NCBI GenBank assembly: GCA_946699065.1
Contig: CAMPDV010000126.1
Coordinates: 1-64,000 of the forward strand
Source: Loxodes magnus
Lineage: Eukaryota > Ciliophora > Karyorelictea > Loxodida > Loxodidae
Direction of reading: 5' to 3'
DNA: 64,000 nt
Shown here: positions 1-64,000 of the stretch, in pieces
Layout: each line of letters opens with the position of its first letter
Numbering within the stretch: position 1 is the first letter of the stretch
Notes under the pieces: generated by a model
What the model saw: the letters and a program-made list of their open reading frames with translations, nothing else
Databases searched by the model: none
What the model was told of the DNA's origin: nothing
Position numbers and translations under genes: made by a program

Positions 1-3000
1 TGAAATTCTATCTTATTTTCTTACTTTACTTCTTCACCTTTTCTAAATACTTATTACTTCGGAAAGCATACTCCTTATAACTGAAATTCTAACTTCTTTT
101 CTTACTTTACTTCTTCACTTTTCTAAATACTTATTACTTAACAAAGCAGACTGAATAAAACTGAAATTCTATCTTATTTTCTTACTTTACTTCTTCACTT
201 TTCTAAATACTTATTACTTCTCAAAGCATACTCCTTAAAACTGAAAATTCAATCTTCTTTTCTTACTTTACTTCTTCACTTTTCTAAATACTTATTACTT
301 CGCAAAGCATACTCCTTAAAATTAAAAATTCAATCTTCTTTTCTTACTTTACTTCTTCACTTTTCTAAATACTTATTACTTCGCAAAGCATACTCCTTAA
401 AACTGAAATTCTATCTACATTTCTTGCTTTACTTCTTCACTTTTCTAAATACTTATTACTTCGCAAAGCAGACTGAATAAAACTGAAATTCTATCTTCTT
501 TTCTTACTTTACTTCTTCACTTTTCTAAATACTTATTACTTCTCAAAGCAGACTGAATAAAACTGAAATTCTATCTTCTTTTCTTACTTTACTTCTTCAC
601 TTTTCTAAATACTTATTACTTCGCAAAGCATACTCCTTAAAACTGAAATTCTATCTTCTTTTCTTACTTTACTTCTTCACTTTTCTAAATACTTATTACT
701 TCGCAAAGCATACTCCTTAAAACTTAAAATTATATCTTCTTTTCTTACTTTACTTCTTCACTTTTCTAAATACTTATTACTTCGCAAAGCATACTCCTTA
801 AAACTGAAATTCTAACTTCTTTTCTTACTTTACTTCTTCACTTTTCTAAATACTTATTACTTCTCAAAGCAGACTGAATAAAACTTAAATTCTATCTTCT
901 TTTCTTACTTTACTTCTTCACCTTTTCTAAATACTTATTACTTCGCAAAGCATACTCCTTAAAACTGAAATTCTATCTTATTTTCTTACTTTACTTCTTC
1001 ACTTTTCTAAATACTTATTACTTCTCAAAGCATTCTCCTTAAAATTAAAAATTCAATCTTCTTTTCTTACTTTACTTCTTCACTTTTCTAAATACTTATT
1101 ACTTCGCAAAGCATACTCCTTAAAACTGAAATTCTATCTTATTTTCTTACTTTACTTCTTCACTTTTCTAAATACTTATTACTTCTCAAAGCATACTCCT
1201 TAAAACTGAAAATTCAATCTTCTTTTCTTACTTTACTTCTTCACTTTTCTAAATACTTATTACTTCGCAAAGCATACTCCTTAAAATTAAAAATTATATC
1301 TTCTTTTCTTACTTTACTTCTTCACCTTTTCTAAATACTTATTACTTCGCAAAGCATACTCCTTAAAACTGAAATTCTAACTTCTTTTCTTACTTTACTT
1401 CTTCACTTTTCTAAATACTTATTACTTCTCAAAGCAGACTGAATAAAACTTAAATTCAATCTTCTTTTCTTACTTTACTTCTTCACTTTTCTAAATACTT
1501 ATTACTTCGCAAAGCATACTCTTTAAAACTGAAATTCTATCTTCTTTTCTTACTTTACTTCTTCACCTTTTCTAAATACTTATTACTTCGCAAAGCATAC
1601 TCTTTAAAACTGAAATTCTATCTTCTTTTCTTACTTTACTTCTTCACCTTTTCTAAATACTTATTACTTCGCAAAGCATACTCTTTAAAACTGAAATTCT
1701 ATCTTCTTTTCTTACTTTACTTCTTCACCTTTTCTAAATACTTATTACTTCGCAAAGCATACTCTTTAAAACTGAAATTCTATCTTATTTTCTTACTTTA
1801 CTTCTTCACCTTTTCTAAATACTTATTACTTCTAAAAGCATACTCCTTAAAATTAAAAATTATATCTTCTTTTCTTACTTTACTTCTTCACTTTTCTAAA
1901 TACTTATTACTTCTCAAAGCATACTCCTTAAAATTAAAAATTATATCTTCTTTTCTTACTTTACTTCTTCACTTTTCTAAATACTTATTACTTCTCAAAG
2001 CATACTCCTTAAAACTGAAATTCTATCTTCTTTTCTTACTTTACTTCTTCACTTTTCTAAATACTTACTGAAATTTACTTCTTTACTTCTTCAAAGCATT
2101 ACTTCGCAAAGCAGACTGAATAAAACTGAAATTCTATCTTCTTTTCTTACTTTACTTCTTCACTTTTCTAAATACTTATTACTTCTCAAAGCAGACTGAA
2201 TAAAACTGAAATTCTATCTTCTTTTCTTACTTTACTTCTTCACTTTTCTAAATACTTATTACTTCGCAAAGCATACTCCTTAAAACTGAAATTCTATCTT
2301 CTTTTCTTACTTTACTTCTTCACTTTTCTAAATACTTATTACTTCGCAAAGCATACTCCTTAAAACTTAAAATTATATCTTCTTTTCTTACTTTACTTCT
2401 TCACTTTTCTAAATACTTATTACTTCGCAAAGCATACTCCTTAAAACTGAAATTCTAACTTCTTTTCTTACTTTACTTCTTCACTTTTCTAAATACTTAT
2501 TACTTCTCAAAGCAGACTGAATAAAACTTAAATTCTATCTTCTTTTCTTACTTTACTTCTTCACCTTTTCTAAATACTTATTACTTCGCAAAGCATACTC
2601 CTTAAAACTGAAATTCTATCTTATTTTCTTACTTTACTTCTTCACTTTTCTAAATACTTATTACTTCTCAAAGCATTCTCCTTAAAATTAAAAATTCAAT
2701 CTTCTTTTCTTACTTTACTTCTTCACTTTTCTAAATACTTATTACTTCGCAAAGCATACTCCTTAAAACTGAAATTCTATCTTATTTTCTTACTTTACTT
2801 CTTCACTTTTCTAAATACTTATTACTTCTCAAAGCATACTCCTTAAAACTGAAAATTCAATCTTCTTTTCTTACTTTACTTCTTCACTTTTCTAAATACT
2901 TATTACTTCGCAAAGCATACTCCTTAAAATTAAAAATTATATCTTCTTTTCTTACTTTACTTCTTCACCTTTTCTAAATACTTATTACTTCGCAAAGCAT

Positions 3001-6000
3001 ACTCCTTAAAACTGAAATTCTAACTTCTTTTCTTACTTTACTTCTTCACTTTTCTAAATACTTATTACTTCTCAAAGCAGACTGAATAAAACTTAAATTC
3101 AATCTTCTTTTCTTACTTTACTTCTTCACCTTTTCTAAATACTTATTACTTCTCAAAGCAGACTGAATAAAATTAAAAATTCTATCTTCTTTTCTTACTT
3201 TACTTCTTCACTTTTCTAAATACTTATTACTTCGCAAAGCATACTCCTTAAAACTGAAATTCTATCTTCTTTTCTTACTTTACTTCTTCACTTTTCTAAA
3301 TACTTATTACTTCGCAAAGCATACTCCTTAAAACTGAAATTCTATCTTATTTTCTTACTTTACTTCTTCACCTTTTCTAAATACTTATTACTTCTAAAAG
3401 CATACTCCTTAAAATTAAAAATTATATCTTCTTTTCTTACTTTACTTCTTCACTTTTCTAAATACTTATTACTTCTCAAAGCATACTCCTTAAAATTAAA
3501 AATTATATCTTCTTTTCTTACTTTACTTCTTCACTTTTCTAAATACTTATTACTTCTCAAAGCATACTCCTTAAAACTGAAATTCTATCTTCTTTTCTTA
3601 CTTTACTTCTTCACTTTTCTAAATACTTATTACTTCGCAAAGCAGACTGAATAAAACTGAAATTCTATCTTCTTTTCTTACTTTACTTCTTCACTTTTCT
3701 AAATACTTATTACTTCTCAAAGCAGACTGAATAAAACTGAAATTCTATCTTCTTTTCTTACTTTACTTCTTCACTTTTCTAAATACTTATTACTTCGCAA
3801 AGCATACTCTTTAAAACTGAAATTCTATCTTCTTTTCTTACTTTACTTCTTCACTTTTCTAAATACTTATTACTTCGCAAAGCATACTCCTTAAAATTAA
3901 AAATTATATCTTCTTTTCTTACTTTACTTCTTCACCTTTTCTAAATACTTATTACTTCGGAAAGCATACTCCTTATAACTGAAATTCTAACTTCTTTTCT
4001 TACTTTACTTCTTACTTTTCTAAATACTTATTACTTCTCAAAGCATACTCCTTAAAACTGAAATTCTATCTTATTTTCTTACTTTACTTCTTCACCTTTT
4101 CTAAATACTTATTACTTCTCAAAGCATACTCCTTAAAACTGAAATTCTATCTTATTTTCTTACTTTACTTCTTCACTTTTCTAAATACTTATTACTTCGC
4201 AAAGCATACTCCTTAAAACTTAAAATTATATCTTCTTTTCTTACTTTACTTCTTCACCTTTTCTAAATACTTATTACTTCGCAAAGCATACTCTTTAAAA
4301 CTGAAATTCTATCTTCTTTTCTTACTTTACTTCTTCACTTTTCTAAATACTTATTACTTCGCAAAGCATATTCCTTAAAACTGAAATTTTATCTTAATTT
4401 CTTACTTTACTTCTTCACTTTTCTAAATACTTATTACTTCGCAAAGCATACTCCTTAAAACTGAAATTCTATCTTATTTTCTTACTTTACTTCTTCACCT
4501 TTTCTAAATACTTATTACTTCGCAAAGCATACTCCTTAAAATTAAAAATTATATCTTCTTTTCTTACTTTACTTCTTCACTTTTCTAAATACTTATTACT
4601 TCTCAAAGCAGACTGAATAAAACTGAAATTCTATCTTCTTTTCTTACTTTACTTCTTCACTTTTCTAAATACTTATTACTTCTCAAAGCATATTCCTTAA
4701 AACTGAAATTTTATCTTAATTTCTTACTTTACTTCTTCACTTTTCTAAATACTTATTACTTCGCAAAGCATACTCCTTAAAACTGAAATTCTATCTTAAT
4801 TTCTTACTTTACTTCTTCACTTTTCTAAATACTTATTACTTCTCAAAGCAGACTGAATAAAACTGAAATTCTATCTTCTTTTCTTACTTTACTTCTTCAC
4901 TTTTCTAAATACTTATTACTTCTCAAAGCAGACTGAATAAAACTGAAATTCTATCTTCTTTTCTTACTTTACTTCTTCACCTTTTCTAAATACTTATTTC
5001 TTCTCAAAACAGACTCCTTAAAATTAAAAATTATATCTTCTTTTCTTACTTTACTTCTTCACCTTTTCTAAATACTTATTACTTCGCAAAGCATACTCCT
5101 TATAACTGAAATTCTAACTTCTTTTCTTACTTTACTTCTTCACTTTTCTAAATACTTATTACTTAACAAAGCAGACTGAATAAAACTGAAATTCTATCTT
5201 CTTTTCTTACTTTACTTCTTCACTTTTCTAAATACTTATTACTTCGCAAAGCATACTCCTTAAAACTGAAATTCTATCTTATTTTCTTACTTTACTTCTT
5301 CACCTTTTCTAAATACTTATTACTTCGCAAAGCATACTCCTTAAAATTAAAAATTATATCTTCTTTTCTTACTTTACTTCTTCACTTTTCTAAATACTTA
5401 TTACTTCGCAAAGCATACTCCTTAAAATTAAAAATTATATCTTCTTTTCTTACTTTACTTCTTCACCTTTTCTAAATACTTATTACTTCGCAAAGCATAC
5501 TCCTTAAAACTGAAATTCTAACTTCTTTTCTTACTTTACTTCTTCACTTTTCTAAATACTTATTACTTCTCAAAGCAGACTGAATAAAACTTAAATTCAA
5601 TCTTCTTTTCTTACTTTACTTCTTCACCTTTTCTAAATACTTATTACTTCGCAAAGCATACTCTTTAAAACTGAAATTCTATCTTCTTTTCTTACTTTAC
5701 TTCTTCACTTTTCTAAATACTTATTACTTCATAAAGAATTCCTTAAAACTGAAATTTTATCTTAATTTCTTACTTTACTTCTTCACTTTTCTAAATACTT
5801 ATTACTTCGCAAAGCATACTCCTTAAAACTGAAATTCTATCTTAATTTCTTACTTTACTTCTTCACTTTTCTAAATACTTATTACTTCGCAAAGCATACT
5901 CCTTAAAACTGAAATTCTATCTTCTTTTCTTACTTTACTTCTTCACTTTTCTAAATACTTATTACTTCGCAAAGCATACTCCTTAAAATTAAAAATTATA

Positions 6001-9000
6001 TCTTCTTTTCTTACTTTACTTCTTCACCTTTTCTAAATACTTATTACTTCGCAAAGCATACTCTTTAAAACTGAAATTCTATCTTCTTTTCTTACTTTAC
6101 TTCTTCACTTTTCTAAATACTTATTACTTCATAAAGCATATTCCTTAAAACTGAAATTTTATCTTAATTTCTTACTTTACTTCTTCACTTTTCTAAATAC
6201 TTATTACTTCGCAAAGCATACTCCTTAAAACTGAAATTCTATCTTATTTTCTTACTTTACTTCTTCACCTTTTCTAAATACTTATTACTTCGCAAAGCAT
6301 ACTCCTTAAAATTAAAAATTATATCTTCTTTTCTTACTTTACTTCTTCACTTTTCTAAATACTTATTACTTCTCAAAGCAGACTGAATAAAACTGAAATT
6401 CTATCTTCTTTTCTTACTTTACTTCTTCACTTTTCTAAATACTTATTACTTCTCAAAGCATACTCCTTAAAATTAAAAATTATATCTTCTTTTCTTACTT
6501 TACTTCTTCACCTTTTCTAAATACTTATTACTTCTCAAAGCATACTCCTTAAAATTAAAAATTATATCTTCTTTTCTTACTTTACTTCTTCACCTTTTCT
6601 AAATACTTATTACTTCGCATCTCAAAGCATACTCCTTAAAACTGAAATTCTATCTTCTTTTCTTACTTTACTTCTTCACTTTTCTAAATACTTATTACTT
6701 CGGAAAGCATACTCCTTAAAACTGAAATTCTATCTTCTTTTCTTACTTTACTTCTTCACTTTTCTAAATACTTATTACTTCGCAAAGCATACTCCTTAAA
6801 ACTGAAATTCTATCTTCTTTTCTTACTTTACTTCTTCACTTTTCTAAATACTTATTACTTCGCAAAGCATACTCCTTAAAATTAAAAATTCTATCTTCTT
6901 TTCTTACTTTACTTCTTCACTTTTCTAAATACTTATTACTTCGCAAAGCATACTCCTTAAAACTGAAATTCTATCTTCATTTCTTACTTTACTTCTTCAC
7001 TTTTCTAAATACTTATTACTTCTCAAAGCATTACTTCTCAAAGCAGACTGAATAAAACTTAAATTCTATCTTCTTTTCTTACTTTACTTCTTCACTTTTC
7101 TAAATACTTATTACTTCATAAAGCATATTCCTTAAAACTGAAATTTTATCTTAATTTCTTACTTTACTTCTTCACTTTTCTAAATACTTATTACTTCGCA
7201 AAGCATACTCCTTAAAACTGAAATTCTATCTTATTTTCTTACTTTACTTCTTCACCTTTTCTAAATACTTATTACTTCGCAAAGCATACTCCTTAAAATT
7301 AAAAATTATATCTTCTTTTCTTACTTTACTTCTTCACTTTTCTAAATACTTATTACTTCTCAAAGCAGACTGAATAAAACTGAAATTCTATCTTCTTTTC
7401 TTACTTTACTTCTTCACTTTTCTAAATACTTATTACTTCTCAAAGCAGACTGAATAAAACTGAAATTCTATCTTCTTTTCTTACTTTACTTCTTCACCTT
7501 TTCTAAATACTTATTTCTTCTCAAAACAGACTCCTTAAAATTAAAAATTATATCTTCTTTTCTTACTTTACTTCTTCACCTTTTCTAAATACTTATTACT
7601 TCGCAAAGCATACTCCTTATAACTGAAATTCTAACTTCTTTTCTTACTTTACTTCTTCACTTTTCTAAATACTTATTACTTAACAAAGCAGACTGAATAA
7701 AACTGAAATTCTATCTTATTTTCTTACTTTACTTCTTCACTTTTCTAAATACTTATTACTTCTCAAAGCATACTCCTTAAAACTGAAATTCTATCTTATT
7801 TTCTTACTTTACTTCTTCACCTTTTCTAAATACTTATTACTTCGGAAAGCATACTCCTTATAACTGAAATTCTAACTTCTTTTCTTACTTTACTTCTTCA
7901 CTTTTCTAAATACTTATTACTTCGCAAAGCATACTCCTTAAAACTGAAAATTATATCTTCTTTTCTTACTTTACTTCTTCACTTTTCTAAATACTTATTA
8001 CTTCGCAAAGCATACTCCTTAAAACTGAAATTCTAACTTCTTTTCTTACTTTACTTCTTCACTTTTCTAAATACTTATTACTTCTCAAAGCATACTCCTT
8101 ATAACTGAAATTCTATCTTCTTTTCTTACTTTACTTCTTCACTTTTCTAAATACTTATTACTTCTCAAAGCAGACTGAATAAAACTGAAATTCTATCTTC
8201 TTTTCTTACTTTACTTCTTCACTTTTCTAAATACTTATTACTTAACAAAGCATACTCCTTAAAACTGAAATTCTATCTTCTTTTCTTACTTTACTTCTTC
8301 ACTTTTCTAAATACTTATTACTTCGCAAAGCATACTCCTTAAAACTGAAATTCAATCTTCTTTTCTTACTTTACTTCTTCACTTTTCTAAATACTTATTA
8401 CTTCGCAAAGCATACTCCTTAAAACTGAAATTCTATCTTCTTTTCTTACTTTCCTTCTTCACCTTTTCTAAATACTTATTACTTCGCAAAGCATACTCCT
8501 TAAAACTGAAATTCTATCTTCTTTTCTTACTTTACTTCTTCACTTTTCTAAATACTTATTACTTCTCAAAGCATACTCCTTAAAACTGAAAATTATATCT
8601 TCTTTTCTTACTTTACTTCTTCACTTTTCTAAATACTTATTACTTAACAAAGCATACTCCTTAAAACTGAAATTCTATCTTCTTTTCTTACTTTACTTCT
8701 TCACTTTTCTAAATACTTATTACTTCTCAAAGCATACTCCTTAAAACTGAAATTCTAACTTCTTTTCTTACTTTACTTCTTCACTTTTCTAAATACTTAT
8801 TACTTAACAAAGCATACTCCTTAAAACTGAAATTCTATCTTATTTTCTTACTTTACTTCTTCACCTTTTCTAAATACTTATTACTTCGCAAAGCATACTC
8901 CTTAAAACTGAAATTCTATCTTATTTTCTTACTTTACTTCTTCACCTTTTCTAAATACTTATTACTTCGCAAAGCATACTCCTTAAAATTAAAAATTCAA

Positions 9001-12000
9001 TCTTATTTTCTTACTTTACTTCTTCACTTTTCTAAATACTTATTACTTCGCAAAGCATACTCCTTAAAATTAAAAATTATATCTTCTTTTCTTACTTTAC
9101 TTCTTCACTTTTCTAAATACTTATTACTTCGCAAAGCATACTCTTTAAAACTGAAATTCTATCTTCTTTTCTTACTTTACTTCTTCACTTTTCTAAATAC
9201 TTATTACTTCATAAAGCATATTCCTTAAAACTGAAATTTTATCTTAATTTCTTACTTTACTTCTTCACTTTTCTAAATACTTATTACTTCGCAAAGCATA
9301 CTCCTTAAAACTGAAATTCTATCTTAATTTCTTACTTTACTTCTTCACTTTTCTAAATACTTATTACTTCGCAAAGCATACTCCTTAAAACTGAAATTCT
9401 ATCTTCTTTTCTTACTTTACTTCTTCACCTTTTCTAAATACTTATTACTTCGCAAAGCATACTCTTTAAAACTGAAATTCTATCTTCTTTTCTTACTTTA
9501 CTTCTTCACTTTTCTAAATACTTATTACTTCGCAAAGCATACTCCTTAAAACTGAAATTCTATCTTATTTTCTTACTTTACTTCTTCACCTTTTCTAAAT
9601 ACTTATTACTTCGCAAAGCATACTCCTTAAAACTGAAATTCTATCTTCTTTTCTTACTTTACTTCTTCACTTTTCTAAATACTTATTACTTCGCAAAGCA
9701 TACTCCTTAAAACTGAAATTCTATCTTATTTTCTTACTTTACTTCTTCACCTTTTCTAAATACTTATTACTTCGCAAAGCATACTCCTTAAAATTAAAAA
9801 TTATATCTTCTTTTCTTACTTTACTTCTTCACTTTTCTAAATACTTATTACTTCATAAAGCATATTCCTTAAAACTGAAATTTTATCTTAATTTCTTACT
9901 TTACTTCTTCACTTTTCTAAATACTTATTACTTCGCAAAGCATACTCCTTAAAACTGAAATTCTATCTTCTTTTCTTACTTTACTTCTTCACCTTTTCTA
10001 AATACTTATTACTTCGCAAAGCATACTCTTTAAAACTGAAATTCTATCTTCTTTTCTTACTTTACTTCTTCACTTTTCTAAATACTTATTACTTCATAAA
10101 GCATATTCCTTAAAACTGAAATTTTATCTTAATTTCTTACTTTACTTCTTCACTTTTCTAAATACTTATTACTTCGCAAAGCATACTCCTTAAAACTGAA
10201 ATTCTATCTTATTTTCTTACTTTACTTCTTCACCTTTTCTAAATACTTATTACTTCGCAAAGCATACTCCTTAAAATTAAAAATTATATCTTCTTTTCTT
10301 ACTTTACTTCTTCACTTTTCTAAATACTTATTACTTCTCAAAGCAGACTGAATAAAACTGAAATTCTATCTTCTTTTCTTACTTTACTTCTTCACTTTTC
10401 TAAATACTTATTACTTCTCAAAGCATACTCCTTAAAATTAAAAATTATATCTTCTTTTCTTACTTTACTTCTTCACCTTTTCTAAATACTTATTACTTCT
10501 CAAAGCATACTCCTTAAAATTAAAAATTATATCTTCTTTTCTTACTTTACTTCTTCACCTTTTCTAAATACTTATTACTTCGGAAAGCATACTCCTTATA
10601 ACTGAAATTCTAACTTCTTTTCTTACTTTACTTCTTCACTTTTCTAAATACTTATTACTTAACAAAGCAGACTGAATAAAACTGAAATTCTATCTTATTT
10701 TCTTACTTTACTTCTTCACTTTTCTAAATACTTATTACTTCTCAAAGCATACTCCTTAAAACTGAAAATTCAATCTTCTTTTCTTACTTTACTTCTTCAC
10801 TTTTCTAAATACTTATTACTTCGCAAAGCATACTCCTTAAAATTAAAAATTCAATCTTCTTTTCTTACTTTACTTCTTCACTTTTCTAAATACTTATTAC
10901 TTCGCAAAGCATACTCCTTAAAACTGAAATTCTATCTACATTTCTTGCTTTACTTCTTCACTTTTCTAAATACTTATTACTTCTCAAAGCAGACTGAATA
11001 AAACTTAAATTCTATCTTCTTTTCTTACTTTACTTCTTCACTTTTCTAAATACTTATTACTTCATAAAGCATATTCCTTAAAACTGAAATTTTATCTTAA
11101 TTTCTTACTTTACTTCTTCACTTTTCTAAATACTTATTACTTCGCAAAGCATACTCCTTAAAACTGAAATTCTATCTTATTTTCTTACTTTACTTCTTCA
11201 CCTTTTCTAAATACTTATTACTTCGCAAAGCATACTCCTTAAAATTAAAAATTATATCTTCTTTTCTTACTTTACTTCTTCACTTTTCTAAATACTTATT
11301 ACTTCTCAAAGCAGACTGAATAAAACTGAAATTCTATCTTCTTTTCTTACTTTACTTCTTCACCTTTTCTAAATACTTATTACTTCTCAAAGCAGACTGA
11401 ATAAAACTGAAATTCTATCTTCTTTTCTTACTTTACTTCTTCACCTTTTCTAAATACTTATTTCTTCTCAAAACATACTCCTTAAAACTGAAATTCTATC
11501 TTATTTTCTTACTTTACTTCTTCACTTTTCTAAATACTTATTACTTCTCAAAACAGACTGAATAAAACTGAAATTCTATCTTATTTTCTTACTTTACTTC
11601 TTCACCTTTTCTAAATACTTATTACTTAACAAAGCAGACTGAATAAAACTGAAATTCTATCTTATTTTCTTACTTTACTTCTTCACTTTTCTAAATACTT
11701 ATTACTTCTCAAAGCATACTCCTTAAAACTGAAATTCTATCTTATTTTCTTACTTTACTTCTTCACCTTTTCTAAATACTTATTACTTCTCAAAGCAGAC
11801 TGAATAAAACTGAAATTCTATCTTATTTTCTTACTTTACTTCTTCACTTTTCTAAATACTTATTACTTCGCAAAGCATACTCCTTAAAACTGAAAATTAT
11901 ATCTTCTTTTCTTACTTTACTTCTTCACTTTTCTAAATACTTATTACTTCGCAAAGCATACTCCTTAAAACTGAAATTCTAACTTCTTTTCTTACTTTAC

Positions 12001-15000
12001 TTCTTCACTTTTCTAAATACTTATTACTTCTCAAAGCATACTCCTTATAACTGAAATTCTAACTTCTTTTCTTACTTTACTTCTTCACCTTTTCTAAATA
12101 CTTATTACTTCGCAAAGCAGACTGAATAAAACTGAAATTCTATCTTCTTTTCTTACTTTACTTCTTCACTTTTCTAAATACTTATTACTTCTCAAAGCAT
12201 ACTCCTTAAAACTGAAATTATATCTTCTTTTCTTACTTTACTTCTTCACCTTTTCTAAATACTTATTACTTCGCAAAGCATACTCCTTAAAACTGAAATT
12301 CTATCTTATTTTCTTACTTTACTTCTTCACTTTTCTAAATACTTATTACTTCGCAAAGCATACTCCTTAAAATTAAAAATTATATCTTCTTTTCTTACTT
12401 TCCTTCTTCACCTTTTCTAAATACTTATTACTTCGCAAAGCATACTCCTTAAAACTGAAATTCTATCTTCTTTTCTTACTTTACTTCTTCACTTTTCTAA
12501 ATACTTATTACTTCTCAAAGCATACTCCTTAAAACTGAAAATTATATCTTCTTTTCTTACTTTACTTCTTCACTTTTCTAAATACTTATTACTTAACAAA
12601 GCATACTCCTTAAAACTGAAATTCTATCTTCTTTTCTTACTTTACTTCTTCACTTTTCTAAATACTTATTACTTCTCAAAGCATACTCCTTAAAACTGAA
12701 ATTCTAACTTCTTTTCTTACTTTACTTCTTCACTTTTCTAAATACTTATTACTTAACAAAGCATACTCCTTAAAACTGAAATTCTATCTTATTTTCTTAC
12801 TTTACTTCTTCACCTTTTCTAAATACTTATTACTTCGCAAAGCATACTCCTTAAAACTGAAATTCTATCTTATTTTCTTACTTTACTTCTTCACCTTTTC
12901 TAAATACTTATTACTTCGCAAAGCATACTCCTTAAAATTAAAAATTCAATCTTATTTTCTTACTTTACTTCTTCACTTTTCTAAATACTTATTACTTCTC
13001 AAAGCATACTCCTTAAAATTAAAAATTATATCTTCTTTTCTTACTTTACTTCTTCACTTTTCTAAATACTTATTACTTCTCAAAGCATACTCCTTAAAAC
13101 TGGAATTCTATCTTCTTTTCTTACTTTAATTCTTCACCTTTTCTAAATACTTATTACTTCGCAAAGCATACTCCTTAAAACTGAAATTCTAACTTCTTTT
13201 CTTACTTTACTTCTTCACTTTTCTAAATACTTATTACTTCTCAAAGCAGACTGAATAAAACTTAAATTCTATCTTCTTTTCTTACTTTACTTCTTCACCT
13301 TTTCTAAATACTTATTACTTCGCAAAGCATACTCCTTAAAACTGAAATTCTATCTTCTTTTCTTACTTTACTTCTTCACCTTTTCTAAATACTTATTACT
13401 TCTCAAAGCATTCTCCTTAAAATTAAAAATTCAATCTTCTTTTCTTACTTTACTTCTTCACTTTTCTAAATACTTATTACTTCTCAAAACAGACTGAATA
13501 AAACTGAAATTCTATCTTATTTTCTTACTTTACTTCTTCACCTTTTCTAAATACTTATTACTTCTCAAAGCATACTCCTTAAAACTGAAATTCTATATTC
13601 TTTTCTTACTTTACTTCTTCACCTTTTCTAAATACTTATTACTTCGCAAAGCATACTCCTTAAAATTAAAAATTCAATCTTCTTTTCTTACTTTACTTCT
13701 TCACTTTTCTAAATACTTATTACTTCGCAAAGCATACTCCTTAAAACTGAAATTCTATCTACATTTCTTGCTTTACTTCTTCACTTTTCTAAATACTTAT
13801 TACTTCTCAAAGCAGACTGAATAAAACTGAAATTCTATCTTCTTTTCTTACTTTACTTCTTCACTTTTCTAAATACTTATTACTTCTCAAAGCATACTCC
13901 TTAAAACTGAAAATTCAATCTTCTTTTCTTACTTTACTTCTTCACTTTTCTAAATACTTATTACTTCTAAAAGCATACTCCTTAAAATTAAAAATTATAT
14001 CTTCTTTTCTTACTTTACTTCTTCACCTTTTCTAAATACTTATTACTTCTCAAAACAGACTGAAAAAAACTGAAATTCTATCTTCTTTTCTTACTTTACT
14101 TCTTCACCTTTTCTAAATACTTATTACTTCGCAAAGCATACTCCTTATAACTGAAATTCTAACTTCTTTTCTTACTTTACTTCTTCACTTTTCTAAATAC
14201 TTATTACTTCTCAAAACAGACTGAATAAAACTGAAATTCTATCTTATTTTCTTACTTTACTTCTTCACTTTTCTAAATACTTATTACTTCGCAAAGCATA
14301 CTCCTTAAAATTAAAAATTATATCTTCTTTTCTTACTTTACTTCTTCACCTTTTCTAAATACTTATTACTTCTCAAAACAGACTGAAAAAAACTGAAATT
14401 CTATCTTATTTTCTTACTTTACTTCTTCACTTTTCTAAATACTTATTACTTCGCAAAGCATACTCCTTAAAACTGAAATTCTATCTTATTTTCTTACTTT
14501 ACTTCTTCACCTTTTCTAAATACTTATTACTTCTAAAAGCATACTCCTTAAAATTAAAAATTATATCTTCTTTTCTTACTTTACTTCTTCATATTTTCTA
14601 AATACTTATTACTTCTCAAAGCATACTCCTTAAAACTGAAAATTCAATCTTCTTTTCTTACTTTACTTCTTCACTTTTCTAAATACTTATTACTTCTAAA
14701 AGCATACTCCTTAAAATTAAAAATTATATCTTCTTTTCTTACTTTACTTCTTCACCTTTTCTAAATACTTATTACTTCGCAAAGCATACTCCTTATAACT
14801 GAAATTCTAACTTCTTTTCTTACTTTACTTCTTCACTTTTCTAAATACTTATTACTTCTCAAAACAGACTGAATAAAACTGAAATTCTATCTTATTTTCT
14901 TACTTTACTTCTTCACCTTTTCTAAATACTTATTACTTCTCAAAGCATACTCCTTAAAACTGAAAATTCATTCTTCTTTTCTTACTTTACTTCTTCACTT

Positions 15001-15235
15001 TTCTAAATACTTATTACTTCTCAAAGCATACTCCTTAAAACTGAAATTCTATCTTCTTTTCTTACTTTACTTCTTCACTTTTCTAAATACTTATTACTTC
15101 TCAAAACAGACTGAATAAAACTGAAATTCTATCTTCTTTTCTTACTTTACTTCTTCACCTTTTCTAAATACTTATTACTTCGCAAAGCATACTCCTTAAA
15201 ACTGAAATTCTATCTTTTTTTCTTACTTTTCTTCT
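1..15235. repeat. 80-bp satellite array, about 190 copies
   Basis: Head-to-tail monomers of 79-81 bp fill the window from its first base. Constant blocks are TTCTTACTTTACTTCTTCAC and TTTCTAAATACTTATTACTT. Variable slots lie between them: CACTTTTC or CACCTTTTC; CGCAAAG, CTCAAAG, AACAAAG or CATAAAG; TACTCCTTAAAA or GACTGAATAAAA. Variants recur in blocks. The order of variants around 540-1480 repeats around 2170-3100, about 1,643 bp away, and a block with the rare CTTTCCTTC near 8450 recurs near 12,400. This indicates higher-order duplication. The period is not a multiple of three and TGA occurs in most units, so it is not coding. The array continues beyond the left edge. A centromeric or heterochromatic role is possible but not shown. 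Confidence 0.97.
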
Positions 15236-15547
15236 TTACTTTTTTAAATATTCATAACTTCTTTTATTTCAAAGCATATTCCTTAAAGCGTAAATTCTTT
15301 CTTCTTTTCTTACTTTGCATCTTTACTTATGCAATATCTTAATCATCTTGATTTTGCAACACTTCACTTTTTTTTATTTTATTTTTCTTTATTTCACTAG
15401 GAATTCAATCTAATTTTTTATACTTGTTTTTTTTTATTAACTTTCATATTTTTAATAAATACGTTTTTTTAACTTCTTGTGTTGCTTTTCTTCATTTTCC
15501 AAAAAATTATATTTTTTACTTTTCTTTTAATCTATTTTTAAGCTTAA
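15236..15547. other. decayed satellite edge and T-rich DNA
   Basis: Monomers lose their constant blocks over about 100 bp (TTTTTTAAATATTCATAACT and similar) and pass into T-rich sequence. No gene is supported here. Confidence 0.6.
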
Positions 15548-15832
15548 TGAATTTCGGACTGCAACTTCTTGCAGTTTACGATCCCAACACTGCCTTCATT
15601 GGATATCATGATATCCTGTTGCATTCGAAAAGCAGCTGCAAAGTGAGCTCCATCGCTATGGGCTGCCAGGCTTCAATCCCCTACCAGGAGTGGATAATCA
15701 AGAGGAAGTCGTTCCCTTGCAAAGGTTGACTTCGACCAGGGACTTTCTCACTTCAGGAAAGGAACTTGTTCCTAGCCATAAAACCAGAAAGTATGATTCA
15801 GAAGGTCAATCTCTGCTCCCACCATCTTTTTA
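15548..15832 (+). mobile_element. dispersed element D, copy 1 (diverged)
   Basis: A GC-richer stretch of about 285 bp in AT-rich surroundings. It matches, in diverged form, the copies at 37,157-37,463 and 55,880-56,193 on the opposite strand. Shared blocks include GAGCTCCATCGCTATG, GGAAAGGAACTTGTTCCT and CTCCCACCATCTTTT. The block AGGAACTTGTTCCT is a perfect short inverted repeat. Short open frames are interrupted differently in the copies, so it is probably non-coding. This copy lies immediately beyond the satellite edge. Confidence 0.75.
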
Positions 15833-15959
15833 ACTATCATTTCTTACTTTTCTTAGCATATTTTTATTTTATTTATTTAATCATTATTTTTTAAAATATT
15901 TCTTGTTAGTAGATTATTTTTTTTTTTTTGTATGTCAAGATTTTTTTTCTTCTTTTATT

Positions 15960-16745
15960 AACTCTAAAAATCAAAATATTTCATAACCCAAAAACCAAAA
16001 AAATTATCACAACCCAATTCAAAAAAAATTAGCACAACCCAAAATCAAAACATTTCGAAGCCAAAATCAAAAATTATATCCTTCATCTTTTTTAATCCCA
16101 TTTTTTTTTCAAAACCCTTTTATATTTTGAAACTTTTTTTGAAAATTTGTTCCTTTCTGACCTTTATCTATCACGATTTCCCCCAGTTAGTTCCGTCCGA
16201 AAAAAGTCTTGCAGTGTAAAAAGCTGAGCAAAAAAACAAAATTAAATTTTTCACGATTTAATGCTTTAAATACTCTTATTAGCCTTTCATTTAGCTCTAA
16301 AAATCAAAAAAAATACCAAAACCCAATTCTTAAAATTTTTATCTCGAACCAAAATCGAAAATTTTCAAATCAAAAAAAAAAAAACTTGCAAAACCAAAAT
16401 ACAAAATCAAAAGTTTTCAAATCCAATATCGCAAATTTTCAAAACCAATATCAAAATTTTCAAAAACAAAATCAAAATTTTTCAAATCCAATATCAAAAA
16501 AATTCAAATCAAATATCAAAAAAATTCAAAACCAATATCAAAAAAAAATAAAACCAAAATAAAAAAAAATAATCACAAATTTTTTTATTCCAATTTTTTC
16601 AAAACCCTTTTATACTTTAAAATTTTTTCTCAAAAAAAATTATTCCTTTCTGACCTTCTACTAATCCCGAAATCCCCCAGCTTGTTCCGTCCCAACTCAG
16701 CCCTATAGTGTAAAACGCTGAGCAAAAAAAGGCTTTCGCGTTTTT
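15960..16745. repeat. degenerate A-rich short repeats with a duplicated 110-bp block
   Basis: Two tracts (15,960-16,070 and 16,270-16,560) consist of loose repeats of AAACCAAAATCAAAATTTTC type. Each is followed by a related block of about 110 bp (about 16,140-16,265 and 16,610-16,760) containing CCTTTCTGACCT, a CCCCCAG block and GTGTAAAA.GCTGAGC. This gives a unit of roughly 480 bp present twice. The open frame at 16,209-16,562, made almost only of N, K, Q and F, is a product of this composition and is not called a gene. Confidence 0.7.
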
Positions 16746-16879
16746 CACGATTTCAGGGCTTCTAACTCATGCTAATTTAATCTGCTTCACATTCAAATGT
16801 AGTATTCTACTTTTTTCCTATCGGAAAATTACATTGTGCAACTTAAAAGTTATAACAAACGTAATTAAATTTTATAACA

Positions 16880-17345
16880 AATTAAAAAAAACTTTGCGCT
16901 ATCACATAACTCAAAAAAATTCTAAGACTATAATATAAAATTAAAAATTTTTTTGCTCTAGTGCATAACTCGAAAATTTTTCCAACACTAAAAATCGAAA
17001 TTATTTAGCTGAGTATATACCTCAAAAAATTTTCCTGACACTTTAAAATTTGCAATTTTTTTAGCTAAGTACATACTTCACAAATTTTTTGACACTAGAA
17101 AAATTTAAATTTTTTAGTCTAGTATGTACTTCAAAAAAATTTCGTAACACTTTAAAATTTAAAACTTTTTAACTTTAGTAAATAGCTCGAAAAATTTTCT
17201 TAACACTTGAAAATTAAACTATATTTGCTCTAGTACGAACTCAAAAAATTTTTTCTAACACTAGAAAAATTTAAAAATTTTATCTTTAGTACATACCTCA
17301 AAAATTTTTTCTAGTACTAAAGAAATTTCGTAAATACTCTAACAT
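16880..17345. repeat. degenerate tandem array, about 8 units of 55-60 bp
   Basis: Eight successive units share the order CTCTAGTACATACCTCAAAA, TTTTTCTAACACTAGAAAA and an A/T spacer, each diverged by several substitutions and small indels. They lie downstream of the WD40 gene on its 3' side. No coding sense or known family was recognised. Confidence 0.8.
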
Positions 17346-17391
17346 TTTATTTTAACTTAAATTAAAACTTTTATTGAAAAAAAAAAAGTTC

Positions 17392-17438
17392 AAAAAAAGA
17401 CTTAGGAAAATTTCTGAAATTTTTCTAAGTCTTTTTTT
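17392..17438. terminator. long near-perfect hairpin 3' of the WD40 gene
   Basis: AAAAAAAGACTTAGGAAAA pairs with TTTTTCTAAGTCTTTTTTT across a short loop, giving a stem of about 20 bp ending in T runs. It lies about 210 bp past the stop of the minus-strand WD40 gene. A role in 3' processing or termination is a guess; it may be an isolated inverted repeat. Confidence 0.4.
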
Positions 17439-17649
17439 ACTTAAAATAATATTAAAAAGAAGACCATACTTAATTGGAATAAAGACTTAAAAAATTTAAT
17501 TTTTTAAATGTAAAAATTAAATAGTTTAAATAGTTTAAAATCGAATAGATCACTTGATAAATCTCTATCTGTCCTCCACACTCATTGTAGTATTAGACAT
17601 TACGCAATTCTTAAAACTTAAACCATAGTCAGAATATACTTTATTCCAG

Positions 17650-19937
17650 TCAGTCTAAATAATTAATAGCTGCTAGAATTGAACTTACCTATTATTAGTT
17701 ATTAGCCTATTCTCCATTCAATATCCTTCCTAAGTTCCATCTTCGAATGTTGTAGTCTTTTGATTAAGGTGAACCATATCAATATGCTAACTTGTCTCCG
17801 TTACTCGATACCAACCATTAGTTGTCCCTAGATAATGATAAACTACCCACTGTGTCCGTATGACCCAATAGTACACAGATACATTATCCATTATTGATAT
17901 TTCATATTCTTATTGTCTTGTCATATGATCCAGATAAGATATACTTGTTGTTGCTCGAGAATATTACCGAAGTGACATAAGATGAGTGTCCCGATAAGAC
18001 TATTGTACAAGACAGAGTTCGAGAGTTCCATAAACGAATAGTTTAGTCTCACGATCCAGATATGATGAACTCTGAATCACTGGATATAGCCACAGATAAT
18101 ATAGAACTAGTGTGACCACTCATGGTCTTACAGGTACCTGTCTTGACGTCCCATAGTCTCACCGTCCTATCTCACTTCCCGATACGATGAACTCTGAATC
18201 ACTGGATATAGCCACAGATCATACAGAACTAGTGTGACCACTCATGGTCTTACAGGTACCTGTCTTGACGTCCCATAGTCTCACCGTCTTATCATAACTT
18301 CCCGATAAGATGAACTCTGAATCACTGGATATAGCCACAGCATATACAAAACTAGTGTGACCACTCATGGTCTTACAGGTACCTGTCTTGACGTCCCATA
18401 GTCTCACCGTCTAATCTTAACTTCCCGATACGATGAACTCTGAATCACTGGATATAGCCACAGATCATACCTAACTAGTGTGACCACTCATGGTCTTACA
18501 GGTACCTGTGGCTATGTTGTAGAGTCTTAGAGTTTTGTCATCAGAGCCAGATACTATTAAGTTAGAGTTTGGTGAGATGGCAACTGAAGTGACTGAGCTT
18601 GTGTGTCCAGTGAATATGTGTGGGTGCTCAGAAGTTATGGATGAGAGGTTAGCGTTGGAGAGGTCACAGTTGATGAATTTAGTGTTACGCAGGTTGGCGG
18701 TAGTTAAATTAGAGTTTGAGAAGTTACAGGAGGTGAATGTGGTGTCAGATATGTCCGAGTTGGTAAAGTCGATGTTTTGAAAGTTAAGTTGACTGAATTA
18801 GAGGTTTAAGTAATTAAGCATTGTTAAGGCATTTGCTGCTGCTACTTTTATTTTTGGTTGATTCTTTGCTAAATTCAGAATCTATAAAAGATTTTGATGG
18901 TTTTTCTCAGATTTTATTTGAATTAAATCATAAAGAATCATTGATTTTTGGCAAATGCTGATTTTGTTCAAAGGATTGTTCAAAATGGTGTTCATGTCGA
19001 TTTAATTGTTTTTGAATTCGTTAAGGATATTTTAAAGGTTCTGAATGCTTTCGATTTTGAGTTCTTAGATAGGCTACTTTGCTATTTTGACTGGCTATAT
19101 TTATTAAGGTATTTGCTATTAGATACTCTTCTAAACGTCTTATCTTTATACTTGATCTTTGACTTCTTCTTAAGGCTATTTTTTTGCTTACTTTTGCTAA
19201 GCAGAATTTTATTGCTCAATATATTTGCTTGTAACTAATGAGAAGTCCTAAAAATTTGGCCTTTATTCTTAATTCATATTCATTACTTCCTACAAGACTT
19301 AGAAAGAAACTTCTTATATTTTCTTAAAATTCTAATTAGTTTCTTATTAAGTTAAATCTCTGACACTATTGATCTTGCTTTATAATCCTTCATACTCTTC
19401 TACTAACTTATTCAAAATTTTTAAGCTGTTGCTGCACTATTGAATAGTTGTTCCTTTGCTTGCCTTTATTTACTAATATCTTTTTCAGATTATATTTATC
19501 TATCTTTAGACTTACTCGATTTGAACAATGCTCGTCTAAAAGATATTAAAATCTTTCTGGTATAAAGTCTATGCAACTTATTTGACTATCATACTGAAAA
19601 GCTTTTAGAAATCTAGGAACGTTTTAAAGATACTTAGCATTTTTTACTTTTATTATTTTGCCTAACTCGATAAGTCTTAAAACAACTAATTTAAATTTGC
19701 TTCATGCTCAAATTTATTTAGCTAAGACAAAAAATATTTTTTGATGTCGAAATTTTTCAGATTTTGTTCCTCTATACTAACTAATATTTTATGAATCTTG
19801 CATTTAATTGTATCACTTATTTAAAAAAAATTTTGAATACATTTTAAACAATGAATACAGCCACAACTTAATATTTTTGGTAATCTTTGATTTTAGTCGA
19901 ATTCTTCTTTGCAACTTTAACAGATAGTTAAATCCAT
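17650..19937 (-). CDS. RING finger / coiled coil / pentapeptide repeat / WD40 protein (one frameshift)
   Basis: About 762 residues, read with TAA/TAG=Q and TGA=W. The N-terminus has C6, C9, C25, C27, C30 and C33 in RING-like spacing (SCGCIHCLKC). A Q/K-rich coiled coil fills about 60-280. A helical segment ending in AAANALTMLNYLNL (about 355-380) leads into pentapeptide repeats (FSQLNFQNIDFTNSDIS..., about 380-435). Seven WD40 blades follow, enough for a full propeller; blades 2-5 are nearly identical in DNA. Trp from TGA occurs at HTSQVWSVAIS and GSWDQTIRLWN. The helical-pentapeptide-WD40 order resembles NACHT-linked WD proteins of ciliates and cyanobacteria (family knowledge), but a RING replaces the NTPase. 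It could act as an E3-ligase adaptor or sensor (inference). A single base is missing in blade 4 near 18,172, shifting the frame. This is either a real lesion or an assembly error in the 126-bp repeat. The stop is TGA at 17,650-17,652. Confidence 0.8.
18108..18510 (-). repeat. 126-bp coding repeats (WD40 blades)
   Basis: About three nearly identical 126-bp units, each encoding one blade with VRLWDVKTGTCKTMSGHTS. Nucleotide identity is so high that recent tandem duplication or gene conversion is likely. The unit centred near 18,172 is one base short. Confidence 0.9.
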
Positions 19938-20261
19938 TACTTATAATAGACTTAAGAAAAGTTTCGCAATAAATACCATATATTACAGTGAAATTAAAAT
20001 TGATAAAAAATAAATATTATTTAAAAATAAGAATTTATCAAAATTAGTAATTAATTTTGATTAAAAAAAATAAAAAATAAAAAAAATTTTGTCAATTACA
20101 AGAAATCAAATTATTAAAAAATGTAAAAATTTTCAAGAAAATAATTTTTTCTAAAATGTTTTTAAAGTCTAACATATAAATTCACTTATACGTAAAAAGC
20201 AAAATAATATGTCTGTATAATATAGCTTAAATTATACATAATTATTCCAAAAAAAGTTTAG

Positions 20262-20717
20262 AAAATAAATCAATTTAATTCTAGAGTGCGTAGCACTCTC
20301 ATTGGTGAGCAGCTCTTTAAAAAAAAATGTTTCATACTGACAAGAATTTTTGTTACTGATAAAATTATCAGATACTGATAAATCTTGTTCAATACTGATA
20401 TAATTTAAGAATACTCGTAATCTTTTCTACTTGCTGGAGGTCTAAGGACATGGCAGGATTATGTCTCATTGCATCACCAAAACAGAGGACGACATGTGTC
20501 AATTATGGGTACTTAAATTCCCCACCTCTGATGAAGCTCGCAATATTATTTCTTTTTCGTTCCAGAATTAAATCTAAACTAAGCCAGTGCCGAAGGTCTA
20601 AGAATCTTATGTCTCGAGGCCAAACCAAAGCAGAGGAAGACATAAAGTCGATTATGGGTACTTAACTTCCCCAACCTCTGATGAAGACGACCTTGTTGTT
20701 CACCTTCGAACAACTAT
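20262..20717 (-). mobile_element. SINE-like element A, copy 1
   Basis: In element orientation (minus) the body starts near GTTCGAAGGTGAAC. It contains two related half-units, each with GGGTACTTAA on the plus strand and CCTCTGATGAAG nearby, then several ATACTGATAA motifs. It ends in the common hairpin (AGAGCTG...GCACTCT-type) and an AAAT-rich tail at 20,262-20,280. Other copies are at 40,092-40,606 and 60,929-61,437. A 66-71 residue frame in the opposite direction (MAGLCLIASPK...) recurs in all three copies, but is most simply explained by copy identity. Confidence 0.85.
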
Positions 20718-20896
20718 ATAATAAGTAATTATTATGTAATAAAATCCAAAAATTAAAAAAAAACGTTTTTAAGAAATTTATTTATAACACTGCAAAAAAA
20801 ACTTATTAAAGATTATTACTACTCGATAAAATCTTAATTAAAATTTTTTTTTAAAAATAAATATAAAATGTTTAAAAAATATATAAAAGTTGAAAT

Positions 20897-21262
20897 ATAT
20901 AAATAAATTGGATTATAAAGTGCGTAGCACTCTCATTGGTGTGCAGCTCTTTAAATTAATTTTATTTAATGCCGAAAAATATTATTTATAGGTCTCTCTT
21001 TTCTCTCTTTCCTTGTTTTCTCTTCCTGCAGTACGTCCCTGTAATTTTTTCTAAAGTATAGGATGCAATATGTGATTACGGGTACATCTTTCCCGACCTA
21101 TGATGAAGAAAGTTTCCTCCTGGCATTCAGAGTTCTCCAACTTGCTACATCTTCCTTATCTTGTTATTAATTTCTCTTCTTCCTATTTATCCTCCGTCCG
21201 CGCTAATTTTTTTTTAGTTGCCAAGCAGCAACCGAAGGAAAAGCTTTCCACCCTATTTAAAA
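20897..21262 (-). mobile_element. SINE-like element E, copy 1
   Basis: About 365 bp, minus orientation. The 5' end lies near TTAAATAGGGTGGAAAGCTT. A core of GTACCCGTAATCACATATTG and TTCATCATAGGTCGGG is distantly like the half-unit of element A. The element ends in the same terminal hairpin (20,918-20,953) plus an AAAT tail. The second copy is at 60,304-60,668. It lies directly upstream of element A copy 1 on the same strand. Confidence 0.85.
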
Positions 21263-21782
21263 TATTACATAAAATAAAATATAATTGACAAAAATTAACA
21301 AAATAAAAAATAAAAGCTCTTATCTTTTCTTAAAAAAAATGACAATAAAAATATATAAAAATATATAAAAATATATAAAAATAAATAAAAATAAATAAAA
21401 ATAATTTCATAAGTAAATAGTTTGTGTTCGATATATATAATTTATATTAGCATAAATAAATACTTTTTGCTCCTGATAGTTTATTTTATAGTACTTATAT
21501 AATTAATTAAATTTTTTTCATAAAAAGATTTATTACGTACTTTTCTCAAGTATTTATTTTGTTCATTTTTACTTTTGATAGATACTTTTCAAAAATTTCT
21601 ACTTTGTATTCATAGTAACCCATTTTTTATTCTTTTACTTAGTATATATATTTTGTAGATATAACACAATTTAGTTTATTTACATAAGTTAATAATTTTT
21701 TTCATTGATACTTATTTGTGTTTTCATAAGTAAACACTTTGCGATCATTTGAGATATTTTATATTATTATATATAATATAAA
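21263..21782. other. AT-rich spacer
   Basis: Short ATAAATAAAAATA runs and A/T-rich DNA, with no gene or element recognised. Confidence 0.5.
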
Positions 21783-22215
21783 ATGAATGTCGACTGCTGT
21801 CAGGAGAACTAGTAGGTAATCTGGTGCAGTATATAATGCATTGCGAATAATCTCGCACTAGATGCCCCAAGGGGAAGGGTTGATAAGCTATGTTGAGACA
21901 AGCCTAACTTACCCTAAGGGTTATCTCTTGCAGTATGAAAGTTTGACTGTCGGGCATTCTAATTAATGACTTAATGACTAATTCTAATTTGTATCTTATT
22001 CAAGAAGACTGAGGTATTTGATTCAAGATTTAAGAATAATTTTTAATAAGTAGATTCCCCATTTAGATGAGTTGACGTGACTCATTAGACTAGAAGAATT
22101 TTAACAAGAAGCATGAGGAAACTTTTTTTTCTTAATATTAAATATTAATATTGAAAGAGCTGCGCGCCAACGAGGTGTTACGCGCTCTATAATCCTCTTT
22201 ATTTATTTATTCTGG
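21783..22215 (+). mobile_element. SINE-like element B, copy 1
   Basis: About 430 bp. The GC-richer first half carries GCATTGCGAATAATCTCGCA (a GCGA/TCGC hairpin), CTAACTTACCCTAAGGGTT and GCAGTATGAAAGTTTGACTG. An AT-rich second half follows, with GATGAGTTGACGTGACTCATT (inverted repeat). It ends in the shared hairpin AGAGCTGCGCGCCAACGAGG..GCGCTCT and a TTTATTTATTTATT tail. The second copy is at 39,648-40,080. The structured first half could derive from a small RNA, but no source RNA was recognised. Confidence 0.85.
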
Positions 22216-22900
22216 CATAAGTAAATGATTTTTTTTAATGATATCTTTTTTAATTACTTAACATAAGTACATATTCGATTTCATGATAACTTTGATTGAT
22301 TACTGTTAATAAGTAAAAATTTGTGTTCTTTTTAACCTCCATGTTTTAAATTTTTTTCTATTTTTCTTTTCAAGTTTATAGTTATATGACGGAAAAAGGC
22401 GATATCTATATATTTTATTCTTTTTTACTTCTTACTGGAAAAATTACGGTTTTAGAAATAAATTCTTTTATATTTTTTAGATTTATTTTTCCTGTTCTTT
22501 TTGTTTACAACAATTATTTTTTACTGATTTTTTTCTGTGACCATATTTTTTCTTTTTTATGCACTTCATTTTTCTTAGGTTATAGACTTTTCTTAAATAA
22601 AATTAATTTTTTAACGGATAATTTTACATTTTAAATAAAATTATTAATCTTTGATTACTTTTGATAAATTTTTTTTAATTTAATATAAATAATTAAATAA
22701 ATAAATAAAGAAGATTTATTTAGATAAGATAGGTAAGATAGGTAAGATAAAATTCGATAAGATATAAAAAATTATTAAATCCATTAATTCCGTTACTTAT
22801 ATTAAAATTTATAAATTTACAAAACTAATATTATTTGCTCCGCAGCGAATCCTTTTTTGATTCTTTTTAAGTTTCTTTTTATAAGTTTTTACTTTAAGTT
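22216..22900. other. AT-rich spacer
   Basis: Low-complexity A/T sequence with a GATAAGATAGGTAAGATAG microrepeat near 22,720. No gene is supported. Confidence 0.5.
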
Positions 22901-22949
22901 CCATATCTTATGACACTGATAGATGCTAATTTTTTACATTTGATTTCCA

Positions 22950-23660
22950 ATTTTTTAATTATTACTACTGATTTGTTTATTCTCTGTTTCAGTTGGGTTT
23001 GGAACAAGGTTTCAATCACTCTGAATATTGAGATTGTTCTATTTTGGATACATCCAGTTAATTTTCCTCATCTAGCTTCTATGTAAGTTTCTGGCTAAGA
23101 TGCTTGAGATTGTTTAACTATTCCTGGAGATTGAAAAAAATTATTTCAATTTAAGCAATATAGATCTACTTCCATATGAAAACATCTCTTATAATTAGTT
23201 CAAATGAAATTTAACAAAAAGACTCTAACTATTCTCTATGTGACTCTTAATTGGCAATCTACTTACAGTAAAAATTTAAAGATAATTTAGTAGATGAAGT
23301 TAGTATAAAAAATAGAAAATTTAATAAGAAGATGCAGATTTTTCATAATTTAAGTAAAAGTTAGAGAACAAAAGTAGAATAATCTTCAGAATAAAATTTA
23401 TTTTTTTATTGCAATCTTTATAGAAAAAAGCAATTTAAGAGCATGAATTTGATATAGATAATGATAAATAGAAATAAATTACATTAAAAGATAAACTAGT
23501 TTGGAAAAATATACGATATGATGAAGAATATTTGGAAATTTTCATAAATATTATGAAAAAAGGAATGATAACTGTCAAATTTAATATATTGATAATGAAT
23601 ACATAGTCTTTAAAGTGATTAACCTTTTGATGTGTAAAGCCACTATAATCAATATTATTT
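22950..23660 (+). other. possible degenerate coding region
   Basis: With the altered code, protein-like stretches occur in more than one frame, for example NHSEYWDCSILDTSSQF near 23,020 and LKDKLVWKNIRYDEEYLEIF near 23,480-23,540. They do not join without frameshifts and no domain was recognised. It may be a decayed gene upstream of the phosphatase, or chance openness, because only TGA would interrupt a frame. Confidence 0.25.
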
Positions 23661-24020
23661 TTATTTTATTAGGTTATTAATCTTTTAACAATTTAATTAA
23701 TACACATAACAAAAACAAAACTTAATTAAATAAATAAAAAATAATTAAAAGATAATTAAAAATAATTAACAAAAAAGTAAATTAAAGTTATGTAATTGTT
23801 AAAATAAAAAGCTATCTATTTATTTTAGGCCGACTTGCAATTGATGCTTATAAGTTTTATTTCTAATAAATTAATTGTGTATAATATTTATTTCCAAATA
23901 GTTTAAATTAAAAAATTAATATAGAAAACCTTAGGAGAAATTATTTAATTGAATTAAGTTTCTTTATCTATAGATAAATGTTCTAATGATTGGATATTTA
24001 ATATTTTATTTCAATTATTT

Positions 24021-25181
24021 ATGAAAAAATTAAGATAGATTGTTGCTCTTTTCAGACACGGAGCAAGAGTCCCATTGAAACAACTTGATTTCGATAGAAC
24101 TAAATGACCTCGTGAGGAAGCCTAACTTACCCCTAAAGGTTGATTTTAGCTTCTTTAAAAAGGAAAACAGTTTTAAAATTAAGGAAAATAACTAAATCTA
24201 TAGCAAGTATTTGATAAAAATGAAGTAATGATAAGAAGTTCTGATAACTTAAGAACTTAAGAGAGTGCTGATGCTTTTCTTAGAGGGCTATATTAATATC
24301 CCTTAGATGAGTTGAAAGTAAAATAATTACCTTATAACTAAAATGAGGCTTAAGAAAAAAACCTAGAGAATTAGGACAAGTAATTTAAAATTCCTTCTCT
24401 AATTTTTCCTTAAATCGTTTATAAGAAAAATGAAGATTTCATCTTAAAACCTTATTTGGCAATAAAAGAAATATAAGTTTTAAGCGAAGAAGCAACAAAA
24501 TCTTAATACATAAAAAAGATTCTTTACTAGAATTAAAATTTCTTCAATAATATTGGCTTAAAGATAGGAGAGGAAATTAAAGACTTGGAGAAAGCTATGG
24601 AAGTTTATGATACCTTAACGTGTATTAAGTTTGAAAGAAATCAAAACATAATTTCTCCAGAGGAATTAAGAAAAATGGAAGATTTAGTATGCTCTTTTTA
24701 TTTTAATGAGTTTTCTTACTCTAAGCACTTATTAAATCTGTGCACGAAAGGATTTTTTTAAGATTTAATATTTCATATGGATACATCTTAAGTTAATAAA
24801 GATTGATACAAACTTGCTCTATATTTTGGACATGATAGTATAATGATAGCTATTTTAGAGCAAATTAAAATATGAAATTTTAGGCATCCAAACTTTGCAT
24901 CAAGTTTGGTATTTTAACTATGGGAGGAACAAGAAAAAAATTAGTTTACTGTAGAAATTGAATATAATGGTGAGCGATAAAGGATTCCTATCGAAACAGA
25001 AAGGTGTGAATATAAGGAGTTTAAAGATTATGTTAACAATATTCTCGAAGACTAAGTATAATAAATAAATTTATCTATCCTTTTTTAATAAATAGTTCTT
25101 CTTCTTAATAAATATACAAGCTTAATAAATAACTTTTAGTTTTTATTTATTATAAATAATATAATTCTAAAAAGAGATTGA
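24021..25181 (+). CDS. histidine acid phosphatase family protein
   Basis: 386 codons to the first plausible TGA. Family motifs are clear: RHGARVP at 12-18 (catalytic His13), KWPREEAQLTPKGW (Trp29 from TGA), RSSDNLRTQESADAFLRGLY around 75-95, and GHDS with His271-Asp272, the proton-donor pair, followed by the ASSLVFQLW segment. The family hydrolyses phosphate monoesters, and the branch with lysophosphatidate or inositol-phosphate substrates is the likely relative; the substrate cannot be told. No signal peptide is visible, so it is probably cytosolic, unlike secreted acid phosphatases. Homology ends near residue 344, where TAA.GTA.TAA.TAA follows (first TAA 25,053-25,055). If TAA can terminate here the protein is 344 aa; otherwise a poorly conserved tail runs to TGA at 25,179-25,181. 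No intron is required. Confidence 0.85.
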
Positions 25182-25254
25182 ACTTAAAATATTTAAATAT
25201 AATCTAAGTAAATTATTAACTATGTAATAGATATAATAAAAAATATAAGTAATC

Positions 25255-26157
25255 TAGAATTCTTTGCCAAATCTGTTATTTTCTTTATTAAATGATTTAG
25301 ACATTTTACAATATTCTAATTTTTAATTAATATTAGTTTAGATAAAAATAGCTTAATTATTTCCAAAAAGTTTATAAAAAAGTTCTTTATAATTAAATTT
25401 AGCTTGGTCTTTTAAAAAAGCTATAATGCTTTGATAAAAATAGATTTCTAATTGATATATATCTAGGTGTTGTGTTTGAATTCTTCTGATTCTTTCTTAA
25501 AAATTTCCATCTTTTCAATCAAAATTCAAAAATAAATTCTTAAATTTAAAAAATTGATGTTTCTTTATATACTTCCTAGTTTAAAATAATATAAATCCTT
25601 AATAATTCTAAATTTTGATGAAAGTAAAAAGATAGATAAAGCTATTGTCATTTAAATTAAATATAACTAAAAGGAAGAACTTTAAAAGTTAAAGCATTAT
25701 TTTAGATTTATTAAAACTTAAAGTTAAACTAGTTCTAACTATTGCTATTATCTTAATTTACTATTTATAAGAATAATCCTGCTATACTTTATATTTTTCA
25801 TTAAGACTAGTTAAAAAAAGAAAGTCTTTCTTTATATAAACAACTCTAAACTAAACAATTATAAATTAAATCTCTTAATATAATAGTTTATGACTGATTT
25901 AGCATCCTAATAAATACCTTTAAGGAAACAAAGAAAATAAAATTTAGATTATTATTAACAATATCAAACTTATTATCAATAAACTACTTAGCATTTATTA
26001 TATTTAATGATTGCTATTAAATACACCTAGCTAAATTTAATTAAGCTATTAAGGCATTTATTATCCTAGCTGTTGTAAGAACTCATAGAAATTAAAGTTA
26101 ATTTTAGATATAAAAGTTAAAAATTATTTTATAATTAAGAATTTAATTCAAAGCCAT
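25255..26157 (-). other. possible minus-strand gene, unresolved frame
   Basis: Between two plus-strand genes the minus strand has two long frames without TGA. One begins with ATG at 26,157 (MALNQILNYK...). The other gives QTQHLDIYQLEIYFYQSIIA and FLKDQAKFNYKELFYKLFGNN near 25,350-25,480 and ends GKEF before TAG at about 25,256. The second stretch has balanced composition and looks coding. No family was recognised and no TGA follows before the phosphatase gene, so the extent is uncertain. Confidence 0.3.
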
Positions 26158-26221
26158 CAAAACAGAATGCTTTGCTATATTCTTTATTTTAAATTATTTT
26201 TAGATAAAGAATTACATTAAA

Positions 26222-28063
26222 ATGGAAAAAATAACTAATAAAAGAGAAGGCTTGCATAAAAAAATAAGAAATCAGTGCTCAAAAGCTAAAAATGACAGCT
26301 AAGAAAATATTATTAATCAAGATTCTATTTAAGATAAAAATTCAAACTACTCGGAGGCCACTTAAATCCCTTCCTATTTTAGTTAAGTGCCTCATATTAC
26401 ATATTCTCCCTCTAATCATGAAGAAAAAACATTTCCATAAAAAAGACAGCGAGAAGAAGACTTATAAGAAATTAGGAATGAACTAGAAAAGAAGCCTAAA
26501 AGTTAAAAGAGCATCTTTTGATAAAATATAAATATTCTTTAGTATGCTTTTTAATTCCTAAATAAGATAGACTTGTGTAAGTTACAATAAGCTAATAAAT
26601 TCCTTTATAAATTAAAATATCATATCCCTAAATTAAAATTAGAAGACTATAACGGAAATTCACTTGTTGTATCTAATGAGATGAAATGAACTCTTAGTTA
26701 ACTCTTTTATTCAGACGTTTAGATTCTGTAAATTAACACTAAGAACTTGTCTAATCATTTATGTGATTAAATTTAGAAATTACTAAACAAAAATTTCTTC
26801 CAACTTAGTTCAAAATAAAAAGCAGTTCCACTATAAGAACTATAAATAATAGGTAGATTTGAAATGGATAAACTATCTAATATTTCTCAGTGCAGAAATT
26901 TGAAAAAGATAATAATTAAAAATGTAGAGCTGTCTGACTTAAGTTTAAGCTTTATGTAGAATTTACAAAAATTAGAGTATATTGAATTAGATAATAAATA
27001 CGGTGTCTAATTAACAGGATCTTTCCTTAATGATTATTGCTAAAACTTAAGTTTAAAAGTGTTAAAAATTTAAAGTCTTTTGATAAATATAGACCATATC
27101 AAAAATTATTTAGTACTAAAAGGGAATTAATTATAAGAAATTGATATTAACAGAAATAGATAGATAGAATAATTCATAAATCTATGTCCTAGATTGAATA
27201 AGATGAAACTCAAAGAAGCTACTCTTTTAAATGATAGGATATTAGAGAAAATTATGAAATTTGACTTGAGACAAATTAAAGTAAAAGATGCTGCTAATTT
27301 CACTCCTTCCATGCTTAACTTATTTCTAAGTAAACAATATTAAAGGCTTGAGAGTGTAAGCATTTATAAATGTAAGCAATTTAGTGATGATAACTTGATA
27401 GTGCTATTAAAAAACAGTCCTTCGTTGAAATATCTTAACTTGCAATGCTTATGATAGCTTAAAAGTTAATCCGTTTAATAAATAGGAGTTTATGGAGAAA
27501 ATTATATATAATTAACATTTGGATATATGAGTCAAATTACTAAGGAAACCTTTAACTTTATCTTTTCTTAGTGTAAATAATTAAAAAAAATCTCCTTTAG
27601 ATGCATTAGAGAAGTGGACTGCAAAACTTTATAGATTATAAAATAAAATTGCAGGGAGCTGGAGAGCTTTGAATTTTCTTGAGGGTATATTTCAGATGAG
27701 CAAATATTAAAAGAAATAGTAAACATAGAAAAATTAAAAAAGCTAAAGCTTGATGAAAGTAGCTTATAAGATATCGATGTAATATAAATAGTAAGTAACT
27801 GCAAAAATTTAGTTAAATTGGATCTGAGTTGAAATACAGATATAACTCCAAAAGCTTTTTAATTATATGATAATTAAAGTTAAAAATAACCAGTTTGCAA
27901 AAACTTGAAGTATTTAGATATTTCTTATACAAAAATAAAAATGTATGAAGCAGATTTACTAAGACAGCTATTTAAGAAAGCAAAAGTAATTCAAAACAAC
28001 TACATAAGAACGAAAAAAATGAAATTTAGTTTAGGGAATTTTGACTCTTTGATTAAAAAGTGA
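26222..28063 (+). CDS. F-box-like / leucine-rich repeat protein
   Basis: 613 residues in one uninterrupted frame with TAA/TAG=Q and TGA=W, ending in TGA. The low-complexity N-terminus is Q/N/S-rich. An F-box-like segment lies at about 97-140 (ILQYAFQFLNKIDLCKLQQA, then NKFLYKL). The remainder is leucine-rich repeats of the AMN1/FBXL type (LKYLNLQCLW, LVKLDLSWNTDIT near 530, LKYLDISYTKI near 570). Three TGA codons sit at Trp positions of these repeats, including LDLSWN, which is a standard LRR motif. Such proteins usually select substrates for SCF ubiquitin ligases (family knowledge); the target is unknown. The start is the first ATG, after an AT-rich leader. It lies 1.04 kb after the phosphatase stop and is followed by a kelch gene on the same strand; no shared transcript is implied. 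Confidence 0.85.
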
Positions 28064-29231
28064 TAAATATTATTAAACTTAGATATTTTTATTTTGCTAT
28101 AATTAAATAATTAAACTTAATTGCTCTTAAAATATAAAATAAGCTTTTATTTTTAAATATAAATTCTTTATACTTTTTATTATTTTAACTTTATGGATCC
28201 ACACTAATAACACATACTCAAAAATTAAAATTGACAAAAAAAAACTTAGAAAAATAAATTATTTTGTGAAAAGGAGAAGTTTGGATAAATAGAAAAAACA
28301 TTTGTAGAGTATAATGGATATACAATAAAAAATATTGAAAAAATTATAAATATTCTTTCTATTAATTAAATAACTAATGGTATAAAATAATTAAATATTA
28401 TACTTTATTATTTCAATTATTATATCATTAATTGTATATTTAATACCATTAAAGTTGCTAGTTGCTATTTTGTATAACTTTAGTAGAATTTATTCTAATT
28501 AATAATTTAAAAATACTTATTAATCTATTATTTTAATACTTCTATTAACTTATAATATATTTTATTTATTTTTAAATAGATTAATAAGCAACTATTATTA
28601 ATATTAACAGGTAGAGCATAATGATTTATTTATTTTTTATATTAATATATTTTTATTAAAGTCTAGTATATCTTATTTATTATATAAATTTATATCTAAT
28701 TTAACTTAAAACAAAAGTGCTATAATAATTAACTAATCTTATTATTATACTATATAAATAGTTTAATTGATATATTCTAAATTATTATTTGGAAAATTAA
28801 TATAATCAGATATTTTATATCTATATAAGCTCTTAGTTTGTTATTTAGAAAATCCTTTTTTATATACTTAAATTAAAAAATAAAATTATGCAATATATCT
28901 TTAAAAAATGATTTAATACAATCTTTATATTTAATTAAATAACACTTTTATTTATTTTGCTTATTTAAAATTATGATTGAATTATCTATAAATTCTTAAC
29001 TAATTTAAAATCAAGATCAGAAGATAGAAATAGGAATTTTTTACTTTTTCTGCCTTGTATTTAAGCATTTTTATTCTACTTCTTCTAAAATTTCTAGATT
29101 TTCAACTTATAAAAATTTATGAATAATTGCTAAAAGAGTAGTTACCTAAGACCTTAAAGCTAAGTATAAAATATAAATCATTTTTTAAATTAAAGCCACT
29201 TGAAAGAGTCAACGACAAAATAATATAGAAT
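28064..29231. other. AT-rich spacer before kelch gene 1
   Basis: Nothing firm. The frame of the downstream kelch gene stays open from about 28,920 and encodes a hydrophobic stretch (LYLSIFILLLLKFL near 29,055-29,095) and then a helical segment. These could be an N-terminal extension lacking an identifiable ATG. Confidence 0.4.
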
Positions 29232-29267
29232 ATGATATAATTGAGATGCTAATAAATAGCTGCATTT

Positions 29268-30302
29268 ATGAAATTTTATTATTTTCAGAATTAATTCTAA
29301 GTTATTTTAGATTAAGTGTGATAATTATTGAATAAAGATGCTTTATATTATTATTTAAATGGAGATACCTAATAAACAGGATTCTATTATTAAGATATTA
29401 TTCTTGAAAAAATTATGTAAGAATCAAGCTTCTAGTAATTCTAAATCCCTTCTATATGCATGAATTCCCCTTATGATTATTAAATATGAAATCAGTCCTA
29501 ATTTTTGCCATGCAATTTCGTAATATTCTACTATCATTTATAATTCTAACACGTTTAAGACTTTTAGATTAAGAGATAAGAATATAATTAACACATAAAT
29601 AAACATCCAAAAAACATCGAAAGAGGAAACTTATATAGAGCAAATAAGTAATTTTTAATGAATAATCTCAGGAGGAAGCAATTTGTTAGGATAACGATTT
29701 ACAACTCTTTAAAAAATCGATAAGATTTTTAAGTAAATGAGTATAAGACAATAGAAGAAAGAAGCTTACATAGAAGTATTTTCGATGAAAAAAGATTAGT
29801 TTATTTAATTGGAGGATCAAAATGCATATCACACGAAGCTTTCAATTTATAAACTTAAAAGTTTAGCTAAGTTTTGCCAGATTTTCCATATAAAATAAGA
29901 ACATTTGGATTGTGTCTTATACAAGATGAATTTTACATTTTTGGAGGTTTCTAAAATGAAAGATTACCTACCGATTAAATACATACTGCCTAATTATATG
30001 CATCAAAATGAATAGAATAAGACTTGAAGTTAGCAAATAAAAGTTCTTCAAGTGCTGCATATTCTAAAAAAGAGAACATGTGCTTTGTATGGTGTAGTGG
30101 AGGAAACCTCTGTAAGACATTCGCTTATGATTTTAAATAATTAATAGAACATGGAGAAAAAATGAACGAAAGCTCATATATTTATTCCAAGCCAATTTTA
30201 TTAGAGCATCTTATTTACTTCTTTAAGAATTCAGCAGAGCTATATTTTTATGATATAAGGAAGGGAACTTGGGCTTTTGCAGAGCAAAAAAGTTAATATT
30301 GA
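29268..30302 (+). CDS. kelch-repeat protein 1
   Basis: 344 residues from the ATG at 29,268; an in-frame ATG at 29,232 would add 12. The second half has kelch blades with the hallmark double glycine after hydrophobic residues: RLVYLIGGSKC (about 180) and DEFYIFGGFQ (about 220). A Trp four to six residues into later strands follows, read from TGA in ASKWIEQDL and from TGG in DIRKGTWAF. The end aligns with kelch proteins 2 and 3 (YDIRKGTW... against YDVKKGENWIKL) and closes with TGA at 30,300-30,302. The N-terminal 150 residues are Q/N-rich without a known domain. Kelch propellers bind protein partners, often cytoskeleton or ubiquitin-ligase components; which applies here is unknown. Confidence 0.75.
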
Positions 30303-32060
30303 AACTAAAATGAACTAAGACTTATAACTATATTAATGTCTTAAAAATAATTATCTATGGTTTTTATCTTTATCTTTCTTTAAATCCAAGGGAAAGAAAA
30401 GTTAAATCCAATAATTTAAATTAAATTAATAATAAATTATTTATTCTTTCTTTACTAAAATATTAATAATATAAAATACATTGACATTAATAAACTATAT
30501 TCGATCATAACGCTATTATAATTTATTTAAATGTTTTTATTTATTTTTCCCATTTTCCAAAATTTTTTAAATAATTAATGCGAATTTCTGTCGTCATGCT
30601 TGAAATGTTTGATTTTTTATATTTTAGGATGGATTAAGATCACTTTATTTTTGTTTGAATAGCTTAAAATTTCTATTTTTGTATAAAGTCATTCAGACTT
30701 TAGCGGGTATTGTATAGGTAAATTATTTGCTAGATATTCTATACTTAGTACCTAAGTATTCTTTATCAAAAATGAATTTTATTCTTAATTAAATTGATTA
30801 TTCAATCTATATAAAATATTCAAATTCTAAATATTGCAAATAGAACTTTCAAACTTGATAAATTTTGAAAAATTATTAAAAATATTCTGCAAGTTTAATA
30901 AATAATTTATTTTGGATTTTTATTAATAACCTCATTAATAAAAAAATTGCTTAAATCATATGTATAGTCTAAACCATTTTGAAGTCATTCTAGCCTTATT
31001 TGAATTTAATTAATTTACTGATTTAAATTTTATAACTAAGATATACTTAAAGGCATTTTTCATAATTTGATTTGTTTTACAAAGCAAATTCTTCATAAAA
31101 TTACTTTAATTCATTGTTGATAAATTAGTACAATAGCGAGTTTTTATCACTAATATCTGATAATCTGAGAAAACATAAAATAAAATAGTTTTTCTATTCT
31201 TTCTTTCATAAAGGAACTTCTTAGAGAATTAGTAAAAAATTTATCTAGAAGAATAAACACTTAATTTTTAAAATTAACCTTCTTATTAGTTGAAGTATGT
31301 TTTAGGTTTTTAACTAAAATTATTGAGTTTTTTTTATCTGAAAGTTTTTCCTTCAATTTTATTAATTTAAATTAGATAAAATATTAAAATGCTTGTATTT
31401 ATAGAATTTTTTATTTAGCCTTTATTTTTTTATTTTTAGCGCAAGAGAAACTATAAGATAATTTAAACATATTATTTCATAATTTGGTTACTAATTTAAT
31501 AAAAAGGTTTATAATATAAATAATCTAATAATTTTTGGAAATTAAAACTGAAAAATATGATAATTAAGTTTAAATATGTTAATTATATAATTTGAAATGC
31601 TGTTAGAATTATAAAGAATGATAAAAAGAAATAAGCATAGAGTTACAATAAAATAACATAAAATATTTATCTAAAAACATATTAAATTACTTTTAACATT
31701 TTTTATACTTAGCAGTATTTTTATTATTTTATAAATGTAGTATTAATTTAATTTATATAAATTGTACTTTAAAATTAAATTTATTTATTATTTTATATTC
31801 CAAAAAGTTTTTAATATTTAGATAAGCAAATATTTGAATTTAAGTCTATGAGAAATTATTACCTATTTTCTAAATGAAATAGATTATGTATTAGAATTAG
31901 ATTAAATTAATATAAATAAAAAATATTTATTGCACAATTTTCATATTATTTAGCAAACTATTATTAACTAAAAAGCTTATTCCTAAAAAAGCTAAAATAA
32001 ATATAAGAATAGATATAATATTGCATAATAGTTAAAATTTCAATTAAACTTTTTAAATTA
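30303..32060. other. AT-rich region with a possible minus-strand gene
   Basis: On the minus strand, around 30,560-31,230, one frame reads as plausible protein (KTRYCTNLSTMNQSNF near 31,130; LANNLPIQYPLKSEWLYTK near 30,700). There is no recognisable domain and no clear stop before it runs into the antisense of kelch gene 1. From 31,230 to 32,060 only A/T-rich sequence is seen. Confidence 0.3.
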
Positions 32061-32082
32061 TTTTTACCTTTTTTATTCTAAT
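32061..32082. repeat. target-site duplication, left
   Basis: These 22 bases (starting TTTTTACCTTTTTTATTCTA) recur exactly at 32,903-32,924 and bracket the ORF1-like element. This is direct evidence of target-primed insertion. Confidence 0.9.
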
Positions 32083-32902
32083 AATAATATACTTAAAGTT
32101 AGTAGAGTTTTGCATTCTCTGGAATTGCAACCAGTTCCTGCGGACAGTTTTTTTAACGTGGGTGTGATCCACGACCTTTTTATTAAGTGGAAGGTTACCA
32201 TTGTAACCGTTCAAGTGGTCTTGCAAAAAACTTTTATTTGTAGATCCCTGTTGGAGTTATTCATAGTTTATTGAGTTGTCTCCATGTTCTTTTCTGCTCT
32301 TATTCGTTTATTTTCTTTCATTATCAACAGTTTTTTAAAATATGTTGATTTGATTTGCAACATCAACAGAGTTTGTATTATTGTCTTTATTTCGTTCTTT
32401 TTTATGATAATTTATTTGCTATATTTTCTAATATTTTAATGAAACTTGTAGCAATCATTTCTTTTTCTGGATTCAATTCTGTTTTTAATTCTATTGGTAT
32501 TTTTTCTATTTCCATTTTTGTGTCGTATTTAAAATTTTATTATGATTAAGTTCAGAGTTATTCTTCCGTTATTAATTTGCTACAAATAAGTTATCTTCTA
32601 ATTATTAGTAATTCGTTGTTCTAATCTTCTATGTTACTCATTAGTTCCCGTATTTTTTCGCCTAAGTTGTAAGTTGTTTCTTCATAATTTGAGATTACTT
32701 TTTACAGTTAGTCTAATTAAATTTAAAGTTTTTGATTAGTTTCGTTTTTAGGTTAACTTATCTCTATTTATCCTACCATAACTTTACCTTCTGAAGAAGA
32801 GCTTGACTCCTCCTATTGTTATTATTTTTTCTAAATTTCTTTTGCCGCTTTTCTCTTTAGGTTTCTAAGTTAATTTTTTGAGAGTCGAAGAGATTAATCC
32901 AT
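32083..32902 (-). mobile_element. retrotransposon ORF1-like element, open copy with TSD
   Basis: About 820 bp, nearly identical to 62,230-63,044 with no net length change. The open frame begins with ATG at 32,902, the very first bases of the element, and reads about 267 residues. It has a basic Q/S-rich N-terminus (MDQSLRLSKNQ), a coiled coil containing MSNIEDQNNELLILRRQL, and an exact C-x2-C-x4-H-x4-C zinc knuckle (CWCCKSNQHILKNC), in which the first Trp and the Trp after the last Cys come from TGA. The C-terminal part contains LWITPTGIYKQKLFA. Such proteins bind RNA in non-LTR retrotransposons. The 3' end is a TTA/TAT microsatellite. No reverse transcriptase follows, so it is non-autonomous or 3'-only. 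Confidence 0.8.
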
Positions 32903-32924
32903 TTTTTACCTTTTTTATTCTAAT
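32903..32924. repeat. target-site duplication, right
   Basis: Exact 22-base copy of 32,061-32,082. It abuts the ATG end of the inserted element. Confidence 0.9.
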
Positions 32925-34673
32925 ATAATATTATGTAATGTCGTTAAAATTATTAAATGTTTTTAAAAAAAATGAATTAATAATAAAAGGTTTCATTAAA
33001 AAAGAAATAAGATAAAAATTAAACTAAAATATAACGCTCTTAAAAACAAAAAAATTACTTTAATATATAAATTAATAGTTATTTTAAAATTTAAATAACT
33101 AAGATTATAATAAAGCAGATAAATTTTATTATTTTGAAGTTATTATAATAGATAAATATTAAGAATGATAATAAATTTAATTTTTAATTTATAGATTATA
33201 TAAGCTAAAAATATAAAATAAACGATATTAAATAATTAGATGACAAAGGTTAATTAGATAATAAATCCTAAATTAAATTAAAATTTTTAGTATACTTATA
33301 TTTAAAATTTATTTAATAAAATAAATAACTTTTAATGTGGATAATATCATAATTAATAAGCTTATTGATTATAGTGCTTTCTGAATAAAATAATTAGTTA
33401 GAAAATTCTATTAAATAACTAATTTTAACTATAATTAATTTTTATCATTTGTTTTTAATTCAAATTTTCTTAAAGAAATTGAAAATAATCATATTTTAGC
33501 CAGTTTTATTTAAATAGTACAAAACTAAATATTTCTATATTATGAAATATTTTTTAGTTTATATGAGATTTATAGAATAAGGTTACTCTTGAAAATAGTA
33601 GTGATTTATATTTTGTAGCTTACGTTTTTTTAATTTAATTATATAAATAAATAAAATCAGGATATTATATCATATTCTATTTTATCTAATTTAATAAAGC
33701 GTAATATTTACAATTATTTACACTATCCTAGAAATTTAGTAAAAAAAATATATATCAAGTTCTGATTTTTGTTTACTATTACCAGAAAATTTTTTTACAA
33801 GCTAGATATAAAGAATTTTAAAATTTATGAGTCTTTCATAAATTAGCTAATGTTTAAATCATATTACAACTTAATTCTATTTTTATTATTTACTAAAAAT
33901 CAAAATTTTATTAAATGATGGATATATCTTCTTTAAGAATGTTTAACATTAATTTAAATTAATTTAATTTAAAAATATTAAACTTAAAATCATAAAGTGA
34001 GATAGTTTCTCTGTTAAAAACAATTTATCTGCCTTCTTTAATCAAGCAATTTTTAAATATTTTTTTTAATCTTAAGTTATTTAATCTAGCTAATATTCTT
34101 TATACTTGAAGTATTTTGCTAATGGTTACCATTTTTTAATTTAATGTTAAGTCGAAGCATCTTTTATTTTCTATGGAATTTCTTAATTTTAAAATGTTGA
34201 TTTTCTTTTTTCTTTTTTCTGGTTATTAAGTTTCTACTTTTCCCTTCCTGGTACATTTAAATTTTAAGTTTCTAAGTTTTTTCTTTAAGGTAAACTAAAA
34301 TTAAAATGCTTTACATAAAAATAATAAATTTATTTAAAATACATAGAAGAAGAACCAAGACGAAGGAAAGTAGCTATTTGACAAAAGAGATAGCTATTTT
34401 TTAATCTTAATGAAAAATTTTAGATTCTATTTAAACAAAATATTTACCTAGAAGAAAATAAACAATCAAGCAAAATGTGAAAAATTTACATACTGACTAT
34501 TATGATATTTAACTAATATAATAATTAAAAAATATATAAACAATAAACAAATAAATTTAATCTATAATAAAATAATAAATAAAAGAAGAAAATATAATAG
34601 TATTTGCAATTGAAAGAGTAAAGGATAAAGAACAATTTTTTTGTATTTATTTTATTATTTAAGTTAAAAATTT
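32925..34673. other. AT-rich spacer
   Basis: Mostly A/T-rich. A minus-strand stretch near 34,050-34,300 reads KINILKLRNSIENKRCFDL and could be another decayed ORF1 fragment, but it has no diagnostic motif. Otherwise nothing is supported. Confidence 0.4.
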
Positions 34674-36092
34674 TCAGATGCGTATCCACTATTTTGATAA
34701 ATTTGTTTCATATTTGAGAACATGATCAACCTTTAAATCCCACATATAAATGCTTTCGTTATAATATATTGGATTATATCAAAATCTTAATTCTATCGCT
34801 TACATATCACAAGGAAAAGCTTTTCCGTGTTCAGTAAATTGCTTAGTATCAAAAATGTAAGTACTTTTCAACTAATAAGCACTATCAAATAGATAAATAT
34901 TATCCTATTGTAGAGTATGAACTGCAGAGCAACATTCTGCTTTTCTTGGTAGAGTTTATGGCATTATATCCCAGCACTCTTTTTAAACATTATAAATGCA
35001 TACTTTATTGGACTCATCATTATTTGCGCTTTTACCTCCAAAAGTTAAAATTTACTGATTTGTACTTGTAACTCCGCAATCAAGTATTTCAAAGATATGG
35101 TTCTTAATTGAGTTCACTTGACTGTTTTCAATATTAAAGCACATACATTAATTAGTAATTTAATTTTCAGAAGATTTGCCATTTATGATAAAAACATTCT
35201 TATTGTAATCAAAAGTAAGAGATGGGCATTGCTTAGGGTAAATTGAATTTACAGTTTAGGGCTATAAATCAGTAACTTTGGTAATAAATTTTTAGTGTTC
35301 TGGATACTTTCCTCCCACTAGTATAATTTAATTATTTCCAGTTTAGATCGAAGTAGTATAATCATTAAAAGTTGGTCGGAAATTAATAATGTCTTTTTAA
35401 GTTAATGTTTAGGATTTTAAATTAAGGATCTATTACTAATTACTATTTCAGTTTAATCTTATATAGTTTTAGTTTATTTATATTTTGCTAATTGTATTTT
35501 AAGGAGAGAAAGAACGCTAATTTATGCTTTAATTCTATGTCTGATAGTCTTTTTCTAGTTGCTCAAATAAATCTATTTATTTTTTCAACTCCATAAACAC
35601 TATACTTTTGATTTTATTTTCTATTTCATAAGTACTTACATGAACGTTATTTTAAGTTTATTATATTTATTTATAATTGTTTTGGAAACTTAAGTAGTAA
35701 ATCTAAAAATTATTTTTCTTTTCTTCTAGCTACTTTTCATCATCCGTTTAATCTTTCTCTAGTTTTGATATTAAACTTTTTAAATCATTTATTTCTTTTA
35801 ACATTTGTTCGATTTTATTTTAATTGATATTTATTAAGCTAAGTTCTCCATTTACTTATTTTTCGCATTCTGCTTATATCAATCGATAAAAATAGGCTTA
35901 AGTTATCATCGATGCTTGTTTTCACTGAATTTTTTTTGCCTTAATATTTTCTAGTAAAGAGTTGCAGTCTTTAATTTTCTAATCAATTGTAGCTTCTTAT
36001 TTATATTCATTTAAAAGGCTTAGTAGATTTTCCTTAAAAGATTTTTGAGATTAAGGATTAATATTTTTTTGGGAATACATGCAGCTACCCAT
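34674..36092 (-). CDS. kelch-repeat protein 2 with N-terminal coiled coil
   Basis: 472 residues, one frame, TGA stop at 34,674-34,676. Residues 10-200 are a long Q/E/K-rich coiled coil (KENLLSLLNEYKQEATIDQK, KIEQMLKEINDLKSLISKLE). The C-terminal half has kelch blades (NQIILVGGKYPE near 260; ILTFGGKSANN; a Trp in KECWDIMP; ELRFWYNPIYYNE with Trp from TGA). It is clearly paralogous to kelch 3 (57,169-58,164) and kelch 1. The chosen ATG gives MGSCMYSQ. The frame upstream encodes a hydrophobic run (LEIFAFIILMGSC) that would make a signal peptide if an unrecognised start or short intron lay before it. A B-box/coiled-coil/kelch (TRIM-like) architecture was considered, but no B-box cysteines are present. 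Confidence 0.8.
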
Positions 36093-37140
36093 TAAAATTA
36101 TAAATGCAAATATTTCCAAAAATTAAATTTCTAAATAAATTATTTAAAGTAAAACAAGCTTTATTATAACTATGAAAATATTTCATTTCAAATCTAAGTC
36201 AATAGCAAATATCAACTTTATTAGAAAATTATAGATCTCATCATAATTTTAACCTTTGTTCTTAGAAAATAAAAGCTCTTATTTATAGTACAAAATTAAA
36301 TTTTAACTAAGAATAGAACTTTAAAAAAATTAAAATTCGCTTGAAATTAAAGTGCTTAGTTGCTAAATAAAGGAATAAAAAGTTACAGGATAGAAATAAT
36401 AAGCAAAATTTTAAAATAGCTAACTGATAATTATTTTTTATATAATGATTTAACACAAAAAAGAATTTTTGCTTACATTGAAACATGCTAAATAAACTTC
36501 ATTTACAACTATTAAAAATATTTTCTATTTATTAATTTAAGTTTTTTATCTAGTTGTATTAGCGAAAACCATTTTAATAAAACTTTTTAATTTAAATTTA
36601 TAAAGTTATTTTATGCAAAATCTAATGAAGATATTCATAAAAATAATTACAATGGAAATTTAAATTTTCAAATATCTATAGATTTGTTAAAATAAGAATA
36701 GATATTAAACAATATGCCTAATTAAATAAAAACATTATTTTATTTTAGTTATTATTTCAATGTAAATAATCAAGTATCAATAGCTTAACAGATTTTTCCA
36801 CTAGAAATTTAAATATAATTTTATAAGTAAAAAAATAAGACTTAGCCTTATAAAAAGTTGTTTTTTTAATTTAGGCTCCTCATAATCAAGTTTGTTCAAC
36901 TTTTTATTTTTAAATTTGAAGGAAAATATCTCACTCAATTATCTATAAAACTAGCAAAGGATTTTTATTTAGAATTACCAATGCTTTAAATAGACTATAA
37001 AATTATTATTCTCCTTATATTTTAATTTATTTAAAGTCTGTAACTATTAAAAGTTTTCCATTTTTTTAATTCTATTCATCTTTAATATAGTTGTTTAAGC
37101 TTTAAATTAAAAATTCATTTCATAAAAATTAATTCTTTCT
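36093..37140. other. AT-rich spacer
   Basis: No coding frame with convincing composition, repeat or RNA gene was seen. Confidence 0.5.
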
Positions 37141-37141
37141 T

Positions 37142-37156
37142 TTAATAATTTTTGTT
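37142..37156. repeat. 15-bp target-site duplication of element D, left
   Basis: TTAATAATTTTTGTT is repeated exactly at 37,464-37,478 on the other side of element D copy 2. Confidence 0.85.
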
Positions 37157-37463
37157 AATTGAAAAGATGGTGGGAGCTGAGAATGACCTACGTGACTAAA
37201 TTTTCTGGTTTTATGGGTAGGAACAAGTTCCTTTCCTGTCGCTGAGAAAGTCTCTGGTCAGAGTCATTTTCTGAAGGGAACACTGTCTTTGAGATTATCC
37301 GCTCTTGTTAGGGGCTTAAAGCCTGGGTGCTCATAGCGATGGAGCTCCCTAGCAGCTGTGCCTGGAGCACAACAGGATATCCTCTTTATTCCATAAAAGA
37401 GAGCGTCGGGTCGTGCAATTGGAAAGGAGTTTCCGGTCCAAAAACTTTTTTAGTTGAAATTTA
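37157..37463 (-). mobile_element. dispersed element D, copy 2
   Basis: About 305 bp, very similar to copy 3 (55,880-56,193) and more distantly to copy 1. It is bracketed by a 15-bp direct repeat, so it is an insertion. Base composition is well above the surroundings. The ends are AATTGAAAAGATGG and AAAAACTTTTTTAGTTGAAA, with only a weak inverted match. This favours a retroposon (SINE) over a MITE, though neither a tRNA-like promoter nor a tail repeat is obvious. Confidence 0.85.
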
Positions 37464-37478
37464 TTAATAATTTTTGTT
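37464..37478. repeat. 15-bp target-site duplication of element D, right
   Basis: Exact repeat of 37,142-37,156. Confidence 0.85.
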
Positions 37479-37934
37479 GAAAAAACAACAAAATAAATAT
37501 TAGTGAAATCAAGATCTGAGAGTTATTTTAATATATTTTTCTATTTTTTTCAAACTTTTATTTTTTGTTTTAATTTTAACTTCTATTTATTTGATTTTTA
37601 TTTAGATTTTTTTTAAATATAAATATTTCGAATGCTAAATCTTTGAGATGTATAATGATATAGTGAAAAGCAAAAAAATTTGATGTCATAGCAATATCTT
37701 CTCTAATATAATATATACCCAATTTTTTTTCATTTCAAAAGATGGAGAAATATTTTAATAAAAGCAATTTTTATAAATAATTATGAGTTTAAAATTACCT
37801 ATCTTTTTTATATTTATTTGGCACTTCGATCCTAGTAAAAAAAATCTAAATTTAAAGTTTTGAATGTTCATTCTAAATATTGTATGATGAAAAGAAAAAA
37901 TAATTTTTATTAAATTAAAAAATAAATATAATAA

Positions 37935-38000
37935 ATAAATAATTAATAATTAATTGATTATAGAGCGCGTAGCACCTCGTTGATGTGCAGCTCTTTATAG
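37935..38000 (-). mobile_element. solo retroposon tail (family F)
   Basis: The common terminal hairpin (GAGCGCGTAGCACC ... GTGCAGCTCTTT) with an AAATAAAT-type tail at 37,921-37,952. The adjoining body (38,000 onward) matches none of the A, B, C or E bodies, so this is either a further family or a 5'-truncated copy. Confidence 0.7.
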
Positions 38001-39640
38001 TAAAAAGAACTTAATATTGTATTCATGTCACTTCTTCTTTAATTTTAATTAATGAAGATTTTTTCATTAGAGACTCGGAAATTAAAAAGATGATTTTATA
38101 TTTTTTTTATTTGAGCTCGATTATTATAAACATAACAAAAGAAAGATAAAATATTGTGATAATAGTTTAATTTTATATGAAATGAAATAAAAAACATATA
38201 TAATTTGAAAATATAAACTCCAAATAAATAAAATTTCATATTTTTAAAATTTAAAATTAAAAAATCATAAAATTTATTGTCAACAATAAAGATAAGATTT
38301 TATTAATGAGAAATCTAGAAAAAATAAACTAAAAAGATTGAAAAGATAAAGCTTTTTTATTTTGATCAAAAATATTGAAATAAAATACGAAAATTTTAGT
38401 GTTTTATTTAAATTTTTTATATTATAATTCTTCAAATTTTTTAATCTATATTAAATCACTTCAGTTTTATACTTTTAATCAATATAGCAAATTTATTTAT
38501 TTATTTACATTAGCTTTAAAAATTATTGTGGAATTAATAATTAGATAAAGTTCTATACTAAAATAATTTTAATTTAAATAAATTAAAAAATCTTCTATAA
38601 ATAATTAAGAAAAAATTTAATTTTAAATTTTGATTTAATTTCATGATAAAGTTATTTTGCTATAATTATAGCTATATCAAATTTAGAAAAATAGTTAAAT
38701 AAAGATATAATAAATAAATTTTAAAATTTGAGCGAAAAGATGAGAGTGTTAAACATTTAATGACTTTATAAATATTTCTTTTTTATGTTAAAATAGATAT
38801 CTAAATATTATAAGCCAGGCAATTGAAAATTTAAAATAATTTGCATAATTATAACTATTTAAATTCAGATTTTTTTAAATTATTTCCAAATAATTTTAAA
38901 TAAATAAAGCTATGAACAAATATTATAAGTATTAGTAAGAGTATAATTAAATTTTATAATATTTGTTCTAATTCATTTTATTTCTTTAATTCTGCATTTA
39001 AACTGGTTTTTTTATAAAAATTGCTTAATTACAAATCTTCTTAAACAGTCATCATCTCATTTTATTTTTATTTTTTTAATATATAGTATAATATCTCTTA
39101 CTCAATTTATAAGCCAGACAAAGATAATTAATATATATTTCTTTTATCTACTTTTTATTTAAAGATAAATTTATAAATAAATATCCTTAATCTATTTTTT
39201 CTATTCAAACTTAACTAAATTATTTAAAATGTAATAATAACTTAATTATATAACTAGTTAAATAAAGCCTTTAAATTAAATTTTATTTTATAGTTAAAAT
39301 AATAAAAAATCTTAAATTATTTTAATTTAAAGCTTTTCTTATTAGTAATCCATGCTTAATTATCATGAATACTTTACTTCATAGTCTATTTATCTTCTAT
39401 TAATTGATTATAAGTTTAGTTCCTATTTCTTGAAAAGGAATCTTACTGAGTAAATATATTAATGTAAATACAAATAAATGTAAATTGGAAATAAAGATGA
39501 TTTAGTATAATCTAGTTAAAATATTTAGATTTATTGAATAATTTAAAGGATTATTCAATTAATTTTAACTATATTTCTAATATTATACTTATAAGTATGA
39601 CTTTATATATACTTATCAATTTATATTAATTATATTATAT
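38001..39640. other. AT-rich spacer
   Basis: Sequence of very low complexity in A/T; no gene or element recognised. Confidence 0.5.
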
Positions 39641-39647
39641 TTATATC

Positions 39648-40080
39648 GGATGTCGGCCGCGTCAGCCAAATTAGTAGGTAATCTGGGCAGTGTATACTGC
39701 ATTGCGAGTAATCTCGCACTAGATGCCACTTCGGGGAAGGTGGATAAGCTCCGTTGAGGCATACCTAACTTACCCCGAGGGTTCTCTCTAGCAGTATGAA
39801 AGTTTGACTGACGGGCCTTCTAATTACCGACTTAATAACTATCTTTTATTTGGATCTTATACAAGAAGACTGAAGTATTTGACTCAAAATTTTAGAATAA
39901 TTTTTAATAAGAAGATTCCCCATTTGGAGAAGCTGACATGACTCATTAGACCTCTAGAATTTTAAAAAGAAACATGAGAACATTTTCTTAATATTAAATA
40001 TTAATATTGAAAAAGCTGCGCGCCAATGAGGTGCTACGCCCTCTATAATCATTTTTATTTATTTTATTTATTTATTTATT
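39648..40080 (+). mobile_element. SINE-like element B, copy 2
   Basis: Second copy of element B, with GCATTGCGAGTAATCTCGCA, CTAACTTACCCCGAGGGTT and GCAGTATGAAAGTTTGACTG conserved. Compensatory changes appear in the GCGAGT/TCTCGC and CCC/GGG helices. It ends in the hairpin and a TTTATTTATTTATT tail. Element A copy 2 begins about 10 bp later, so the A/T tail probably served as its insertion site. Confidence 0.85.
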
Positions 40081-40091
40081 ATGTTATTTTT

Positions 40092-40606
40092 TAAAACCGC
40101 CATAGTTGTTCGAAGGTGAACAACAAGGTCATCTTCATCAGAGGCTGGGGAAGTTAAGTACCCATAATCGACTTTATGTCTTCCTCTGCTTTGGTTTGGC
40201 CTCGTGACATAAGATTCTTAGACCTTCGACACTGGCTTGGCTTAGTTTATTTTTAATTCTGGAACGAAAAAGAAATAATATTGCGAGTTTCATCAGAGGT
40301 GGGGAATTTAAGTACCCATAATTGACACATGTCGTCCTCTGCTTTGGTGATGCAATGAGACACAATCCTGCCATGTCCTTGGACCTCCAGCAAGTATTAA
40401 AGATTATGAGTATTCTAAAATTATACCAGTATTGAACATTTTTATCAGTACTGAATAATTATACCAGTATTGAACAAGGTTTATCAGTATCTGATAATTT
40501 TATCAGTAACAAATATTCTTGTCAGTATGAAACATTTTTTTTAAGAGCTGCGCACCAACGAGAGTGCTACGCGCTCTATAACCAAATTTATTTATTTATT
40601 TATTCT
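40092..40606 (+). mobile_element. SINE-like element A, copy 2
   Basis: About 515 bp in the orientation with the hairpin at the right. It begins AAAACCGCCATAGTTGTTCG, carries both related half-units and the TCAGTAT repeats, and ends AGAGTGCTACGCGCTCT plus a TTTATTTATTTATT tail. It is nearly identical to the copy at 60,929-61,437. Confidence 0.88.
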
Positions 40607-42837
40607 TCAGATACAAGAAACATTATAAAACTTACACATTAACATAAATCTGAAAAGAAGGAAATAATAAATATACAATAAACAATGAAACTAATAAAAA
40701 ATAGAGAAAAATTTAAAAGAAATGCTAGAATATAATCAAATATTAATAAATTAAGAAACAAAAAAGAATAAATAAATCCTAGAAGATATTGACCTTAAGA
40801 TTAAGAAAACATGGTTTAGCATAAAACAAAAACATTAACAAATAACTTGATTTTAAGAATGATTGAGGGAAAAATAAATCCATTAGTAATATTTTAATAA
40901 AGAAGACTTAAAATAATTATTTTTAGAATGAACAAAGATACAAGAAGAAGAGAAACTAAACTAAAAAAAATCAAATCAAAACAATAATGAAGACCTAAGA
41001 GTTTCAGAATGAGAGTGATATCATAAAAATTATTTTATTAAGCTGAAAGGCGAACATTATTTAATTTAATTTATTATTTATTTATTTATATTTATATTTT
41101 TAAATTAAATTATGTAATCCTTTTTTAAATTAAATGAAAATAAATAGAAACACAATATCTAGATAAATTAATAAAATGATATAAAGAAAAAATTTTAGGA
41201 ATTTAGCTAATTGATGTATATCATATTATGATGAATATCCATTCAATATTTGTTAAGATTTTTAAAGTTTCCATTCCAAAAGTCTGTCTTCTTAATAAGA
41301 TAGAGAAGGTATATTTTTTTAAATTAAATGCCAAAGCAATTTTTTAACGAGCCCTTATTGCTTCTATATCTTTGAAATAAAGTGTTATATAACTATTTAA
41401 GAAATTTTAATTTTAGTTATACTTTAATTTAATAAAAATTTTAGGGTTTATATATTTTATTTACAACTTGATAATAAATTAGATAATTGATAATTGTCTA
41501 AGTTTAGTATTCATCTATACAATTGTTACCTTAATAAATACACTAAAATTAGATTTATTTAATATCCTTTTTGATTTCTCTAAAATGTTTATTAGCTAAA
41601 TTTACAAGAAACTTACCAGAAATTTATTTCTTTCCTATATCTCCGAAGAAGTAATTTTTATTTAGTTTGCTCCATTTAATACATTAAGATTTTAAATTGC
41701 GAATATTTAAAACTAGAAAAGAAAAAATTAAGTTTATGCTTAAAAATTTAGACTTTTTTATATATTTAGCATAATATAAAGATATAGTTAAAAATAAAAG
41801 TTAGCATTCAAGCAAATAGAAGCTTTGGAATAATCTACTCTATTGCTTAAAGATACTTATTTATCTTTTTATATGAAAATATAATCAAAAACTAATATAA
41901 AGTTAAATAATAAGTATCTATTTAAAATAATTTTAGCTAGACAAATTCTATTTTATTTAAACTTTTTAAAATGCTATAATAATGCATATATCAAAGAACA
42001 TAACTAGTTGTATCTAAATGATTTAATATAGAAAAGCTTTATAGTTTCTATATAATTTTTCTAAGATATTATTAAAATACTAATTTGATTTTATTTAAGC
42101 AAACAAAAACTTAAAAGTAAAGTTGCAAGTTTATAAAAAATAAACATAGATGTCTAATAATTATAATGGGCTTATCTTTTCTTCATACTTAAAATCAAAT
42201 AAATGTAGTTAAAAAATAAATAGGCAAAAGTAAAATAAAGTTATGAAATGCCTTTCTATTATTTTATAAAATAAATTACTAAATATTTATGTTATAATGA
42301 TTCACACAGCAAGGAAAAGTAGTTTAAATACTCTAAGCTTCCATAAAATTTAAGCTATGCATAACTTTTAATTTATTTAGAATTAAGAAATTAATGCGAT
42401 AGATCATAATACTCAAGAGTATTTACTTAGTAATTTGGATGCTTAATTAAATTTAAATATAAGTTTAGATAGCTAAAATATATTCATATGCAGAAAGCAC
42501 TAGAAGTAAATTTAGAAATATCAGTTTGTCAAAAAAAATGCTTAATAACTTTCGTGGATTATAGAAAATAAAGATAAAATGCTTACTAAAAGATCTGCTT
42601 ATTATTTCAGAATGAATCTAATAATTTCAATATATTTAAGAATATAATATAATTGATTAAAAGAAACTTATATATTTAAATTATAATAGATGGATATAAG
42701 ATAAATAGCATAATTTATAGCTTTCTTTCTCAAAAATATTGGATTTAATTATTCAATTTAATAAAAAAATCTTTCAGATTAAAAATTTTTTATAGAAAGT
42801 TCTACTTTTATAATTTCAAAAAAATAGTCAAATTAAG
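40607..42837. other. AT-rich region, possible plus-strand coding at 41,230-41,900
   Basis: The plus strand near 41,230-41,900 reads without TGA-disrupted sense in one frame (LPEIYFFPISPKKQFLFSLL near 41,620). No domain, firm start or stop could be assigned. The remainder is A/T-rich with nothing recognised. Confidence 0.25.
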
Positions 42838-42925
42838 TTCCTGCCTGAATACTGCAGCAGGGAATATTGCTTGTGATTAATCTTGGCGAGACTATCTACT
42901 ATCTATACGAATGACAGTCTAAAAT
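42838..42925. other. isolated GC-richer island, possible small RNA
   Basis: About 88 bp (GTTCCTGCCTGAATACTGCA ... ACGAATGACAGTC) stand out from A/T-rich flanks on both sides. CCTGC and GCAGG can pair. It is not repeated elsewhere in the window. No tRNA boxes or known RNA signature were identified. Confidence 0.3.
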
Positions 42926-43517
42926 ATAAAAAATGTATATAAAATTTCTAAATAAAAAGAAACTTAGCAACTAAAATAGAAATTATTAAATTTTATAATA
43001 TTTTATATTTTTATATAAGTTAAATAGTTTCTATTTGTTAATATACTAATATCTTAGAAATAATCTTAAAAGCATCTAAAGATTCATAGTAAGTTTGAAA
43101 TAGGAAATAATTAACTTATAAAATTTTATAATATTCTCATTTAATCACATAAAAATCTATTAAATCTTATAATGTTTAATTCTGTTATTTATGTTTCTAT
43201 TAAATATATAATCCTTTTTTCTTTGAAGTAGTTACTTATAAAATCTTATAACTCTATAAAATAATCGATTACAAAATAAACTTTTAATAGAAGTAATAAT
43301 AATATTTAAATAGAAAGGAAATAAAAATGATATGGATAGAAATAATGCAAGTAAGCATAGAACAGATAGTATTAAATTTATGATAATTATATGATTAGGA
43401 TAATATGCTAAGTAATAAAGTTTATAAGAAATATATAGCTTTTTTTATTATTTTATTGTTTATTTCTTATATCTAAATTACTATTTAAGGCTATTATTTA
43501 TTTCATTTATAATGTAG
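42926..43517. other. AT-rich spacer
   Basis: Short loosely repeated TAAATTTTATAATATT-type strings; no gene supported. Confidence 0.5.
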
Positions 43518-45574
43518 ATTGATAAGTGTGGAGTTTGTGATTCTAAATTTAGTGAAAGTTAAGGAGCTTGCTTGAAATTAGAATGTGGGTGTGTTTGGTG
43601 TGAAGTTTGTCTTAGAAGAAATGAAAAGTAGGAAATAATAATTTAAGAAATGGATTAGATTAAAAATTTAAGTCAGAATAATCAGCAAAAGCTCTTAGAA
43701 GGAAATGAAGTCAAAAAGGAAGTTTCGAAAGAATAAGAATAAATAGAAGAATTTACAAAAAATGAAAAATAAGAAGAAACTTTTGTTATAGAGCAATAAA
43801 ACGCTCCATTAAAAGAAAAATCAGATCAAAAAGAAAACTATAAGTCTGAACTCAAAGAAGATTAAGGCAATTTAGTATTTTCAGGAGAAAAAGAAAATTT
43901 CTCAAACAAAAAAAGTTTTCCTTAACTTTTTTTGTGAAGATGATTAAGTAAAAATTTGCTTAATTTGCTTTAAAAATTCACATATATAGCATAAAACTTG
44001 TTTCCTTGAGGAGCATCTTGATTAGCATAACTTAAATAAAAATTAAGAAGGCTTCATTACATAAGAAAGTTAAATTTAGTAAATTGAATAAAAGTAGCCT
44101 CTTAAGAACTTGAAAATTAATAAATTCCATAATAAGAAATTATAATGCAAATAGAACAAAAAGAAGTAGACTAAATTACTACGATTGAAGTAAAAAACGA
44201 ATAAAGTACCTGCTCAAATTCTTTACTAGATAATTAAAATTATTAGAATCAATAATACGAAATTTAAAATGATTAACACGAGGAGGAAAAAAGTAATTAG
44301 AATTAGACCTTGTAGTAGTAAAATAATATTAGTTTAAATACATTAAATTAAAACTAATAGCTCTAAAAATAGCATCTTCTTTAATTTGATATTTTCACCG
44401 ATCAAATTTTTAAACCAGAAAATTTAAATGATTAACAGTTGAAGTGCTTAGGATGTTTTTATGGAATGGCTGTGGGAGATTCATGAGGACATTTGTATGA
44501 ATTTATTCCTGTATAATATGACTTATAAATGATTACTTCCTTAAATCCAATAGAATTCACTAAAAAGGAATTTATTCGTAATGAATTCAAGTTAAAGCCT
44601 GGATAATGAACTGATGATACATCAATGGGTTTATGTTTAGCTGATTCTCTTATTGAAAAATAATATTTAGACAAAATTGATTTAAAATTAAGATTTTTTT
44701 ATTGGTGAGTTTCAGGATATAATAATGCTTTTAAGTACGATGATTAAAGGCTTGACAAAGGCTCTGTTGGTTTAGGAATGCAAATAAGTTTGTCATTAGC
44801 TGAATTTGAAATGAATAGAAATATTGAAGACACTTAATAGGGTAGCAAAAATTCAAGTGGTAATGGGTCAATAATGAGGCTAGCTGCAGTTCCTATTATG
44901 TACTACAAAAACTTACAAAAAGGACTAGAAGTTTCAAGAGAGTAGGTAAGACAACTCATTAAGGAGTTGAAGCATATGATTGCTGTGTTTTAATGTCTTT
45001 TATCATATAAAAAGCAATAAATTTTGATTTTACTTCTATAGAAAACGAAAAAGCTAAAGTTTTTATTGATCAATTAGATTTTTCTGAAGTTATTGATTAA
45101 ATAGAGTCCAAAAGAGTAAAATGTATTGCACTTAGTTAACAGGAAGAAAATCATCCATTCGATAAATTTAACAGATGCAAAGAAGATAGTGATTGGAATT
45201 GAAAGCAGTAATAGTATAAATTTAGTCCTACAAGATCTAAATTATAGCCTATTTATATAGGTAGTTATGCATGTGACAATTTAAGCATGTCTTTGCATTG
45301 TGTCTATACGACAAACAGTTTTGAAGAAGCACTAGTTAAGGTTATTAATTTTGCAGGCGATGCTGATTCTACTGGTTCTGTTACAGGACAAATAGCAGGA
45401 GCTATATATGGAATAGGAGGAATTCCAGTTGAAACCTTTAAATCTGTTTTCTAATGGGAAAGAGGAGAAATGTATTAAAGAGTAATAAAATTAAGCTAAT
45501 TAGCAGAATAAAATGCAATATAATCTACTGAAATACCTGAAATAGATATGAATAACCAATAAGCAAGTCAGTGA
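43518..45574 (+). pseudogene. RING/B-box protein fused to ADP-ribosylglycohydrolase, three frame breaks
   Basis: The N-terminus has C6, C9, C25, C27, C30 and C33, the same spacing as the WD40 gene at 17,650-19,937. An acidic linker follows, then a B-box-like finger (CEDDQVKICLICFKNSHIQH) in the next frame. A Q-rich linker leads to an ADP-ribosylglycohydrolase domain: GMAVGDSWGHLYEF, PGQWTDDTSMG, NGSIMRLAAVP, TTHQGVEAYDC and GDADSTGSVTGQIAGAIYG, which carry the expected metal-binding Asp residues. This family removes ADP-ribose from proteins. Frame changes occur at a T7 run (43,927-43,933), near 44,095, and between 44,930 and 44,950; each can be explained by one base. The catalytic motifs are intact, so the lesions may be sequencing errors, a recent pseudogene or unrecognised tiny introns. 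The stop is TGA at 45,572-45,574. Trp is encoded by TGA at GDSWG, GQWTDD and FYWWVSG. Confidence 0.75.
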
Positions 45575-46015
45575 AATCTTTTAATAACAATAAAATTTAA
45601 AATAAATATCATTTAACTTTGAGTCTATTTAAATATATTATAATTATTCAAACTGAAGATCAAATATAAAGCTACGATCCTTAAAATTTAAACTTTAATA
45701 CATATCTATGGCATAAATCATATAACTAATGAATTAAATAATAAATCCTTAATCATGTAAATATTTAAATTATATTATAATAAAATAATAGATTAGCGTG
45801 ATTTCTCTTTTAATAGAATAATCAAGTTAAATGAAGTCTAATTTATTATTTATTATAAAAATTCCTCGATGCTTCAGAAATTTTCTACAGGTTTTTTCTT
45901 TTTCTTCCTTTTCAACTCAGTTTACATCTTGCTTGGTTGCTATTCCTCGTCTTGCCCTTTTAGAATTATACATTCTGTAGCTCCTTTTAACATTTTTTAA
46001 ATATATATAAATAAA
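45575..46015. other. spacer
   Basis: AT-rich, with a slightly GC-richer patch at 45,860-45,985 (TCTTGCTTGGTTGCTATTCC) that has no recognised match in the window. Confidence 0.4.
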
Positions 46016-46650
46016 ATGGCACCTAAGAAACAAATGACCTAAAACTAATCTCTTAACTAACAATAAGATACAATGATTTAAATTTATTTGTTAAATTAAT
46101 TTTAGAGAAGATCAAAATAATGAATTGCTTATAATTAGACGTTAGTTAATCTAAAAAAATTTATTCACGGAATAGCAATTATAGTAGCAATCTTAAACGA
46201 ATCTTAAACAAAGACAAGAAATTATTATAGAAAAAGATTGTACTTAAACAAATTCTAAAGAAAAACAGAACAATGAAAAGATCGATTTAAATTTAATGAA
46301 AAGAATTGATTAACTAGGAAAAAAGTATTTATGAAAAAAATTAGAAAAGATAGACCAAAAAATGTTGGTTTTGCAAGTCAAATCTTTATTTACTAAAACA
46401 TTGCATTGGCTGGAAATAAATATAAATAAAACAACAAATAAGTACGTGAAAAACTCTTAATAGACTATGAATTACTGAAACTGGAGTCTATTAAAGAAAA
46501 TTATTTGCAGGAAATAAAGAAGATTTTAGTGGTTACCTCTCATGTAAAAAACTTGTATCGCGGTATCCATCCACGTAAAAAAAATGGAAGCAAGAAACTG
46601 GTCGAGATCCCAGAGATTGCAAAATTTTTAAACTTTAAGTATATTATTAT
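46016..46650 (+). mobile_element. retrotransposon ORF1-like copy, decayed
   Basis: Homologous to the element at 62,230-63,044. In one frame, CWFCKSNLYLLKHC matches the CCHC knuckle with His replaced by Tyr, followed by TWKTLNRLWITETGVYQRKLFA. The first ATG (46,016; MAPKKQMTQNQ) is in a different frame from the knuckle, so at least one frameshift has occurred. The 3' end is AACTTTAAGTATATTATTAT, the same TTA/TAT tail as the other copies. Confidence 0.7.
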
Positions 46651-47440
46651 TATTATTTATTTGTTATAGGCTGATAATAAAAATTATAAGATGCAGTACA
46701 ACAATTAAATCAGCAGATAAACAGTCTATATTTAAAAATTAATCAACTCTAAAATGATAATTAAATCTTGAATACAGATCTCAGCTTAAAAGTTTCTACA
46801 CATCTTATTAATAAAAGAATTTAAAAGACATGAAGAAAAATATAAGAAATTACAAATCTAATTTAATAAACTAAAACAAGTTATGTAACAAGCTATATAC
46901 GGTTCAATGGATATTGAGTAATCAAATTTAAATAGTAATCGAGTATAAAAAATTAGATAATTAATCAAGTAAAGAAAAGTAGATCAATTGAGAGTTGATT
47001 TTGTAGAAAGATAGGGCTCATAAAAGAACTGCTGGAGTTTCCACAAATTTAAAAAATAAGAAAATTAAAAATTCTGAAAAAAACCTAATTAAGGCATATT
47101 GTACTTCTAAAAGGATTTATTCAGAAGAAAAAGGACTGGTGGAGAAAAATTATTCGAGTAAATTGTAGATACTTAAAAAGAACCGAGCAAAACTTTGGAA
47201 AAGACTGAGATTGAAATAAAATTTCAAAGGTAAAGAAAAATTATATTAGCAGCCATAGATATACTATTCAAGAATAAGAATCTAGAGAAAAAATGGACGA
47301 TTTCAATGATTTTTGCAATGATTTTTGAGATTTTTTATAAACTAATGCGTGACAAGCCAAATAAAGATGACGTCACATTAATTAATTACGCTATGTTATA
47401 TGCTGATGCTATTGATTCATGTAGTTCTTGATACAACTAC
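46651..47440 (+). other. possible coding module H, copy 1
   Basis: One frame runs from before 46,830 to about 47,440 and reads as protein: KKRTAGVSTNLKNKK-like basic sequence, IVDTQKEPSKTLEKTEIE, RQRKIILAAIDILFKNKN, then KPNKDDVTLINYAMLYADA. The part up to the GACGTCAC at about 47,373 is homologous to 63,661-64,000 (minus), which reads PNQ...DTQK and NTNLEKK...GDVTLINY. Family unknown. It may be part of a retroelement or a duplicated gene; the right boundary runs into an antisense ORF1 copy. Confidence 0.4.
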
Positions 47441-47925
47441 TTTCCATATTTTTTACCTCTTGTGTACAATTTATTAAGTTTGACTTACTCCAAAGTTCTT
47501 TTCCATTCTTTTATTTTGGTAAACTATTAGCATTGTCTTACCAGATTTCTTTTCCTCTAGCAATATAAGCATCTCAATATATTTTTCTACTTTTCGATCT
47601 AATCTAACTTCAACTCTTTCTCAATTTCCATAAAATTTCCACCATTCTAATTTTGATGTACTATTGATTAAGTATATAAGGTAAATTTGCTGAGTCTTTC
47701 TTCTATTAGTTTAATTGAAATTTTACTGTTAATGTTTCCATTTTGCTGCTCATTTCCTTTTTCAATTAGTGATTTTTTATGTAGCTTCACCGCTATTTAT
47801 AACTAATTCCTGATTTTATCGTTTCATTTTTTTTAAGTTTTTAGGGTCTATTTCTCCGAGAAAAGTTTTTTTATCTTCTTTGATATTTCATTTTTTTAAT
47901 TTTTCTTTAGAAGGGACAAAATCAT
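47441..47925 (-). mobile_element. retrotransposon ORF1-like copy, minus strand
   Basis: A frame from ATG at 47,925 (MILSLLKKNQK...) reads a coiled coil (SIKLIEERLSKF, FMEIEKELKLDQIEKQ). A knuckle CLYCQRKRNLVRQC follows, with C-x2-C-x8-x-C spacing kept but His changed to Asn. The sequence QQFTKIKEWKRTLEQVKLNK aligns loosely with the region after the knuckle in other copies. The loss of the zinc-binding His suggests a dead copy. Confidence 0.55.
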
Positions 47926-49768
47926 TTTTATGTAATAATTAAGAATTAATAGAAATCATAAATAAAAATAAGTTTAAATAAAAGCATTAAAATTATGTAA
48001 ATAAAGCATAAATTTAAAATATTTTAGATTATGTAATACAATTAAATTTTATTGTTTACTTAATTCATTATCAATTAATTAAATATAATTATTTAATTAA
48101 TTAACGAGTATAATCTAGAGTCAGTACCAGCAAATTTATTAAATAAAGCAGTTTAATCATTTTTTAGATTATAATAATAAAGAGTGAATGGCGAGTTTCT
48201 CTAATTTAGATTAGTACTTTTTCAAATATTTTTTAAGGAACTAGAATAATAAATAATAATTGATTAAAATGGTTTCACAATCTAATAAATTGATCCTCTG
48301 TAAAAATTTTTTTTAACCTTTTTCAGAGATTATTTGTTCTTGTAATAGTTGCTTTAAAGTTTCAACTTCTTATTGATCCTTTTATCTTTATATTTTATAA
48401 TTTTCCGGTCTGATTAAATTAAAAATATAAATTTTTCAAGTTTTTTGTTCTTGTCTATCACTATTTAGAGATTTCATACTTTTAAATTATTTTTTTTTAG
48501 ATATTTACCATCAGTTGCATATATAAATAAAACATAGAAGATTAATTTGCTTGGCTTTATATATATTTTTTCTTGAGTAAATTTTTTAATAATTTTCTAA
48601 TTTTCTTTTATGTATCAGCTTCTTATAAGGCTCTTTCATTTTTTGCAACAAATTTTAATTTAGTTTAATGTTGAATTACTAAGAGCAATTTAAAATTAAG
48701 ATTATTAATTACTTTCAATTGAATTTTTTCCATATTTGGGATATGGCAAGTTATTAGTTGTAAGATAAAAAATTAATTTCAAAATATTTTAATTTTAGAG
48801 TTGCATTTTTTAGTTCTCAGATTGTAGGCTAAAAACTCTCCTAAATTTTTAATAAAATTTTGTTTTATTTTTTAGAGATATAACTTGAAATGGACTTACA
48901 TTTTTAATTAATAAAAACTTCAAATGACAATCTAAGTTTATACAAAAAATTAGTTAGAGATTTTAAATAAAAAAAATTTAAGCATTTTTCCAACTTTCGT
49001 TAAAATATACAAACCATTTTAAAATCTAAGCTTTTAGGATTATTTTTTAGAAAAATTCGCTTGTACTGATAAAAAAATGTTTTAAAGTAGTATCTTTAGT
49101 CAAATTAACTAAATATAATCACTCTTGAATTTATACATTTAATAACCTTTATTTTATACGAAGTAATCATCTATTTACATTTTTTATTTATAAGAAGCAT
49201 TTTCTTTTTCTCTAATTTTTACTTAGCTTTATCAAAAATAAATTTTATTTAATTTTTATAAAAATTTCACTTATATTCCATATTATGAAATTTCAAAATC
49301 TCTGACTAAAACATGTTAAGACCTAAATTACTATCAACATAGAGCAAAATTAAAATATTTGATAGTCTTAGAATTATAAAAATATTCTAAAAGGATAAAT
49401 ATTTTAATAATTATAATTTAATAAACCCAATTATTTAGTAAAACTATTTAAACAGTTTTATATTGTACTTCTATCATTTTACTTTTCTAGTTTAATTTTT
49501 AAAATAACTAGAAATATAAAATTGCAAGGTTAATCTATCTTTTAATTATTTAAAATGTTAATGCTTTTTAAGAATTTTAATTTTAATTCTAATTTTGATT
49601 GAAATTACTTAATTAAATTATAAATTTAGTAAAAATATTTATTTTCTAATTATAATATGAAATTGTTAAAAATTAAATAGATTTCTTAGTAATAGCTTAA
49701 AATTTTTATTTAAATTAGTTACTTGTCTAATTTAAATTAATTTATATATAATAATAATAAACAAAAAA
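47926..49768. other. AT-rich spacer
   Basis: No gene or repeat could be supported. T-rich minus-strand-like stretches near 48,290-48,650 may be remnants of more ORF1-type sequence, but they lack a motif. Confidence 0.4.
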
Positions 49769-50194
49769 ATGGAGCAAAGTATCTGTCTCTCTAAAAATCA
49801 ATAAAAAAGCAAAAAAAGGTGGTTCAGAAGCGTCACAAATAGGAAAAATAATAAACAGAGTCAAGCTCATCTTTGTGAGGTAAACCATGGTTGGTATGAT
49901 CGAGACTGCTAAAAATAAACTTATCTAGAAAGATCTTTAAGTAAAGATTGAGGAAAGGCAAGCTTAAAAAAAGAAGTATGACTAAATCTTTTAAAATCAA
50001 AATTTACAAATAAAGGAGTTAACAAATTCATAGAAGATTAAAAAAATTAGAACACATACTAGAGAACTAACTTATCGAAAAAAATTTGGTAACGGAAGGT
50101 CAACTTTGAAAATAATCTTAATAAAACTTCAAATATTCTCAAAAGATGGAAATTGAAAAACAGCCAATATCGTGTGAAAAGGAATTAAACCCAT
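49769..50194 (+). mobile_element. ORF1-like N-terminal fragment
   Basis: Starts MEQSICLSKNQQKSKKR, matching MDQSLRLSKNQLRNLKR of the copy at 62,230-63,044 and the 53,654 copy. Downstream frames are disrupted. The sequence stops where the A/T tail of element C begins (AACCCATAAATAAATAAATG), before any zinc knuckle, so it is truncated by or adjacent to that insertion. Confidence 0.65.
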
Positions 50195-51500
50195 AAATAA
50201 ATAAATGAGATTATAGAGCGCGTAGTACCTCAATGGTGCTCAGCTCTTTAATAAAGATTTTTAAAGTTAAAAAATTCCTTGTTGAAGACTCCCACAGTGC
50301 TAGCATTCCCTTGTGAATTTAATCTTCTATAGGGCTGCGATCGAAATGCTACCCTAAGAGACCTTAGTATCTGGCTACTTTCGTCATTAATGATACTTGA
50401 TGCCTCTTCGATCTTGTCTTCTCTTCTCTTGGCTGGTTCTTCACCTATGGGGTACTTCCTGGTACCAGAGTTTAATTCAGTTTCAGTTGGAAGATTTTTC
50501 CTTTTTATTTATTTATATATGAAAATAAAAAGATTTTAAATTTAGGCTAATTTTAATAAATTTTTTAATACTTTAGAAATAAATTATATTTTTTAAATAT
50601 CTTAAATTATAAAATTTAAAAATTCATATTGGATGCATTCACACTCGATAAAAATATTAAAATTAAATAAAAAATATTAAAATATTTTTTTGAAAAAAAA
50701 GTAAATAGCTCGTTTCATATAAAATAATTGGGAAATATTATATTATCTTTAAGAAAAAATTATTAATAATATAAATAAATATAATTAATTGAGTATAGTG
50801 GGTCTGCCATTTTTAGGCTTACCACTTTTAAGTTTAAAGTTTTGTATAAGTATCAATTTCAAATCTGTTTGGATTTTGTCTATCATAAGTCTTGGTGATT
50901 TTTAGATTGTTATTTCTAATCTTTTTCGATAAATCGAATCCCAGTCACTTTTTATTTAATTCGTTAACCGCCTAATAGATATAAGGAAATTCACTCTTTA
51001 GTTGTTGTATTTTTTTCTATACAGTTTTCCTTCTTAATTGCAACAGATCCTGAAAATATTTTCCCATTAGTTTTTTATTATTTTCTTTTATTTTTATTAA
51101 AATTGAAGAAACTTCTTATTTTGTGCCCTGGTCGCTTGGAGTACCAGCATCTCATTATTTTCCGATATGGAGTGAAAATTGTTATGGGTTGTTGCTCAGC
51201 ATCCATCGGATCATTCACTTATATTTTTTATAAGAATATGTTTTCGGTTAACTCTGCGAATTGGTTGAATTTTCTTCTAATTTTTCTATTTGATATTTCC
51301 TAACTGTTTATTTTCTTTTTTCTCTAGTGAGTTAGTCATCAGATATTCTATTTTTCTTTCTAGTTCTTATACTGTTCTTAGGAGTTTAAAATTCTCTAAT
51401 TGCATAACTTGAAGTTCTTAAAGTACTTTTTATTAATCATATTTTGATAAGATGAATCCTTTTAAGAAGAGACTTATTGCAAGAAATTTTCCATTTTTTC
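50195..51500 (-). mobile_element. coding retroelement C, copy 1
   Basis: About 1.3 kb, read on the minus strand. It contains a coiled-coil frame (MQLENFKLLRTVQELERKIE, ATG at 51,405) and a knuckle-like CWYSKRPGHKIRSF in which two of the four zinc ligands are changed. A later frame is GC-richer and protein-like (GTRKYPIGEEPAKRREDKIE, ILRSLRVAFRSQPYRRLNS). It ends in the common hairpin (about 50,216-50,250) and an ATTT tail. Copy 2 is at 58,470-59,540. At least two frameshifts separate the coding parts. No reverse transcriptase motif was found. The shared tail links this coding element to the short A, B and E elements. Confidence 0.75.
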
Positions 51501-51575
51501 TATTATAATAAAAATAATTTAAATTTTCTACTTAATTAAAAATAAATAACACTTTTTATCTTCTTTTTTAATTTT

Positions 51576-51971
51576 ATGCCACCTCCATTTTTTCTCTACA
51601 GTTCTTAAAATATTTTAGATGAATTAACAAAGATTATTGATTTTATGTAAAAAGGAGTAATTAAAGAAATTTTTAAAGTTGAATTAAATAGGCAGATATT
51701 TTTTACTTATTGAAAGAAGATTTTTCAAAAGAAACTCCCACCAAACCTTTTTCTATAAAAAAATGTGAAGGCAGATTTTTTAAAAGAATTCGTATTATAT
51801 TTGAAAAAGAATAGTTTAGACTGTTTATAAAATGTGAGTTTTATTTGTATTATCTAAATTGAAAAAGAGATAATTAAAATATAAAAGGGAATCGTGAACG
51901 AGAATAAAATAGAACATTTGATATAATATAGATATTTTTTAATTAATGAATAATATACATTTATATAATGA
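51576..51971 (+). CDS. hypothetical protein, 131 aa
   Basis: ATG at 51,576 opens an intact 131-codon frame ending in TGA. It begins MPPPFFLYSSQNILDELTKI and is rich in Lys, Glu, Ile and Leu, with one Trp from TGA (FFTYWKKIF). No domain or signal peptide is recognised. With TGA as the only stop, frames of this length arise by chance in such AT-rich DNA. The case rests only on the amino acid composition (PPPF, EFVLYLKKNSLDCLQNVS) and the clean start and stop. Confidence 0.35.
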
Positions 51972-53653
51972 CATTTCAAATAAAAAATAATATGAAAAAT
52001 AATGATTAATTTTAAATAGAAAAAAGTTAAATTTAATTAATCAGTGCTATTTTATACGTTTTAATTTAAATAAAATAAGCAATAACAAAAAGTAAGTTTT
52101 TTTTAATAAATCTAACTAATTAACTGAAACTTATTAACAAAATTCATAATTAAAAGATTAATAAAAAATTATTAGCTTGATAAATATTTTATTTTAATAA
52201 AAAAGCAGCATAATTGCTCAATTTAATCTAATTATAATTAAGAAATCTAAACAAAATATATAAAGCAAATATCAAATAAAAATATTGGAATAAATTTAAA
52301 TATAATTTAAATAGAAAAAAAAGCTAAATCTTTCTTAATATAAAAAAAGTGAATAATTAAATAAATATATTAATAAATAAGAAAAAAAAATAGTATATTA
52401 ATAAATTTTAAAACTATAATAAAATTAAAATTTAAAATAATTTAAATAATTTTATTTATTTTCCTTTTCTTAAGTATTTTTTATCCCTAACTAAAGGTAA
52501 ATATAGTTGAATAAAATAAAATATTTTATCAATTTACAAAATATAAAAAGGAATTTAAAAATTCTTACATTTCAAAAAATTTTTAATTTTATAATACATA
52601 ATTTTTATTTAAAATATGCTATTAAAATCTGAATTAAAAATAAATAAATAAATTTTAAGGAATAAAAAACTAATAAAAATTATCTAAAAGTTAGTATAAC
52701 ATTTTATTTTAAATTTAAACAAAAATTAAATAATTTAATATTTAAAAGAAGTAAGATAAAATTACGTCATCTTAAAGTAAAAAATTCATTAAAAATAATC
52801 AGAAAGAGATATATAATTAAGAAGGATATTTAAAATTATAATAATTAATTTTTGATTAATCAACTTTATAAATTTTACTATTCGATTAAATCTTTAAGAT
52901 CTATATCTTTTTAAAAATTATATAATAAATTAATCCTTTATTTTATACTTGGAAAAAAAACGTTAAATTAAATTTTATTCAAATTAAAGTAACTTTTTTT
53001 ATTTTTATTTAATTGATATAAATTTAATATTTTTATATTTATAATATTTATAATATTTAGAAAATTATATGTATATAAAATTTAAAAATAATATTATTAT
53101 ATTTTAATTTTTTTATATTAGTAAAAATTAAAACTTCATTATTTTTATTTTATTGTTTGAATCAATTAAATTATTATTTAAAATTGATTATAAATTTAAA
53201 TCAAATTTAAAAGAAAAATTTTCCTTTTTCTTTCTTTTTTCTTTCTTCAATCCTTTCTTTGCTTTTTTAATTTCAAATTCTAATCAAAAAGAAGGGACTT
53301 TTATTGTTTGTTTATATTTTTTCTGAATTTTTTATAAAATTTATTCTATTTAAATTACTTCTTTTAAATTTAATTTATTTAGCTTTTATAATTTCCAATA
53401 TATCCTTTTATTTTATCGAATATTGTCTTATATGATTTTTTATTTATTAAGTTAATAAAAAACATTTCTTTTTCATTTTTTCTCTAAAATAAATTTTTAG
53501 AATATGTTTTTTATTTTAATATCTTCTTTGGATTAAAGTATATTTTAATATCTTCAAATTTTTATAAAAAAAAAGAATTAATGCTAAACAATTTTAAACT
53601 AACTTATAGAAAATTTCAATTAGAATTTAATAGATTTTTTAAAATAATTGCTT
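51972..53653. other. AT-rich spacer
   Basis: Among the lowest-complexity parts of the window; no gene, repeat family or RNA recognised. Confidence 0.55.
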
Positions 53654-54480
53654 TATGATAAAAAAGAAGGAGCAAAACTTCCGACTTTCTAATAATTAAA
53701 TTAAAAAAGCTAAAAAAAGGCGGTGCAGGAGTCACGCAAATGGAAAAGGTAGGAATCAGAGTCAGGCCCATCTTCGCAAAGCAAAATTATGACTGCTTCA
53801 ATTGAACCTAACAAACATAAAATACAGATCCAGGAAGATCTACTAGTTAAGATTGAGGCAATGCAAGCGCAAATACTTAAATAACAAGGAAAAATTTAAA
53901 ATTAAAATCTATAAATAAGAAAGTTAGCAAATTTCATAGAAGACTAAAACAATTAACATACAATATTAAAAAATTAACTTAAAAAGCAACTTAATAACGG
54001 AAAAGCACTATGAAAATAATCCTATTAAAACTTTAAATATTCTTAAAAGGTGAAAGTCTAAAATAACCACTATCGTGTGAAAAAGAATTTAACACATAAA
54101 AAGAATCTGAAAATAACGAAAATAACATAATTAGAAGACTTGAAAAAATAGAAAAGTTTTTAACATAAGTAAAAATTAACGACAAAAAAAACACTGTAGG
54201 CACTGCCAATTTATTTATCATCTTCTAAGAAACTGTCAATAATGGAAAAAATTAAATGAAAAGAACAATAAAAAACATGAAATCGACTTAATAAATTATG
54301 AATAACGAAAGCAGGAATATATAGATAAAAAATCTTACAAGATCTACTGAAACTTAGTTGTAAAGCTACCATTTATTAAAAAAAATCATGATATGCATCC
54401 ATGTAAAAAATGACAGAGTGAAACTAGTTGGAACTCCAGCAAGATCAAAAGCTCTTAGCATTTAGTTAATAATAATAATA
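53654..54480 (+). mobile_element. retrotransposon ORF1-like copy, one or more frameshifts
   Basis: A coiled-coil frame (QSKIMTASIEPNKHKIQIQE, LLVKIEAMQAQILKQQ, ANFIEDQNNQHTILKNQL) aligns with that of the 62,230-63,044 copy. An exact C-x2-C-x4-H-x4-C knuckle (CRHCQFIYHLLRNC) is followed by QQWKKLNEKNNKKH, but in another frame. The region ends at GTTAATAATAATAATAATTG, equivalent to the TTA-type tail of the other copies. Confidence 0.7.
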
Positions 54481-55865
54481 ATTGCTTTATGAATAGAGTA
54501 AGATTCGTTTTAAGAAACAAGATTTTGCAATATGTTTAAATTAAAAAATACTAAGATTTAAAAATTTTTTTAAATAATAATAATTTTAATCTTACAAAAT
54601 TTATTAAATATATTTATAATTTTTCAAGCTTATTTTTTATTTCTAAAGAAATTATAATTAAATTAGGAGATAGTTAACATTTTATTGAACAATCTTTTAA
54701 GTTCTAATTTATAACATTAAGAACTTTATAGATATTTTGTCTTTTTACATTAAAATATTGAAAAAAAGCATGCTATATATGTTAAGATCCTACATTTTAA
54801 ATGATTATTCTTCTCTACTCATCAATTACTGTTTCCTAGTAAATGACTAAATCTTTCTTGAAAATGTAAACATAGCAAAAGAAAGTTTTCATTATTTACA
54901 ATGTTTACATTTTATACCCATTTATTCTCAATTATTACCATTAAATTTTCTTTTTAAAAACGGCAATATTTTATAGAATGCAAATCTGATTTAAAGAAGA
55001 GCGTTTAAAGAATGCTTCGGTGCAATAGAAGATCTTGATATTATATAAATATTATTCGTAAAAAAGTTTACTTGAATACGTTTAATAATTTGGATGAGTT
55101 CATATTTCTCAGCCTCTCAAGAATTTTATTTATTTCCTTTTAACATCTGAGCATTTAGCGAAGCGCATTTCGAGTAAATTTTCTTAAGAAACCAATGATA
55201 AAAGCATACAGTGAAAATTAAATTCACCCTGATCAAGAATCTGCTTTTTCCATAAGAATTTTCTCATTTTTACCATACCTTAATCTGGTAAGCATTTCCT
55301 TTTCATTACTGTTAGTTTCCGAATTAGACTACAACTTTCTCACTTCTTTTTTCCCTGCACAACTATAATAAAATTTCCAAAAAAAGGACTTTAACTGGGC
55401 AAACTTATATATTTGTACGGAAAAAATTTGAAATTTAATAACTTTATAACTTATTAAAATAATGAAACTATAAATTTAAATTTTTTTTTAATGATTGGAC
55501 TATTTTAGTTATTAACTGTATAAATAAAAATAATACGGTTAAATAAAACAAATATAAAAATTAAACTAAATAATTTTAAAATAATTGCGAAATTTAAACT
55601 TAATTATTTTTAATAAAAATAGTTAATTTTTATAATTTTATTTTAACATTAGCAATATAAAAAAGAAACATCAAAAAGATATTTTATTTAATCAAGAAAA
55701 TAGAAATATAATAAATTTGATTTATTTAATTTAATTGTTTTTGCATTTATTAAATTTAAACCAAAAAAAATAAAATATTATTAATACTTATAAATAATTA
55801 CAGCAAAAAAATTTAAAAAAATTTAAAGATATAAATAAATTTAAAAAATAACAATAAAGTCAACG
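54481..55865. other. spacer with a possible minus-strand coding fragment
   Basis: Between about 54,800 and 55,390 the minus strand is somewhat GC-richer and reads as protein in one frame (MVKMRKFLWKKQILDQGEF; GEFNFHCMLLSLVSQENLLE; HPNYQTYSSKLFYEQYLYN). A second frame is equally open. No motif identifies it. The flanks are A/T-rich. Confidence 0.3.
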
Positions 55866-55879
55866 ATTAATGAACGCAA
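55866..55879. repeat. 14-bp target-site duplication of element D, left
   Basis: ATTAATGAACGCAA is repeated exactly at 56,194-56,207, flanking element D copy 3. Confidence 0.88.
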
Positions 55880-56193
55880 CAATAATTGAAAAGATGGTGG
55901 GAGCTGAGAATGACCTACGTGACTAAATTTTCTGGTTTTATGGGTAGGAACAAGTTCCTTTCCTGTCGCTGAGAAAGTCTCTGGTCAGAGTCATTTTCTG
56001 AAGAGAACGCTGTCTTTGAGATTATCCGCTCTTGGTAGGGACTTAAAGCCTGGCTGCTCATAGCGATGGAGCTCCCTAGCAGCTGTGCCTGGAGCACAAC
56101 AGGATATCCCCGTTATTCCATAAAAGAGAGCGTCGGGTCGTGCAATCGGAAAGGAGTTTCCGGTCCAAAAACTTTTTTAGTTGAAATTAATTA
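55880..56193 (-). mobile_element. dispersed element D, copy 3
   Basis: About 314 bp, almost identical to copy 2 (37,157-37,463), and bracketed by its own 14-bp direct repeat. This dates both as recent, independent insertions. An open frame of 60 residues lies on the minus strand, but it is disrupted in copy 1 and the opposite reading is also open, so coding is doubtful. Confidence 0.9.
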
Positions 56194-56207
56194 ATTAATG
56201 AACGCAA
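56194..56207. repeat. 14-bp target-site duplication of element D, right
   Basis: Exact repeat of 55,866-55,879. Confidence 0.88.
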
Positions 56208-57168
56208 TAAATTAGAAACATATTTATTATATTTTTGATGAATTTTGTTTTTTTTTATTTTTCTTTATTTTAATATTCCATAATATGTAATTTAGTAAGC
56301 TATATTTAGATATGCATGTTTTTATTTGAAAATTTTTTCTAAATGTTTAATTATGTAATTTAAATACATATTTTAGTCTTTCACATTCATTGACTACAAA
56401 AGATTTTATTAATTATTAAACTTTAACTTTAAATTTACTTAGAAGATATTATATTAAAAATTAGCTAAAAAAGGATTTTTGATAATTTCATTATTTATTT
56501 ATTTACTTTATATATTGAACAATAATAGATAATTTTTAATTGCAAAATAAATATAATTTTTGGCTTAATTTAAATATTTTATTTGCTTATTAAAAAAGCA
56601 TAAATTTGAGAATATAAGATTCAATATTATTATAATAAACACTTTAAAGTTATTTTAAAATATGTTTCTATATTTTAATAGGATTAATCTTTTTAATTAC
56701 AATTTTTTATCTTTAAAATGAAATATTTTTTAATTAAAAATATTAAAAGAATGTTATCAAGATAATTTAAATCTAAATAAGGCATAAAAGTTAATCTGGC
56801 TATTATGAAATTAATTTTAATAAATATTTAAATTAAAAATTTATTTAAGTAATTTTTCATATTTTAGCTTATAAATTAAAATATAAATCAAGCTTTATAA
56901 GTATGAAATTTTCTAGGGGTAGTTTCTTGCTTAATATATTTATTAATTAAAATTATAAAAATGATTATATTTACTTTAATTTTATAAAGCTATTACTATA
57001 ATAGTAAATTTAATTTTTCTCTTCATTATTTTAAATGAAATTTATTTTTTGTTTCAAATTAAAATATTTCTTTTAGTTAGCAACCCAATAAAATATATTT
57101 AAAAATCACAAATATATTTTTTTAGTTTTAATTAAATTTTTTTAAATAAAAATGTTTAATAAATAAAA
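56208..57168. other. AT-rich spacer
   Basis: No coding sense, repeat or RNA gene was recognised between element D and the stop of kelch gene 3. Confidence 0.5.
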
Positions 57169-58164
57169 TCATAATTTAATCCAATTTTCTCCTTTCTTTA
57201 CATCATAAATGTAAATTATTGAAAATGCCGAAGGTTCATACATGTAAATTTTGTTGTTTTGATAAATTGAGTTGTATCAAAAATTATAACCTTTTGTGAA
57301 TGGAAATTCTCTACCTTGCTCTTTAATTCTTTTTCAATCGTAAATGCATGTACTTCCTAGCCAATTTCCATTATCAAATAATACTATTTATTTATAATCC
57401 CATAGAAATACTGCTGAAATTCCTTCTGCGCTTTATGGTAATTTTGTTTATTTTTTTTCAATTCATTTTAAAGTTATCTCATCGTACATAAATATGTTAT
57501 CTAAAAAGAATGATTTCTAAATCATATACCCACCAAATGTTAAAATCATATCGTAACCATAACATGTGCCAGTGCTTGACATTTTAAAAGGATGATTAGC
57601 AATTTTTTTAATAGATTCATCTTATAAATTATAGACTTCACATGCATTTGTATCTTATTTATTTAGTGGATGGCATCCTCCTATTATATAAACTAAGATC
57701 TTATTGTTGAATGTAATGACTGTAAACTATCTTGGCTAATCTAATTTGTACTTTTAAATTTCTTATTAATTTATTAAGAAAATAAATTTTGAGTGAGATT
57801 TTACATTAATTCCACCTGCAAGAAAAACTATTTCATCACTTATCTAATAAGAATAAGTAAATTCATCTTTAACTGCATCTAAATTTTGAATTCTTAACTC
57901 TTAATTGAAAGTAAAATTGGAGGGATTAAATGCTTATAATGACTAAGAGTTATACTTTATTCGTTTGTATTATGTTATACTTTAAGGATTTGTACATGTT
58001 CTTAAATTTATATCCAAGCAGTGAAAACATTAATAAATTTCAAATCTAATAAAATCTATTCCTAGCTTTGCTACAATACAGCTTTTTTCAAATTTTTGCG
58101 ACTTTCTTATAAGTTTTCTAATAAACAAAATTCTAACTATTTATTTATCTTATCTTCTTTCCAT
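57169..58164 (-). CDS. kelch-repeat protein 3
   Basis: 331 residues in one frame from ATG at 58,164 to TGA at 57,169-57,171. Kelch blades are visible as DEIVFLAGGINV (about 110), ILVYIIGGCHP (about 160) and MILTFGGYMI (about 210). Trp residues at the conserved place, several from TGA, occur in LKWIEKK, YDWKRIKEQ and NFWYNSIYQN. The last segment (IYDVKKGENWIKL) matches the ends of kelch proteins 1 and 2. The N-terminus is basic (MERRQDKQIVRI) with a Cys-His cluster (EIYQCFHCLDINLRTC) that could bind a metal. It lacks the coiled coil of kelch 2. The function is probably as a protein-interaction propeller; partners are unknown. Confidence 0.8.
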
Positions 58165-58469
58165 ACAAAATACCTTTATAAATCAAATAAAATCTTTAAA
58201 ACTTGAATATCTTTTATATAGTTATTCTAAAATAAAATACAAGCATTATAAAACTTATTATCTATATTTTAAACTGAAAATTAAAAAAACTATTAATAAA
58301 TATATCAATTATAATTATAAAATGCAAATTTTACTTTTCACTAATTATTTTAATATCAATAATTTTAATTTAATTTAATTAATTGTATGTATCGTTAAAA
58401 TATATTATCATTAAAGGTTTTAGAAGTAGCTTTTTATTAATATTTATTTAGAAAATTAAAAATTAGGAT
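58165..58469. other. AT-rich spacer
   Basis: Nothing recognised between kelch gene 3 and element C copy 2. Confidence 0.5.
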
Positions 58470-59540
58470 AAATAAATAAAAATAATGAGCGTGTAGCGCC
58501 TCAATGGCGCGCAGCTTTTTAATAAAAATTTTTAAAGTTAAAAAAATTATTTTCTGAAGGCTTCCATAGTGCTAGCATCCTTTGTGAGTCTCTTTTTCTA
58601 TAGGGTGTGATCGGAATGCTCCCTAAGAGACCTAGTATCTAGCATCTTTCATAAATAATTTTACTTGAAGCCTCTTTAGTCTCGTCTTCTCTTGGCTCCT
58701 ACCAAGATTTTTGCTCGGTACTTCGCCCATGGATACTTCCTGGTATCAGATCATAAGTCAATTTCAGTTGGAGGATTGTTTCTTCCTATTTATTTATATA
58801 TATGAATTAATTAATTAATTAATTTACGTGATTTCACCTTTATTTGGTTAATCACAAATCAAAAGTTTTAATTAAATAAAAGAGACTTCATATTTGCTTG
58901 GATCTTGTTTATCATACGTTCTAAGGATTTTTAATGTATTTTTTGAGAGTTTCTGATAGATCAATTCCCATTCATTTCTTATTAAATTCGTTAATTGCAT
59001 GCTATATGTTTGGAGCTCCTTTGTTTAGCTTGAGTATTTTTTTCCTGCATAGTTTACTGTCTTGATTCCAATAAATCCTGAAAATATTTTCCCATTAGTT
59101 TTCTACTATTTTCTTTTATTTTTATTAGAATTGGAAGCAGCTCTAATTTTGTGTCCTGATTGTTTGTAGTATCAACATCTCATTATTTTCCAATAGAAAA
59201 TATAATTTGTTGTAGGCTGTTGCTCTACATCCATAGGATCATTCATCTCCATTTTTTGCAGTAATATGTTTCAGTTAACTCTTCGAACTGATTAAATTTT
59301 GTTTCTAATTATTATATCCTAATCATTCCTAACTATTTATTTTCAATTTTTTTCTTATGAATTAATCATCAGGTGTTCAAATTTTTTTTCGAGTTCTTTA
59401 GAGTTAAAATTTTCTAATTGCATGACTTGGAGTTCTTAAAGTATTTTTTATAATCGTAACTTGGATAAGATGATTCCTTTTGAGAAGAGATTTTTTACAA
59501 GTAATTTTCCATTTTATATCTAATAATTTATAATAAACTT
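58470..59540 (-). mobile_element. coding retroelement C, copy 2 (decayed)
   Basis: Homologous to 50,195-51,500 along most of its length. On the minus strand MQLENFNSKELEKKFEHL opens the coiled coil. NDPMDVEQQPTTNY and the former knuckle CWYYKQSGHKIRAA follow, with two zinc ligands lost. Then come NQWENIFRIYWNQDSKLC in another frame and the GC-richer 3' coding part, which is broken by indels. It ends in a mutated form of the shared hairpin (GAGCGTGTAGCGCC ... GCGCGCAGCTTTTT) and an A/T tail at 58,473-58,487. Confidence 0.72.
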
Positions 59541-60303
59541 TTAAATTATTTAAATTTAAATAATTGATTCAAAGAACTTTAAATATTTTAATATCTGAAT
59601 GTAATTCAAAATTTCTTTCAGAATAAAGATTTAGCATTTTATTTAATAAAGCCAAAATTCTTTAATTTTAACATTTTTAAAATCAAAATATTTGCTCCCA
59701 AGGTTAAACTAAAGTAAAAATCTTCAAAAAAAATTAAGTTTATAGTTTTAGAAGAGAGCTTCATAAATAACTTCCATTTGATCCCGAGCTCTCCCAAACT
59801 AAAGGATTATGTAGGACTTTGTTAGTCTACCATCCTTTCTACATTCCCAGTTTTAATTTTTACTCTGATTTCTTCTCTAATTGCTATTCTATTTATTAAT
59901 TCTTTAGTTTTATAACTTCTTATATATTAATCCCGTCTTTGTTGCCTAAAAGCAGAAAAGTTATTTTAATATTTATTTCTTATTGATTCTTTCAATTTCT
60001 GTTTTCTTTCTATATTTTTTTCATTAATGGTTCTTCAACATATATGCACCAAATCTTTCTACTATAGAAATTCATCATTTTTGTTTCTTATTATAATTGA
60101 TCAGATTAATTTTTCATAAAGATATTTACTTATTATTCTTATGATTTTTAAATTAATACTTTTATTATTATTACTTTTCTTAAAGTTGTTTCATTTGATA
60201 TAAGAATTAAGAAAATTAAAATTAAAGCATTTAGAATATTTGCTTTATTACTTAGTCTATCAATTCAAATTTTTATACTATTTATTACTATATATAAATT
60301 TTT
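59541..60303. other. spacer with possible retroelement fragment
   Basis: The minus strand near 59,760-59,860 reads KTGNVERMVDQQSPTQSFSL and then GELGIKWKLFMKLSSKT in one frame, in slightly GC-richer DNA. It could be a remnant of an ORF1-type gene. The rest is A/T-rich. Confidence 0.3.
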
Positions 60304-60668
60304 AAATAGGGTGGAAAGCTCTTTCCTTCGGATACTGCTTGGAGGCCTAGCAAAGCAACTAAAAATGAGCGCGGACGAGGATAATTCAGAGAAGAGAAAC
60401 CAATAACAAGAGAAGGAAGATGCGACAAGCTGAATTACTCTGAATGCCAGGAGGAAACTTTTTTCTTTATAGGTCGGGGAAAGATATACCCGTAATCACA
60501 TATTGTATCCTATGCTTTGGAAGAAAAAATTACAGGGACGTACTGCAGGAAGAGAAAAAAAGGATAGTGAGACACATAAAATTTTTTTCGACATTAAATA
60601 TAATTAATTTGAAGAGCTGCGCACCAACGAGAGTGCTACGTACTCTATAATCTAATTTATTTATTTAT
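60304..60668 (+). mobile_element. SINE-like element E, copy 2
   Basis: About 365 bp matching 20,897-21,262 in reverse. It runs from TTAAATAGGGTGGAAAGCTC through GGTCGGGGAAAGATATACCC to the shared hairpin (60,612-60,650) and a TTTATTTATTTATG tail. It lies tail-to-tail with element A copy 3, 260 bp away. Confidence 0.87.
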
Positions 60669-60928
60669 GTCTTTTTAATATCATCATTTAGCATTGGAAT
60701 ATGAGGTCTATTCTTTGTAATATTATATAAAAATTTAGTAATTTTTTCCATTTTTAATTACTTTTTAGTTAATTTTATTTATTATTATTTTTTGATTGAT
60801 TGAGCAAAAGATTCTTGAGTTTATTAGTATTGATTTAGTTAAGGTAACTAATCATTTGGTTATTATTTTTATTTTTATAAAATTTCGCTAAGAGAAATCT
60901 GCTATTTAAAGGTAATTTTTTATTTGAT

Positions 60929-61437
60929 ATAAATAAATAAATTTGATTATAGAGCGCGTAGCACTCTCGTTGGTGCACAGCTCTTTAAAAAAAATATTTC
61001 ATACTGACAAGAATGTTTATTACTGATAAAATTATCAGATACTGATAAACCTTGTTCAATACTGGTATAATTATTCAGTACTGATAAAAATGTTCAATAC
61101 TGATATAATTTAAGAATACTCGTAATCTTTAATACTTGCTGGAGGTCCAAGGACATGGCAGGATTGTGTCTCATCGCATCACCAAAGCAGAGGACGACAT
61201 GTGTCAATTATGGGTACTTAAATTCCCCACCTCTTATGAAGCTCGCAATATTATTTCTTTTTCGTTCCAGAATTAAAGCTAAACTAAGCCAGTGTCGAAG
61301 GTCTAAGAATCTTATGTCTCGAGGCCAAACCAAAGCAGAGGAAGACATAAAGTCGATTATGGGTACTTAATTTCCCCAACCTCTGATGAAAATGACCTTG
61401 TTGTTCACCTTCGAACAACTATGGCGGTTTTAAAAAA
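60929..61437 (-). mobile_element. SINE-like element A, copy 3
   Basis: About 510 bp, nearly identical to the copy at 40,092-40,606. An AAATAAATAAAT tail starts it on the plus strand, then the hairpin AGAGCGCGTAGCACTCTCGT, four or five ATACTGATAA-type repeats, the two half-units, and TTCGAACAACTATGGCGG at the 5' end of the element. Confidence 0.88.
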
Positions 61438-62214
61438 TATATGATATAATAATATTGAATTATAATTTATTTCAATAATAATTTATTAACTTGCTTAAAA
61501 ACATAAAAATGTATTGAAAATTTTAATTTAGAAATTTATTTATAGAAGATAAATAGGTAATATTAAATAAATTAATTAGTAAATCAATAAGAATAATAAA
61601 AATTGAAAAAAAAACTAATTTTTATTAGCTTTTTGAGTTTTATTTTAAATAATTTTAATCTCATTTGCACCATTTAGCTTATTTCTAATAGACTTTAAGA
61701 TTTTAAATATTCCTCTAGTTAACTACAACATATTTTAATCTCAATTCTATAAATATTTATCAATTATCTATAATTTATCATTTCTTAAAATTAAAAAAGT
61801 GCTTACTAACTTTTTTTATTTTTAATATAGAAAATGATTAATATATACTTATTTAAATATATTGTAAAATATAATATTTTAATATACTAATGATAAGTTA
61901 TATTGTATGGTAAATTTATTTACTAAACCATTTTTTTATTTTTTATTTTTTTACCTAAAAGGTAGTAGATAATATCTATATTTTTATAAGATCATGGATT
62001 TTTAATTTTAACGTTAAAAAGCTTATTAACTAAACTATTGTCTGATTTTTCAATTCAATTAAACCAACATAAAGTTTAAAAACCTTTAATTTCAATAGTT
62101 TTCTTTTCATATTTAGAAAATTGTTAATAGAAATAATTAAAAAGGAAGAATTAAAATTGAACATAAAGATAATTTTATTCATTAAAAAAATTGTTTACTT
62201 AATATAAAAAATAA
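61438..62214. other. AT-rich spacer
   Basis: No gene or repeat recognised. It ends in a TAA microsatellite (62,208-62,231) that is the tail of the next element. Confidence 0.5.
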
Positions 62215-63044
62215 TAATAATAATAATAATATACTTAAAGTTAGTAGAGTTTTGCATTCTCTGGAATTGCAACCAGTTCCTGCGGACAGTTTTTTTAACG
62301 TGGGTGTGATCCACGACCTTTTTATTAAGTGGAAGGTTACCACTGTAACCGTTCAAGTGGTCTTGCAAAAAGCTTTTATTTGTAGATCCCTGTTGGAGTT
62401 ATTCATAGTTTATTGAGTTGTCTCCATGTTCTTTTCTGCTCTTATTCGTTTATTTTCTTTCATTATCAACAGTTTTTTAAAATATGTTGATTTGATTTGC
62501 AACATCAACAAAGTTTGTATTATTGTCTTTATTTCGTTCTTTTTTATGATAATTTATTTTCTATATTTTCTAATCTTTTAATGAAACTTGTAGCAATCAT
62601 TTCTTTTTCTGGATTCAATTCTGTTTTTAATTCTATTGGTATTTTTTCTATTTCCATTTTTGTGTCGTATTTAAAATTTTATTATGTTTAAGTTCAGAGT
62701 TATTCTTCCGTTATTAATTTGCTACAAATAAGTTATCTTCTAAGTATTAGTAATTCGTTGTTCTAATCTTCTATATTACTCATTAGTTCCCGTATTTTTT
62801 CGCCTAAGTTGTAAGTTGTTTCTTCATAATTTGAGATTACTTTTTACATTTGGTCTAATTAAATTTAAAGTTTTTGATTAGTTTCGTTTTTAGGTTAACT
62901 TATCTCTATTTATCCTACCATAACTTTACCTTCTGAAGAAGAGCTTGACTCCTCCTATTGTTATTATTTTTTCTAAATTTCTTTTGCCGCTTTTCTCTTT
63001 AGGTTTCTAAGTTAATTTTTTGAGAGTCGAAGAGATTAATCCAT
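62215..63044 (-). mobile_element. retrotransposon ORF1-like element, open copy
   Basis: Nearly identical to 32,083-32,902, with only scattered substitutions. ATG at 63,044 opens about 267 codons: a basic Q/S-rich N-terminus, a coiled coil (IRELMSNIEDQNNELLILRR), an exact CCHC knuckle (CWCCKSNQHILKNC) and LWITPTGIYKQKLFARPL. Four Trp come from TGA and are kept in both copies. No TGA is met before the TTA/TAT tail, so the protein end is not fixed; TAA codons occur just before the tail. Unlike the other copy, no target-site duplication is obvious. Confidence 0.8.
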
Positions 63045-63660
63045 TTTTTTTGCTTCTAGATAAACTTTATATATAAAAAATAATATATTCCATTTCTATA
63101 AGGTTTTTAAATAAGAGATAAAATAACATAAAAATTATGTACAAATATAGATTATTCAAATTATCTTCATATATTTTGTAAAATTTATTTTTCCAAAATA
63201 AGATTGCTTCGTATAAACTTGAGGATATTATTTAGATTAAGAATTTAATAAATAATTATTATTGAGTAATAATCTAACTCGCAAAAAATAATACAAACTT
63301 AAATACTAATTATTCATACTTTAGAAGAATTAAGTTGCTATCTCAGTAATTTTTGAGGCTAATTATCTTTTAATTTATAGTTAAAATTTAAATTTTGAAC
63401 ATGCAAAAAATTCAAACAACGAAATCTTAACTATATAAGAATTAAGAGAAAATTAAACTTTATTTTAGCATACAGCACTAAAATTCACTAAGAAAAATTT
63501 AAGCAAACTTTAACTGGCAGAAATTCATTTAAAATATTTTTAAAAAGAGTATGCAAATGAATAATTAATAAAAATTAGTTATTTTATATATTTAATTTAG
63601 TAACTTTTTCCCAAAGAGTAAAAAATTCTATCTAAATTTACAGATTTTACAACATAATAT
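63045..63660. other. AT-rich spacer
   Basis: Nothing firm. A minus-strand frame running out of module H copy 2 reaches TGA at 63,525-63,527. Confidence 0.4.
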
Positions 63661-64000
63661 AATTTATCAAAGTGACGTCGCCTTTATTTGACTTGCTATG
63701 TATTATTTTATAAAAGTTCTTGAGAATTGTAGTAAAAATTTTTGAATTTGCTCCTTTCTTCTCCAGATTCGTATTCTTTAATATCATATCGATGGCTACT
63801 AATCTAGCCTTTCTTTACCAATTTATTCTATTACAATCTAAGTTTTTCCTAGCATTGCTTTTTTCTTCTTTTCTGTGTATCTATTTTATGCTAGAGTAGT
63901 TTATCTCTACCAATAATTTTATATTCAAATAACTTTCAGATGTGCAATAAATTTTGATTAGGCTTTATCAGAATTGTTTAATTTCACTTTTTTGCAATTT
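63661..64000 (-). other. possible coding module H, copy 2 (partial)
   Basis: Homologous to 46,651-47,373 in reverse and cut by the window edge. One frame reads IKPNQNLLHIWKLFEYKIIG and HKIDTQKRRKKQ. Another reads VAIDMILKNTNLEKKG and GDVTLINY. The copies therefore agree only if a frameshift lies between them in this copy. Function unknown. Confidence 0.4.

Follow-up and report, generated by a model that had tools for sequence, protein, structure and literature searches.

The window analyzed here is a stretch of 64,000 nucleotides from contig C126 of a genome of 705,730,643 bases. A sequence-only reading of this DNA had proposed that it be translated with NCBI tables 27 and 28, and translation with table 27 recovers WD40, acid phosphatase, LRR, kelch and ADP-ribosylglycohydrolase domains in Pfam. 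The genes and features are arranged as follows.

17,565 to 19,952, minus strand: gene with pentapeptide and WD40 repeats (PF00400, E = 2e-42; PF00805, E = 4.9e-9)
24,021 to 25,055, plus strand: histidine acid phosphatase (PF00328); likely stop TAA at 25,053-25,055
26,222 to 28,063, plus strand: LRR gene (PF13855, E = 1.2e-6; PF12799, E = 1.9e-6); stop TGA at 28,061-28,063
29,253 to 30,473, plus strand: kelch-repeat gene, a weak match (PF24681, E = 2e-5, below the curated cut-off)
34,601 to 36,098, minus strand: kelch-repeat gene (PF24681, E = 8.4e-12; PF13418, E = 5.6e-7)
43,512 to 45,574, plus strand: ADP-ribosylglycohydrolase gene (PF03747) with the motif G-TAA-TGA-TDDT; stop TGA at 45,572-45,574
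44,931 to 44,950, plus strand: inferred 20-nt GT-AG intron of the ADP-ribosylglycohydrolase gene, which makes the PF03747 domain continuous
57,060 to 58,299, minus strand: kelch-repeat gene (PF24681, E = 5.4e-8; PF01344, E = 2.5e-6), with a TGA after the frame

The acid phosphatase frame (24,021-25,061, plus strand) matches PF00328 over profile positions 1-354 of 354 (E = 4.1e-17) and carries 19 TAA, 6 TAG and 4 TGA codons among its 344 codons. The corresponding numbers are 35, 8 and 5 among 613 codons for the LRR gene and 46, 13 and 9 among 680 codons for the ADP-ribosylglycohydrolase gene. When the inferred intron is removed from the latter, the 680-residue product matches PF03747 at 167.7 bits (E = 5.8e-49, profile positions 1-286 of 287), compared with 91.5 and 82.3 bits for the two unspliced halves. 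Translation of the pentapeptide/WD40 gene places TGA at the X of V-X-SVAIS, and a WD40 repeat copy near position 18,160 has a broken reading frame. A repeat-like segment at 32,108-32,920 gave no match in the Pfam search.

The earlier suggestion of a Loxodes-like karyorelict genome is supported, as the domains recovered with table 27 and the tiny intron fit the published Loxodes magnus macronuclear assembly, a 706-Mbp genome with table 27 and very short introns (PMC11441545). The source is very probably the karyorelict ciliate Loxodes with table 27, a genetic code that has already been published, and what the sequence-only reading reported is nothing unusual for Loxodes. Taken whole, the best explanation is L. 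magnus macronuclear DNA read with table 27, together with the proposals on UAA stops and on mechanism that are developed below, and we put its probability at about 0.9.

That UAA, UAG and UGA serve as sense codons inside genes is supported. Across three genes of the window (acid phosphatase, LRR and ADP-ribosylglycohydrolase), 166 codons are translated as Gln, of which 127 are TAA or TAG, and 23 as Trp, of which 18 are TGA. Use per 1000 in 47 predicted coding segments from C126:1-264000 is 59.1 for TAA and 22.9 for TAG, beside 23.9 for CAA and 8.3 for CAG, and 11.7 for TGA beside 6.0 for TGG. Among the genomic Ras matches listed, all 150 have an in-frame TAA, TAG or TGA, and the best 20 of these 150 include 20 with TAA, 18 with TAG and 9 with TGA.

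Reading UGA as Trp at conserved columns is supported. Alignments with every stop codon set to X were made for three genes (ADP-ribosylglycohydrolase, acid phosphatase and WD40), and at the best-conserved motif of the two enzymes W stands opposite TGA in most of the relatives shown. For GQWTDDT of the ADP-ribosylglycohydrolase, the masked TGA of GXXTDDT lies opposite W, W, I, I and Y in the five PDB alignments shown; the two remaining TGAs of the aligned domain lie opposite non-W residues in these alignments. The KWP motif of the acid phosphatase has W opposite the masked TGA of K-TGA-P in all four of the PDB alignments shown that cover the motif, and M, K, P or F stands opposite the remaining three TGAs in the alignments read. 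For VWSVAIS, the first masked V-TGA-SVAIS of the WD40 repeats is opposite W in two of five alignments to 2YMU and in none of four to the designed Tako8. LDLSWN of the LRR gene, also named as a Trp position, is not a Trp column, since none of five paralogs on the contig has W there. Among three paralogous acid phosphatases there are 22 ordered TGA pairs, 8 of them with TGG and 6 with TGA. Comparing the contig against itself in all six frames blended coding frames of repeats with non-coding ones, and the result was set aside; it placed W at TGA in 139 of 3067 once self hits, identities above 80%, lengths below 80, places separated by under 300 bases and the satellite had been excluded.

The assignment of UAA and UAG to Gln rests on weaker alignments, a tRNA with a CUA anticodon and the literature. 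A masked TAA of the acid phosphatase is opposite Q in two of the four alignments covering the column, and a TAG of Pelota, read with code 27, is opposite Q in two of the three relatives shown. The acid phosphatase paralogs add little to this part of the earlier claim. TAA is opposite CAA or CAG in 5 of 106 pairs, opposite TAA in 32 and opposite TAG in 9, and TAG is opposite CAA or CAG in 5 of 34; because TAA and TAG are so rarely opposite CAA or CAG, paralog pairs alone are no proof of Gln.

The suppressor-type tRNA with a CUA anticodon that had been anticipated is present in the genome (68.5 bits), and we presume that it resembles tRNA-Gln. Genes for tRNA-Trp were found as well. A tRNA-Trp-like pattern had 169 matches in the genome and 0 in a reversed control; 98 of the 100 matches listed (of the 169) fall in two arrays, and the anticodon is CCA in all 67 (of the 169) for which letters were printed. 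A tRNA-Trp with a UCA anticodon was absent from the 2 copies found with a first pattern and from these 67, both patterns being narrow; the first one missed at least 98 array copies, and other forms may likewise have gone undetected. The two tRNA-Trp copies read whole have an anticodon stem of 5 bp (U27-A43), whereas a 4-bp stem is cited for Loxodes tRNA-Trp in two papers. Copies in the C67 array, as read to position 38, carry A at position 27.

The role of UGA as the main stop codon is also supported. All 20 Rab/Ras tails read end in TGA, two of them as TAG-TGA, and both the LRR gene and the ADP-ribosylglycohydrolase gene close with TGA. The claim that TGA closes genes whose ends are set by homology holds for these two genes but not for the acid phosphatase, where homology ends at the TAA at 25,053-25,055 and the next in-frame TGA lies 42 codons beyond. 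The genome contains 18 acid phosphatase matches, and when the three closest (the window copy and two paralogs, at C63:998329 and C121:549565) were aligned, homology ended at TAA in each, followed by 42, 75 and 44 codons without an in-frame TGA; several distant matches do run to a TGA. Judged from these three of three close paralogs, acid phosphatases of this family probably use UAA as a stop, and the broader view that UAA still stops translation in some genes is partly supported. UAA stops would be at best a minority among Rab genes, since 20 of 20 Rab ends are TGA. The Seah 2022 abstract reportedly mentions a small minority of transcripts with UAA as the stop.

Short GT-AG introns that might rescue a TGA for the acid phosphatases were listed, and those judged to reach an early TGA would remove conserved residues. 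A change-point scan of coding ends in the 47 segments gave enrichments of 1.71 for TGA, 1.04 for TAA and 0.65 for TAG; several unrelated codons were enriched above TGA, and the scan is too blunt and therefore speaks neither for nor against UAA stops. Three other genes of the contig (74167, 86734 and 94870) are likewise without an in-frame TGA near the homology end; their ends are poorly defined, and they were kept out of the count of UAA stops.

An alternative explanation, to which we give somewhat less than even odds, is that table 27 applies strictly, with UGA as the sole stop codon, and that the acid phosphatases just carry C-terminal tails that are AT-rich and 42 to 75 residues long. The published genome paper names UGA as the only stop codon of Loxodes (PMC11441545), TGA closes all 20 Rab/Ras tails read, and L011, one of three acid phosphatase paralogs, shows barely any drop in GC content past its TAA (0.26 to 0.25). 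The other two do show a drop, however, the window copy from 0.30 to 0.13 and L010 from 0.27 to 0.20. Moreover, the TAA column at the homology end is common to all three paralogs and the 10-mer TCTTAACACT at that column to two of them, while the translated tails past the TAA match poorly among paralogs. The published mean 3' UTR is 53 bp (PMC11441545), and many transcripts would therefore finish short of the next TGA.

The Condylostoma code (table 28), in which TAA, TAG and TGA are each both sense and stop, is improbable. It would accommodate the apparently UAA-ended acid phosphatase family and possibly the three additional contig genes, and the TAG-TGA of two Rab tails leaves room for TAG, but the 20 Rab tails hold no further UAA or UAG stop and the genome points to Loxodes. 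That the stop-bearing frames are pseudogenes or assembly errors, as the interrupted WD40 repeat copy might suggest, is scarcely credible given that all 150 listed Ras matches contain stop codons within a domain that fits well in other respects, that this genome's eRF1 and Pelota have them too, and that TGA and TGG interchange among paralogs.

How might one codon be read both as sense and as stop in L. magnus? The changes anticipated in eRF1 were found, and the protein of this genome has E55A, T58R, S60Q, S70A and Y125F. Release activities reported for UAA, UAG and UGA are 100, 34 and 100 percent for Y125F and 75, 35 and 80 percent for E55Q, a different substitution from the E55A found here (PMC4698671, Table 1). 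Ser70Gly in eRF1 is tied to UGA readthrough in Blastocrithidia (PMC12153298).

The mechanism, most of which we infer, may be a competition between tRNAs and a weakened release factor. A tRNA-Gln with a CUA anticodon would decode UAG, and a tRNA-Trp with a CCA anticodon, at very high copy number, would decode UGA, perhaps aided there by a shortened anticodon stem. The eRF1 may be weakened at its stop-reading residues, where E55A together with Y125F should harm recognition of UAG more than of UAA, and S70A changes the residue that has been tied to readthrough of UGA in Blastocrithidia. With eRF1 weakened and tRNAs competing, the tRNAs would prevail inside genes, and near the 3' end eRF1 would prevail at UGA and sometimes at UAA. 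We tentatively suggest, at a little under an even chance, that Loxodes has two ambiguous codons: translation would terminate near mRNA ends at UGA and, for a minority of genes, at UAA, and UAG would be fully reassigned. In this view eRF1 itself would set the asymmetry, with Y125F and E55A sparing UAA over UAG and S70A weakening UGA inside genes, and at least 98 tRNA-Trp(CCA)-like genes in tandem arrays would supply the competing near-cognate. The changes at E55, S70 and Y125 and the amplified tRNA-Trp would offer a concrete, testable account of one codon as sense and stop. The same mechanism may account for the depletion of UAA but not UAG ahead of Loxodes stops (PMC11441545).

As in table 27 of Loxodes and Parduczia (Swart 2016; Seah 2022, 2024), UAR lies at Gln positions, UGA is both Trp and stop, and introns are tiny; in contrast to that code as described, the acid phosphatase family here appears to end at UAA. 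Condylostoma magnum (table 28) likewise uses all three codons as sense and has a tRNA-Trp with a CCA anticodon, as found here, a nuclear UCA tRNA not having been found there (PMC4967479). All three codons are also stops in that ciliate, whereas UGA predominates here and UAG is not clearly a stop. In Blastocrithidia, as described in PMC12153298, UAR is Glu and UAA the sole stop, unlike here, but UGA is Trp in both systems and position 70 of eRF1 is altered in both, to Gly in Blastocrithidia and to Ala in this genome.

The sequence-only reading held that all three standard stop codons serve as sense codons in genes of the window, and the domains that it named are borne out by domain matches under table 27, the karyorelict nuclear code in which UAA and UAG are Gln and UGA is Trp or stop. 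The 1637 codons of the three best-defined genes, an acid phosphatase (24021-25055, +), an LRR gene (26222-28063, +) and an ADP-ribosylglycohydrolase (43512-45574, +), include 100 TAA, 27 TAG, 28 CAA, 11 CAG, 18 TGA and 5 TGG codons. The last of these genes needs an intron; once the halves are joined across the predicted one, the domain match scores 167.7 bits and spans positions 1-286 of the 287 in the profile.

44931-44950: predicted 20-nt intron in the ADP-ribosylglycohydrolase gene

The residues that the stop codons face were read from masked alignments, in which the protein, with X at every stop codon, was aligned to PDB relatives. The claim that TGA stands at Trp held for the acid phosphatase motif K-X-P, where TGA faces W in all four alignments shown that cover the motif; the proteins aligned there are nearly identical forms of two bacterial ones. 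The gene's remaining three TGAs are matched by M, K, P or F in the alignments examined, and a paralog has TGG at two of those positions. For the ADP-ribosylglycohydrolase motif GXXTDDT the claim stands in part, with W in two of the five relatives shown and I, I and Y in the others; two further TGAs of the aligned domain face no W. The WD40 repeats are likewise mixed, as TGA faces W in two of five alignments to one protein and in none of four to another, and their TAA and TAG codons face D and K. The proposed Trp site in the LRR motif LDLS-TGA-N did not hold up, there being no W in five paralogs. In Pelota, translated with code 27, TAG faces Q in two of the three relatives shown.

Comparison among three acid phosphatases, the window copy and a pair of paralogs 54% identical to it (one on C63, one on C121), gave 22 ordered TGA pairs (each pair enters the count twice): TGG 8, TGA 6 and other codons 8. 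The 106 TAA pairs comprise TAA 32, K 15, N 9, TAG 9, E 7, Q 5, L 5 and Y 5, the remainder being rarer codons or gaps. Since TAA faces such mixed residues, with Q in 5 of 106, Gln is a plausible meaning that this comparison alone does not prove.

The following repeats were also noted, in the window except where another locus is named:

1-15328: 80-bp satellite, about 190 copies, 91% matches
32108-32920 (-): interspersed repeat whose frame (NNELLI-RR) resembles coding sequence
46107-46382 (+): the same repeat
62250-63056 (-): the same repeat
8801-9298 of locus L027: the same repeat

The interspersed repeat could be a retroelement; Pfam gave no match for the copy at 32108-32920 (-). One WD40 repeat copy at 18150-18180 (-) does not share the reading frame of the copies beside it, and thus the gene is, judging from its sequence, broken or misassembled there. 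Contigs C1503, C119, C9, C272, C1832 and C620 of the genome assembly (G000) carry long WD40 arrays in which the repeats are very alike and often spaced by 126 bases; some have in-frame TGA.

Homology-defined genes had also been said to close with TGA. Ras/Rab proteins carry a cysteine motif immediately before the stop, and TGA ends all 20 tails among the 20 best of 150 Ras matches listed, a count that by simple arithmetic still allows up to about 14% other stops. TGA follows the cysteine motif in 17 tails and a similar ...Y end in three; two of the 17 read CCK-TAG-TGA, where TAG is a possible stop, and 6 of the 20 need a frame change, as expected from a small intron. Among the more distantly related acid phosphatases encoded in the genome, some likewise run to a TGA. 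The window acid phosphatase is probably an exception to the claim: its homology runs out at a TAA (25053-25055), 42 codons ahead of the next TGA in frame. Both paralogs have TAA at the same homology end, with the next in-frame TGA 75 (C63) and 44 (C121) codons on, and share TCTTAACACT at this site. GC of the 150 bases preceding TAA and of the 150 following it is 0.30/0.13 in the window copy and 0.27/0.20 and 0.26/0.25 in the paralogs, the drop being absent in one of the three. Because the three genes are one family, their TAA ends may represent a single inherited event.

Of the decoding factors named as checks, a suppressor-type tRNA with a CUA anticodon, tRNA-Trp genes and an altered eRF1 were found. 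The CTA-anticodon tRNA (ARAGORN; Rfam, 68.5 bits) adjoins the C121 paralog, and its body presumably resembles tRNA-Gln. An exact tRNA-Trp pattern that allowed CCA or TCA matched two genes, both CCA. A wider pattern, from the D arm to the anticodon loop with up to three mismatches, matched 169 places versus 0 in the reversed control; among the 100 listed, 48 are on C67, 50 on C148 and 2 on C110.

G000:C67:482300-491368: tandem array of tRNA-Trp(CCA)-like genes, 48 listed copies about 188 bases apart
C148:155441-168962: tandem array of tRNA-Trp(CCA)-like genes, at least 50 copies, mostly 241 bases apart

The anticodon is CCA in all 67 of the 169 matches with printed letters, and TCA occurs in none of these or of the two exact-pattern genes. 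Position 27 is T in the C110 and printed C148 copies and A in the C67 copies, where it could break the top anticodon-stem pair. Among 63 tRNA matches listed, more tandem arrays lie on C103, C78 and C158 (spacing 527, 1753 and 1752 bases), and the six other places read, outside these arrays, are all tRNA-Lys(UUU).

The PF03463 profile has its best match in the genome in Pelota, and two other matches, both on C196, are eRF1-like and differ little from each other. The first, aligned to eRF1 chains and given in human numbering, keeps the GTS loop, NIKS, C127 and F131 and carries E55A, T58R, S60Q (encoded by TAA), S70A, S123T, L124F and Y125F, the reference row (2MQ6) being itself a Y125F mutant and the other aligned rows having Y. 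Excerpts of one paper name the eRF1 motifs GTS, Glu55, TASNIKS, Ser70 and YxCxxxF and link Ser70Gly with UGA readthrough (PMC12153298). Release activities on UAA/UAG/UGA are 100/34/100 percent for Y125F and 75/35/80 percent for E55Q in excerpts of another (PMC4698671). Such a stronger loss of UAG than of UAA release, taken from single human mutants, would fit a residual UAA stop.

The most likely mechanism is a competition in which, at each dual-use codon, tRNAs would contend with a weakened eRF1. Distant from the mRNA end the tRNAs would win, and close to it eRF1 would win at UGA and, for certain genes, UAA as well, a position effect taken from the literature. The Loxodes magnus code is already published, and a small minority of transcripts may reportedly use UAA as a stop (abstract of Seah 2022). 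The genome that contains the window, as bases 1-64000 of contig C126, has 705,730,643 bases in 7843 contigs. Sections of the 2024 genome paper describe a tandem-repeat-rich macronuclear assembly of 706 Mbp with a mean intron of 19.3 bp, state table 27 for L. magnus with UGA as sole stop and as Trp away from the poly-A tail, and report UAA and UGA, not UAG, to be depleted before stops (PMC11441545); parts of a 2019 transcriptome study give, for Loxodes, UAR as Gln and UGA as stop (PMC6935857). We found no report of Loxodes eRF1 residues or tRNA-Trp arrays in the open-licence PMC papers examined, and the word tRNA is absent from the main text, as available, of the 2024 paper (PMC11441545). Passages of two papers cite a 4-bp anticodon stem in Loxodes tRNA-Trp, whereas the two C110 genes (60.4 and 59.6 bits) have a 5-bp stem of five standard pairs.
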